From assembly GCA_964017065.1 (NCBI GenBank), contig OZ024792.1, positions 938,092 to 1,002,091 on the forward strand: a DNA stretch of 64,000 nucleotides, given 5' to 3'. Of the stretch, positions 1-64,000 are shown one piece after another; within the stretch, counting starts at the first letter, position 1; each line of letters begins with the position of its first letter. Under the pieces are notes generated by a model, which saw only the letters and a program-made list of their open reading frames with translations, made no database searches and had not been told where the DNA came from. The translations under genes and the position numbers were made by a program. The DNA comes from Haliclona indistincta. Its lineage: Eukaryota; Porifera; Demospongiae; Haplosclerida; Chalinidae.

Positions 1-230
1 CCATGGATTAGCCGCTCGAGCAAGGCTTGCCAGCACAGAAAACGTCTTCATAGGACTATAAATTCAGTGAAGAAGCTGCAGAGAGTGTTTTCGTGGAGAT
101 GTTCGAGCGGTGAGACGTAAACAAGCGTGTTTTTTGACGACACACACACATATACACAGACGGACACAAACGCATAACCCTGGCGCATACTGCGCACGGG
201 TAAAAAGTGTTAAATATTCCGAAATTAAGC
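1..230. repeat. Dispersed repeat, second copy at 22424-22625
   Basis: The first ~230 bases are closely similar to 22424-22625, sharing the opening CCATGGATTAGCCGCTCGA and a CA-rich stretch near 145. Open frames here and in the second copy share a C-terminal peptide, but this is explained by the repeat and not by a gene. The left edge is cut by the window. Confidence 0.7.
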
Positions 231-735
231 TAAATTGAAGAATACAAATAACCGCCCAAAATCCAGTGGTTTTCGGCGCGCCTCCTGCGCTAAACGCTAT
301 GGCGACGGCATTTTCTATGGCTTCAGTGCAAATTTCACAACATTTTATGAGAAACAAAATGACCGCCAAGAAAATTTGGACATTTTATGGCTTCAGGGTG
401 CTCGGAAACACATTTTTGTGCATTCTCTATGATCTGGGCTACATTTTGCGCTCACCAAAACCACTGCTATTTGTGTGTACTTTTCAGTATCCAGCCCCAA
501 AGTACTAACTTTGAGCAAAATTTGACGAGGTCGTTGCACTTAATCGGCTTCACTTTCGAAGTGGGAGGAGCATATCGACTGACTTGAGTGTTGGCAATTG
601 CAGCTACTCACTGGCGTAAAAGGACGCAAATTTGAGACCAGTAGCACAAAAGACACACGAGATATTCACGAAAGAAGTGGTCAGCATTTACGAGGTTAAA
701 ATTTCAGTAAGATAATTTAGTAATTAAAGGGTTAA
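231..735. other. Non-genic DNA ending in a piggyBac-like terminus
   Basis: I recognise no gene here. The right edge is AAAGGG followed by TTAA (726-735), and receptor A homology begins immediately after. TTAA target sites beside a CCCTTT-type end are typical of piggyBac-like elements, and the element at 31167-31764 has the same end. I infer that such an element, or a deletion starting from it, removed the rest of receptor A. The left end is not visible. Confidence 0.45.
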
Positions 736-2278
736 TGACTATTATCACAATGACTCTTACCGCTAACAGACCAAATATTGCAATGACCACACCCATTACT
801 GCTATAATTACTGAACTCAATTGCTGCTCATCACTAGCCTGAGTAGGTGTGGTTATAGGTGTGTGAGCATCCACTGACAATGAAGTTTGAGTGATTGTAG
901 TAAAGATAGCAGCTGTTGTTGCTGTTTTTAAAATCTGTGATGTATGTGAAGTAGAGTGGTTTCAATTTGATTAGACAGATCAGCACATGTTATGTTTACT
1001 AATGGTTGGAGTCCAATACAAGTTGGTCCACTGTAGTTCTCAGGAGCCAGTAGTGTGAACACATTGCTCCTCATCAGAGGCTGGTCAGGATCAGCAGTTG
1101 TGTTGATCACCTGACACCAGTACTTGCCTAGTAGACTAGTACTGTAGGGCTGGTTGATAAACTTATTGTCATGATATCTCGATGACCGTTCAGTATTACT
1201 CAGTTGACTAACAGGATCACCTAGTCCCAGGCATTGTACTAATCCATCTGTGTTCTCTCTGAACCATTCAATAAAATAGTTGGTATTTACAGTAGAATGT
1301 CTCCTCACAAAACATTCTAATGATATTCGAACTATATTTTGGTGATCGTAGGGATTACAACCTTGTTGTGTGCTAGAGGGAGGCTGTGCCAGATACGCAA
1401 AGCTACAATTTTGACCTATAATGGTATTATAGGTGGGAAAAGTGCTCGTGGGAAAAGTCGTGGTGGAGGCACAGCTGCCTCGGTGGCTGTGCCTCGGAGG
1501 AGTACTCGGATAGCTGGAACTGCTGGCGGTAACCAAGCTGTTTCTACCCATGAGGAAGACGGAGCCTCCTCAAGGTCACTGCATAGACCTGCTCATAGTC
1601 GGTCTCCCAGCTGTCAGGGCTCACCCCAAAGTCAGTCTGCTGCTTCGCCTCTCCCCTGTTCATCTCCCAAGTCGCTGCTACCCGCACCACGTCAGTCTGA
1701 GTCTTCCTTGCCTCTGAAGCCTCCCATGCCAAGTCGCCCTCCTTTTCTTCTTCCTACTCCTTTAGCCAACTCTCTCGTTCCTATTCCAGTCTTCTCTCGC
1801 GTCTCTCTTCTCTTCTCCCTGATTCTGTCAGTGTTTCTATTTCTTTCTCTCCACTAACAGCTGTGTGCTGGCTCTATGATCTCTTTCCCTCGTCACTAGT
1901 GACTATACTCTATATATGCTTTTACTACTCTCTCCACTCATGACTGCTGCTCTCAATCTGATCTGTGCCACGAGTCTCCCCATACCATTGTCTTCATTAT
2001 CTCTACTGTTGTCCCTACAACACTGTCACTAACACTACATGTCTACTATACCAGGCAGTCTCACTTTGCGTGAGGCTGACCCTCAGCATTCTTCATAATT
2101 ATCATATCATTCTCTCACTTTGCTCACTACTATCCTGTAATGCTGTAACGCCAGAAATAATAATAATAATTATAAATGATAGTTTTAGTCAGAATAGCCA
2201 TAAATGGTCCTTACCTGAACAGTGAGTATTGAACATCATTATTGTGAAAACAATGCATATGACAAGTGGAGACACCAT
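732..2278 (-). pseudogene. Receptor locus A: Ig-like receptor, broken
   Basis: The signal-peptide exon (start 2278, donor after 2215) is intact and reads MVSPLVICIVFTIMMFNTHCS. The Ig-like exon begins at 1415 and carries the family signatures WFRENT, LLGKYWCQV and TADPDQPLMRSNVFTLLAP. Near 951-955 it has two extra bases relative to loci H and P, shifting the frame to a stop at 928 before the membrane segment. The stalk and most of the transmembrane region can still be read in another frame between 740 and 930. Homology stops at a TTAA at 732 and no cytoplasmic tail follows. A 737-bp insertion sits in intron 1. The ectodomain is the GLVQCLGLG subtype. A truncated secreted product is possible but less likely than a pseudogene. 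Confidence 0.8.
1432..2168 (+). mobile_element. Retroelement-like insertion with (AAT)n tail
   Basis: This 737-bp insertion splits intron 1 of locus A. The uninterrupted intron can be read at 44262-44300. It ends in an (AAT)n run and is flanked by ATTATA on both sides (1426-1431, 2169-2174), as expected of a short target duplication. Its 5' part has an open frame rich in Gly, Arg, Ser and Pro and no recognised domain. It could be a SINE or the end of a LINE. Confidence 0.6.
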
Positions 2279-2865
2279 GGCCAGTTTAAGCAGAACCAGT
2301 GACAGAAAGTTTAGCCGTATGACTGCATGCAGGGTACGAATTTTAACTAGTTAATTAACTTTGCGTTTTTGTTCTCTCTATAAAGTACGCCGATTTTTGA
2401 CCAGTCTAGTATTACGTGGGTGTACACGATTACATGAAAAGCGTTGTTAATTGTTTATTTTAGAGTGAGCAGATAATGCAAAAAAACTTCACTCGTAATA
2501 ATAATAAGCACACGAAGACTGCAATATTGATAACATGTCTTATTATTGAAAAGTACAAGCGCCGGCATTGCTGTACTGAATATCGGTGAGCATATTAATC
2601 AGTTATACTGCTATGCACTCTTAGACACAAAAGTACATGTCTCTAAAACGACTTGTTCATTGAAGAGATCTCATAATGTTTTCTGTCAAAAATGAAATCT
2701 TGCAATAGTTGTAACAAAATTAATTATAAACAGGAAAATTAAGTGTAGACATAGCTACTGTTCACTAGCTGTGACCACACATTGCTAGACAATGTTTAGT
2801 CACTGGTGGATTAATGAGGAGCAAGTAAGCTAGCTGTATTAATGTTCTTATTCTGCATTACTCAT
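2279..2865. promoter_or_regulatory. Conserved spacer between paired receptor loci (5' flank of A)
   Basis: This stretch is collinear and highly similar to 44390-44934 (between I and H) and to 50060-50476 plus 48990-49110 (between N/J and L). In each case it lies upstream of a type-3 or QCLG receptor and downstream of a YxTP receptor. It must hold the promoter of one and the 3' end of the other, though I see no specific motif. Conservation may simply reflect recent duplication. Confidence 0.5.
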
Positions 2866-2900
2866 TACAGCAGACTTGTTCATGTAGATTGGATTAAATA

Positions 2901-3190
2901 CAAGTAATAAAAACATTTTAACCAAAATGCAAGAGATTTAGGGTTGGTATATTTATCGAAAAAGTATGGAAACAAGATTTTGAAATGAAAAGGATTGTAA
3001 CAATAGCAGTATAATGCTAGCTCCCTATTAAATTAACCACAACTATCGAAAGCAGTTAATTTAGGGAGGTAGCATTATACTGCTATTGTTACTATCCTTT
3101 TCATTTCAAAATCTTGTTTCCATACTTTTTCGATAAATATACCAACCCTAAATCTCTTGCATTTTGGTTAAAATGTTTTTATTACTTGTT
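2901..3190. mobile_element. Palindromic MITE, ~125-bp arms
   Basis: Bases 2901-3035 return in inverse complement at 3065-3190 around a short loop. The ends read CAAGTAATAAAAACATTT and its complement. There is no coding capacity. It is the first element of the stack inserted in the last exon of locus B. Confidence 0.8.
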
Positions 3191-3413
3191 TCTTTTCTTT
3201 TTTTATTAATGACTTAGTTGGCACTTATGCTAATACAGTGTAAAGAGTTAGCCTAGTATTTCAGCTGACAGTGCATGGGCTGCATGGCGATCGACTCTGC
3301 ACTGCATGCATGCAACACGTACCATGCAACATTAGCAGTGGCGTAGGAATAAATGGCGCACCGGTGCTGGAGCATCACCTTGAATTTACCCAGCTAATAA
3401 TATTCACTATTAA

Positions 3414-4104
3414 GGTGGCGGGATACCAAAATTAATGATATTCATGATTTTACTGGGTACTGTTATTTTCACGACAAGACTGAACTTGGTGGCTGCTTTT
3501 TGCACTCAGTCTTACTCGCGCTGTCTCTAGGACCTGATTAATGTAAGTTTCGAGCCTATGCTCTCCGCCGTCGCGAAGCTACAAGACCGACCATGGCGAG
3601 CTTGGAAACGTTGCTCTCCATTTTGTGTGCAGTTTTTCTACTTCTATGTGAATCGTAGCGGGCTGAGAACTCTTCAGTGTGTTCATCTATCGTATCTCCA
3701 GGTATTCAAGGATCCGATTTGCTGCGCGCTTCTCGAGTGCAGAGCTAGCGACGCTTGCTCATGGCTGTTTGGCGTTTGATCGTGTATCTAACGAACAAAA
3801 GAGAGATATCGAAAAAGCATCCTTGAAGTCCTAGATCCTGGGGTGGTAAGCGTGCTCATGTAGCTGTAAGCTCTTCGTTTATCATGTAACTCGATAAAAA
3901 CTGCACAAACCTCCTCGCGATGGTTGGTCTTGTAGCTTCGCGACGGTGGGGAGCATAGGCTCGAAACTTACATTAATCAGGTCCTAGAGACAGCGCGAGT
4001 AAGACTGAGTGCAAAAAGTAGCCACCAAGTTCAGTCTTGTCGTGAAAATAACAGTACCCAGTAAAATCATGAATATCATTAATTTTGGTATCCCGCCACC
4101 TTAA
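3414..4104. mobile_element. Foldback element, ~185-bp terminal inverted repeats
   Basis: The segment 3414-3600 (starting TAAGGTGGCGGGATACC) is the inverse complement of 3915-4104. The 300-bp centre has no recognised gene. The open frame at 3558-3779 overlaps an arm and is not a gene. Related AAGGTGG ends occur at 38342, 60418 and 63904 upstream of receptor genes. Confidence 0.75.
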
Positions 4105-4255
4105 GTAACACGCCCAGTCTTAGTGAATATCATTATTAAACAAGCTTGTTATTGCAGGCCCATGGCGCACAACAATAATTATTGCATATTTTCAAGGCGA
4201 TCGTCCACGCAGCAAGACCAACTAGCCACCAAGATCAAGACTGCAAATTCACGGT

Positions 4256-5760
4256 GTAACGGAGATATGTGTTCCCCCTGATTTTCTGTTCCCCCGAACA
4301 GATATCTCCAGCCACGCCCTCGGAGATATGTGTTCCCCCTGATGAACTAGCAGTGATATCTGTTCCCCCTCACGCGGATATGTGTTTCCCCGATGATATG
4401 TGTTTCCCACTCGCTCGCGCGCGTATTGATGCGTGAGTACTAGCTCATCGTAGACTACACCGGCACAGGAGAGACTTCGATTGCATGGCGAATGACTGCT
4501 CTAAACTATAGTATAGTGATCTAGAGCATTTTGGCTTTCAATTGTAGCTTTGTGATGCCCTCTGACAGTGTCTCACTTGCACTAGTGACTGCTGATCGAT
4601 CTTGTGCATGTATTACCTCAATTAGTTTATTAATGCATGCAGAGCGGCTGTTTCAAGCAGTATAGATATCTCTAATCATGGAGGTGTATGCTCTGATGAT
4701 CAAGGTAATCATTGCCTATTAAAAATATAGTCATAATAAATAGTTAAAGTTTTAAAATAAACAGCTATAATGCAAATCTTATTTCGTTGCAGAGAATTTC
4801 TCTTGCAGTAGTAGTAGCAGTAGCATATGTGCTGACAAGTGACGTCACCCTTGACTGCGTTTTGCAGAGTTGACAAGTAGACAAGTATTCAGTAGTCATC
4901 GATCTCATCTGGCTATAAAATTTATTATTCAGACTAGGCATACTTGAAATTCCTCAGTGCAATGGCCATATCGATGGAGGAAGAGAACTACACTTGTCTT
5001 GATAAAATAGCATACCAGATTGTTTGTGAGACGAGCAATTCGCGCGCGTGTGCTAATTTGCTGGGAACAGATAACACTGCGTTTTAATTCATCAGGGGGA
5101 ACACATATCTCCGAGGGCGTGGCTGGAGATATCTGTTCGGGGGAACAGAAAATCAAGGGGAACACTAGCCTCGTGACCAGGCTCGTATTAGAGCCTGGTT
5201 CATACTGCGTGCGCATGCGTCGTATATTAATGTGAATTGAGCATTAAAAATTGCATTATTACGTACTTCCGCTCTTTGTTTTATTGATAATGACGTGTAT
5301 ACACACAAATCAGTAGTAAAGCAATGTGTTGCCTTTATCTTGCTAAAACAACCACGAATACAAGCATAGCAACACACAGCGCTTAGCTTCAAGTCTCCTG
5401 GCGACTATAGTGTGAGTCTGGATAGCTACAAACCAAGCATCTCGTACTAAATGGATGATACCTGATGCAACCAAGCGAATAGGTTCGTCCCGTTTTACAA
5501 ACAGCTCGCGCACAAGCTGATACACCTTAGGAACCACACTAGATATCTGTATTTGCTGTCTGAAGAGCGTACGACACTGGCAAAAGACGATGGAGTCCTC
5601 CATTACAGATAGGCGTGACGTCAAATAACACGGAAGTATCCTATTAATATACGGTTTCTTGACATTCCAAGAAATTTTGACGCATGCGCACGCAGTATGT
5701 ACCAGGCTCTAATACGAGCCTGGTCACGAGGCTAGGGGAACACATATCTCCGTTACAACG
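4256..5760. mobile_element. Foldback element hosting a nested MULE-like element
   Basis: The terminal repeats start TGTAACGGAGATATGTG at the left and are mirrored at 5743-5755. A longer inverted block (4300-4345 versus 5085-5135) carries GGAGATATGTGTTCCCCC-type motifs several times. The right arm is interrupted by the element at 5166-5734. ACGG on both sides may be a target duplication. No gene is recognised inside. Confidence 0.6.
5166..5734. mobile_element. Mutator-like foldback element with 9-bp target duplication
   Basis: The inverted ends TAGCCTCGTGACCAGGCTCG are followed by ~55-bp arms. The element is flanked by GGGGAACAC at 5157-5165 and 5735-5743, an exact 9-bp duplication. Long inverted repeats with 9-bp duplications are typical of Mutator-like elements. 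There is no transposase, so it is non-autonomous. Confidence 0.75.
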
Positions 5761-5888
5761 GCACAACGTACTGTAAATTGCATAATCATGAATAATTAAT
5801 TAGCAAAATTTTTCCGGGCTCGCTTCGCTCGTCCAATTATGTTGTCTAGTGCATCACTTTCGAAAAAATCTTTCTACCCCACTGATTA

Positions 5889-6884
5889 GCTAAGCTTAAG
5901 TAGGGTCCGCAATGAAAAAATCGACTGTCACAGATTCAGCGGGATGGCGACTCAGTGTGTAGAGTTACTTGGTACGGACATAGAACGGATAGATATAGAA
6001 GCGCCAAGTCTTTCCTTTTTGCAGGAAAAAATAAAACGCTAAAAAATTAGGGGTGGAGCCTACGAATTGCTTATAAACTATTTTATATTCGAGTTACATT
6101 CGATGCACGAGATCCAGATTTGTTGTCAAGAATGCACAGCATCGTGCTGTCATGATTTCAACACTCTTCGAGGTCGCAACAGCTCCTCTGCATCGTTTTC
6201 AAGGCGACATTTGGAAGTGGGCGGGGTCTCCGAGACGCCACAATATTAGTTCTTGGTCTCTAGCGCTCTTGTACATCGTCCAATAGCAACCCTCATGCAC
6301 TTTCTGTTCAAGTAGGGTAGCAATGTAATTGCACACCAAGTTTAATCAAGTTCATTTGCTTCCTTCCACCAAATCCAAGAAATACTTCAAAATTTTGGAT
6401 TTGGTGGAAGGAAGCAAATGAACTTGATGAAACTTGGTGTGCAATTACATTGCTACCCTACTTAGACAGAAAGTGCATGAGGGTTGCTATTGGACGATGT
6501 ACAAGAGCGCTAGAGTCCAAGAACTATTATTGTGGCGTCTCGGAGACCCCGCCCACTTCCAAATGTCGCCTTGAAAACGATGCAGAGGAGCTGTTGCGAC
6601 CTCGAAGAGTGTTGAAATCATGACAGCACGATGCTGTGCATTCTTGACAACAAATCTGGATCTCGTGCATCGAATGTAACTCGAAAATAAAATAGTTTAT
6701 AAGCACTTCGTAGGCTCCACCCTTAATTTTTAGCGTTTTATTTTTTCCTGCAAAAAGGAAAGACTTGGCGCTTCTCTGTATATCCCTACTATGTCCGTAC
6801 CAAGCAACTTTACACACTGAGTCGCCATCCCGCTGAATCTGTGACAGTCGATTTTTTCATTGCGGACCCTAGCTTAAGCTAGCA
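5889..6884. mobile_element. Nearly perfect 1-kb palindrome (foldback element)
   Basis: Arms of about 490 bp (5889-6385 and 6400-6884) are inverse complements with few mismatches and a ~15-25 bp loop. Both arms translate to the same peptide on opposite strands, which merely reflects the palindrome. No transposase is visible. The stem is unusually long and may extrude as a cruciform. Confidence 0.8.
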
Positions 6885-7214
6885 TTCTTACAAACCTGAA
6901 GAAACAAATCCAGTGTAACAGTGATGATTTGCTCGTTGTCTGCTGTGAACACTGCTAGTGGCAGCAGCACTCGCGTTCCAAGCAATTTGTACTAAGGTGC
7001 GCTTGTATTAGAATAATTGCATACACGGGCGTGCGCGAGTAGGCGTAACCTAGTAACGGAGTTCAAACAGAATGATGGAATGGAGTCTGTTATGGACCAA
7101 AAATCGCTGTTTTCTTGGAAATACTCGCTTCTGCTAGTGTTTTAGGCTTAAATAGATATCAGGTGCACTGCTCCCAACGACTAGTGTAGTTTCTGTGTAG
7201 GTTTTGTCTTGAAT
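6885..7214. other. Non-genic spacer within the repeat stack
   Basis: No open frame or known motif is convincing here. It lies between the large palindrome and a partial FB1 copy, inside the insertion that splits receptor B. Confidence 0.4.
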
Positions 7215-7670
7215 AGCTCACTAGCCACGGCGCTAGGCTCTCTGAAGAAGAAGAAGAAGAATAAGAAGAAGAAAGAAGATGAACAAACGGGTGACCACGT
7301 GAACTCTGGTTTACCACCTTAGACCTGGTTTCTTTTGCTTCTGAAGGTCTCTTTGTAATCGCACAAATCGTGCAAAGAGCTTCAGAGCGTTAGATTAGCT
7401 TGTAACGCCCGTACGGCGAAGATATGGCAGTGCCGTAGTAGTGCCTCCAGGCGAGACGCCATCTTTCCATGCCCATAGCAACTTGCCTTACAGTCTTTAT
7501 TAGTAGACTCATTGTAAGCGCTTATCTCTTAGGATAGCCCCTAGGTAGTTAAAATAACCCTGATGTCGTCATCAGCCAAGATATACGTGAATTATTGCGT
7601 TTAGCCTAAGTGTAGCCGCCATCTTATTTTCCACCCAACCCTAAATATGCCACGACTACCGCGTGGCATA
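7215..7670 (+). repeat. Partial FB1 composite repeat (right half)
   Basis: It matches 17060-17652, running from a short AAG-rich tract through the GAACAAACGGGTGACCACG block to a terminal hairpin TATGCCACG...CGTGGCATA. It directly abuts the resumed tail exon of locus B. Confidence 0.7.
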
Positions 7671-7715
7671 ATTCCAGCAGTATTGGGTGGCTGAATTGGC
7701 TCACTGTATTCCTCA

Positions 7716-8125
7716 TTGTAGCACTCTGCGTGGGCGTATCAAAGGCGCCGCCCGTTCTATATTTTCCATAATGAGAACGCCGTTCGCAATATGGAAAATA
7801 TAGCACGGCCAGGGAAAATATAGCACGGTCAGGGAAAATATAGCACGGCCAGAGGGTTAAAGATAGGGTGGGCGGAGACTGACCTTGGCTCGACCTCGAG
7901 AATAAGTCGCCCTGGAACAAAGATTCAGTGACAGCGGCAAGCTGTCGTGCTACAAACCAGTAAAAGCACCGTCTGCTCATGCAATACGGGAATTATTGCG
8001 CTCGGGGTGTCGGTCTCGACGCTGATACAGCACTCGGCTTCGCCTCGTGCTGTATCACCGTCTCGACCACACCCCTTGCGCAATAATTCCCGTATTGCAC
8101 TCGCAACGGTGCTTTAACTAGTTAC
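7716..8125. mobile_element. Insertion with three short tandem units and a hairpin
   Basis: This segment interrupts the tail exon of locus B, whose continuous form is at 45010-45060. It contains three repeats of AAAATATAGCACGG(C/T)CAG (7795-7852) and a hairpin at 7981-8100 with arms around TGCAATACGGGAATTATTGCG. No gene is recognised. Confidence 0.6.
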
Positions 8126-9649
8126 AACAGGTACCATTATTGCCCACATCAGCTGTACTGTAGTAGTGCTGTGTGTCTGGACTGCTATGTTTGTCTCTAA
8201 CTCTAACTGGTGTCTGGTAATCAAGTGGTGTCTTGATACTAACTGGTGTCTCATAATCTGCTTGATGTCTGGAAAATGGTGTTGCATAAACAGGTAGTTG
8301 TTGTGCTGCCTCAGGATCTAATGGCTGCTGCTGGCTACCATAACTATTCTCAGTTGTTATAGTGTTCCTTAAAGACCTGAATACAGATAAACACAACCAA
8401 ATACAATCAATCAACACTACAATGGTACTGTACTAGCATAAACTCACTCATTATTGCTATTGTCCATTGTAGTGATATCATTATTTCCTCCTAGTAAGGT
8501 GATAGTATACATTTGTACGCTTGTAATTTCAATAATACTAGTCTCTGTCTTTGTTGACAGAGGAATCTTGCTCTTTATGTTTCTTCCTTTTCAATAACAA
8601 GATCACAATAAGTGTTGAGCAGAGTAGTACTATCAGCAGTAGTAGAATACACACAGTCACTACTAGTACTATCATGAAGTGCGAGGTAGCTGGTGGTTGA
8701 TCTGTCACTAGTCCAGTAGAGGGAACTAGTGGAGAAGTAGCTTCTGATAGATTAGTGGTTGCTGTACACATAACCAGTATCTCTGATGTAACTACAAAAT
8801 TACACTGTAAAATTGAACACAACATGCAGTGCACTATTATTACCCATTAGACATCGGACATTTGTTATACCATTAGGAGCAGGCGGCATTGCAGTCTGTT
8901 CTGAGTGTTGATCAGCACATGTTAAATTAATACCAACTGTTTGGTATTTCAGTCCTGGCATTGAGTTGCAAGTTGGTCCACTGTAGTCTCCAGGAGCCAG
9001 TAGTGTGAACACATTGCTCCTCATCAGAGGGTGGTCAGGATCAGCAGTTGTGTTGATCACCTGACACCAGTACTTGCCTAGTAGACTAGGACTGTAGGGC
9101 TGGTTGAAGAGTGCTGCCTCATGGTATGTTGAGAAATGATCAATGGTTTTAATACCGGTCAGCTCTTTGACAGGATCACCTAGTCCCAGGTCCTCCACTG
9201 CTCCAGTTGTGTTCTCTCTGAACCATTTGATCAAAGAAAATTAAAAAGATTTCTATCGAAATCAAAAGGATGTAGGGTTGTGAAATCTACCACTGGTCAA
9301 CAATGTAAACTAACAAGGAACAAGCATGGAATGGTAACATGATTGACTTGCTAACAGACCATAGATCCCTACATCAGTGGCTGCTGTGGTTGGCTATAGC
9401 TAGTTCGGCTAGTTGCTGTTGACTGACACCTGACGTGCATTCAGCTTGTGACAGCTTTTGTACAGCCACTGATGTAGGGATCTATGGTCTGTTAGCAAGT
9501 CAATCGTGTTACCATTCCATGCTTGTTCCTTGTTAGTTTACAATGTTGACCAGTGGTAGATTTCACAACCCTACATCCTTTTGATTTCGATAGAAATCTT
9601 TTTAATTTTCTTGTTTGTGTCCTTTTTTCTTTTTCAGTGAAGTGCAGTT

Positions 9650-9862
9650 TGTGATGACTGACAAGATTGAACTACAAGGACTATTGTCTCTTAGTCATGT
9701 GTCTTGTGTATTGTATCATGTAGCCCTTGATTCATGCTCTCATTGTGTTGCTACACTAGTACTTCCTCTTCCTGTCACCTTGTTGTATATCAGACTGTCA
9801 GTACTCAGTGTGTTCAGATTTGCTAATATCAATTCTCATAATATACTTCTGAGTATATCACA
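9650..9862 (+). repeat. 5' LTR of gypsy element
   Basis: It begins TGTGATGACTG and ends TATATCACA, with short inverted ends TGTGAT/ATCACA. It differs from the 3' LTR by one base near 9687. The open frame covering it is not a gene. Confidence 0.92.
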
Positions 9863-9874
9863 TTGGCGACGAGG

Positions 9875-12553
9875 ATGGCTACTCCAAAGTATAGTCTTAT
9901 GGACCGCTTTGACTCAGATACAGAGAGTATTGAAAGCTACTTGGAGCGAGTCGCAATTTATTTCAGAGCTAACAGAGTAGAGGAAAGGAACCAAGTGGAC
10001 GTTTTCCTTAGCCTATTGAGCAGCAAGACGTACTCACTGCTACGGGACCTTGAAGCTCCTGAGAAGCCAGGTGACAGGACGTTCGCCGAGTTGTCCGACA
10101 CTTTGACAAAGCACTTCCAGCCTAAGAGGAAGGTGATATCCGAACGTTTTAGGTTCCACAAGAGAACACAAGCAGTAGGAGAAAGTGTGATTGACTTCGT
10201 TGCTGAACTTCGCAAGTTGTCCAAGTTTTGCAAGTTCGAGGCTCACCTGGATCAAGCCCTCCGCGACCAGTTCGTGAGTGGTCTCCGCAACGGAAATATC
10301 CAAAAGCATTTGCTCACCGAGCCAGACGATTTAGCGTTTGCTCGGGCGGTGGAACTTGCAGAAGGAATGGAAGCAGCTGAATCCGAAACTCAACAGTGGC
10401 ACGCTTCCCCGGATACCGCCAACATTCGCAAGGTCACACAGCACAGTTCGCCGAGCCAACCGAGAACATCGTGTTACCGCTGCGGTGGTCGCCATTTATC
10501 CTCCGACTGCCGTTTTAAGGAGGCAGTTTGCCATTTTTGTCAAAAGAAAGGACACATCGCCAAGGTCTGCAAATCCAAGAAGAGAGAACAGTCGTCAACG
10601 CCGAATGCAGACATGAAAAAGAAGAAGCCTACCAAGACAGGCAATTGCAATTTCGTGGAGACGGGCGGAGACAACGAGGACGAACCGCCGTCTGAGCTAC
10701 CGCCTACTCTACCGCTGTTCCAGTTGAAAGAACATTCGTCTCACCCCATTGTCGTATCAGTCCTAGTCAACGACAAGCCACTTGAAATGGAACTAGATAC
10801 GGGGGCAGCTGTTAGTATCATCTCGGAAGATACGCACCAGAGCAAATTTCCTGAAGTACCGCTACAAAAAGCTTCTGTCAAGCTAAAGACATACACTGGT
10901 CAGACCATGGAAGTTTGTGGGCAGCTAGACGTCACTGTCAGGTATAAGAATCAAGAATACACTTTACCTCTGTGTGTTGTTGCAGGGCCTGGACCTACTC
11001 TTCTTGGGAGAGATTGGCTCCGGTCAATTCATCTTGACTGGAAAGCTATTGGTGTTGTTGCATTGGACAAGGGAAAGGACCAAATCCAGGGGCTGCAACA
11101 GGCTTACTATAACGTGTTTCGTGATGAGCTGGGCACCATCTCAGGATTCACCGCAACTCTAAATCTCCGTCCTGATTCCAAACCAGTGTTCTGCAAGCCT
11201 CGTCCCGTACCTTTTGCTCTCAAAGAAGCCTTGGGGAAGGAGTTGGATCGCCTGGAGACAGCTGGGATCCTGGAAAAGGTTTCTCACAGTAATTGGGCTA
11301 CACCAGTGGTTGTTGTACCAAAGGCTGACGGCAGTATTCGACTATGTGGGGATTACAAGCAAACCGTCAACCCCCAGCTAGATGTTGACAAATACCCATT
11401 GCCCAATCCTACTGATTTGTTTGCCTCCCTTGCAGGTGGATGTCAATTCTCTAAGATCGACCTATCTCATGCCTATCAACAACTCCAGTTAGACGAGTCA
11501 TCAAGAGAGTGCGTAACGATTAACACCCATCAAGGTCTCTATCGTTATACTCGTCTACCCTTTGGCATCGCCTCCGCACCAGCCATCTTCCAAAGAACGA
11601 TGGACACGATTCTTCAAGGCATTCCTCGCACCTGCTGCTACCTTGATGATATTCTGGTGACTGGCAGCACGCGAGAGGAACATTTACAGAACTTAGAAAC
11701 AGTTCTCCAGAGGTTAGATCAAAGAGGTGTGCGAGTCAAGAAGTCCAAGTGTGAATTTCTCAAAGATTCCGTTGAATGCTTGGGACACAAGATTGACGCT
11801 TCTGGTCTACACGCCACTACCAAGAAGGTGGATGCTGTGATCAACGCTCCTCAGCCAAAGAATGTAAAACAGCTCAGGTCCTTCCTAGGTTTACTCCAGT
11901 ATTACGGCAGATTTATTTTTAATTTGTCTTCCCTTTTGCATCCTCTCAACTCTCTCTTGCAGAAAGAGGTAACTTGGAAGTGGAGCTCAGAATGTGAAGC
12001 AGCTTTTCAACAAGCCAAGACACGACTCACTTCAATTGGAGTCTTAGCCCACTACAACCCAAAACTACCTCTGAGGCTAGCAGGAGACGCCTCGGCCTAT
12101 GGTATTGGAGCTGTCATCTCACACATTGCTGAAGATGGACAAGAGCACCCTGTAGCTTATGCATCGCGTACTTTGACAGCTGCAGAGCAGAATTATTCAC
12201 AGCTGGAAAAGGAGGCATTATCCCTCATTTTTGGATTAAGAAAATTCCACCAATACCTGTACGGTCGAAAATTCATTCTCTACACTGACCACAAGCCTTT
12301 AACGACCATCTTTGGTGAAAAGAAAGGAGTACCACAGATGATCGCAGCACGACTTCAGCGTTGGGCCTTGTCATTGTCTGCCTATGACTACTCCATCAAG
12401 TACAAGAGTACTTCAGCACATGGCAATGTTGATGGATTGTCTCGACTACCTACATGTGGGTCAGACTCTGAAGAACAAGAGCAGCTTCATGAAGAGAATG
12501 TGTTCAGTGTTAGACAACTTGAAGCCTTACCAACAACAGTTACTCAACTATAG
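9875..12553 (+). CDS. gag-pol: Gypsy Gag-protease-RT-RNase H polyprotein
   Basis: The likely start is the ATG at 9875; the frame is also open from the LTR end via TTG. The product is ~892 residues. The N-terminal ~190 residues form a retrotransposon Gag region. Two CCHC-like zinc knuckles follow (from residues ~200 and ~219), then an aspartic protease (LDTGAA, Asp ~308), reverse transcriptase with YLDD at ~589-592, and RNase H with the catalytic GDAS aspartate at ~738. It packages and copies the element RNA and processes the polyprotein. The frame ends in TAG at 12551-12553. The downstream integrase frame is in the same phase, so either readthrough or an inactivating nonsense change separates them. 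Confidence 0.93.
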   Translation: MATPKYSLMDRFDSDTESIESYLERVAIYFRANRVEERNQVDVFLSLLSSKTYSLLRDLEAPEKPGDRTFAELSDTLTKHFQPKRKVISERFRFHKRTQAVGESVIDFVAELRKLSKFCKFEAHLDQALRDQFVSGLRNGNIQKHLLTEPDDLAFARAVELAEGMEAAESETQQWHASPDTANIRKVTQHSSPSQPRTSCYRCGGRHLSSDCRFKEAVCHFCQKKGHIAKVCKSKKREQSSTPNADMKKKKPTKTGNCNFVETGGDNEDEPPSELPPTLPLFQLKEHSSHPIVVSVLVNDKPLEMELDTGAAVSIISEDTHQSKFPEVPLQKASVKLKTYTGQTMEVCGQLDVTVRYKNQEYTLPLCVVAGPGPTLLGRDWLRSIHLDWKAIGVVALDKGKDQIQGLQQAYYNVFRDELGTISGFTATLNLRPDSKPVFCKPRPVPFALKEALGKELDRLETAGILEKVSHSNWATPVVVVPKADGSIRLCGDYKQTVNPQLDVDKYPLPNPTDLFASLAGGCQFSKIDLSHAYQQLQLDESSRECVTINTHQGLYRYTRLPFGIASAPAIFQRTMDTILQGIPRTCCYLDDILVTGSTREEHLQNLETVLQRLDQRGVRVKKSKCEFLKDSVECLGHKIDASGLHATTKKVDAVINAPQPKNVKQLRSFLGLLQYYGRFIFNLSSLLHPLNSLLQKEVTWKWSSECEAAFQQAKTRLTSIGVLAHYNPKLPLRLAGDASAYGIGAVISHIAEDGQEHPVAYASRTLTAAEQNYSQLEKEALSLIFGLRKFHQYLYGRKFILYTDHKPLTTIFGEKKGVPQMIAARLQRWALSLSAYDYSIKYKSTSAHGNVDGLSRLPTCGSDSEEQEQLHEENVFSVRQLEALPTTVTQL

Positions 12554-12556
12554 CAG

Positions 12557-13897
12557 ATGACCCGGAGAGATCGTCTGTTAGGCAAGGTGCTACGTTATAC
12601 CAAGAGTGGTTGGCCTGTTACTGTGTCAGATGCTCTTAAACCTTATCAACGTCGTCAGGATGAAATCTCAACTGAGGATGACTGTTTGCTATGGGGTTCA
12701 AGAGTCATTGTTCTACAAGAAAGTATTCTGCAAGAACTACACACCCAACACTTTGGTATCTCCAGGCTGAAAGCGATTGCCCGAAGTCATGTTTGGTGGC
12801 CGAAATTGGATCAGGCCTTGGAGAAGATGGTGGGAAGCTGTTCCAATTGTCAAGCTGTAAGGAATAATCCACCTGCAGCACCGTTTCATCCCTGGGCATG
12901 GCCTTCTCACCCTTGGCAAAGAGTACATGTTGACTTTGCAGGGCCCCTCCGTGGTCAGACGTATCTCATTGTGGTTGATGCTTTTTCCAAGTGGCCGGAA
13001 GTGATACCAATGCATTCAACAACAGCAGCAACCACTATTCGAGAACTCCGGAAACTCTTCTCTGCATATGGTCTGCCGGAGCAACTGGTGTCTGACAACG
13101 GGCCTCAGTTTACTTCCTCTGACTTTGCTATGTTCCTCAAGCAGAATGGAGTGAAACATGTTCGATCTGCTCCCTATCACCCCTCCTCAAACGGTGCAGC
13201 TGAACGCTTTGTGCAGACGTTCAAAAGAGCAATGAAACAGAATGAATTACATGGAGTACCTTCACAGAAACAACTTCCTGCTTTTCTACTTTCATACCGA
13301 ACTGCACCTCATGCCACTACAGGACAATCTCCTTGTCTACTATTCCTCAACCGGCAGGTTCGCACACGGCTGGATCTCTTCCACCCCAACCTCCGAGAAC
13401 ATGTATCAGGAAAGCAACTGATGCAGAAACACTACCATGATCAACATGCCCACAGTCGCGAGTTGTACCTTGGTCAGCGAGTAATGGCTCAAGGTCCTCC
13501 TCCACAACTACAATGGCTTCCTGGAACTATCGTTCAACAGACAGGCCCAGTCTCATATGTGATCAAGATCACTGATGGTCGACTGTGGAAAAGACATGCT
13601 GATCAGATTCGAGGAATGCTAGACAGCCCCGATAACTCCTCAACTCCAACCATCGTGGAACAGCCACCGGTACCTGTGAGTGACTCTCGAACACCATCTA
13701 CTCCACCTAAGTCATCTACTCTACCTAAGTCAGCAACCAGTGACGATCGTACCACTGTTCCTCCTACATCACCCTCCGTGTCCACCTCGACAGATCAGTC
13801 CTCTCAGGAAGACTCCGCTCAACCTCGCTATCCAGTTCGAGTTCGTGGACCTCCTAAAAGACTAACGTATGATTCCTCCTTCAAGTCCTCTTTATAG
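12557..13897 (+). CDS. int: Gypsy integrase with C-terminal GPY/F-like module
   Basis: This frame is continuous with the upstream polyprotein except for one TAG. It encodes ~446 residues. An HHCC zinc-binding region (HTQHFG ... CSNCQ, residues ~62-99) precedes a DD35E core: Asp126 (VDFAG), Asp180 (SDNGPQ) and Glu216 (AAERF). A GPVSYVIK segment resembles the GPY/F module, and the tail is rich in Ser, Thr and Pro. It inserts the element cDNA. The ATG at 12557 immediately follows the stop codon and one CAG codon, so independent initiation is possible but unproven. Confidence 0.9.
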   Translation: MTRRDRLLGKVLRYTKSGWPVTVSDALKPYQRRQDEISTEDDCLLWGSRVIVLQESILQELHTQHFGISRLKAIARSHVWWPKLDQALEKMVGSCSNCQAVRNNPPAAPFHPWAWPSHPWQRVHVDFAGPLRGQTYLIVVDAFSKWPEVIPMHSTTAATTIRELRKLFSAYGLPEQLVSDNGPQFTSSDFAMFLKQNGVKHVRSAPYHPSSNGAAERFVQTFKRAMKQNELHGVPSQKQLPAFLLSYRTAPHATTGQSPCLLFLNRQVRTRLDLFHPNLREHVSGKQLMQKHYHDQHAHSRELYLGQRVMAQGPPPQLQWLPGTIVQQTGPVSYVIKITDGRLWKRHADQIRGMLDSPDNSSTPTIVEQPPVPVSDSRTPSTPPKSSTLPKSATSDDRTTVPPTSPSVSTSTDQSSQEDSAQPRYPVRVRGPPKRLTYDSSFKSSL

Positions 13898-13909
13898 GGA
13901 AGGAGAAAG

Positions 13910-14122
13910 TGTGATGACTGACAAGATTGAACTACATGGACTATTGTCTCTTAGTCATGTGTCTTGTGTATTGTATCATGTAGCCCTTGATTCATGCTCT
14001 CATTGTGTTGCTACACTAGTACTTCCTCTTCCTGTCACCTTGTTGTATATCAGACTGTCAGTACTCAGTGTGTTCAGATTTGCTAATATCAATTCTCATA
14101 ATATACTTCTGAGTATATCACA
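13910..14122 (+). repeat. 3' LTR of gypsy element
   Basis: The LTR is 213 bp and one base different from the 5' LTR. It is preceded by the polypurine tract GGAAGGAGAAAG and followed by the CAGTT target duplication. Confidence 0.92.
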
Positions 14123-14423
14123 CAGTTCAATATCATGCAATTACTGTGCTGTCTTTGTTTCTACCATTGGTTTGGTTTTCCTGTTGTTGATGGCTTTTCT
14201 TTATTATTAACAATTTTAAACTTGTAGCTAAATAATTCTTATGCTGTAGATATCAGCTCGCCTACGCATGCATGAATACAGTGCATACGAGCCCCGCCCA
14301 CCCTTGTTTACGGCGGTTATAATTATCTGGCAAGGCAGAATGGTGATTTTGCGCTTGCTAGCTTACCGTTCTTCGAAGACTCCAGACAAATATGTGTTCT
14401 CCGTGATCTATACGGCGTGGCGA

Positions 14424-14735
14424 CAGTAGTAGTTCTAGGGGGGGCCTGGGGGGCCATGGCTCCCCCCAAAAAAGCCCTCTTTAAAATTTTTACTTGCCTC
14501 CTCCAACCAAAACATTATTTTATGAACGTATGTACCTTGCTTGGTACAGCTGTCTTGCCTTACACAGCTGTTTCTCGGTCTGTCTTGCTTTCCAACAGGC
14601 TACCGCGAACGCACTATTATTGTCCATACGCAGTTTAAAATGACGTATTCTAATGAATATTAATTAGCTATTTCCTTAAATCGCGCGCGCGCATTCAGTG
14701 GCCCCCCCAAACATTTCTCTCTAGAACCACCACTG
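14424..14735. mobile_element. hAT-like MITE within FB1
   Basis: The ends are CAGTAGTAGTTCTAGGGGGG and its imperfect inverse (CTAGAACCACCACTG). It interrupts FB1 just after CGTGGCGA, and CGTGG recurs at the right. This fits an 8-bp duplication later disturbed by the adjacent element. No transposase is present. Confidence 0.55.
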
Positions 14736-15561
14736 CGTGGGGTCGCTCTAAAAGGAGGAACGAGGAAATAAGAAATGGGAAACGGAAATGAGGAAACGAA
14801 GAAATGACGTCGACGAGATAAGGTAGCGGAACCTCCGCGTACCTGGCGTGAAGAAGAAATTGCTGGACTTCGCAAATTATGCTCACACTCATGCTGCAAC
14901 AGCAGTACATGCTCACACTTATAGTCGATCGTGAGCATAAAGAATCTTGGAGATACTTTTGGTCTGCTTTGCAACCGTAGCTCTATTATCAAGTGTACTG
15001 GTAAAATTAGTGGGTGCGGTAGCTCTTTTTATATTCATGGCCATATATGCTATGAAAAAGGAGCAGCGAAGATGAATTCTAGTCTGGCGCCTGTAATCGC
15101 ATGTGCAAAGCTTTTAGTGCATAATTATTCGCAGACAAAATCGAATTTTTCAGCGCAAATTCCGCCACGTGGCGCGGCTAAGATATAGCTAAAGGCAAAG
15201 TTTCTTCACGAAACAATGAAACAAAACAATCATAGTTACACAGGATGATGTCCTTGGTGTTCTACACTACTGTTGCAGCATGAGCATGAGTTGCTAAAAT
15301 CGAAATCCGGGCCTAGAGATGATCTAGAAATTAGTTAACGCCCTGCACGATTTTGTTGCTAGTCGGGTCCGATCCATATTCCTCGTCTAAAAACACTGCA
15401 AAGAAGAAAGAGGAACGTTTAAAGGTCACGTTGGGAAGTACAAGGTCCAAGTTTGAATTTTACGGTACCCTGCACTACCTTAGGTATCTTGTCATTTTTC
15501 CGTTTCCTCATTTCCGTTTCCCATTTCTTATTTCCTCGTTCCTCCTTTTAGAGCGACCCCA
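14736..15561. mobile_element. TIR element with ~60-bp inverted ends
   Basis: 14736-14797 (GTGGGGTCGCTCTAAAAGG onward) is mirrored at 15497-15561. The ~700-bp interior shows no recognised gene. It is adjacent to or inserted in the right flank of the preceding MITE. Confidence 0.65.
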
Positions 15562-15666
15562 CTGCGAGGCGATACTCAAACTAGTGCTTGGTCACGTGCG
15601 CTAACCACTGCTTGGTCACGTGCGTATTGCGCAATCACTATAAGTATTAATGGCGTCTAACACTTA

Positions 15667-16928
15667 TTAGGGAAGCACGGTAGTGCCTCCCTATGTAGGG
15701 ATGACCAAGAAAACAAAATGGCGGCTGCATACAATGTATTAGCGTTCAAACGCTGATATTTCGCCTGGTGATTAATTTTGTGCGTCCAAAGACACTTAGA
15801 TCTGCTCTCTGGCGTTGCCCCATCTTACAGTAGCAAGGAGATGGCTAGAAATGGACACTAAAGTGACGAACCTGGAAACGGTAAAAATCGAGTTTCGTCA
15901 TCATCGTTTTCTTCTTATTCTTCTTCTTCTTCTTTCTTCAACTCGCCTAGCGCCTTTACGCGAGCAGTGCCGAGACCAAAACACCCACGAACAGTCGTGA
16001 AATTCTTCTGGCAGGTGCCTTTTGAACTTAGTTTTTAGCGAAACGACGATATAAATTTGACGAGTTCACTATCACGAACAGTTGTCAGCTAAGTGTTAGA
16101 CACCATATTGTGATTACGCAATACGCACGTGACCAACCACACGAATTCTAGAAAGTAGCGTATCACCGTATGGAGAGCGCATATTGGCGTCTGGAGTCTT
16201 CGAAGAACAACTCACAGAGTAAGCTCGTGTAGTATCACCGTTCTGCTGCTTGCCAGATAGTATCACAGCCGTACAGAATTTTGTAAACTAGAGTGGGCGG
16301 GGCTCGTATGCTGTGCATTCCTGCAGAATCATGCATGAGCATGAGCAGCTACATGTGTAGTTTCAGTATTTAGGAATAATAATTATGAGCTACAAGTTTA
16401 AAAAGGTCACATAAAGAAATTATCAACAACAGCAAACCAAACTAATGGTATAATCAAAGAAATACATGATCTTGCCGAATTCGAACTGCACCAAAAATTT
16501 GAAACTCAAAAAAGGACACAAACAAGAAAATAAAAAGATTTCTTACGAAATCAAAAGGATGTGGGGATGAATGAAATCTGCTACTGGTCCACAATGTAAA
16601 CCAACAAGGAACAAGCATGGAATGGTAACACGATTGACTTGCTAACAGACCATAGATCCCTACATCAGTGGCTGTACATAAGATCAATAATTTATTTTGT
16701 CACAGTCAAGTTGAATTCAATTCAATGCAGGTCGGTGTCAGTCAATGGCAACTAGCTGAACTAGCTATAGTCTGCCACAGCAGCCACTGATGTAGGGATC
16801 TATGGTCTGTTAGCAAGTCAATCGTGTTACCATTCCATGCTTGTTCCTTGTTGGTTTACATTGTGGACCAGTAGCAGATTTCATTCATCCCTGCATCCTT
16901 TTATTTCGTAAGAAATCTTTTTATTTTC
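15667..16928 (-). mobile_element. Inverted FB1 copy nested inside FB1
   Basis: It starts with the FB1 terminal hairpin (TTAGGGAAGCACGG, 15667), passes a short TTC tract (15905-15940) and ends with the FB1 palindrome (16530-16925). The host FB1 reads AACACTTA before it and CTGACAATGG after it, a junction continuous at 27808-27830. Confidence 0.7.
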
Positions 16929-17084
16929 TTTCTGACAATGGATCACGATCGAGAAATCGCGGAATTTATATCGCCGTTTCACTAAAAACTGAGTTCAAAA
17001 GGCACATGCCAGGAGAATTTCACGACTGTTCGTGGGTGTTTTGGTCTCGGCACTGCTCACGTAAAGGTGCTAGGCCAGTGGAAG

Positions 17085-17271
<187 letters not shown>

Positions 17272-17652
17272 ATGAACAAACGGGTGACCACGTGATCTCT
17301 AGTTTACCACCTTAGACCTGGTTTCTTTTGCTTCTAAAGTCTCTTTGTAATCGCACAAATCGTGCAAGGAGCTTCAGAACGTTAGATACGCTTGAAACGC
17401 CCGTACGGCGAAGATATGGTAGTGCCGTACTTAGTGCCACCAGGCGAGACGTCATCTTGTCATGCCCATAGCAACTGGCCTTATAGTCTTTATTAGTAGA
17501 CTCGCTTACTTCTTAGGATAGCCCCTAGGTAGTTAAAATACTCCTGATGTCGCCAACAGCCAAGATATACGTGAATTATTGCGTTTAGCCTAAGTGTAGC
17601 CGCCATCTTGTTTTCCGCTCAACCCTAAATATGCCACGTCTTCCGCGTGGCA

Positions 17653-18079
17653 TAATATGCCTTTTCAATTATGCTTTCTTGCATTGGCTGACGTGCAGGG
17701 AATTTTCTCAAAGTCCATTTTGAGAGAATTGCTATTAAAAGGAGAAGGACGCAAGTCATCAAATGCATGTTTCAAATCTTTTTTTGGCTTGAGACACCCT
17801 ACTACATCACTGGGACAAACTTATTAGAAGGTGTCTCCCTGCACTCCGTGCTCTGACTGGATGTGATACAACTAGCTATAGCAAGATTCCTACGAAGCAT
17901 GCAGCAATGAAAGCTTTCCAATTTAACAAATAATAATTTAACACTGATACAGACCTTCAAGGGCTTGGAAACATTTTGATGACTTGCAACTAGCTCCTTT
18001 TAATAGCAATTCCCTCAAAATGGACTTTGAGATAATTCCCTGCACGTCAGTCAATGCAAGAAATCATATTGATAGGGCA
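17653..18079. mobile_element. Foldback MITE with ~90-bp inverted arms
   Basis: 17655-17745 (ATGCCTTTTCAATTATG onward) is mirrored at 17985-18075. No coding capacity is seen. It sits between the end of FB1 and the tail exon of receptor C. Confidence 0.7.
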
Positions 18080-18229
18080 TAATTATTATCAACAACAAAA
18101 TAAGTTAGAATGAAACAAAAGCATGAACATAAAAATATTTCAAGAAAATCAATACTACAGCAATTGGCAATAATGTCACTAACAAAAATTGCTGTTTAAC
18201 AAGCAAAAATTGCTATAATTAATGTTTAA

Positions 18230-20222
18230 CTAGTCAGACAATGGCTGCTGTGTGCAGACAGCTTGTACAGTAGTGCTGTTAGGGAACATGTCATCATTGA
18301 CATAGTAATCATCATCTCCACTGCTGTCCTTCACGCAAGCACTTGTTAGACTAGTATAATCCTCTTCTTCTTGCTTAGGAAACAAGTCATCATTGACATA
18401 ATAATCACTTTCTGTATTCTTGTTTTTCTTTGTTTCATTCATCGATTGTTTCTCTGGTTGAAATTTGTCGTCAGTCCAACTCTCTTGTCTCTTGCTGGCT
18501 GCCTCTTCAATCTCACCAGGAAGCATTTCATAAATATGATCATGTCCATCGGTCTCTGGTGGCTTAGTATCCACACCAGCTGGTAGAGCAGTGCTGACGA
18601 CACCAGCTGATCTCAAGGGTTAAAATGGGCTCTGCATGGTCTTCAGGTGAGTCTTCAACACTCTTTTGAAATGACTTCATCTCAGTTTTAGCTGTGTAAG
18701 CCCCTTGGACAGTATTCACTTCACTACAGAACACAATACACTATATATAATACATGCACATAGTATTGGCAGTGCCTAGCTATTAGGTATTTGTCACCTG
18801 ATCAAGTGACAAGCAACCTGTGCTACTGAGAATGTTTGACTACATGATGATAGGTACACAGAGTTGGCTGACCCTTCAGCTTGGTTTACACTATGACACA
18901 GCGATACAGGCAGTACTTTCAAGTCTTCATGTAACCAAGAAGGATATTGTTGAGGAAAAAGGGATTAGACCTGACCACATGATATACTCACACTCTACCC
19001 TAGTATAGTATATCCCTTATTGTATCTATACAGTCAGATATTGCATACACTATATATCATAATTGTATCTATACAAGGCTCTGTTCTATACAGTATGTAG
19101 TTACACTTACTTTAATCCATAGGCTTCATTGTCTAATCCAACTTCTGCTAAAAACCAGACAAAATCATACATCAATACCAACATGATGCATACCTGACCC
19201 CCACTAGCTAACAAGCTGTGTTGCACACGTATTTAATTCCCTGGAGAAACCAGGACATACCTTTCTGACCAATCTGCTTCTTCTTCAAAAGTATCAAAAG
19301 AATCACAATAATCACCACAATCAGGATGATGATTGCGATGAGGAAGATGCCCCCAACGTAGGCTATCACATAGAGGAATGGTGATACCTGCTCCTCCTGG
19401 GAGCCTGGTTGGGGAGTGGTGGAGGGAGAACTTGCAGGTGGAGTTAGTGCAGAGGTAACTGCATTATCACTGGTTACTGATGTGGGAATATTAGCTACTG
19501 CAGTGATCGATGGTAGAATACTAGTTACTGATATCGTCTGTTCACTGGTCAGTGATGCAGTGTTTGCTGTAGGCTGTGCGGTTGTTGACAGTTCAATGAA
19601 GGAGGTCGACATTTGTATCATGGTGGTACTGCTGGGAACAAGGACTGGTACAGTAGTTGTGGTCTGTGCAACAGGCTGGTCTGGCAGATCAGCACATGTT
19701 ACGAATTGGGACTGAGCAGCGCCAAGGTGATCCACTGTAGTCTCCTGGAGCCAGTAGTGTGAACACATTGCTCCTCATCAGAGGCTGGTCAGGATCAGCA
19801 GTTGTGTTGATCACCTGACACCAGTATTTGCCTAGTAGACTAGGACTGTAGGGCTGGTTGAAGAATGCTGTGCTGTGATATCTTGAAAACCAATCCGTGT
19901 TGCTCAGGGATTGATCAGGATCACCTAGTCCCAGGTCCTCTACTGCTCCAGCTGTGTTCTCTCTGAACCATCTCACTTCAAACACATCAGTTACCATAGC
20001 TCTTCTTATAGTACAGTCTAAAGCGATCAATACGGATCGCATCCATTCAATGTAGTTGATGGAGGCTGCCTTAAGTACTCAAAACTGCACGTTGAGCCTG
20101 GAGAAGATGGAAAAAAAGTCGCACAGAGATGTCAATAAAATAATAGAACGCTGCTTTTCCGTCATACCTGCTACGCTGCTCAGCAGTGCACACATCGTGA
20201 GGATGACTCCTAGTAGTGCCAT
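18230..20222 (-). pseudogene. Receptor locus C: Ig-like receptor with a distinct YVND tail
   Basis: The signal exon (20168-20222) encodes MALLGVILTMCALLSSVA. The Ig exon (from 20097) carries WFRENT and LLGKYWCQV but has two frame breaks: a deletion near 20035 that leads to a stop, and a ~5-base deletion near 19724. Downstream in another frame is a long Ser/Thr-rich, mucin-like stalk, a strong membrane span (~19290-19380) and KKKQIGQKG. The tail differs from every other locus. It has IYEML, DYTSL and two DYYVND(D/L) repeats, where Y-V-N fits the Grb2 SH2 consensus. An upstream tail exon (~18625-18715) is visible, but the junction near 18617 is unresolved. The frameshifts argue for a pseudogene; sequencing error is the alternative. 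Confidence 0.7.
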
Positions 20223-20337
20223 CACTAGCTGCTGCGATCTCGATACTGCTGCTTGCTGAAACTAGAGTTCTAATGAACACATACCCGTGCGCTGAGCTAG
20301 GAGCTAATAAACACGACTACTCCTGCATTATTGCAAA

Positions 20338-22296
20338 GGCTGTGTCTATTGACACCAATTCGTTGGTGTCAACAATGGCCACCGAAACGCTATTGACACC
20401 AACCTAAATCCTAAACCCAAAACCCTAAAAAAACCTTCTCCTAATTGTGCAAAGTGGGGAGGGTCGTCCTAACCCGGGCCTTCGGCCCTTGGTAAGCCTA
20501 AGGTTCGTCGGGAGGGTCGTCCTAACCCGGGCCTTCGGCCCTTGGTAAGCCTAAGGATCGTCGGGAGGGTCGTTCTAAACAGGGCCTCTGGCCCTCACTA
20601 AGGATCTTCGAGCTAAAAACATAGCAGCTAATAAAAACTGAAGTTTTCTGCAAAAAAAAACCAACAAAAAATGCTAATACCGAGAATCGAACCCTGAACG
20701 ATTGCATCACTAGCCACCGTAGAGTAATTGACTAAACTTCGTCCGGTATCAATAATCGGCAATCCGTATGCCGAGAGAAAAAAGACTTTCCAGTTCGTGA
20801 CTGTATGTTTTAAGAGCTTTTCATGTCCCCATAAAGTAGTGATAATTATAAGCGCTGACCTTTCCCAGAGACGGAACTGTGATACAAAGGAAGACGCTGA
20901 CGAATAATATCAATCTTCGTCATACAGGGACTTAACTCCGTCTTTGTGATTTATTGCTAAGCCGCAGCTGGCGCTCCTAACAAAAACACTTGCATGCAAC
21001 TCCCACTAGTTAGCTCTACAAGGAAGCACAACGGCGCCAAACTGCAAAGCGTCCTCTTCCTGTAAGGCATGGCGAATTTAAGAGCGAAAATTGCTGACTA
21101 TGCTGTTTTATGTCAAAAATATTAGTGAGAAGATTATAATTTTTAATGATTGAGGATTTGAAAGTGCTGAATAATAGTTCAGATCTTCCTGTTGACACTG
21201 TAAAAATCAATAAACATGATTGTTTGAGGCTCCTCTTATTGACGTAGTGGTGTTACACGTCAGTACTCAGCGAAGAATGAAGTCGAAGACTTCTGTTGGT
21301 AAATTGAAAGTTAACCAAACTTATCATGTGATATGTGCTGGTCAGACTCAGACAGCTCTAGTGGTCTAGCTCAAGCTCTAGACACGTACTCAGCGAGGAA
21401 TGAAGTCGAAGATTTGTGTTGGTATGTTGAAATTAATATCATATTATATGTGCTTGTCAGATTCAGACAGCTCTCGACTAGTGGTGTTACATGTCATACT
21501 CAGCGAGGAATGAAGTTGAAACCTCCTGTTGGTATGTTGAAATTGTTAACCAAAATATCACTACTTGTATACACATGCAGATTCAGACCTAAAACTATAC
21601 AAGACCACGTTAATAAGAGGAGGTACATAATAATAAAATTATCCTCAAACAATCATGTTTATTGATTTTTACAGTGTCAACAGGAAGATCTGAACTATTA
21701 TTCAGCACTTTCAAATCCTCAATCATTAAAAATTATAATCTTCTCACTAATATTTTTGACATAAAACAGCATAGTCAGCAATTTTCGCTCGTAAATTCGT
21801 CATGCCTTACAGGAAGAGGACGCTTTGCAGTTTGGCGCCGTTGTGCTTCCTTGTAGAGCTAACTAGTGGGAGTTGCATGCAAGTGTTTTTGTTAGGAGCG
21901 CCAGCTGCGGCTTAGCAATAAATCACAAAGACGGAGTTAAGTCCCTGTATGACGAAGATTGATATTAATCGTCAGCGTCTTCCTTTGTATCACAGTTCTG
22001 TCTCTGGGAAAGGTCAGCGCTTATAATTATCACTACTTTATAGGGACATGAACAGCTTGTAAAACATACAGTCGCTTACTCGAAAGTCTTTTTTCTCTCG
22101 GCATACGGATTGCCGATTATTGATACCGGGCGAAGTTTGATCAATTACTCTACTATACCGCTGAGCCACTGGAACCTGCTGGCCAATGAATGCTACAAAT
22201 AAGCATTTATAGTTGACACCGAAGGTTTAGGTTGGTGTCAATAGCATTTTGGTGGCCGTTATTGACACCAACGAATTGGTGTCAATAGACACAATC
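20338..22296. mobile_element. 2-kb Mutator-like foldback element, 9-bp target duplication
   Basis: The terminal repeats (TGTGTCTATTGACACCAA, themselves containing a small palindrome) are flanked by TATTGCAAA at 20329-20337 and 22297-22305. Inner arms (20750-21235 and 21640-22115) are long inverse complements. Tandem GC-rich units lie at 20459-20580 and ~90-bp tandem units at 21262-21540. The duplicated ORFs at 21016-21210 and 21662-21856 are the arms. No transposase is present. It lies ~115 bp upstream of the start of receptor C. Confidence 0.85.
21262..21560 (+). repeat. Three tandem ~90-110 bp units in the foldback loop
   Basis: CTCAGCGA(A/G)GAATGAAGT occurs at about 21267, 21390 and 21494, each followed by similar TTGGTA(T/A)(G/A)TTGAAA sequence. 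This forms a degenerate minisatellite in the loop of the element. Confidence 0.65.
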
Positions 22297-22423
22297 TATT
22301 GCAAAACGCACGTTACGCGGTACATGTGAGACTGAGTGAGGACATCGACATGGATAGGAGGTTGGGTGACACACCCACAATACCGTAAAGTGCTCTTACA
22401 AGGACACGTAGCTTTAGATAGCC

Positions 22424-22625
22424 ATGGATTAGCCGCTCGAACAAGGCTTGCCAGCACAGAAAACGTCTTCATGGGACTATAAATTCAGTGAAGAAGCTGC
22501 AGAGAGTGTTTTAGTGGAGATTTTCGAGCTGTAAGATGCAAACAGGCGTATTTTTTGACGACACACACATATATAGACGGACACAAACGCATAACCCTGG
22601 CGCATACTGCGCACGGGTAATAACA
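22424..22625. repeat. Dispersed repeat, copy of 1-230
   Basis: It is nearly identical to the window start except for small changes. The overlapping minus-strand frame is not a gene. Confidence 0.7.
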
Positions 22626-22739
22626 TTCCTGTGATGTGTGATGCTCGGTGATGTTGACCCGGTGACCCCTCCTCCTAGGGCAATAATCGTAATTTCCCCT
22701 CACGCGGAGTCCTATAATATTCCACTTTACACGAAGGTC

Positions 22740-23300
22740 AAAGTGCAAACAACTATGGTATAATAGGAGCTGCAGGTGTGATCCATGATGATGTATATGG
22801 TTCTATTTATTGCTGTATATTATATTTCATGAGCAGAGTATAAATTTATTTTTCTCTTGCCCGATAAAAAATTCGAACTGGTGTAGTGGTGCTTAGCAGA
22901 ACAATACTGATTGTAATGAAAGCACCAAAGCGGTGCTGATGCCTCGGTGCAGTCATAAAACTAAAAGTTATAAAAACAAACTACTGTATGCCTCGTGGCT
23001 CCGCCCACCGAGGCATAATAAACAGCTCACTACTGAACTGCTTCATTGTAGGCAGTGGGATTGTAGGCAGAATAATACAACTGAGAAGAGTGAGAATAAA
23101 TAGTAGTAAGAGACCAAGAATGAGAATGCCCAGTGTCATGATACAGTTATTTAAAAGAAATAGGAGGGTTGGAAAAATTCTCAATTTTGTTGATAATCTC
23201 GAAAAGATGACAGAGTTTAGCAACAAAACAATTTCACAGCATTGTTGACATATCCGGGACTGTACTATTCAGGACAGCTACGACAGCTAGGATGTGAGTG
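22740..23300. promoter_or_regulatory. Shared 5'-flank sequence of ITIM-type receptor loci
   Basis: It matches 24160-24480, 32130-32430 and 35940-36310, each upstream of a locus with a MALLGVIL-type signal exon or of its remains. Common blocks include AACTGGTGTAGTGGTG and GGCAGTG(A/G)GATTGTTA. It is a candidate promoter region by position and conservation only. A short transposon relic is embedded at 22919-23017. Confidence 0.45.
22919..23017. mobile_element. Short copy of TATGCCTCGG-family element
   Basis: Both family ends are present: GCACCAAAGCGGTGC at the left and GGCTCCGCCCACCGAGGCAT at the right. Almost no interior remains. A right-end fragment recurs at 24100-24149, and long copies are at 49113-50050 and 50929-53122. 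Confidence 0.6.
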
Positions 23301-23639
23301 ATATCTAGTGAGTGATATGTTTGTCCTGGATCAGTCACTGCTCATCAGATTGTACGACAACTTAGTCCTAAATCGAAAGTGAACCAAGGTGTTGAATCGA
23401 TAGTTTATATTATACTGCCGTCAAAATTGACTTGTCAACCACTAATCATATACTATTATTAACAAGTCTCTACATGTAGTCAATAGTGCAATGATGGTAA
23501 GATTTTTAATGATTTTAAAGGTCAAAATTAATGACAATATTGCCTAGCAGTGCAGCAGCATACTATTAATACACACTGGTCTACAAAATAACTGTATTAA
23601 TATTATAGAGAAAATGTGAAAAGCACATTCACAAATTGT

Positions 23640-24078
23640 TGATTTTGTTATCATCCCATGTTATCATAGCAGAGGTCATGTCACTAGGAGCTGGAGGGAC
23701 TCCAGGATGCTGGAGGGACTCCAGGATGCTGGAGAGAGCAGTACTCCTGCTCACCATAGCCTGCTGCTCGACCCATAGTGTTGGAAGATGTGTTGAGGGA
23801 GCTGTACTGATCATCTGCTGTCAGCTCCATGGGTAGGGTGTCACTAGCTGCCTGATTGTAACCCAACTTGCTATAAGCAGTATGTCCTCCAGTTGCAGTA
23901 TTCTCTAAGTGTGAGCACTGATTGTTACTGACCCAGTAGCATCATACATTGGGCCATCAAGCAGCATAGGTGTAGCAATGGGAGCCAGAGGAGGACCTGA
24001 TGTCATGGTGTCAGTCAGGCAGTTGTATTCACTGTTTATGATAATATTATTTCCGCCTTCCTTGGTTACACTCATTGA
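23640..24078 (-). pseudogene. Receptor fragment C': poly-YxxL tail exon
   Basis: Only the last exon remains: RSMSVTKEGG-like start, EYNCL, DQYSSL, EYCSL. It has a one-base deletion at the YDATG position (near 23932), an 18-base tandem duplication near 23697-23730, and a truncated C-terminus. It shares the YDATG deletion with C'', so one was copied from the other after the damage. The adjoining 23230-23520 and 24400-24700 are also duplicated. Confidence 0.8.
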
Positions 24079-24779
24079 TCTATAGACACGCATAATGACA
24101 CACAAACGAACTACTGTATGCCTCGTGGCTCCGCCCACTGAGGCATAATAAACAGCTCACTACTGAACTGCTTCATTATAGGCAGTGAGATTGTTACGAT
24201 CAATAACTTCATGATAACACAAAGAGTTGTTTTGATACAAATTGAAGGTTGAGTGTCACTGTTGTGCAATCCTGTACCAGAACGCGAAAATGAAAGGGTC
24301 ATTTTTGGATTTTCTCACAGTTGTGATTATCTGACCATGATTAGTACTTGTTGTCAGCACATGTTGTAATAGAGATTCACTGCAGCATATAGCAATTTCA
24401 CAGCATTGTTGACATATCCATCCGGGACTGTACTATTCAGGACAGCTAGGACTGGTTGATGTTCGTGATAGCTAGTGAGTGATATGTTTGTCCTGGATCA
24501 GTCACTACTCATCAAATTCTACGACAACTTAGTCCTAAATCGAAAGTGAACCAAGGTGTTGAATCGATAGTTTATATTATACTGCCGTCAACATTGACTT
24601 GTCAACCACTAATCATATACTATTATTAACAAGTCACTACATGTACTCAATAGTGCAATGATGGTAAGATTTTTAATGATTTTAAAAGTCAAAATTTATT
24701 GATGACAATGTTGCCTAGCAGTGCAGCAGCATACTATTAATCAACTACATGTAACTGTATATCCATGTATTATTATACT

Positions 24780-25560
24780 TTTCAAAAGATATTATAGCTA
24801 TAATACACATGCTGCTCTAAGTACTGCTTGATTAAGGGTGGATTGTCCTAACATCAGGATTACAAATATTTTGGTTTCTACTGTTAGTTGAAGGCTTGGT
24901 CAGTCACACTGATCACCCAAGAAAGTTGCCATTCGTCTTGTGGGCGTAGCAAGCCCCACCCAATGACGAAAAGTTGCGTTTCTTTCCTGAGCATGCCACA
25001 CCCACACAAAATGTCAGACATAAACTTTGGTACACAAGGATGGGATTTTGCAAAAAGGTCTCTGTCTGTAAGTTACAGAGGGGCGAATATTTAATGAGAA
25101 GACACGATTTCGGCAAAAATCCCCTACCAGCAAGAGCGATGGGAGAAGATACATTTCCTTTTGCCAGAGCGCCCAAAAATGCCGCCCGGTCTCGCCCTCG
25201 CGCCCTCCCCACAACCCACCCACCCCTATGTGGGTCTCTCGTGATTGCAGAGAACGAAATAATTTTGTTCCAAATACGGCAAGTGCTATTGGAGTGTGGG
25301 TACACCCATTTTCCGTGTAAAACAGGCAAGTAATAGCCAGGACACTGTAGATTATAATTATTGTGCAAAGGGCAGCAAGAAAGAATAGTTCGGGTATTCC
25401 TGGCTTAATATTGTATCGCTCTGGTACTGCACAATAATTTAATACTAAAATAAGAATCTTGTAGATGCTCCACACCAGCTTGAAGCACTACTGATCATTG
25501 AAACCATAAAAATGTGTGCATGCTAAATACACACTGGTCTACAAAAATAACTGTATTATA
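24780..25560. other. Spacer with no recognised gene
   Basis: Three overlapping open frames (24913-25475) exist on both strands but share no recognisable domain, and none has the spliced structure of the neighbours. I see nothing else to call. Confidence 0.4.
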
Positions 25561-25599
25561 GAGAAAATGTGAAATGCACATTCACAAATTGTTGATTTT

Positions 25600-26500
25600 G
25601 TTATCATCCCATGTTCTCATTTGTTCAATAGTACAGTTGCTGGTCTGCAGAGGTCATGTCACTAGGAGCTGGAGGGACTCCAGGATGCTGGAGAGAGCTG
25701 TACTCCTGCTCACCATAGCCTGCTGCTCGACCCATAGTATTGGAAGATGTGTTGAGGGAGCTGTACTGATCATCTGCTGTCAGCTCCATGGGTAGGGTGT
25801 CACTAGCTGCCTGATTGCATGTAACCCAACTTGCTATAGGCAGTATGTCCTCCAGTTGCAGTATTCTCTAAGTGTGAGTACTGATTGTTACTGACCCAGT
25901 AGCATCATACATTGGGCCATCAAGCAGCATAGGTGTAGCAATGGGAGCTAGAGGAGGACCTGATGTCATGGTGTCAGTCAGGCAGTTATATTCACTGTTT
26001 ACGATAATATAATTTCCTTCTTCTTTGGTTACACTCATTGATCTATAGAAATTAATCAACTTGCTCTTTGTTGACTTTAAATGTGACATTTACTCTTTCA
26101 AGTCATCTGGTTGGTCGTATATGACAGACGGTGGTTGTGAGGTAGTGTTGTTTGACCTACGGTGTTGTTGAAGTGCACGTCAGTTTAAATCAATCATTGC
26201 TCAGGATAAACTCACTGTATGTTGATGTTGTCCTCTGTACAATTTTTGTAGCTCACTGTTTTGTTGCTATAACCTACTACGCATAATTAATTATTTATTA
26301 TCAATACATCACTATTATCTATTATACTGTACACATGTGTTCTTGCCTGTGTGTGTCTGTTGCTTTTCATGTTTCATCATCTTCTTTCTCTTCATCACTA
26401 TCAATAACACTATGAGCGTTAAACAGCTGATCAGTACTAGTACTACACCAGCTGACACTCCTGCTATAATGGGTGTGATCGAGTGTGATAGACAGCTGTA
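25600..26500 (-). pseudogene. Receptor fragment C'': membrane and poly-YxxL tail exons
   Basis: It retains the transmembrane exon (~26345-26490; ITPIIAGVSAGVVLVL then KRKK), the small exon 3 (~26217-26275), exon 4 with VYDQP (~26092-26154) and the tail exon (~25640-26042). The tail has a one-base deletion after YDATG and a 4-base insertion near 25818. Ectodomain and signal exons are missing; homology stops near 26490. It is non-functional as it stands. Confidence 0.8.
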
Positions 26501-27004
26501 CCAGTTGTTCCGCCAACTGTACATGTGCGATCACGTGAATTTTATTTTTATGTGACGTAATGCTTCCGGAGCTCAGGAAGCTTCGTACTGAAAATACCCT
26601 TTGCGAAAAAGACCTGCTACAACCTTCTCTTCGCGAAAGTGGCGGTGAAAACAAGAAAATATGCTTGTAGAAGGGCTGTTTTAGACGCTGTGTTCCTTTT
26701 TGGTTATTTCTGTGAGAAGTACTGATGTAAGGACTCCTGTTCTAGTAGCCAAAATGGCTCCCTGAACTGAAGTTACAAGTTTGTCTATTGGCTAGCAATG
26801 TCAAGATACGTTGGAACAAACCCAAACTCAGGTATGCAGTACTTCAACTATTATATTTAACGATGCATTTGATAAGAAACTGTAATCTTTGTCTAAAAAA
26901 AAGTTCTGACGGCAAATATAACATACACTTGACTATGACTATGACTATAATTGCCGAGCGCCTTAGCGCGAGGCATGTAATCGCGGAGTACTGTGTCGAA
27001 ATTG

Positions 27005-28512
27005 TATGTTTGTATAAGAAAATTAAAAAGATTTCTATCGAAATCAAAAGGATGTAGGGTTGTGAAATCTACCACTGGTCAACAATGTAAACTAACAAGG
27101 AACAAGCATGGAATGGTAACACGATTGACTTGCTAACAGACCATAGATCCCTACATCAGTGGCTGCTGTAGTTGACTATAGCTAGTTCAGCTTGTTGCTG
27201 TTGACTGACACCTGACGTGCATTCAGCTTGTGACAGCTTATGTACAGCCACTGATGTAGGGATCTATGGTCTGTTAGCAAGTCAATCGTGTTACCATTCC
27301 ATGCTTGTTCCTTGTTAGTTTACATTGTTGACCAGTGGTAGATTTCACAACCCTACATCCTTTTGATTTCGATAAAAATCTTTTTAATTTTCTTGTTTGT
27401 GTCCTTTTTTCTTTTTCAGTGAAGTGCAATTCAATATCATGCAATTACTGTGCCATCTTTGTTTCCACCATTGGTTTGGTTTTCCTGTTGTTGATGGCTT
27501 TTCTTTATTATTAACAATTTTAAACTTGTAGCTCTTATGCTGTAGATATCAGCTCGCCTACGCATGCATGAATACAGTGCATACGAGCCCCGCCCACACT
27601 TGTTTACGGCGGTTATAATTATCTGGCAAGGCAGAATGGTGATTCTGCGCTTGCTAGCTTACCGTTCTTCAAAGACTCCAGACAAATATGTGTTCTCCGT
27701 GATCTATACGGCGTGGCGAAAACTGGCGATACTCAAGCTTGAGCTTGGTCACGTGCGCTAACCACAGCTTGGTCACGTGCGTATTGCGCAATCATCATTA
27801 ATGGCGTCTAACACTTAGCTGACAATGGATCACGATCGAGAAATCGCGGAATTTTTTATCGCCGTTTTGCTAAAAACTAAGATCAAAAGGCACATGCCAG
27901 GAGAATTTCACAACTGTTCGTGGGTGTTTTGGTCTCGGCACTGCTCACGTAAAGGTGCTAGGCGGAAGGAACGAAGGAAGGAACGAAGGAAGGAAGGAAG
28001 GAAGGAAGGAAGGAAGGAAGGAAGGAAGGAAGGAAGGAAGGAAGGAAGGAAGGAAGGAAGGAAGGAAGGAAGGAAGGAAGGAAGGAAGGAAGGAAGGAAG
28101 GAAGGAAGGAAGGAAGGAAGGAAGGAAGGAAGGAAGGAAGGAAGGAAGGAAGGAAGGAAGGAAGGAAGGAAGGAAGGAAGGAAGGAAGGAAGGAAGGAAG
28201 GAAGGAAGGAAGGAAGGAAGGAAGGAAGGAAGGAAGGAAGGAAGGAAGGAAGGAAGGAAGGAAGGAAGAAAGAAGAAAACGAAGATGACGAAACTCGATT
28301 TTCACCGTTTTCAGGTTCGTCACTTTAGTAACAATCTCGAGCAATCTCCTTGCTACTGTAAGATGGGGCAACGCCAGATAGCAGATTTAAGTGTCTTTGG
28401 ACGTATAAAATTCATCACCAGGCAAAATATCAGCGTTTGAACGCTATGTAGCCGCCATCTTGTTTTCTCGTTCAACCCTACATAGGGAGACACTACCGTG
28501 TCTCCCTAATAT
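27005..28512 (+). mobile_element. FB1 composite element, uninterrupted reference copy
   Basis: The order is palindrome (27012-27395), CTTTTTCAGTGAAGTGCA segment, CACGTGCG boxes (27745-27780), TGGATCACGATCGAGAAATC block, a 300-bp GGAA microsatellite, a conserved AGCAATCTCCTTGCTACTG block, and the terminal hairpin (TAGGGAGACACTACC...CTCCCTAA). No protein of its own is recognised. Confidence 0.8.
27960..28268 (+). repeat. (GGAA)n microsatellite, ~75 units
   Basis: A nearly pure GGAA tract with two GAAC variants at the start. It is homopurine and mirror-symmetric. Long GRKE or PSFL frames across it are artefacts. Confidence 0.97.
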
Positions 28513-28699
28513 ATGTCACGCTTAGGAATGCAATCAGTCCATATGGCGAGGCCCATACTGTAGTATTGTATGCGAGGACCACGAGGGCAGCAATTGCACG
28601 TTCTTTCATAACTATTCGACGTTCTTTCATAACTCGACTACATAATGGACGACGATTCGCCTTCCCATCTCGCTTTCCATGCACCGCCCTCATCAGCGA

Positions 28700-29110
28700 T
28701 ACTGTGACTGATGCTGCAGCAAGAACCAGGGCTTTGGCGCGGGAGAGGAAGCCTAGACAGCGTGAAATTGAAGAGAGACACCACTACTATACTCAGTAAG
28801 CTTATAGACATGATCCCGCGCTGTATTTACCCTCCATTACAAGTAATAGAGCAAGCAGACTTTCACACCTTCGTGAAAGGGCTAACAAAAGACTGTCTAT
28901 ACAGAAACTGAAGGACATAGGTTATAGTTCTTGACTCAATGCTAAGACATGTCTTGCTTATGACTCCTCGATCCTTTTCCCGGACACTGTTAAACTATGG
29001 AACAAATTACCTGCTGAGATTATCCCCACAGCAGATTGTCTCCGCTCCATCCCTCTCTGTTTTCAAGAGAGATATTCGTGGCTATCTATCTAATTTAATC
29101 TAGTAACTTA
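28700..29110 (+). mobile_element. 3' remnant of a non-LTR retrotransposon
   Basis: A frame around 28970-29095 reads YDSSILFPDTVKLWNKLPAE and ends soon after. This is the conserved C-terminus of LINE reverse-transcriptase ORFs (the FFPRTI..WN.LP type). Upstream frames are broken. It is 5' truncated and inactive. Confidence 0.6.
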
Positions 29111-30440
29111 GTTGTTTTTATTAATGAATTTTATTTCTGTGCGAGGCAAGTACATGCTGTAAGTATACCTAGTATTATGTATTTGAACATACATTGTATC
29201 AGTACTGTTATTCACTGTCTGAGTCACTTAGTACTGTTGTTCTCTTATGTCTTCCCATAGATCACTCTCCATTTCACTGTCAAAATCCTCAGTGGGCAAG
29301 AAAATAGCTCTGAGCACCTCACCTACATGTAAGACTGTGACATCCATAGCCAGATCACTAACCTGTTGTAATGTATTAAGTGGGTCTAGTGTGCTAATCT
29401 TCTGTGTAGTCTCTCAAGTATCATCTGCGAGTCGCTGTCTCTACTACTTGTTTTTGTTCTTGCAGGATTACTTGTAGCATGGATAGCAATCTTATGGTAC
29501 TAAATAGCCCTCAAAACCATGCAACTGTTTCTCTTAAATGCTTGGAAATTGTTTCTGCATTTGGGCATCACCTTGACTGTACATGCACACTTTAGGCAAA
29601 TTCCACATGTGCAGCAGTTGGTTTGGGGAGACTGTGCAGCGTTATGAACTGTGTAGTAATGATGGTTACAAAAAGGTGGGGGAAGGGAATTGTATCTTCC
29701 GTTTGAAGATCAATTTCATCTGGTGTCATGCTGTATTGCTTTGGTATGTACAAAACTGATGTTTTCACATCCCTTCACACTTAACATCAACCTTTCTTTT
29801 TTCCATGTAGGAATGTGATTGGGGTGCCCCGGCATCTTACGGATATCGTCACAGCAACGTCTGCATACTATGTCATCTCAATATTTGGCAACCTCATCCT
29901 GGGCCTTGGCGTTCTGCCATTCTAGCTGCTACTTTACTAATGTGGCTGTGATGTTGTGTGCATAGTGCACATACTTGTGTTGAAGGAGCTTTCACCTCAT
30001 CTGCAACAGGCACCTATATAGATCTCTCAGACATGATGCTCCACTTATTGATTTGAGACAATTTAAAATAGATTGTTTTATTGTGTATCTTCAGGTAATA
30101 CTGTTCGCGCAAGCGCATCTGAAAACTCTCATAACATTTGTGCTGTACGTAGGAACAACTAAAATTTTACTTTGCAGATGCGTCTCTATGTCTATTTGTA
30201 ACTTCCTAAAGATCGATTAAATAGCGTTGTCTAAAAACTTTTTCTGACGGCAAACATGAACAAGATCGTTTTTCGATTTATACTCAATCGCATTGCATGC
30301 AACCAGCGATACCTGGAAGATCGAAAGGGAAGTTACTTGTGATACTGTATTGCAAATGTAGAAAGCGTATAATTTATTGGAGCTGAGTTATGCAAGGTTG
30401 TTCAGTGTCGGGTGGGACGCCATTGCTGGGCGTCTGCTAA
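29111..30440. other. No recognised gene
   Basis: I find no long open frame, RNA gene or clear repeat. 29819-29940 has a somewhat coding-like composition but no open frame I can identify. It may be decayed mobile DNA. Confidence 0.4.
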
Positions 30441-30458
30441 AAATAAATTTATACACGG

Positions 30459-31924
30459 CTAATTGAGCTTCCGGTCATGTGGCGGAATGACTGGTACTAC
30501 AGTAACCGATCCACTAGGCGATGGAGGGGGAGTGGTGGCCATGTGAATAACTGCATCAGCGAATATTGTGTGATTTACATTAGTTTGATCCGTTGTGCTA
30601 TATGGAGTGAAAATAAGAGTGTTGTCAGATGATTTCATAGTTAATGTCTGGATTACAGATGTGGTTGTGCTGGTTAGGAGCAGAGTTGTAATAGTTTGGA
30701 CAGGCTGAAAGACTAGTGGTGTTGTCTGACCAGGCTGGCTGTTTAGTAGATCAGCACATGTTTGATTATCTACGGTCAGTAATTGATTAGTGCAAGTTGG
30801 TCCACTGTAGTCTCCAGGAGCCAGTAGTGTGAACGCATTGCTCCTCATCAGAGGCTGGTCAGGATCAGCAGTTGTGTTGATCACCTGACACCAGTACTTG
30901 CCTAGTAGACTAGGACTGTATGCCTGGTTACGAAATGCTGTGTTGTGATATCTTGACAACCCGGCAATCCATGCTGTTCACGAATTGATCAGGATCACCT
31001 AGTCCCAAGTCCTCTACTGCTCCAGCTGTGTTCTCTCTGAACCATCTCACTTCAAACTCATCAGTTACCATATCTCTTCTTCTTATAGTACACTCTAAAG
31101 AGATCAATACTCTATTATTGACCCCTTAGTACGGTTTGCATCCATCCAATGTAGTCGATGAATTAACTCTTTAGCGACTGAATTATTTCGACGAAAATTC
31201 GGCTTGCTCTAAACTGACAGTTTGTCTTGCGATTTCTACAACATGCCGTACGCTAGCTGTTCCAAACTAGCACTGTTTTTTCCTGGCATGTCAAAGTTTA
31301 CGACCATGTACTAAACTCTGAGTTGGCCACTCCCAATTCGGAACAGAAGCCGCTTAAGTGCTGCGACCTCGTCATTTTTCAGCCAATTTTGGTCTTCGTT
31401 TAGCCCTGGTGACTGATACAAAAACCTGGTGGTGTCCAGGTGAGCAAACAGCATAGTTTAGACCATATTCTATGCCCAAGTATGCATTTACGGGCATCCT
31501 GAAGCCCCAAAAATGCCGAAAGCGGCGAGGGGCTCCGCCCCTTCGAACCCCGGGTTAAAGGGGGGACACCCCCTTTAAAAATCCCCCCGTTCTATATATT
31601 TTAGTGGGGAGGGCGCGGCGAAAAACAGTGGGTTTTTTCAGGTAAAGTTAGCTTTATCAATTAAACTTTATTTGACCTTTCTAGAGCACTTTTCACACTA
31701 TTTATGACGTCTACAGTAGGTGGAGTCAATTATGACGGCTAAATCCGCTATAGGCCCTAAAGGGTTAAGGCTGTCTTATAATATACTCGAAGCTGCACAC
31801 TGTTGAGCCTGGATTGTGCAGTGATGTCAATGAAATAATACTGAGAGCGCTGCATTTCCGCCATACCTGCTGCGCTGCTCAGCCTCAGTGCACACATCGT
31901 GAGGATGACTCTTAGTAGTGCCAT
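30459..31924 (-). pseudogene. Receptor locus D: broken Ig-like receptor
   Basis: The signal exon (~31868-31924) matches E. The Ig exon carries an in-frame TAA just after the GCKPY position (~31127), a frameshift near 30965 before SRYHNTAF, and a 598-bp piggyBac-like insertion (31167-31764) in its 5' part. The stalk is Ser/Thr-rich as in E. Homology ends near 30475, so the transmembrane and tail exons are absent. The ectodomain is the VEDLGLG subtype, closest to E. Confidence 0.85.
31167..31764. mobile_element. piggyBac-like MITE
   Basis: TTAA flanks both sides (31163-31166, 31765-31768). The ends are CTCTTTAGCGACTGAA at the left and the inverse of CCCTTTAGGGCC at the right. There is no transposase. 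It interrupts the Ig exon of locus D. Confidence 0.65.
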
Positions 31925-32129
31925 CACTAGCTGCTGCGATCTCGATACTGCTGCTTGCTGAACTATATTTTCCTGTCGATTGACGTAGGAATTAGACGGA
32001 AAGTATTTAAAACTAGACACGTGATCGTATTGGTCGGGCAGTTTTGAGCACTCCACAGCTTCTCCACAGTCTAGTTTTACTGCCCGCCCACTCATCCCAT
32101 GTAATCCTGAATAATCCATGATGATGTCA

Positions 32130-32430
32130 TTCATTGTGTTGTATAAATTGCTGTATTATTTCTTGAGTAGAGGATAATATTTATTTTCTCTTGCCTGATA
32201 AATTCAAACTGGTGTAGTGGTATTAGCCAAACAATACTGATTGTAATAAACAGTTCACTACTGATCTGCTTCATTATAGGCAGTGGGATTGTTACGATCA
32301 ACAACTTCATGATAACACAAAGAGTTGTTTTGATACAAATTGAAGTTTGAGTGGCACTGTTGTGCAATCGTGCACCAGAACGTGAAAATGAAACTACTTA
32401 CCATAATTAATATTTGTTGTCAGCACATAA
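32130..32430. promoter_or_regulatory. Shared 5'-flank sequence upstream of locus D
   Basis: It is homologous to 22740-23100, 24160-24330 and 35940-36180, including the AACACAAAGAGTTGTTTTG block. It ends where a partial FB1 begins. Confidence 0.4.
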
Positions 32431-32435
32431 TTATT

Positions 32436-33115
32436 GTAAAAATTAAAAAGATTTCTATCGAAATCAAAAGGATGTAGGGTTGTGAAATCTACCACTGGTC
32501 CACAATGTAAACTAACAATAAACAAGCATGGAATGGTAACACGATTGACTTGCTAACAGACCATAGATCCCTACATCAGTGGCTGCAGTGGTTGATTATA
32601 GCTAGTTCAGCTAGTTGCTGTTTACTGACACCTGACTTGCATTCAGCTTGTGACAAAATATTGATCATGTACAGCCACTGATGTAGGGATCTATGGTCTG
32701 TTAGCAAGTTAATCGTGTTACCATTCCATGCTTGTTTCTTGTTAGTTTACATTGTGGACCAGTGGTAGATTTCACAACCCTACATCCTTTTGATTTTGAT
32801 AGAAATCTTTTTAATTTTCTTGTTTGTGTCCTTTTTTCTTTTTCAGTGAAATGCAGTTGAATACCATGCACATACTGAGCCGTCTTTGTTTCCACCATTT
32901 GTTTAGTTTTCCTGTTTATGGCTTTTCTTTATTATTAACAATTTTAAACTTGAATCTAAAAATAATTGTTATGCTGTACATATCAGGTCGCCTACGCATG
33001 CATACAGTGCATACGAGCCCCGCCCGCACTTGTTTGTACAGCGGTTACGATTATCTGGCAAGCGCAGAATGGTGATCTTATTCCAGCTTACCGTTTTTCG
33101 AAGACTCCAGACAAC
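32436..33115 (+). mobile_element. FB1 copy, truncated before the microsatellite
   Basis: The complete palindrome (32440-32815) and the first internal segment are present. It stops after TCGAAGACTCCAGACAA at ~33115. Confidence 0.7.
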
Positions 33116-33501
33116 TTTAAAATTTCAATAATGCAATGATGGTAAAATGTATCATCAGTTTATCTATGATTTAAAAAAGAAATGATAAAAATGCCTAGCA
33201 GTACAGCAGTATAGTGCATTCTATAGCATATCAAGAACATCATAGCGTATACATCTGCTACAACATTGTAATGGTGAATACTATAATCAGCTACATGTAA
33301 CTGTATTTATGAATTATTACTCACTATAGGTACATTTCTTATCACAAAATACTTTTTATTTACTTGGAGCACTGCTGGGCATGGAAACCATGTTCAGTGT
33401 GCATGCTAAATACACACTGGTCTTACAAAAATTAATAACTGTATAAAAAGTAAAAAAGCATATTCACAATGAAAACAACAGCAGATGATGTTTTGTTGTT
33501 T

Positions 33502-35203
33502 TTATTTGTTCAATACACTGTACAGTTGCTGGTCTGCAGAGGTCATGTCACTAGGGGCTGGAGGGACTCCAGGATGCTGGAGAGAGCTGTACTCCTGCTC
33601 ACCATAGCCTGCTGCTAGTTTGTCACGACCCATAGTGTTGGAAGACGTGTTGAGGGAGCTGTACTGATCATCTGCTGTCAGCTCCATGTGTAGGGTGTCA
33701 CTAGCTGCCTGATTGTAACCCAACTTGCTGTACGCACTGTCTGCTCCAGTTGCAGCATTTTCCAGGAGAGAGTACTGATTGTTACTGACTCCAGTAGCAT
33801 CATACATTGGGTCATCAAATAGCGCAGGTGCAGCCGAACCAGGACCAGGAGGACCTGATGTTATGGCGTCAGTCAGGCAGCTGTATTCACTATTTATGAT
33901 ATTTCCACCTTCTTTGGTTACACTCATTGATCTATAGAAATTAATCAACTTGCTGTTTGTTTCTTTTAAATGTGACATTTTACCTTTTTAAGTCATCTGG
34001 TTGGTCATATATGACAGGTAGTGGTTGTGATGTAGTGTTGTTTGACCTATGGTATATCCCCAAGTAAGTGTTTGCTTATAATTATAAACTGTAATTTTGT
34101 TTAAGTATACACTCACTGAACGTTGCTGGTGTCATCAGGCTCTGAACAAATATTGTAGCTCACTGCATTGTTGCTATAACTTCCTACACAGATAATGTAC
34201 ATATCAATACATACATCAGTAGTATACTGTATGTGTTCTTGCCTGTGTGTGTCTGTTGCTTTTCATGTTTCACCATCTTTTTCTTCATCACTATCAATAT
34301 CATGACGAGCGTTGAGAAGATGATTAGTATTAGTACTAGTACTACACCAGCTGACACTCCTGCTATAATGGGTGTGATAGAAATTACTAAAGCAACTGAT
34401 TCAGTAGGTGATGGATGGGGGGTGGTGGTCATATGATTAACTCCATCAGTGAATGTTGCGTGAGTTACATTAGGTTGACTTGTTGTGCTATATGGAGTGA
34501 AAATGAGGGTGTTGTCAGATGATTTCATAGCACTGTTAGTTAATGTCTGGACTACCAATGTGGTTGTGCTGGTTTGGAGGAGCAGAGTTTGGACAGGCTG
34601 GAAGACTAGTGATGTTATCTGACCAGACTGGCTGTTTGGTAGATCAGCACATGTCCGGTTATCTATGAATTGTATCTGAGCAGTGCCAGTACAAAGTGAT
34701 TCACTGTAGTCTCCTGGAGCCAGTAGTGTGAACACATTGCTCCTCATCAGAGGCTGGTCAGGATCAGCAGTTGTGTTGATCACCTGACACCAGTACTTGC
34801 CTAGTAGACTAGGACTGTAGGGCTGGTTACGAAATGCTGTGTTATGATATCTCGATAGCCAACCCATGCCCGCTATTTGATCAGGATCACCTAGTCCCAG
34901 GTCCTCTACTGCTCCAGCTGTGTTCTCTCTGAACCATCTCACTTCAAACTCATCAGTTACCATAGCTCTTCTTTTTATAATACACTCCAAAGAGATTAAT
35001 ACTCTATTAATACCCGTTGAGTACGGATCACATCCATCCAATGTAGTGGATGGAGGCTGCTTTATATACTCAAAACTGCACGAGCCTGGAGGAGATGGAA
35101 AGAAACAGCTGTGTCAATAAAATATAGAAAACAGAATTTCCATCATACCTACTACGCTGCTCAGCAGTGCACACATCGTGAGGATGACTCCTAGTAGTGC
35201 CAT
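33502..35203 (-). CDS. Receptor E: Ig-like receptor with poly-YxxL (ITIM/ITAM-like) tail, intact
   Basis: Five phase-consistent exons are 35149-35203, 34243-35085, 34117-34183, 33984-34046 and 33502-33931; they sum to 1458 nt, 485 residues. Residues 1-18 are a signal peptide. The Ig-like domain (~20-150) has Cys53, Trp69 and the Y-W-C at 116-118, plus extra cysteines. A Ser/Thr-rich stalk follows, then a membrane span (~262-285) with KKK after it. Tail tyrosines include YDQP (335), YSCL (359), YSLL (396), YSKL (410), YSSL (433, 457) and YSVL (480). Phosphorylated YxxL motifs usually bind SH2 phosphatases or kinases, and YDQP fits Crk-type SH2 domains. Exon 2 ends at a GC-type donor (CAG/GCAAGA), supported by phase and by F and M. 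The ligand is unknown. Confidence 0.82.
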
Positions 35204-35281
35204 CACTAGCTGCTGCGGTCTCGATACTGCTCGTGCTTGCTGAACTATAAACATTCCTGTGATGTTGACCCGTGTTGACCC

Positions 35282-35827
35282 TAGTCTCGCGGGCCAGACG
35301 TTCTGGGGGAACGTCTGGTCACTAAGGCCAGGTTTCTGTGAGCGACGCCAACATTCCGGCGCGCCCTCATAAGCAATCAATTGCGTGGGTTTTCACGTGA
35401 CTACGGGGCGCGATTGCGCATGAAGCTCTTTACAGAGCTGTTTAGCTGACAAAACTGGCGTGTTTGTCGTGATTCGTGAAAAGTTCTACAAGCGACGGCT
35501 AATGCCTGCTACTCGTTGTTCTCGATGCTGCTGACGGTATATTCTACGTGATTCATGTTCACACGCAATAGTTCTCTTGTTGACTCGTGACTGCTCCAGC
35601 GATCATGACATCGCGATTATAGCCAACCAGGTTGGTATTGCTCTAGGAAGAGTTTTAGCATGCTAGAAGCACTGTTAACATGCTACACGCTTGCTAACTA
35701 GACTGGTGACGTTGACTAAAGCACGTGATTTTAAACGTGACGTGTCGTTTGATTACATTCCATTGTGCCACGAAAACCTGGCCTTAGTGACCAGACGTTC
35801 CCCCAGAACGTCTGGCCCGCGAGACTA
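35282..35827. mobile_element. Mutator-like foldback element, 9-bp target duplication
   Basis: The inverted ends TAGTCTCGCGGGCCAGACG are ~55 bp long. It is flanked by TGTTGACCC at 35273-35281 and 35828-35836. No transposase is present. It lies 80 bp upstream of the start codon of receptor E, in the shared 5' flank. Confidence 0.8.
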
Positions 35828-35859
35828 TGTTGACCCCTCCCCTAGGGCAATACCCTCAA

Positions 35860-36310
35860 GTGGAGTCGCCCTAGTCCTGTACATGTACTTCTTCACTGTA
35901 CACGAAGGCCAAAGTGCAAACAGCTATGGTATAACAGAAGTTGCAGGTTAAATTCATACTGGTGTAGTGGTGTTATCAAAACAATACTGATTGTAATAAA
36001 CAGCTCACAACTGAACTGCTTCATTATAGGCAGTGGGATTGTTATGATCAACAACTTCATGATAACACAAAAACTGTTTTTGATGCAAATTGAAGGTTGA
36101 GTGGCACTGCTGTGCAATCCTGTACCAGAACGCGAAAATGAAAGTATCATTGATGGATATTCTCACAGTTGTGATTATCTGACCATGATTAGTACTTGTT
36201 GTCAGCACATGTTGTAATAGAGATTCACTGTAGTATAATATCATGTAGCAGTTTCACAGCATTGTTGACATATCCAGGACTGTACTATTCAGAACCGACA
36301 GCTAGGACTG
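35860..36310. promoter_or_regulatory. Shared 5'-flank sequence upstream of receptor E
   Basis: This is the same block as at 22740, 24160 and 32130. It is separated from E by the foldback element. 36311-36712 beyond it has no recognised feature and leads to the 3' end of F. Confidence 0.4.
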
Positions 36311-36712
36311 GTTGATGTTCGTGATATCTAGAGATTGATATATTTGTCATAGATCAGTCACTGCTCAACAAATTGTGCGACAACTTATTTCCTGATGGTA
36401 AGCTAAAGGGAAACAGGATGTTGAATCAACTGTTTATTATTATACTGCTCGTCAACATTGACTAAAATGTCTAAAACCACAAATCATGCTATCGTAAACG
36501 ATTCACAACTTTCAAACAATGATGGTAAAATGCATCATAAGTTTATGTACATTTTTATTAAATCGTAGATCAGCATAGTGCATAGTGTGTAACCATCCAG
36601 GCGTATACATCTGCTACAACTTTTTAATGGTGCATACTATAATCAGCTACATGTAAGTAAAAAATGCACATTCATAATTATTGTTGTTTTTGTTATCATC
36701 CCATGTTTTCAT

Positions 36713-38306
36713 TCATTTGTTCAATGCATTGTACAGTTGCTGGTCTGCAGAGGTCATGTCACTAGGAGCTGGAGGGACTCCAGGATGCTGGAGAGAGCTG
36801 TACTCCTGCTCACCATAGCCTGCTGCTAGCTTGTCACGACCCATAGTGTTGGAAGATGTGTTGTGGGAGCTGTACTGATCATCTGCTGTCAGCTCCATGG
36901 GTAGGGTGTTGGTAGCTGGCTGATTGTAACCCAATTTGCTGTACGCACTGTCTGCTCCAGTTGCAGCATTTTCCAGGAGAGAGTACTGATTGTTACTGAC
37001 TCCAGTAGCATCATACACTGGGTCTTCAAATAGCACAGGTGCAGCAGTGGAAGCAAGAGGATCAGGAGAAAGACCTGATGTTATGGCATCAGTCAGGCAG
37101 CAGTATTCACTGTTTATGGTATTTCCACCTTCTTTGGTTACACTCATTGATCTATAGAAATTAATCAACTTGCTGTTTGTTTCTTTTAAATGTGACATTT
37201 TACCTTTTTAAGTTATCTGGTTGGTCATATATGACAGACGGTGGTTGTGAAGTAGTGTTGTTTGACCTGTGATTTGGATGTCAGTTTTTGCATCAGTCAG
37301 GATAAACTCACTGTATGTTGATGTTGTCCTCTGTACAATTATTGCAGGTCACTGCTTTGTTGCTATAACCTCCTACACAGATAATGTACATACAAACATC
37401 AGCTAGTAGGTATTCTTGCCTGTGTGTGTCCGTTGCTTGTCTTGTTTCTTTCTTCTGTTCATTATTATCAGTATCACAATGAGTGTTGAGCAGATGATCA
37501 GTACTAGTACTACACCAGCTGATGCTACTGCTATAATAGGTATAGTAGACTGTGGTATAATAGCTGATCCAGTAGGTGATGGGTGGGAGATGATATTTAT
37601 AAGACTACTTGATAAGTGCTGAGTGGTGCAGACTATAGGTGTGGTCTGGTTGTCTGCACACGTTATGTTATCCCTACTTTGTACTGCATCGTTACACATT
37701 GCCACACTGTAGTTCTCAGGAGCCAGTAGTGTGAACACATTGCTCCTCTCCAGAGGCTGGTCAGGATCAGCAGTTGTGTTGATCACCTGACACCAGTACT
37801 TGCCTAGTAGACTAGGACTGTAGGGCTGGTTGATAAACTTATTGTCGTGATATCTCGATGACCGTTCAGTACTACTCCGTTGACTAACAGGATCACCTAG
37901 TCCCAGGCATTGTACTAATCCATCTGTGTTCTCTCTGAACCATTCAATAGAATAGTTGATATTTACAGTAGAATGTGTCTTCACAACACAATCCAATGAT
38001 ATTCGAACTAAATTATTACTGTGTTGACTGTAGGGATTACAACCTTGTAGTGTGCTAGAGGGAGGCTGTATCAGATACGCAAAGCTACAATTTTGACCTA
38101 TAATAGTATTATTAATAATAGAATAGCCATAAATGGTCCTTACCTGAACAGTGAATATTGAACATCATAACTGTCAAGAAGTTGAGAACAATGACAAGTG
38201 GAGACACCATGGCCAGTTTAAGCAGAACTAGTGACAGAAAGTTTAGACGTATGACTGCATGGTATAGACTGTTTAATAACTGTCTGTCCGGATCCCCACC
38301 CACCAT
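36713..38306 (-). CDS. Receptor F: Ig-like receptor with poly-YxxL tail, intact
   Basis: The exons are 38144-38306 (or start 38210), 37420-38097, 37312-37372, 37204-37266 and 36713-37151. Phases join throughout. The start at 38210 gives 435 residues and a classical signal peptide (MVSPLVIVLNFLTVMMFNIHCS). The start at 38306 adds 32 residues. The ectodomain is the GLVQCLGLG subtype with N-linked sites and WFRENT / LLGKYWCQV. The stalk is short; the membrane span contains ASAGVVLVLIICSTLIVIL, then RRKKQDK. The tail is very close to E: YDQP, YCCL, YSLL, YSKL, YSSL, YNAL, but one YSSL has become YSSH. A GC donor ends exon 2. It pairs an ectodomain of one subtype with the tail of another. Confidence 0.82.
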
Positions 38307-39334
38307 ACATTTACTGACAGTGTCAACAAATCAATATCCTGTTAAGGTGGTGGGGTACTGGAATTACAATAAAAATTTATTCATAAGAAAATACAGGTAA
38401 GATACAAATTTTTACTAGTTAAGATAAGTCTTTAAAGTCATAGCTACTTTATAATTACATTTTATGAATTCACTGGAATGTCAGCTTTACTATTAAAGAG
38501 AGTTTCTAGTGCTGGTTGTCTGGACTGCTGTGTTTGTCTCTAACACTAACTGGTGTCTGGTATAATCTAGTAGTGTCTTGATACAAACTGGTGTCTCATA
38601 ATTGTTGCATAAACAGGTAGTTGATGTGCTGCCTCATGATCTAATGGCTGCTGCTGGCTACCATAACTATTCTCAGTTGTTATAGTGTTCCTTGAAGACC
38701 TGTATACAGATAAACACAACCAAATACAATCAATCAACACATTAATACAAGAAAATAAAAAGATTTCTAACGAAATCAAAAGGATGTAGGGATAAAGAAA
38801 TCTGCTACTGGTCCACAATGTAAACCAACAAGGAGCAAGCATGGAATGGTAACACGATTGACTTGCTAACAGACCATAGATCCCTACATCAGTGGCTGTA
38901 CATAACATATTGACTATACTATAATTATTTGTCACAAGCTAAATTCATGTCAGGTGTCAGTCAATAGCAACTAGCAGAACTGCTGTAGTCAGCCACTGAT
39001 GTAGGGATCTATGGTCTGTTAGCAAGTCAATCGTGTTACCATTCCATGCTTGCTCCTTGTTGGTTTACATTGTGGACCAGTAGCAGATTTCTTTATCCCT
39101 ACATCCTTTTGATTTCGTTAGAAATCTTTTTGTTTTCTTGTTTGTGTCCTTTTTTCTTTTACAGTGAGTTTCAAATTTTTGGTGCTGTTCGAATTCGGCA
39201 AGATAATGTATCTCTTTTTTGTTTCCATCATTGGTTTGGTTTGCTTTTCTTGATAATTGCTATTTAACTTGCAGCTCCTAAATACTGAAACTAGCTCATG
39301 CATTCATGCATGCTGCAGCCTGGATGCACAGCAT

Positions 39335-39490
39335 CAGTGGCGGATCTGGCCTGAGGTGCTTGGGGGGGGCCTTAATTTATTCATGTGATTTGTATAGTTA
39401 AAAATATACAAGGCTTGTTTACATTCGTATATAAAATAGGGGGGCCTGACGTATTTAGGGGGGCCTGGCCCCCCTGTAGATCCGCCACTG
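39335..39490. mobile_element. hAT-like MITE with exact 8-bp target duplication
   Basis: The ends are CAGTGGCGGATCT and AGATCCGCCACTG, flanked by CACAGCAT at 39327-39334 and 39491-39498. It is 156 bp and non-coding. An 8-bp duplication with CAGTGGCGG ends is characteristic of hAT elements. Confidence 0.85.
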
Positions 39491-39637
39491 CACAGCATAC
39501 GAGCCCCGCCCACTCTGGTTTAGATGGCTGTGATACTATCTGGCTAGCAGCAGAACGGTGATACTACACGAGCTTACTCTGTGAGTTGTTCTTCGAAGAC
39601 TCCAGACGCCAATATGCGCTCTCCATACGGCGATACC

Positions 39638-41300
39638 TTTTTTTTTTTTTTTTTTTTTTTTTAAGGAGTGTTCACGTGGGACAAAGATTATTTTTTCACA
39701 CTGAGGTGTAGAAAGAAAATATAAGTTGAAAATAAAAATAGTGATAGTCTATTCAGAATTCAGATCATAGGTACACGGCTCTCGCTGATTGCAACATCCA
39801 TGTGAACATCAGAAGTTGGATGATGGTAGGAGGAGCGTGAACCCCGCAGACACATGACGGCAGATCTTACAAGAGAGAATCCAATAGAGCAACGGAGCCA
39901 AGAAATAGTTTTGCTGTAGGTTTGGTGACGCTTTTCTGCCAGTAGGGAGGCAAGTCTCTTGTACATGATGGTGGCGGCAGGAGCCATGCCACCTGTTGCG
40001 GAGAAAACAAGTGGTGTAAAAGAGCCCATTTCAATCTCGCGAACTCGTTGTTCGTATGCACGTCTTTTGAGGCCTTCATGCTGTCTGTATGTTGAAGTGA
40101 GGGATGACCTGCAATTGCTTGGTGCGAGGGGGTTAAAAACCCTTACATCAAAAAATGCACTCTGATGCCTGTCACCCCAGAATCCTTGTGCACGAACATC
40201 CAACCGAGCACCATCCTCTGTGTTTGAAGTCAAATGAGCGAGTCTTTCACCTGTAAGCGGTTGTAAGGTGGGCTCTACAGCTACATTAGAGCAAACCTCA
40301 GTTAGAAGTTTTGCAGTCAGGTCTCTTATGTCATCATGACGAATTGATGGAAACCCCCCATGAGGGCAACTAAGAGCATGTTCTGAGGAAAAGCTGGTTC
40401 CACATATACATTGAGAGGGTAGGTTAGATGGTTTCCATCCATATCGAAGACAGAGAGCATCACGAAAAGAGCCTTTCGGCAGAGCAAACCCATGCTCACT
40501 TATGGGTAATGTCATTAACCAACTGGAGGCACCTTTCTCACTGCCCAAGTCCATGGCTCTCTTTAGTCCTGATGATAGGTCATCGCGCAGTCTCTCAGCT
40601 TCCTCTGCCTGGGCTTTTCGTTTATCTATCTTCACCCATCTCTTGATGACAGTTTGGACCATACTCACATTATCTTGGCATGTTTTCTCTTGTTTGAGTA
40701 TAGAGGTGGTGAGGGGTTTAGTTATTCGAATAGAGCTGTCATACTGGGTCGCAGCATTCTTCACTGGATTGAGTATACCCAGTCCACCTAATCGAGTTGG
40801 CAGCTCAAGCAGATTTCGTTCTTGGTCAGTGAGTCCTGTTCTTCCTGTCAACGCAGGAAGAAGTTTGTGTCGAATGGCATCCTCAAGTGGTTGAAACAAT
40901 TCACCCACATCAGGAACTGTCCTCATCAAGTATGTCCATTTGCTACACATGCCATGAGTCAAGGCGGCAAATGCAGCATGAGGTTGACTCAAGGCAACAG
41001 AAGACAAGCAGGCGGTCTGATCTACCCACTCTTGGACCTTGGCCTTAACAAAACCATTGATAAAAGACTCTGTTCCCAAGGCAGCTCCCAGGTGTCTTCT
41101 TCCTTCAGTTGTAATTTGAACTCCAGAATCAGCAAAAATTTCTTTAGCAAGATCATATAACTCTTCTCTGACGATCAACCATGTCTTGGCCGAGTTTGCA
41201 TGGTAGCCATAGTCAGGCCCACAAGATAACAATTGAGACCACCATTCATGTAACTGATTCAACTTCCCACCTGCTGTGGCATCATCCGCATACCATACGG
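39638..41300 (-). mobile_element. 5'-truncated RLE-type LINE retrotransposon
   Basis: Oriented on the minus strand, its poly(A) is the T-run at 39638-39662. It is flanked by a 15-bp duplication (CCATACGGCGATACC, 39623-39637 and 41301-41315). The element starts inside the reverse transcriptase, as usual for incomplete target-primed reverse transcription. It lies within FB1. Confidence 0.85.
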
Positions 41301-41304
41301 CCAT
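39760..41304 (-). CDS. LINE ORF fragment: RT C-terminus, CCHC knuckle, restriction-like endonuclease
   Basis: The ~514-residue open frame starts at the catalytic YADD of reverse transcriptase (residues 5-8); its ATG comes from the flanking duplication and is fortuitous. A C-x-C-x7-H-x4-C knuckle (CICGTSFSSEHALSC) precedes RHDDIRDL, a glutamate (VEP) and an ARLDV ... FFDVRVFNP region. This order fits the restriction-like endonuclease of R2/R4-type LINEs. The frame is undamaged to its stop, implying recent insertion, but it lacks most of RT and cannot act alone. The exact clade is uncertain. Confidence 0.75.
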   Translation of the reverse strand: MAVWYADDATAGGKLNQLHEWWSQLLSCGPDYGYHANSAKTWLIVREELYDLAKEIFADSGVQITTEGRRHLGAALGTESFINGFVKAKVQEWVDQTACLSSVALSQPHAAFAALTHGMCSKWTYLMRTVPDVGELFQPLEDAIRHKLLPALTGRTGLTDQERNLLELPTRLGGLGILNPVKNAATQYDSSIRITKPLTTSILKQEKTCQDNVSMVQTVIKRWVKIDKRKAQAEEAERLRDDLSSGLKRAMDLGSEKGASSWLMTLPISEHGFALPKGSFRDALCLRYGWKPSNLPSQCICGTSFSSEHALSCPHGGFPSIRHDDIRDLTAKLLTEVCSNVAVEPTLQPLTGERLAHLTSNTEDGARLDVRAQGFWGDRHQSAFFDVRVFNPLAPSNCRSSLTSTYRQHEGLKRRAYEQRVREIEMGSFTPLVFSATGGMAPAATIMYKRLASLLAEKRHQTYSKTISWLRCSIGFSLVRSAVMCLRGSRSSYHHPTSDVHMDVAISESRVPMI

Positions 41305-41861
41305 ACGGCGATACCCTACAAGTGTGTTTGGTCACGTGCGTATTACGTAATCACAATAATGGCGTCAAACACTTAGCTGACAACTGTTTGTGATCGTGAG
41401 CTCGTCAAATGTATATCGTCGTTTCGCTAAAAACTAAGGTCAAAAGGCACATGCCAGGAGAATTTCACGACTGTTCGTAGGTGTTTTGGTCCCGACACTG
41501 CTCGCGTAAAGGCACTAGGCGAGTTGAAGGAAGGAAGGAAGTCGATTTTCACCGTTTCCAGGTTCGTCACTTTAGTAACAATTTCGAGCAATCTCCTTGC
41601 TACTGTAAGATGGGGCAACGCCAGAGAGCAGATCTAAGTGTCTTTGGACGTATAAAATTCATAACCAGGCGAAATATCAGCGTTTGAACGCTAATACATT
41701 GTATGTAGCCGCCATCTTGTTTTCTCGTTCATCCCTACATAGGGAGTCACTACCGTGCCTCCCTAATAAATACTGCAATAATACTAGCATAAACTCACTC
41801 ATTCTTACTAATGTCCACTATAGTGGTATAATTATTCACTACTACATACAATATTAGGGAG

Positions 41862-43084
41862 GCACGGTAGTGACTCCCTATGTAGGGATGAGCGAGAAAA
41901 AAAGATGGCGGCTACTTACAATGTATTAGCGTTCAAACGCTGATATTTCTCCTGGTGTTGAATTTTATACGTCTTTAGACACTTAGATCTGCTCTCTGGC
42001 GTTGCCCCATCTTACAGTAGCAAGGAGATTGCTCGAAATTGTTACTAAAGTGACGAACCTGGAAACGGTGAAAATCGAGTTTCGTCATCTTCGTTTTCTT
42101 CTTTCTTCTTTCTTTCTTCCACTCGCCTAGCGCCTTTACGCGAGCAGTGCCGAGACCAAAACATCCACGAACAGTCGTGAAATTCTCCTGGCATGTGCCT
42201 TTTGAGCTTTGTTTTTAGCGTAACGGTGATCTAAGTTCCGCGATTTCTCGATCGTGATCCATTGTCAGCTTAGTGTTAGACGCCATTATTGTGATTGCGC
42301 AATACGCACGTGACCAAGCAATGGGTAGCGCACGTGACCAAGCAGCTAAAGTATCGCAGCGCCGTGTGGATCACTATCACGGAGAACACACACCCGGCAT
42401 TTGTCTGGAGTCTTCGAAGAACGGTAAGCTCGTGTAGGATCGCCATTCTGCACTTGCCAGATAATTATAACCGCCGTATAGATCTACAAACAAGTGTGGG
42501 CGGGGCTCGTATGCACTGCATGCATGCGTAGGCGACTAGGCAGACCTGATACGTACAGCTTAACAATTTTAGCTACAAGTTTAAGAAAAGCCATCAACAA
42601 CAGGAATATTAAACTAATGGTGGAAACAAAGACTTCTCCGCACATGCATGATATTGAACTGCACTTCACTAATAAGAAAAAAGGACACAAACAAGAAATT
42701 AAAAAGATTTCTATCGAAATCAAAAGGATGTAGTGATGAAGAAATCTACCACTGGTTCACAATGTAAACCAACAAGGAACAAGCATAGAATGGTAACACG
42801 ATTGACTTGCTAACAGACCATAGATCCCTACATCAGTGGCTGTACATAAGATCAATATTTTGTCACAAGCTGAATTCTATTCAAAGTGTCAGTCAACAGT
42901 AAATAGCTTAACTAGCTATAGTCTGGCCACAGCCGCCACTGATGTAGGGATCTATGGTCTGTTAGCAAGTCAATCGTGTTACCATTCTATGCTTGTTTCT
43001 TGTTGGTTTACATTGTGAACCAGTGGTAGATTTCTTCATCACTACATCCTTTTGACTTCGATAGAAATCTTTTTAATTTCTTGT
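41862..43084 (-). mobile_element. FB1 copy, inverted
   Basis: It begins with the terminal hairpin (TTAGGGAGGCACGG), has a short TTTC tract (42095-42120), the CACGTGCG boxes, and ends with the palindrome (42695-43082). It sits tail-to-tail with the preceding FB1, with only ~95 bp of receptor sequence between them. Confidence 0.75.
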
Positions 43085-43125
43085 ACACCAAAGACTGTAA
43101 AATTAATAAACAGTTACAATAATTA

Positions 43126-44389
43126 TTATTTTGTATTGTCATATGTAGTATCAGTCTCTCTCTTGGTAGGGTCTACTATAGAGTACATCTTGCCCTCCAC
43201 CTCCACTGAAGGTGGTCCTCTCCTCCCAGTGGGTGTGGTGTACACACTGGTGTAGTCAGTGGTAACAGTGTCCAGTGGTTGGTAGAGTGCAGCTGGAGAG
43301 TCACTGCTGGTATACTGAACAGTAGCTGTGACAGGACGTGATGTAGCCTTGTCACTGGTGCTTTCATCTAAAACAAACATACATTCATGACAAACTATGT
43401 ACCTTGTTTTGATTTTTCCCTCATTTTTTGTCACATCAGTTTCAGTGTTATGTTCACTCTCTATATCACTATACAAACCAATACATTATCACAATACACT
43501 GAATGTATCTCAGCTACTCACTGCAGTGCTGTTTGATGGTCTCTAGTTTGAGAATCCTTCTCTGTAGTGGAAGTTTTAATACCTGCTGTTAAATTGAAAC
43601 AGCAACTTTCTTACTTTGATTCCATTTTATGACTATTATCACAATGACTCTTACCGCTAACAGACCAACTATTGCAATGACCACACCCAATAGGTGTGTG
43701 AGCATGCACTGACAATGAAGTTTGAGTGATTGCAGCGAACATAGCCGCTGTTGTTGTTGTTTTAAAGATCTGTGATGTATGTGAAGTAGTGGTTTCAGTT
43801 CGATTAGACAGATCAGCGCATGTTAGGTTGAGCATTGACTGCACAGTTCCAGTACACATTGCTTCACTGTAGTTCTTAGGAGCCAGTAGTGTGAACACAT
43901 TGCTCCTCATCAGAGGCTGGTCAGGATCAGCAGTTGTGTTGATCACCTGACACCAGTACTTGCCTAGTAGACTAGGACTGTAGGCCTGGTTGATAAACTT
44001 ATTGTCATGATATCTTGATGACCGATCTGATGACCCATCAGTATTACTCAGTTGACTAACAGGATCACCTAGTCCCAGGCATTGTACTAATCCATCTGTG
44101 TTCTCTCTGAACCATTCAATAGTCTAGTTGGTATTTACAGTAGAATGTCTCCTCACAACACATTCTACTGATATTCGAACTATATTTTGTTGATTGTAGG
44201 GACTACAACCTAGTTGTGTACTAGACCGAGGCTGTGCCAGATACGCAAAGCTACAATTTTGACCTATAATGGTATTATAAATGATAGTTTTAGTCAGAAT
44301 AGGCATAAATAGTCCTTACCTGAACAGTGAGTATTGAACATCATTATTGTGAAAACAATGCATAAAATTATGACAAGTGGAGACACCAT
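43126..44389 (-). pseudogene. Receptor locus H: type-3 tail, nonsense and deletion
   Basis: The signal exon (start 44389) is intact. The Ig exon has an in-frame TAG (~44127) just before TIEWF, where relatives encode Tyr-Ser. A deletion between ~43690 and 43705 removes stalk sequence and shifts the frame of the membrane span. The tail exons are still readable: RILKLETIKQHC (~43522-43560), DIESEHNTET and the final exon with QYTSS, LYQPL, DYTSVYTTP, MYSIV and TYDN. The final exon has lost an intron boundary seen in L and P, so it reads through. The ectodomain is the QCLGLG subtype. Confidence 0.82.
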
Positions 44390-44934
44390 GGCCAGTTTAA
44401 GCAGAACCAGTGACAGAATGTTTAGACGTATGACTGCATGCAGGGTACGAATTTTAACTAGTTAATTAACTTGCCGTTTTTGTTCTCTCTATAAAGTACG
44501 CCAATTTTTAGCCAGTCTAGTATACACGATTACATGAAAAGCGTTGTTAATATTGTTTATTTTAGAGTGTGCAGATAATGCAAAAAAACTTCACTCGTAA
44601 TAATAATAAGCACATGAAGAGTGCAATATTGATAACATGTCTTATGATTGAAAAGTACAAGCGGCATTGCTGTACTGTATACTGGTGAGCATATTAATTA
44701 GCTATACTGCTATGTACTCTTAGACAAACAAAAGTACATGTCTCTAAACCGACTTATTCATTGAAGAGATCTCATAATTTTTCAGTCAAAAAGTTGTAAC
44801 AACATTATAAACAGGAAAAATAAGTGTATACTTAGCTACTGTTCACTAGCTGTGACCATACATTGCTAGACAATGTTTAGTCACTTGTGGATTAATGAGG
44901 AGCAAGTAAGCTAGCTGTATCAATGCTCTTCTTC
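44390..44934. promoter_or_regulatory. Conserved spacer between receptors I and H
   Basis: Collinear with 2279-2865 and with the split copy at 48990-49110 / 50060-50476. It has no open frame. It holds the 5' flank of H and the 3' flank of I. Confidence 0.5.
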
Positions 44935-46291
44935 TTATGCATTACTCATTACAGCAGACTTGCTCATGTAGGTTGGATTAAATATTCCAGCAGTAATGGG
45001 TAGCTGAACTGGCTCACTGTATTCCTCACAACCAGTACCAGTATTACCCACATCAGCTGTACTGTAGTAGTGCTGGGTGTCTGCTGCTGTACTGTAGTAG
45101 TGCTGGGTGTCTGGACTGTTGTTTTCACTAATTGGTGTCTGGTAATCAAGTGGTGTCTTGATACTAACTGGTGTCTCATAATCTGATTGATGTCTAGAAA
45201 ATGGTGTTGCATAAACAGGTAGACACAAATGAACACAAATAAATACAATCAATCAGCACTACAATGGTACTAACATAAACTCACTCATTGTTACTATTGT
45301 CCATTATAGTGATATCATGATTCACTAATAAGGTGATAGTATACATTTGTACTCTCGTACTTTCAGTTGTACTAACCTCTGTCTTTGTTGATAGAGGAAT
45401 CTTGCTTTCTCTTTTTCAATAACAAGATCACAATAAGTGTTGAGCAGAGTAGTACTATCAGCAGTAGTAGAATACACACAGTCACTGCTAGTACTATCAT
45501 GAAGTGTGAGGTAGCTGGTGGTGGATCTGTCACTAGTCCAGTAGAGGGAACTAGTGGAGAAGTTGATTCTGATAGATTAGTGATTGCTGAACACATCCCT
45601 GATGTAAATACAAAATTACACTGTAAATTCGAACACAACCTGCAGTGCACTAAAATTACCCATTAGACTTTGGATATTTGTTGTACCATTAGTAGCAGGC
45701 GGCATTGTAGTCTGTTTTGAGTGTCGATCAGCACATGTTATATTACCAACTACTTGCATTTTCAGTCCTGGTATTGAACTACAAGTTGGTTCACTGTAAT
45801 TCCAAGGAGCCAGTAGTGTGAACACATTACTTCGCTGGTCAGGATCAGCAGTTGTTGTGTTGATCATCTGACACCAGTACTTACCTAGCAGAGTAGGACT
45901 GTAGGGCTGACTGCTGAGTCCTTTCTTGTGATATTGTGAAAAATGATCAGTACCCAGCTTATTGACAGGATCACCTAGTCCCAGGTCCTCTACTGCTCCA
46001 GTTGTGTTCTCTCTGAACCATTTAATCATAAACTGGTCTGTCACACCAGTCAGTCTCCTTACAGTACAACCCAGCAATATATGAAGTGTTTCATTTTGAT
46101 CATAAGGATTACAGCAGCGTAGTGTAGTAGAGGGAGGCTGATTTACAAACTGAAGCCTGCACTGGCCTGATGGGTACAGCATAATACTCATGTTTTCACT
46201 ATTCAAATCAGTGTTCACCTGAACAGCTCACAGCGGTCATACACAGCACTGCTACCAACAAACTGAACACAGAGTATTGCTGAGACTCCAT
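44935..46291 (-). CDS. Receptor I: Ig-like receptor with YxTP tail, probably intact
   Basis: Proposed exons are 46219-46291, 45660-46166, 45377-45598, 45285-45324 and 44935-45193, totalling 1101 nt and 366 residues, with all phases matching. The signal peptide reads MESQQYSVFSLLVAVLCM. The Ig exon has WFRENT and LLGKYWCQM, and lacks the PLM of TADPDQPLM. The membrane span (FMIVLAVTVCILLLLIVLL) is followed by KKRKQ. Tail motifs are DYETP, DYQTP, two HYYSTA repeats, EEYSEP and PTYMSK. About 100 bp including the ancestral acceptor of the last exon is deleted relative to B and N/J. A TTTTCTAG at 45194-45201 is a usable in-frame replacement, dropping PVYATP. Introns of 52 and 61 nt are very short. 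If that acceptor is unused the gene is broken. Confidence 0.65.
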
Positions 46292-46391
46292 TGCATGCGT
46301 GCTTAGAGATCAGTCCAAACAAAACTTGTGATAGTACATGTTTATTTAGTATTATAAAGCAATGTGCCACTTGTGCATTTTAATAATGAAA

Positions 46392-46990
46392 CTAATTTAT
46401 CTTGAATAGACTGCTAACCAAAAAGGTTTCTGCTACAGTGTATGTATGTATAGTGTAAGCTAGTAAACTCTCTATCAGCACATGTGCTAATCTGTGTGAC
46501 AGATCAGCACATGTTATGTCTGTTACTGCTTGTACTGTTGTGCATGTTGGTTCACTGTAGTCCTCAGGAGACAGTAGTGTGAACACATTGCTCCTCATCA
46601 GAGGCTGGTCAGGATCAGCAGTTGTGTTGATCACCTGACACCAGTAACTTGCTTAATAGACTAGGACATAGATATTATTGAGAAGTGCTGTTTCATGATA
46701 ACTTGATGTTCGATCAGTGGCTGTGCTGAAAAGAAAGGGAGCCTATTCCCTGACCCTGCATTGCTCCAGTTGTATTCTCTCTGAACCATCTCATTAAATA
46801 GCTGGTACTCTCATTAACTGAGCACTCTAGTAAAATTATTATACTAATCCTATTATTTTGATCATAAGGATTGCAATCTCGTACTGTAGTAGATGGAGGC
46901 TGTGCTAAATATTGAAAGCTGCACTGTTGACCTGTTAGTAGTAGTTTATAAACAGTAACTGAGGACTAGCTCACCTAACAACAATCCACT
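46392..46990 (-). pseudogene. Receptor fragment K: decayed Ig-like exon
   Basis: INTTADPDQPLMRSNVFTLL remains readable (46560-46634). The rest of the Ig exon to ~46955 is recognisable only as nucleotide similarity, with several indels. A possible signal-exon remnant ends near 46990. No membrane or tail exon is found. Confidence 0.75.
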
Positions 46991-47466
46991 CCATTGACTG
47001 AACTTTATTTCATCATTACGTAACATCAACCGATCAGTATAACAAACCGGATAGCCTCATATGGTAAAAATACACAACCCTTTTGCTCACACTATGCAAT
47101 GCAGTGTATTATAAACTGTTTACTGTAGACCAGTATGTTTAGACCAATACCTGTGTTTAGACGATGTTGATATTATGCTTTAATTTAACAGTGTTGATCT
47201 TGAAAGAGTTAACCCACACAATGATTTACATAAACAGTTAAGTACATGTACATGTACATGCATAGATATTTTGTGGCTCATGTATTTGTAGTTTTGTTAA
47301 GCAACTCCTGTAGTGAGACCACATCACAAACATTATTACCCAACACACTCATTAAATGCTGAAGCTCTTTCACTGAGTTGGAATGTCTTATAATTAATTT
47401 TTTGTGCTGTGAACTGTAAGATTCTATTGCTACCTTGTATTGCAGTACATTGTACGCAATTAAATA
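46991..47466. other. Spacer with no recognised gene
   Basis: AT-rich and without a convincing frame. A short ACATGTACATGTACATG repeat is near 47244. Confidence 0.4.
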
Positions 47467-48960
47467 TCACATGTAGTACGGCTCCTTGATCACAGCATCA
47501 TATGTAGTATCAGTCTCTCTCTTGATAGGGTCCACTATAGAGTACATCTTGCCCTCCACCTCCACTGAAGGTGGTCCTTTCCTCCCAGTGGGTGTGGTGT
47601 ACACACTGGTGTAATCAGTGGTAACAGTGTCCAGTGATTGATAGTGTGCAGCTGGAGATTCACTGCTGGTATACTGAACAGCATCATTGGTGGCTGTGAC
47701 AGGACGTTGATTGTTTTTACTAATGTGTTCTATTATAGAAAAACAAGCGTAAAACAAATGTTAGGTATTTTCTCTGAGACAACAGAATTCGTATATCATA
47801 CCTTGTTTGCTAAACTTCTCTTTTGTTTTTTCAGTGTTTTGTTCACTCTCTACATCACTATACAAACCAATACATTATCACAATGCACTGAATGTATCTC
47901 AGCTACTCACTGCAGTGCTGTTTGATAGTCTCTAAAAGAGCCTTTCTCTGAAGTACAGTATGGTTTCTTACGTAAAAATGTTTTCTAACGCACCTCTATT
48001 GCAATTGTTGACCTTACTTTGTCTCCATTTCATGAACAGTATTACAATGGTTGTGACTGCTACCACACCAATAATCACAATAATCATACTCATCACTGCT
48101 ATCACTGCTATGAATGAGCTAGTCTCAAGTGAACGAGTAGTACTAGTCACAGTGTGCATGGGTGTGTGTGCCAATAATTGTGAAGGTGGTGAGGTTGTGC
48201 CGCTTTTTAATGCTGTGCTGATAACAACTGTTTCTGTGTGTGGCACAAAATTTTTTAATCATTGCGTACTCAATTCCTAACCTGATGCAGCCAATATTGC
48301 ATAACACAGACTGAGTTGTAGTTAAACTTAGTGTTTTAGTGAACGAAGTCAGACTAGAATGATCATGATCGGGTAAATCAGCACATGATATGTTGTTATC
48401 TGCTTGTACTGTTGTGCACATTGGTTCATTATACCTCAAAGGAGCCAGTAGTGTGAACACATTGCTCCTCATCAGAGGCTGGTCAGGATCAGCAGTTGTG
48501 TTGATCACCTGACACCAGTACTTGCCTAGTAGACTAGGACTGTAGGGCTGGTTGATAAACTTTTTGTCATGATATCTCGATGACCGATCAGTAATACTCT
48601 GTTGACTAACAGGATCACCTAGTCCCAGGCATTGTACTAATCCATCTGTGTTCTCTCTGAACCATTCAATAGAATAGTTGGTATTTACAGTAGAATGTCT
48701 CCTCACAGTACATCCCAATGATATTGCAACTATAATATCATTTCTGTGTTGGCTGTAGGGATTACAACTTTGTAGTGTAGTAGAGAGAGGCTGTACCAGG
48801 TAAGCAAAGCTACAAGTTTGACCTGTAATAGTATTATAAATAATACTTTTAGTCAGAATAGCCATAAATAGTCTTTACCTGAACAGTGAGTATTGAACAT
48901 CATTACTGTCAAGAAGTTGAAAACACCATGGCCATGGGCAGTTTAAGCAGAACTAGTGAC
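47467..48960 (-). pseudogene. Receptor locus L: type-3 tail, damaged signal exon
   Basis: The Ig exon (right end ~48820) is open with WFRENT and LLGKYWCQV. A 64-nt intron with donor CAG/GTTAGG (~48275) and acceptor TTATCAG (~48212) would restore the frame into the membrane span (IVIIGVVAVTTIVILF). Tail exons lie near 47910-47945, 47826-47860 and 47467-47730, with QYTSS, YQSL, DYTSVYTTP, MYSIV, TYDAV and EPYYM at the end. The signal exon has lost ~16 bases near 48928 relative to M. No upstream ATG then stays in frame, only an ATG pair near its end. I call it a probable pseudogene. An unannotated alternative first exon would rescue it. Confidence 0.6.
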
Positions 48961-49112
48961 AGAAAGTTAGACGTATGACTGCTTGCTGGGTACGATTTTT
49001 AACTAGTTAATTAACTTTGCAGTTTTTTTCTCTCTATAACGCTTATGGCTGCCAGTCTAGTGTTGTGTGGGTGTACATGATTACATGTTTACAGTGTATT
49101 TAAAAGTGTTGT

Positions 49113-50050
49113 TATGCCTCGGTGGGCGGAGCCACGAGGCATACAGTAGTTCGTCGGTTTGTCATTCTGTCCGCAGGTAGAACTCCGCGTCGGCGGAAAA
49201 CTAAGCGCTGATACTTGCAATATATGTTCAACTTGGTGTTGCCTCGGAATTGAATTGATAGACTTTTGGTTCCAAAGCTTCGTTACCTTGAATGGCATTG
49301 CTGGACTCGCTCAGCATTGTGGGACTTCGCTGAAGATAAAGCTGTCTACTATAGTCTTCTTCACAGCTTGTAAGACAATTCTTTACTCAAAGTAGTACAG
49401 TGAGTGCTGAGAAATCAATCATGCTATCGCTAAGCAGCGCCAGCTCCAGCGGCAAGCTGGCCGGCAACCAGCGCTCACGTGCTGTGTTGATTATAGGCAC
49501 GCCCAACTGAATTCCATGTGGTTAGCACTGCTAGGCCTCTGATTGCATAGTTGCAACCCACTAGCTTATTCTGCAAACAGTGCTGTATTGCAGCTTGTTG
49601 CAGCGCTCTTCAGCTTTAATTTCATCATACAGGAATTGCATTGCATAACTATTATACTGCATTGTGATTGCTGTAGAGAAAGGTATAACAGCTGCAGTTT
49701 GTTGCTGTGTGTGAAATGGTTGCATTCATCTCTTTGGTTTCGCACCTAACCATTAGCTTATGCAGGAATGTACAAGTAGGCGGTACTGTTTTAACCACAT
49801 CTGCAGACATCTTGCTTATTCCGCACGCTGAACGATGACTAGTCTATGAGCTCTGAAACTATAATCCGCCCACACAATAGAGCCTGGCTACGAGGCTACT
49901 CTGAAACCAGCAATGCACGTAGAACTCGATTATTATCTCACGAAACTTTCAAACGAAACCTCGATTCGTTCTCGAGTTATAGCTGCAGTATGTAAGCTGT
50001 GTATGTGAAATGGTAGCATTCCACCGAGGCATTTTGCACCTTTGGTGCTT
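49113..50050 (-). mobile_element. TATGCCTCGG-family element, ~0.94 kb
   Basis: The left end ATGCCTCGGTGGGCGGAGCC is the inverse of the right end of the copies at 23017 and 53122. The right end is GCACCTTTGGTGC. It interrupts the conserved spacer upstream of L. A palindrome-free interior has no recognised gene. Confidence 0.6.
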
Positions 50051-50928
50051 TCATTTAATAAATTATTGTTTATTGTAAAGTGTGTAGATAATGCAAAAAA
50101 ATTCACTTTTAATTAATTGATAAACACATGAAGAGTGCAATATTGATAGCATGTCTTATTACTGAAAAGTACAAGCGGCATTGCTGTACTGCATACTGTG
50201 AGCATATTAATTAGCTATACTGCTATGCACCCTTAGACTAACTAAAGTACATGTCTCTAAACCGACTTATTCATTGAAGAGATCTTATAATATTTTCTGT
50301 CAATAATGAAATCTTGCAATAGTTGTAACAACATTAAAAACTGGAAAATTAAGAGCATACATAGCTACTGTTCACTAGCTGTATACATTGCTAGGAAATT
50401 ACATGTGTAGTCACTGCATGGTGGATTCAACACTTAATGAGGAGCAAGTAACCTAGCTGTATCAATGCTCTTCTTCTTATGCATTACTCATTACAGCAGA
50501 CTTGTTCATGTAGGTTGGATTAAATATTCCAGCAGTATTGGGTGACTGAGCTGGCTCACTGTATTCTTCACAACCAGTACCAGTATTGCCCACATCAGCT
50601 GTACTATAATAGTGCTGGGTGTCTGCTGCTGTGTTTGTCTCTAACACTAACTGGTGTCTGGTAATCAAGTGGTGTCTTGATACTAACTGGTGTCTCATAA
50701 TCTGCTTGATGTCTGGAAAATGGTGTTGCATAAACAGGTAGTTGTTGTGCTGCCTCAGGATCTAATGGCTGCCGCTGGCTACCATAACTATTCTCAGTTG
50801 TTATAGTGTTCCTTGGAGGCCTGTATACAGATAAACACAACCAAATACAAGTACTATCATGAAGTGTGAGGTAGCTTCTGATAGATTAGTGGTTGCTGTA
50901 CACATAACCAGTATCTCTGATGTAACTA

Positions 50929-52185
50929 GGCACCGAAGGTGCTTATGCCTCGGTGGAATGTTATGCATACATGCCTGTCTGACTAAATACGCTGAACTGA
51001 AATACACAAGCAGTAATGAAAGTCTGCTGTTGCTAGTTGAACACTATGTTAGTGGCTGACAACTTATAAAAACATACACAGGGACAACCGACAGTAAACC
51101 AAAGGTGCAGATGCGTCGGTGGAATGCAACAATTTGACATACACAGCAACAAACTGCAGCTGTTGTACCTTTCTGTACAGCAATCACAATGCAGTATATA
51201 GTATAACAAGAAATTAAAAAGATTTCTATCGAAATCAAAAGGATGTAGTGATGAAGAAATCTACCACTGGTTCACAATGTAAACCAACAAGCAACAAGCA
51301 TAGAATGGTAACACGATTGACTTGCTAACAGACCATAGATCCCTACATCAGTGGCGGCTGTGGCCAGACTATAGCTAGTTAAGCTATTTACTGTTGACTG
51401 ACACTTTGAATAGAATTCAGCTTGTGACAAACTATTGATCTTATGTACAGCCACTGATGTAGGGATCTATGGTCTGTTAGTAAGTCAATCGTGTTACCAT
51501 TCTATGCTTGTTGCTTGTTGGTTTACATTGTGAACCAGTGGTAGATTTCTTCATCACTACATCCTTTTGATTTCGATAGAAATCTTTTTAATTTCTTGTT
51601 TGTGTCCTTTTTTCTTTTTAGTGAAGTGCAGTTCATTATCATGCATGTACGGAGAAGTCTTTGTTTCCACCATTAGTTCAGTATTCCTGTTGTTGATGGC
51701 TTTTCTTAAACTTGTAGCTAAAATTGTTAAGCTGTACGTATCAGGTCTGCCTAGTCGTCTACGCATGCATGCAGTGCATACGAGCCCCGCCCACACTTGT
51801 TTGTAGACCTATACGGCGGTTATAATTATCTGGCAAGTGCAGAATGGCGATCCTACACGAGCTTACCGTTCTTCGAAGACTCCAGACAAATGCCGAGTGT
51901 GTGTTCTCCGTGATAGTGATCCACACGGCGCAGCGATACTTTAGCTGCTTGGTCACGTGCGCTACCCATTGCTTGGTCACGTGCGTATTGCGCAATCACA
52001 ATAATGGCGTCTAACACTAAGCTGACAATGGATCACGATCGAGAAATCGCGGAACTTAGATCGCCGTTACGCTAAAAACAAAGCTCAAAAGGCACATGCC
52101 AGGAGAATTTCACGACTGTTCGTGGATGTTTTGGTCTCGGCACTGCTCGCGTAAAGGCGCTAGGCGAGTTGAAGAAAGAAAGAAA

Positions 52186-52266
<81 letters not shown>

Positions 52267-53122
52267 AATAAATAAAGAAAGAAAGAAGAAAACGAAGATG
52301 ACGAAACTCGATTTTTATCGTTTCCAGGTTCGTCACTTTAGTAACAATTTCGAGCAATCTCCTTGCTACTGTAAGATGGGGCAACGCCAGAGAGCAGATC
52401 TAAGTGTCTAAAGACGTATAAAATTCAACACCAGGCGAAATATCAGCGTTTGAACGCTAATACATTGTATGTAGCCGCCATCTTGTTTTCTCGTTCATCC
52501 CTACATAGGGAGGCACTACCGTGCCTCCCTAATAGTTATGCAATCAGAAGCCAATCAGTGCTGACCACTAATTCAACTGGGCGTGTCTATATTGTTCAGG
52601 GCACAGCACGTACTACGAGCGAGATAGCTTGCTTACACAATTTCTTTAGACTTACGATGTAACCTATCAGCTTCTAGGCAGTCAACTGTGGATAGTTTTG
52701 TCTACGGAGAACTCCAGATCGCCAGCAACGGCCATCGATCGCGAGGTAAGCAAAGCTATACGCCATAACTCTAGAACGCAGCTTCATATACAAGTCTGCC
52801 GTGCTGTTCTGAAGTAAATGCGAACTCACTAGCTGTAAGGCAGCCAGCAATAGACAATTTTGTCGTTACATCAGCAACTAGATCGCCACCCGGCGATCGC
52901 GAGGTAAGCAATCACGCTATAACTCACGAACAGAGCCTTATAACCAAAATCCTTACAATTCATTTTCAAGCAAATATCGACTTTAGGTTGTGTTGCAGGT
53001 TTCAGCGCTTAGTTTTCAGCGAGCGACGAGAAATCCTGCCGACAGACAGACAGACGGACAGACAGACAGATACATACACAAACGAACTACTGTATGCCTC
53101 GTGGCTCCGCCCACCGAGGCAT
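50929..53122. mobile_element. TATGCCTCGG-family element carrying an FB1
   Basis: The ends are GGCACCGAAGGTGC at the left and GGCTCCGCCCACCGAGGCAT at the right, with TAACTA at both junctions (50923-50928, 53122-53127). It hosts an FB1 at 51195-52535. GACAGACAGACGG repeats are near 53043. No transposase is recognised. Confidence 0.65.
51195..52535 (+). mobile_element. FB1 copy with GAAA microsatellite
   Basis: Palindrome (51205-51595), CACGTGCG boxes (51954, 51977), GGATCACGATCGAGAAATC block, GAAA tract (52170-52290) and terminal hairpin (52498-52533) are all present. It is nearly the mirror of 41862-43084. Confidence 0.8.
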
Positions 53123-55627
53123 AACTACAAAATTACACTGTAAATTTGAACGCAACATGCAGTGCACTAAAATTACCCATTTTACTTTGGATATTTGTTG
53201 TACCATTAGGAGCAGGCGGCATTGTAGTCTGTTGATCGGCACATGTTGTATTACCAAATATTTGGTATTTCAGTCCTTTTAATGTGCTACAAGTAGGTCC
53301 AGTGTAGTTCTCATGAGCCAGTAGTGTGAACTCATTGCTCCTCATCAGAGGCTGGTCAGGATCAGCAGTTGTGTTGATCACCTGACACCAGTACTTGCCT
53401 AGTAGACTAGGACTGTAGGGCTGGTTGAAGAGTGCTGCCTCATGGTATGTTGAGAAACGATCAATGGTTTTAATACTGGGCAGCTCTTTGACAGGATCAC
53501 CTAGTCCCAGGTCCTCCACTGCTCCAGTTGTGTTCTCTCTGAACCATTTGATCATAAACTGGTCAGACACATCAGACTGACTCCTAACAACACATTGCAG
53601 TACTATTTGAATTTTTTGATCTTCATCATAAGGATCACAGCATTGTAGTGTAGTAGAGGGAGGCTGTGAGGTATATTGTAAGCTGCAATGTTGACCTGTT
53701 AAAGCATGCAGTAACATTATTCACTGTACAATCTAACATGTTCACCTGAACAGATCACTCTGATCACACACAGCACTACAAAGGATAGCCTGAACACAGC
53801 TTGTTGGTGATGGTCCATTTTTGGACTAATAACTGGCATGCACAGAGTTAGAGAACAGTACTTTAATGTGCCAATGTTTATACTAGCTAGCCGGCGGCCT
53901 CGTACTCAGTTTCACTGAATATCCAAGATACTGTGTACAAACATGCATGTGATTGTATAGATTGTGCTGTACAAACAGTTTGCTATAGTATGGCAGATTT
54001 TTGGACTATTTTGGAGGAATAGGGACAGACTGGATAAAAGCACCAAAGTTTTTCCTGCATGTCCTTGGGTACTCAGCTTTGATTTTTTAATAGGACAGTG
54101 CATTCTGACAACTTTTATGGTAATTTTATATTTTAACATTCATGAATAATTAATGAGTACGTACATAAACCATTTCTAAACTGGCTAAAACTTACTCTAC
54201 TATGTACTTCTACTGGTATATTAAATAATGAATCATCCCCAGCAATGATTTTGTTGGTAGAACATTTTAGTTTGCATTATACTGACAAGTATATTTACTA
54301 AGTTCATTGCATGACCAGTTAGCTTAATTTCTTGCAAGTACATGTACATCGATCTGCACCACAGCCTTTCTCACTTTTACATCCACACTTAACTTGTTCA
54401 AAACATGCTTTGTTGGTTATCATTTGTGATGTCATCCAAATAGGCATCTATTTCTGCTGCAAGTCCATCCCCAAGAATCTGGAGTAGGCCTCCGCTGTTC
54501 ACTTGTAGCCCAGATGCTAACCTGATAAGCAGCTCACCTTGCATGTTGCAATAGAGCATTGACTGTTGGTGGAATGTATTCCATAGTTTTGCTTTCTTGT
54601 CATTCTTGCTTCATCGATGAGCTCAAAACTGCTACTCTTGCTGCAAAGGCAGCCTTGCAATTGCTTCCCATGATGTTTGCACAGCATTTCTTACAGTCTT
54701 TCTAGCACTATCTGACATATTCCAAGCACTATCTTACAGTATTTCTAGCACTACCTGACAGTCTTTCTTGCACTCTTTCTTGCACTATCTTACAGCCTTT
54801 CTTGCACTATGCCACTATCTTACTTGCACTATCTTACAGCCTTTCTTGCACTATCTTACAGCCTTTCTTGCACTATCCGGCTTACAGCCTTAGCTTTCTT
54901 GCACTATCTTACAGCCTTTCATAATGAGTAGCAGTTTTGAGCAGTATCCGGGCTACAAGTGAACAGCGGAGGCCTACTCCAGAATGTTGGGGACTTGCAT
55001 GGACTGACAGCAGCAGAAATAGATGCCTATTTGGATGACACAACCAATAGCCAACAAAGCATGTCTTGAACTAGTTAAGTATGGATGTAAAAGTGAGAAA
55101 GGCTGTGGTGCAGATCGATGTACTTGCAAGAAATTAAGCTAACTGGTCATGCACTGAACTTAGTAAATATATTTGTCAGTATAATGACGCAAACTAAAAT
55201 GTTCCTTTCATTTCGTAACAAAATCATTGCTGGGGATGATTCATTATGTAATATACCAGTAGAAGTACATAGTAGAGTAAGTTTTAGCCAGTTTAGAAAT
55301 GGTTTATGTACAAAATGTATGTACTCAACAATTATTCATGAACGTTAAAATATAAAATTACCATAAAGTTGTCAGAATGCACTATTAGGGAGGCACGGTA
55401 GTGTCTCCCTATGTAGGGTTGAACGGGAAAACAAGATGGCGGCTACATACAATGTATTAGCGTTCAAACGCTGATATTTCGCCTGGTGATGAATTGTATA
55501 CGTCAAAAGACTCCTAAATCTGCTCTCTAGCGTTGCCCCATCTTACAGTAGCAAGGAGATCGCTCGAAATTGTTACTAAAGTAACGAACCTGGAAACGGA
55601 AAAAATCGAGTTACGTCATCTTCGTTT

Positions 55628-55630
55628 TCT

Positions 55631-55722
<92 letters not shown>

Positions 55723-55815
55723 TCCTTCCTTCCTTCCTTCCTTCCTTCCTTCCTTCCTTCCTTCCTTCCTTCCTTCCTTCCTTCCTTCCTTCCTTCCTTC
55801 CGTTCGTTCGTTCGT

Positions 55816-55850
<35 letters not shown>
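55628..55850 (+). repeat. (TTTC)n(TTCC)n microsatellite
   Basis: About 95 bp of TTTC, ~80 bp of TTCC, a few TTCG units, then TTTC again. Homopyrimidine; the reading frames are artefacts. Confidence 0.95.
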
Positions 55851-55852
<2 letters not shown>

Positions 55853-56605
55853 AGCGCGCCTAGCGCCTTTACACGAGCAATGCTGAGACCAAAACACCCA
55901 CGAACAGTCGTGAAATTCTCCTGGCAGGTGCCTTTTGAACCTTGTTTTTAGCGAAACGGCGATATAAATTCCGCGATTTCTCGATCGTGATCCATTGTCA
56001 GCTATGTGTTAGACGCCATTATTGTGATTGCGCAATACGCACGTGACCAAGAAGTGGTTAGCACACGTGACCAAGCACTAACTTGAGTATCGCCACGCCG
56101 TATGGATCACGGAGAACACATATCTGTCTGGAGTCTTTGAAGAACGGTAAGCTCGTATAGGATCACCATTCTGCGCTTGCCAGATAATTACAACCGCCCA
56201 ACAAGTATACAAACAAGTGTGGGCGGGGCTCGTATCCACTGCATAAAGAAAAGCCATCAACAACAGGAAAAGTAAACCATTGGTAGAAACAAAGACGGCT
56301 CAGTACGTGCATGATATTGAACTGCACTTCACTGAAAAAGAAAAAAAGGACACAAACAAGAAATGAAAAAGATTTTTATCGAAATCAAAAAGATGTAGGG
56401 TTGTGAAATCTACCACTGGCCTACAATGCAATCTAACAAGGAACAAGCATGGAATGGTAACACGATTGACTTGCTAACAGACCACAGATCCCTACATCAG
56501 TGGCTGTACATAAGATGTCACAAGCAGAATGCACGTCAGGTGTCAACAGCAACTAGCTGACCTAGCTATAGCCAACCACAGCAGCCACTGATGTAGGGAT
56601 CTATG

Positions 56606-57775
56606 TATAGGTTAGAGACCGAGGCCTAGGGATCTACGCGGTATAGAGGTTGTGCACATACAACTTTGACGCACATTTTTCGTGTTAGTAACCGTTGCTA
56701 CGACGCCATTTTGAGTGTCAGACAAGAAGTACTTTAGCATTTTTGATAGCTAGATAAAGCTGTACAGTCACGCTATGGTGCAAACAAGCACTGCTACGTG
56801 GAATACAAGAATAATACAAGCTGTATGCATCAAGCAAGGGCTCTCTCATGGAACGGCAGCACTTTCCTCCACTCGAGGTACGGTATCCAGATGGTTGAAG
56901 CCGTTCTAACAACACTGTTTTGACGTGGTATAGACTACAAGGACTCGTACGTACTGTACGAGCGAAGCCTGGCCACTGAAAGGTCTGTTTAAAGAAAGTC
57001 GCTATTCTTGCTCCGCCGCACTTCTTTGTTTCGTCTTCTGTGTAGCCCTGGTACTAAGCAAGACTGCTATCCACTTTTTACTGAGCGGTGCAGCTTACAA
57101 ACGAGAGCAGAGCACGTTGTTTCTTGCAGTTGACACTCAAAATCGCCGTGTGCATCACGTGCGTTCGATTTGTGACGTCACACGCACAACCTCTATAGAA
57201 ACCCGAGAGGAAGCCATATAGAACCCGAGCGCGTAGCGCGAGGGTTCTATGGCGACGCGAGGGTTTCTATACCGCGTAGATCCCGTTGGCCGAGGTCTCT
57301 AACCGGCTTAGAGTATAGCAACCGTTGCTATCCAACAAGGAATTTTCGACGCTGCGCAAATGTTTTGTAAAGAACACGGTCTTACTTCAGCGATGGGAAA
57401 ACACAGTCGAGTTTAGCTAGAGTACGTCGCTAAACGGCTTTCCATGTCTTGTTACACCTTGCTGGTACTCTGTCTCGTCTTCTACCATCCTTCCGCCATC
57501 GCTTTAGCGTCTGCTAGTGGCTTTCTGACGCAACAAAAAGTTAGTTTCTGGAACTCACTCACGCTCACACGTGTACAAGCCTCACATCAGGTGTTCTTGT
57601 AATAACAATTTTTATGGCTTGTTATGAATGCACTCTCACTAAGCAAACTGTGGTCTATCTGTTCGCGGAAGGACTCTATCTGTTCGTGGATGGACTCTAT
57701 CCGTTCGCGGATGGTCTCTACAGCAAATAGATCCTCGGATCTAATAAATCTGATTGGTCAATAACATTGAGCTAT
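56606..57775. mobile_element. Nested TIR elements inside the FB1 palindrome
   Basis: One inverted pair (GGTTAGAGACC...GGATCTACGCGGTATAG) spans 56611-57304. A second pair (TTAGAGTATAGC / GCTATACTCTAA) spans ~57309-57780. A tandem CTATC(T/C)GTTCG(C/T)GGA unit is at 57656-57712. Neither carries a recognised gene. Confidence 0.55.
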
Positions 57776-58004
57776 ACTCTAAGGTCTGTTAGTAAGTCAA
57801 TCGTGTTACCATTCCATGCTTGTTCCTTGTTAGATTGCATTGTAGGCCAGTGGTAGATTTCACAACCCTACATCCTTTTGATTTCGATAGAAATCTTTTT
57901 CATTTCTTTGCGGTTGGGTCCTATTAAAAATCAAAGCTTAGTACCCAAGGACATGCAGGAAAAAATTTGGTGCTTTTATCCGGCTGGTCCCCATCCTTTT
58001 GAAA

Positions 58005-58220
58005 ATCTGCTTTACTAAATGATTGTTTGCATTGATGATTGCTCTTCTCACAACACATTTTATCGTAGCTATTGTAAGAATCCTTCCATCATGTGGATTA
58101 CAACTAATGTAGTAGATAGAGGTACTCAAAGCTGCACTGTTGACCGGTTAGTTGTAGATTGTACAAACAGTGAATAGTATCAGACTGACCTGAGCAACAC
58201 ACACAGCAATGAGACTGTAC
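58005..58220 (-). pseudogene. Receptor fragment Q: N-terminal half of an Ig exon
   Basis: The frame at 58010-58125 reads SCNPHDG ... IKCVVRRAI, matching the start of the Ig exon up to just before the WFRENT position. It is then cut by the large palindromic element. A GT donor after VCVAQ near 58180 may mark the signal exon. No other exons are found. Confidence 0.65.
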
Positions 58221-58826
58221 ATGTGTATGTACATGTACATGTGTATGTTGCCAAAAACTTTAACCTATGACACTGTTTACACTAATCAATCGTTTCCTTT
58301 ACTTTCATTTTAGTTCATGTGACTTTAAAAGTTGGCTTCTGATGGATAATTTGGGAGATAAAGTTCTACTGGAAACATGCTCAACGTAATCTAACTAAGT
58401 ACACTCAAGCAGGCACAGACAGTAGTAAAATTTTTAATGCAAAAACAGTCTTGTGCTTTAATGGGTCATTTGTTAGAGATTTGTAGTGAGTAAAATAAAT
58501 CAGCCATGTAGCATTATTGTGCTTTTACATGGAATGCATGAGTGTGTTATGGCTATGTGCAATCATGTGGAAGCAAAACTAAGTGGGCTGAGCTGAGCTA
58601 GCATTCTCCAAACATGATATGCGACTTCCAAGCAACCAAATCACTTGTTAAATACAAATAACTGTCATTACAATGTACCACAAGAGACATACACAGTCAC
58701 TGATTTTGTTGGATGTACCACAAGGGATGCTCACCTGCAGTGTTTAGCACACACAGAGCACAAAGCATTAATACAGATAGCCCAAGGTACGTTTAACAAA
58801 TTATTTTTTTGTTATCATGAATGTTT
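58221..58826. other. Spacer with no recognised gene
   Basis: It contains a short TGTACATGTGTATG repeat (58217-58250) and no credible frame. It is the 3' flank of receptor M. Confidence 0.4.
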
Positions 58827-60366
58827 TCATTTGTTCAATACACTGTACTGTTGCTGGTCTGCAGAGGTCATGTCACTAGGAGCTGGAGGGACTCCAGGAT
58901 GCTGGAGAGAGCTGTACTCCTGCTCACCATAGCCTGCTGCTAGCTTGTCACGACCCATAGTGTTGGACGATGTGTTGAGGGAGCTGTACTGATCATCTGC
59001 TGTCAGCTCCATGGGTAGAGTGTTAGTAGCTGTCTGATAGTAACCCAGCTTGCTATAGGCAGCATGTCCTCCAGTTGCAGTATTTTCCAGGTGCGAATAC
59101 TGACTGTCACTGACTCCAGTAGCATCATACAGTGGGCCATCAAATAGCATAGGTGCAGCAGAACCAGGACCAGGAGGACCTGATGTTGTGGCATCAGTCA
59201 GGCAGCTGTATTCACTGTTCATGATATTTCCACCTTCTTTGGTCAGACTCATTGATCTATAGAAACTAGTCAACTTGCTCTTTGTTTATTTTTAATGTGA
59301 CATTTTACCTTTTTAAGTCATCTGGTTGGTCATATATGACAGGTGGTGGTTGTGAAGTAGTGTTGTTTGACCTGCAATGTTGTTGATATGGATGTCAGTT
59401 TTTGCATCAGTCAGGATAAACTCACTGTAATTCTATGTTGATGTTGTCTTCTGCACAATTATTGTAGCTCACTGCTTTGTTGCTATAACCACCTACATTG
59501 ATAATGTACATACAAATATCAGCTAGTAAGTATTCTTGCCTGTGTGTGTCCATTGCTTGTCTTGTTTCTTTCTTCTATTCATCATTATTATTAGTAGTAT
59601 CACAATGAGCATTGAGCAGATGATCAGTACTAGTACTACACCAGCTGATGCTCCTGCTATAATGGGTGTGATAGACTGTGGTATCATAGGTGATCCAGTA
59701 GGTGATGGGTGGGAGGTGATATTTACAAGACTACTTGATAAGTTCTGAGTGGTGCAGACTATAGGTGTGGTCTGGTTCTCTGGTTCATCAGCACACCTTA
59801 CGTGATCCCTACTTTGTACTGCATTGCTACACATTGCTACACTGTAGTTCCAAGGAGCCAGTAGTGTGAACACATTGCTCCTCTCCAGAGGCTGGTCAGG
59901 ATCAGCAGTTCTGTTGATCACCTGACACCAGTACTTGCCTAGTAGACTAGGACTGTATGGCTGATTGATAAACTTATTGTCATGATATCTTGATAACCGA
60001 TCAGTACTACTCAGTTGACTAACAGGATCACCTAGTCCCAGGCATTGTACTAATCCATCTGTGTTCTCTCTGAACCATTCAATAGAATAGTTGGTATTTA
60101 CAGTAGAATGTCTCTTCACAACACAGTCCAATGATATTCGAACTATAGTATTATCATTGTGTTGATCATAGGGATTACAACCTTGTAGTGTACTTGAGGG
60201 AGGCTGTGCCAGATACGCAAAGCTACAAATTTGACCTATAAATAAAATTAATAATAGTCTTAGTCAGAATAAGCATAAAATAAGGGTCTTTACCTGAACA
60301 GTGAGTATTGAACATCATTACTGTCAAGAAGTTGAAAACAATGACAAGTAGAGACATCATGGCCAT
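58827..60366 (-). CDS. Receptor M: Ig-like receptor with poly-YxxL tail, intact
   Basis: The exons are 60294-60366, 59540-60235, 59426-59492, 59309-59371 and 58827-59256; they sum to 1329 nt, 442 residues, all phases consistent. The start is the first in-frame ATG, giving MAMMSLLVIVFNFLTVMMF as signal peptide. The ectodomain is the QCLGLG subtype with WFRENT, LLGKYWCQV and INRTADPDQ in place of INTTADPDQ. The membrane span contains AGASAGVVLVLIICSMLIVILL, then NRRKKQDK. Tail motifs are YDQP, YSCL, YSHL, YSKL, YSSL twice and YSVL. The GC donor after exon 2 is conserved with E and F. Closest relative is F. Confidence 0.83.
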
Positions 60367-60413
60367 GGCCAGTTTAAGCAGAACTAGCGACAGAAAGTTT
60401 ACATGGTATAGAC

Positions 60414-60960
60414 TGTTTAAGGTGGCGTTTCACCGGAAACAGCAAGTAAAATTAATAGTAATGTTCACGGTTTATTCATAGATATCGATCGTCAACCGGC
60501 TATGGCCAATAGTCGTTCCTGTAACACAAATTTTGCGGCGCGCGCTCACTATCATGGTGGGGTCGGACATTACGTAATTAGTCACATGACAGTACTGCAT
60601 TCCGATCATACTAATGTCTAGCCTCGCCTCCAGGCCACTCTCCTTGCTATGCCAATGCATGCTAGTATGCTACAAGCAGCCTACAAGCATGCATGCTAGT
60701 ACAAGCATGCATGCTAGTGCATGCCAATGCATGCTAGTACGCATGCTAGTACAAGCACTACTTGCATGCGTTTTTCATGCACCGAAAAACACTCGATGAA
60801 GACGCTGACCAGCAACCTGACGACGTGGTACAAGTGCTATCCCTCGGTTCACCGTTCAAGTATAAATATCTTGAGCTTTGATCTCCTGGCAGTAGAAATG
60901 AGGCATTTAAAAGTCAAGGGATAAGACTTACATTACAGAGAATATAGAGAGGCATTATGA
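60414..60960. other. 5' flank of M with ATGCATGC-rich repeats
   Basis: GCATGCATGCTAGTACAA-type units recur between 60650 and 60765. The overlapping open frames are low-complexity by-products. The left edge AAGGTGGCG resembles ends near 38342 and 63904. Confidence 0.45.
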
Positions 60961-61429
60961 CATCTTTGTATGCAACCACTCGGCAAGTGACCTAGACAGC
61001 GTTTATCCAGCGTGGATGATAATTAAGGATGGTACTATTATCATTGCCGATCGGCAATGATATGTAGGGATGACCTCGAACTAAGATGGCGGCTACTCAT
61101 GTGTGAAAATGAGTTTTCGCACATATCTCTATTGTTATACATTTCTGCTGCATTTTAACTGTCTCTAAGTGAATCTGAAGTGTAAGCGCTTGTGGGAAGT
61201 CTATGAAAGTCGCCGGGACTGCTTGCTTGACGACGAAAATCAAGATGGCAACTCTCAGAGAGCCGTCGCAGATCTTCGCTGTTTTAGCGTTTCTCGAGAT
61301 TCCATACATCTAGGATTGATCAGACGATTGTTCTGAGCATGGAAATACCTTTGGCGAAGCTGACAGACGTTCCTAAAGTGGTAAAATAAATCTCCGCCCA
61401 CACGGATTGTTCATCTTCTTTCTTCTTCT

Positions 61430-61513
<84 letters not shown>

Positions 61514-61800
61514 TCCTTCCTTCCTTCCTTCCTTCCTTCCTTCCTTCCTTCCTTCCTTCCTTCCTTCCTTCCTTCCTTCCTTCCTTCCTTCCTTCCTTTC
61601 TTTCTTTCCTTCTTTCCTTCCAGTCGAATCGCAACCGTACGGGAAATACATTATTGCATTGAGGATTTATTTGCAATGGGTACGCCCACGCACGCCCAAA
61701 ATGTCGTTTCTGCGTTCAACGAGAGTCGGCATCTTTTTACCTGCCACGGGCGCATGGTTTGCACTACGGTTCCAAAATCACACCTCTTGTTAGTTCAATC
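60961..61800. repeat. Repeat element with (TTTC)n(TTCC)n microsatellite
   Basis: It has a TATGTAGGGATGACC ... AAGATGGCGGCTAC block like the FB1 end (61060-61096) and a pyrimidine microsatellite at 61423-61620, but the flanking sequence differs from FB1. It may be a related family. Confidence 0.55.
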
Positions 61801-62412
61801 ATACAGCTATAAAACAGTGTAGAACTCGTGTTCATAAGGCAGCTGTTAGTGAAGAATCACCAGAGTTAGTAAAGAAGGTAGATTTTCAATCACCTCTACT
61901 TAGCTTAGGTACACTTTTGGTTTAAAGCAGCTACAGTCTTGAAATTAGCTTTATTCTCTAGAGTATAGATATAGCTACAATCTGATGTAAACAAATCTAC
62001 TGTCCTCAATTCATAACAATCCTAAATTTAATTCACAAAATGAACAATAAATTGATGTATTGTTGTCATAATGTAAGGCAAATCAGCTGAAGTACGTCAG
62101 GATAATGTGTGCTGTCTTTGTAGAAGATCCGGAGGATACATGGTACGCTTTGAACGCTGGAGTGAAGAGGAGAAACAGTATGTGTTAGTACACATGAGCA
62201 CAATACCTCCAGCCAATAGCGTAACGTGCAAAAGATAAAATAGAGGCTAAAAGATGCTGCCATGATCTTACCAAAATGGACAAAACAAAAATAGACACAC
62301 ATACACAATCATGCTTTTATAGAATCTACTTGTGCAAATGTATGACTTCAGAATCACAATAATTATGTTATTGTTATTGTTGTATTGTTAGTGCATGGAC
62401 TAGAAATCTTTG
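61801..62412. other. Spacer with no recognised gene
   Basis: The minus-strand frame at 62066-62308 shows no recognised domain. It is the 3' flank of receptor P. Confidence 0.35.
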
Positions 62413-63888
62413 TCACATGTAGTACGGCTCTTTTATTGCAGTGTCATATGTAGTATCAGTCTCTCTCTTGATAGGGTCCACTATAGAGTACATCTTGCCC
62501 TCCACCTCCACTGAAGGTGGTCCTCTCCTCCCAGTGGGTGTGGTGTACACACTAATGTAGTCTGTGGTAACAGTGTCCAGTGGTTGGTAGAGTGCAGCTG
62601 GAGAGTCACTGCTGGTATACTGAACAGCATCATAGTTGGCTGTGACAGGATGTTGATTGTTTTTAGCAATGTGTTCTATTATAGAAAAACAAGCATAAAA
62701 CAAATGTTAGGTATTTCTCTGAGACAACAGAATCCGTATATCATACCTTGTTTGCTAAACTTCTCTTTTGTTGTTTCAGTGTTATGTTCACTCTCTATAT
62801 CACTATACAAACCAATATATTATCACAATGCACTGAATGTATCTCAGCTACTCACTGCAGTGCTGTTTGATGGTCTCTAGTTTGAGAATCCTTCTCTGTA
62901 GTTTAATTGCAGTATCTGCTATTAAATTGAATCAGCAACTTTCTTACTTTGTCTCCATTTTATGACTATTATCACAATGACTCCTACTGCTAACAGACCA
63001 AATATTGCAATGACCACACCCATTACTGCTATTACTGAACTCAATTGCTGCTCATCACTAGCCTGAGTGGGTGTGGTTATAGGTGTGTGAGCATGCACTG
63101 ACAATGAAGTTTGTGTGATTGCAGTGAACATAGCAGCTGTTGTTGCTGTTTTTAAAATCTGTGATAGATGTGAAGTTGTGGTTTCAATTCGATTAGACAG
63201 ATCAGCACACGTTATGTTATCCCTACTTTGTACTGCATCGTTACACATTACCACACTGTAGTTCCCAGGAGCCAGTAGTGTGAACACACTGCTCCTCATC
63301 AGAGGCTGGTCAGGATCAGCAGTTGTGTTGATCACCTGACACCAGTACTTGCCTAGTAGACTAGGACTGTAGGGCTGGTTGATAAAATTTTTGTCATGAT
63401 ATCTTGATGCCCGATCTGATGACCCATCAGCATTACTCAGTTGACTAACAGGATCACCTAGTCCCAGGCATTGTACTAATCCATCCATGCATGTTCTCTC
63501 TGAACCATTCAATAGAATAGTTGGTATTTACAGTAGAACGTCTCCTCACAACACAGTCAAATGATATTCGAACTAAACTTAGTTGATTGTAGGGATTACA
63601 ACCTTGTAGTGTACCAGAGGGAGGCTGTGCCAGATACGCAAAGCTACAATTTTCCCCTATGATAGTATTATAAATAATTGTATTAGTCAGAATAGCCATA
63701 AAATGGTCCTTACCTGAACAGTGAGTATTGAACATCATCACTGTCAAGAAGTTGAAAACAATGATAAGTGGAGACCTCATGGCCAGTTTAAGCAGAACTA
63801 GTGACAGAAAGTTTATACGTATGACTGCATGAAATAGACTGTTTGTCCGGATCCCCACCCACCATACATTTACTGACAATGTCAACAA
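62413..63888 (-). pseudogene. Receptor locus P: type-3 tail, single frameshift
   Basis: All exons are present: signal (start 63888 or 63780; donor ~63715), Ig (right end ~63655), stalk and membrane span (MGVVIAIFGLLAVGVIVIIVIKW, ~62955-63030), short exons near 62865-62905 and 62780-62815, and the final tail exon (62413-62675) with QYTSS, LYQPL, DYISVYTTP, MYSIV, TYDTA and EPYYM. The only visible lesion is a 4-base insertion at ~63485-63490 between WFREN and DGLVQCLG, which shifts the frame. If it is an assembly or allele error, P would be the intact type-3 gene. Confidence 0.7.
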
Positions 63889-64000
63889 ATCAATATCCTG
63901 TTATGGTGGCGGGGTACTTGAATTACATAAAAAATTTATTCATAAATATTTACTAATGTTTACTAGTTAAGATAAGTTTTTCAAGTGATAGCTACTTTAT
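63889..64000. promoter_or_regulatory. 5' flank of P, shared with F
   Basis: It is closely similar to 38307-38430 upstream of F, including CAATATCCTGTTA(A/T)GGTGG. No motif is recognised. Confidence 0.4.

Follow-up and report, generated by a model that had tools for sequence, protein, structure and literature searches.

A sponge array of candidate V-type Ig receptors with tyrosine-motif tails

Clustered receptors in other animals

Vertebrate paired receptors (KIR/LILR, CD300, FCRL, PD-1) lie in gene clusters and combine closely alike ectodomains with tails that either inhibit or activate. The array considered here, from the sponge Haliclona indistincta, resembles them in this tail logic. A PD-1 entry is also among the fold matches of its predicted ectodomain, although identity across the fold matches is only 9-16% and orthology is not implied. 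KIR/LILR domains are C2-type, whereas those of the array are V-type. The aggregation factors, whose proteins combine Calx-beta, von Willebrand A and Wreath domains, are candidate recognition genes of sponges; PMC12065747 cites them. Among the families shown (25 of 46 in one scan), Pfam scans of array frames gave no match to Calx-beta or von Willebrand A. The sea urchin SpTransformer (185/333) proteins have mosaic members, but are not Ig-based and lack signalling tails. They are listed as a large tandem immune family (PMC8634487).

In the available passages of PMC12065747, the FcoR proteins of the Botryllus fuhc locus are type I Ig-superfamily members whose ITIM, hemITAM or core YxxI/L/V tail motifs vary among relatives; the likeness to the sponge array is one of clustered type I Ig receptors with varying tyrosine-motif tails. 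However, the FcoR ectodomain is described there as V plus sushi plus two C2 domains, which sets it apart from the single V domain and stalk of the sponge array, and three ectodomain frames of the window, scanned against Pfam, gave no sushi domain. The Hydractinia Alr family has 41 Ig-like genes (PMC11999971, in part), and candidate genes carry ITAM/ITIM motifs (PMC12065747, in part). By description this is again an Ig-like family with such motifs, but the available passages on Alr make no mention of the block homogenisation or free tail swapping discussed below, and the available part of PMC11876637 holds no Alr detail. As far as the accessible text of PMC12065747, a review, goes, no conservation is seen among the proteins proposed for allorecognition in sponges, cnidarians and ascidians, and systems ranging from cnidarians to mammals have ITIM/ITAM signalling as a common link. 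For sponges, the accessible part of PMC12465263 gives only Ig domain counts, and PMC8129030 has no sponge or ITIM passages. Among the best-ranked matches in the open-access literature, no title announces a sponge Ig or ITIM/ITAM receptor family. Silicatein, tried as a sponge marker, gave no support: the two cathepsin-family exons read (two of 80 matched places) both carry Cys at the active site in place of the silicatein-type Ser.

Layout and state of the array

The window, that is, the whole 64,000-nucleotide stretch that was analysed, contains receptor loci that a first-pass annotation had placed on the minus strand by their WFRENT- and LLGKYWCQV-type signatures. WFREN and GKYWC do recur there on that strand only, and behind them come a hydrophobic span and tail exons rich in tyrosines, as had been proposed. 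The receptor copies and remnants are as follows (window positions).

62416..63786, minus: receptor copy with frameshifted B-type ectodomain, by exon mapping (signal exon 63712-63786, ectodomain 63201-63657, membrane span 62928-63146, tail type B 62416-62664)
58827..60366, minus: complete receptor gene, 442 aa, B-type ectodomain, tail type A, intron 2 modelled GC-AG (modelled exons 60366-60294, 60235-59540, 59492-59426, 59371-59309, 59256-58827)
50480..53818, minus: receptor copy with signal exon 53744-53818 and open C-type ectodomain 53229-53696; shortened membrane exon and tail type C at 50480-50905, about 2.3 kb downstream
47470..48924, minus: receptor copy with partial signal exon 48877-48924, open B-type ectodomain 48371-48823, membrane span 48013-48171, tail type B 47470-47718
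46503..46932, minus: degenerate ectodomain copy without a complete frame
44938..46291, minus: receptor copy with signal exon 46217-46291, open C-type ectodomain 45721-46161, membrane exon 45378-45599, tail type C 44938-45222 missing its first ~27 residues
43138..44395, minus: receptor copy with a TAG stop inside B-type ectodomain 43812-44264, broken membrane exon, tail type B 43138-43350
38509..38701, minus: type C tail remnant, no adjoining ectodomain
36713..38210, minus: complete receptor gene, 435 aa, B-type ectodomain, tail type A, intron 2 modelled GC-AG (modelled exons 38210-38144, 38097-37420, 37372-37312, 37266-37204, 37151-36713)
33502..35203, minus: complete receptor gene, 485 aa, D-type ectodomain, stalk, one membrane span, tail type A with 6 YxxL (modelled exons 35203-35149, 35085-34243, 34183-34117, 34046-33984, 33931-33502)
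30747..31924, minus: broken D-type ectodomain copy (stop and frameshift), signal exon 31865-31924
23717..26482, minus: membrane exon 26336-26482 and type A tail remnants 25631-26158 and 23717-23932, no adjoining ectodomain
18233..20222, minus: receptor copy with signal exon 20166-20222, frameshifted D-type ectodomain 19728-20095, membrane span 19262-19450, tail type D 18233-18656 with YEML, YTSL and two YVN
8124..9234, minus: receptor copy with C-type ectodomain 8905-9234 truncated N-terminally, membrane exon 8544-8771, tail type C 8124-8378
761..2284, minus: receptor copy with signal exon 2213-2284, open B-type ectodomain 979-1416, frameshifted membrane exon 761-889, no tail assigned

About 16 loci had been claimed. 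The recurrence of loci stands but the number does not, since exon mapping finds 13 ectodomain copies; the higher count may have been inflated by the tail remnants at 23717-26158 and 38509-38701. The array extends beyond the window and spans roughly 919-1062 kb on the contig. Complete spliced models were obtained for three window genes. That of the 485-aa gene has intron phases 1,1,2,2, and its intron 2 is modelled GC-AG with an alternative GT donor. At least two of the three models require a non-canonical GC-AG intron. The GC-AG model replaces an earlier reading in which an in-frame stop deprived the two B-ectodomain/A-tail genes of their tails. Seven places with the GC-AG motif were retrieved by searching for that very motif and are not an independent count. 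These gene models support the view that the array members are type I receptors with plausible introns.

Are the copies simply a repeat carried by a transposon? The phased five-exon models speak against it. So does the distribution in the genome, where 101 protein matches fall into six clusters with a single orientation within each, and where at least 40 block matches (see below), 40 of the 40 scored among 96 candidates, lie in C10 clusters. The copies look like intron-bearing host genes and not like a repeat scattered by transposons. Retrotransposons and microsatellites do add a load of their own to the array.

Another possibility is that most of the array is a graveyard of duplicated genes, of which few are active, and that its patterns arise from neutral duplication and unequal crossing-over. 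Six of the 13 window ectodomains are truncated, frameshifted, stop-interrupted or degenerate (the other seven exons keep an intact frame), which, with the retrotransposon and microsatellite load, would fit. The variable parts would fit as well, with a pairwise pN/pS of 0.84 (0.72-0.99), not above 1, in pairs chosen on total distance; a value of 1.01 came from pairs chosen on low pS and was set aside as biased by that choice. Nevertheless, 60 near-complete open ectodomains were found among the loci read, six cysteine columns and the core tryptophan show no replacement in 25 chosen pairs though their neighbours change, and in one tail type the tyrosines are invariant among divergent copies. The graveyard explanation is improbable.

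Ectodomain fold and tail motifs

An Ig-like ectodomain had been proposed, and structure prediction for the 442-aa gene (58827..60366) does return a V-type beta sandwich, with strands at 35-42, 50-57 and 100-108; the outcome named in advance as refuting the proposal, a missing Ig fold, thus did not arise. In an alignment of 13 sequences W54 and C104 never vary and C38 hardly does, which matches the V-set pattern of Cys in strands B and F and Trp in strand C. PF00047 matches 31 of 107 family members at E<=0.1 (best 3.3e-4), but Ig models scored below curated cut-offs in Pfam scans of window frames, and direct PDB sequence searches gave no meaningful match. Profile comparison with true Ig domains of the same genome is in the right register and weak (E 0.07-0.09, probability <1%). 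With no Ig model past its cut-off in those Pfam scans and a weak profile score, the assignment leans on the predicted structure, which supports membership of the Ig superfamily, V-set type. One frame of the 0.7 Mb cluster has two V domains with mucin-like repeats.

ORFs with tyrosine motifs are largely strand-specific. In the window, ORFs with at least three such motifs number eight on the minus strand, seven of them tail exons and one (51-209) apparently spurious, versus one on the plus strand, a retrotransposon frame. The C2 cluster has 34 versus 0 by strand, of which at least seven are ectodomain frames or short repeats and not tails, and the C10 flanks have 16 versus 3. In C8 there are only two on the coding strand and three on the opposite one, which carries an unrelated Ig gene.

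The tails themselves had been described as rich in YxxL or YxTP and likened to ITIM/ITAM tails. ITIM-, YxxP- and YxN-type motifs are indeed present among the several tail types of the window, and an ITAM-type tail belongs to the same cluster outside it. Both type A tails tested have two ITIMs ([SIVL]xYxx[ILV]; shuffle p 0.02-0.03) and the type B tail of C2 has one (shuffle p 0.08). No strict ITIM was found in tested tails of window type B or types C, D, E and F, and window types B, C and D have neither a strict ITIM nor an ITAM. A YxxL pair occurs only in type A among window tails tested, at spacing 10. The sole canonical ITAM found, YSTL-x7-YNTL, has the YxxL/I-x6-8-YxxL/I form and belongs to tail F (contig 917446-918030), some 20 kb away from the window.

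What might such tails do? By the usual rules, YxxL motifs pair with SHP, ITAMs with tandem-SH2 kinases, and YxxP and YxN motifs with Crk or Grb2. Each receptor would carry a single V-type Ig domain on a Ser/Thr/Pro-rich stalk, cross the membrane once and end in a tail where tyrosine motifs recur. A ligand would engage the V domain and a Src-type kinase would phosphorylate the tail, whereupon YxxL tails would recruit SHP-type phosphatases and inhibit, the ITAM tail would recruit a tandem-SH2 kinase and activate, and YxxP and YxN tails would bind Crk- or Grb2-type adaptors. Similar ectodomains on different tails would work as paired receptors, and the balance between them would determine the response. 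The genome has genes with the SH2-SH2-phosphatase (SHP-like) domain order and one with a Grb2-like order.

The Grb2-like gene, together with the YxxP and YxN tails, which resemble adaptor-docking scaffolds, could also suit a diversified family for adhesion or homotypic recognition, acting among the cells of one body or in development and signalling adhesion state via Crk- or Grb2-type adaptors. A uniform FG face (see below) would suit homotypic contact. However, numerous broken copies, switching of tails and tails of ITIM/ITAM type are rather what one expects of an immune-type family, and we consider an adhesion role rather unlikely. The array is probably one of type I V-Ig receptors with tyrosine-motif tails that would act in pairs, most likely in immune defence or in recognition of self and other individuals. 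Against this reading stand the six broken window ectodomains, the weak sequence evidence for an Ig domain, the pN/pS of 0.84 in the variable parts, window tail types B, C and D with neither strict ITIM nor ITAM, the position of the only canonical ITAM found outside the window, the mostly stalk-based similarity switch in C2 (see below) and the GC-AG introns of the gene models.

A homogenised block and tail switching

One part of the ectodomain exon, of about 108 nt, is nearly the same in almost all copies. Its window positions, computed from contig positions, are as follows.

34721..34830, minus: homogenised block, example copy
1048-1157, 8998-9107, 19752-19861, 30822-30931, 37724-37833, 43884-43993, minus: further copies
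46573-46682, 48446-48555, 53319-53428, 59859-59968, 63273-63382, minus: further copies
45805-45914, minus: diverged copy, only 83% identical

Is this conversion, or might the nucleotides themselves be constrained (e.g., as an RNA or regulatory element) in addition to the protein? Constraint would accord with a block protein that is nearly invariant in database relatives too, with a short core1 patch (WFRENT..) that shows no fourfold differences (0/7) even when C2 is set against C10, and with block identity that starts to decay in the oldest pseudogenes. Yet between C2 and C10 the fourfold sites of the block differ about as the rest do (4/16 against 5/17), while between two C10 clusters 0.65 Mb apart the block's majority sequences agree at all such sites (0/18 differences, versus 7/17 in diverged flanks). 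Such cluster-specificity is hardly expected of a functional element, and we regard nucleotide constraint as a distinctly poor candidate. Pseudogenes were rejected as proof of conversion: the test is ambiguous because recent ones carry no information and in the oldest the block has decayed as well. Here 10 of 37 C10 copies and 6 of 31 C2 copies were classed as broken.

Conversion among copies would keep the F strand, FG loop and G strand uniform, with diversity sitting in the BC, C'-D, A'-B and C-terminal loops. The uniformity suggests a shared docking face for a partner chain, a dimer or a common ligand.

Ectodomain and tail types are reassorted among copies, and homologous exchange may also move ectodomains between tails. 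This tail switching supports the suggested analogy to clustered Ig receptors with alternative tails. The reassortment, the six broken ectodomains of 13 and the homogenised block were absent from the first-pass annotation. In C2 the similarity switch falls mostly in the stalk, not at the ~108-nt block. An excess of opposite tails on the closest C2 ectodomains was rejected: the 12 changes seen were equalled or exceeded in 49 of 2000 shuffles only with a post hoc hybrid-tail label, and two other labellings show a mere absence of ectodomain-tail linkage.

Perhaps the block and the reassortment belong together. We tentatively raise the possibility of a germline combinatorial system, in which ongoing conversion among dozens of copies maintains the ~108-nt cassette (F strand, CDR3-equivalent loop and G strand). 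All receptors would then share one invariant docking face, and the identical DNA would also serve as a stretch across which the variable halves of ectodomains could be exchanged, as could tails that activate or inhibit. If true, this would invert the design of antibodies and T cell receptors, where CDR3 is the most variable part, and a frozen CDR3-equivalent block with free tail swapping may offer ideas on how innate repertoires diversify under one docking geometry. It would also place paired ITIM/ITAM-type Ig receptors in one of the earliest-branching animal lineages. A V-domain family with ITIM- and ITAM-type tails would extend ITIM/ITAM logic to sponges and provide candidate genes for self/non-self recognition.

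Copy number and gene structure

A search of the assembly (144 Mb in 46 contigs) with a single ectodomain query matched 101 places, fragments included, in six clusters. Inside each cluster all of the ectodomain matches share a single strand.

Receptor clusters found by the own-genome ectodomain search
C10 0.92-1.06 Mb, contains the window (C10:938092-1002091)
C10 0.27-0.31 Mb
C10 0.69-0.71 Mb
C10 4.89-4.90 Mb
C2 1.90-1.98 Mb
C8 6.50 Mb

Among loci whose sequence was covered, near-complete open ectodomains account for 60 of the 101 ORF pieces matched by HMM, a count that leaves out much of C10 0.27-0.31 Mb and 4.89 Mb and part of 1.03-1.06 Mb. For the window itself, the first-pass annotation proposed about 16 loci, whereas minus-strand motif and exon mapping yields 13 ectodomain copies. 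Seven have a near-complete open ectodomain exon; in the remaining six it is degenerate or broken by truncation, frameshift or interruption.

Three window genes gave complete models (485, 442 and 435 aa). The predicted exon order is signal peptide, ectodomain-stalk-membrane, two short exons and tail, with modelled intron phases 1,1,2,2 in all three. Each model takes intron 2 to be GC-AG (CAG|GCAAG), with the junction in an equivalent position.

Apparent GC-AG junctions in the gene models
34243, minus strand
37420, minus strand
59540, minus strand

In two of the three, GT is absent from the ~55 nt ahead of the in-frame stop; in the 485-aa gene a GT donor is possible. The family also has a tandem-domain relative, a 1006-aa frame in the 0.7 Mb cluster (L054 5965-8985, in C10:697000-706999), with long mucin-like PVPSTT repeats between its two V-type ectodomains.

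Other features of the window
9631-14122, Ty3/Gypsy-type LTR retrotransposon with 96% identical terminal 232-nt direct repeats, near a truncated receptor copy (8905-9234)
9842-12553, its gag-protease-RT-RNase H frame
12554-13897, its integrase frame, one stop codon further on
39760-41331, minus strand, 523-aa frame with a YADD motif, presumably like that of a non-LTR reverse transcriptase, an identity unconfirmed by Pfam scan
16937-17292, 27841-28292, 55552-55897 and 61351 onwards, long GA-rich short-unit arrays (4-12 nt steps) that give rise to spurious long ORFs

The homogenised block

One stretch of the ectodomain exon, codons 85-121 (QPYSPSLLGKYWCQVINTTADPDQPLMRSNVFTLLAP), is far more uniform than its surroundings. 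Across 37 C10 copies, the mean pairwise nucleotide identity of this block is 0.93-0.99 per 24-nt step (0.95 overall with gaps counted) and its edges are sharp. Most of the remaining exon lies at 0.50-0.75, and a shorter second patch, core1 (WFRENT), at 0.74-0.89. The same block is present in the C2 cluster, where core1 is stronger. In the predicted structure the block forms the F strand, FG loop and G strand. The FG loop is the CDR3 position in antibodies.

Fourfold sites follow the same pattern, with differences of 0.038 in the block versus 0.221 elsewhere in the 1.0 Mb cluster, and 0.033 versus 0.116 in C2. Between the majorities of the C10 0.3 and 1.0 Mb clusters, 0/18 block versus 7/17 other fourfold sites differ (p 0.003). 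The corresponding counts are 4/16 and 5/17 for C10 1.0 Mb against C2, and 0/16 versus 4/22 for C2 against C8 (p 0.12). It follows from these cluster-majority differences that homogenisation on C10 is limited to the block and did not extend to C2. Similarity on one side of the block with dissimilarity in the stalk occurs in 36 of 666 C10 pairs. In several of these, consistent with exchange at the block, the break falls directly 3' of it (e.g., 93% vs 50%). In C2, 70 of 465 pairs are discordant, and among the 60 listed the switch is mostly further downstream.

Replacements lie mostly outside the block (e.g., codons 25, 35, 66, 139 and 141), with none at the six cysteine columns or the core Trp in 25 chosen pairs. 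Outside both cores pairwise pN/pS is 0.84 (0.72-0.99), so that positive selection is suggested at individual sites but not shown overall.

Tails, reassortment and candidate readers

Tail types and their tyrosine motifs
A: six Yxx[LIV], two strict ITIM matches
B: Yxx[LV], YTTP, YSIV
C: four YxxP
D: two YVN, plus YEML and YTSL
E (C2): YSVV, YSSL, YSKL
F (C10 917446-918030): five Yxx[LIV], one YSTL-x7-YNTL ITAM

Residue shuffling supports tails A, C and F most strongly; neither the type D Yxx[LIV] count (p 0.19) nor the single YxxP in the window's type B copy (p 0.51) is unusual. Tail A matched 23 database proteins, and 8 of 10 query tyrosines are invariant across 14 aligned sequences with identity to the first row down to 57%. 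No tail of this genome matches one aligned record, P0135, above 81%, so this record comes from another assembly or haplotype. Transposon-like pieces are up to 97% identical between this genome and a protein apparently of the same source, which is therefore probably a close relative of this animal.

In the window, type B ectodomains occur with tails A and B, type D ectodomains with tails A and D, and type C ectodomains with tail C. When each of the 60 open ectodomains in covered loci was given its first downstream tail, six had none assigned, five of them 0.7 Mb genes. Tail types were mapped onto a codon 1-84 tree, many of whose forks are weak. For 26 C2 genes this requires at least nine changes (shuffled mean 8.2), and ectodomain-tail linkage is therefore absent there. 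For 26 C10 genes it requires at least seven (shuffled mean 11.5, 0/300 as low), which argues for linkage with repeated switching. Four hybrid tails may reflect shuffling of tail exons or the use of alternative tails.

Hybrid tails (E-type tyrosine exon, then B-type tail exon), carried by three genes on C2 and one on C8
C2:1919608-1920094
C2:1936883-1937372
C2:1961385-1961858
C8:6502504-6502970

Possible readers of the tails, judged from domain order, are two neighbouring 572- and 581-aa open frames (C9:7649661-7653885, minus strand) with the order SH2-SH2-tyrosine phosphatase, and one 228-aa SH3-SH2-SH3 frame. From these domain orders we take them to be SHP-like and Grb2-like, respectively, the C9 frames being candidate ITIM readers.

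Vertebrate NK-type receptors form a paired-receptor cluster. Botryllus FcoR, as described (PMC12065747), is resembled as such a cluster, but its architecture differs and the family here falls outside FcoR. Hydractinia Alr, as described (PMC11999971; PMC12065747), may be resembled as a receptor cluster. By analogy, the nearest working likeness for the family here would be a paired-receptor cluster of the vertebrate NK-type, FcoR or Alr kind.
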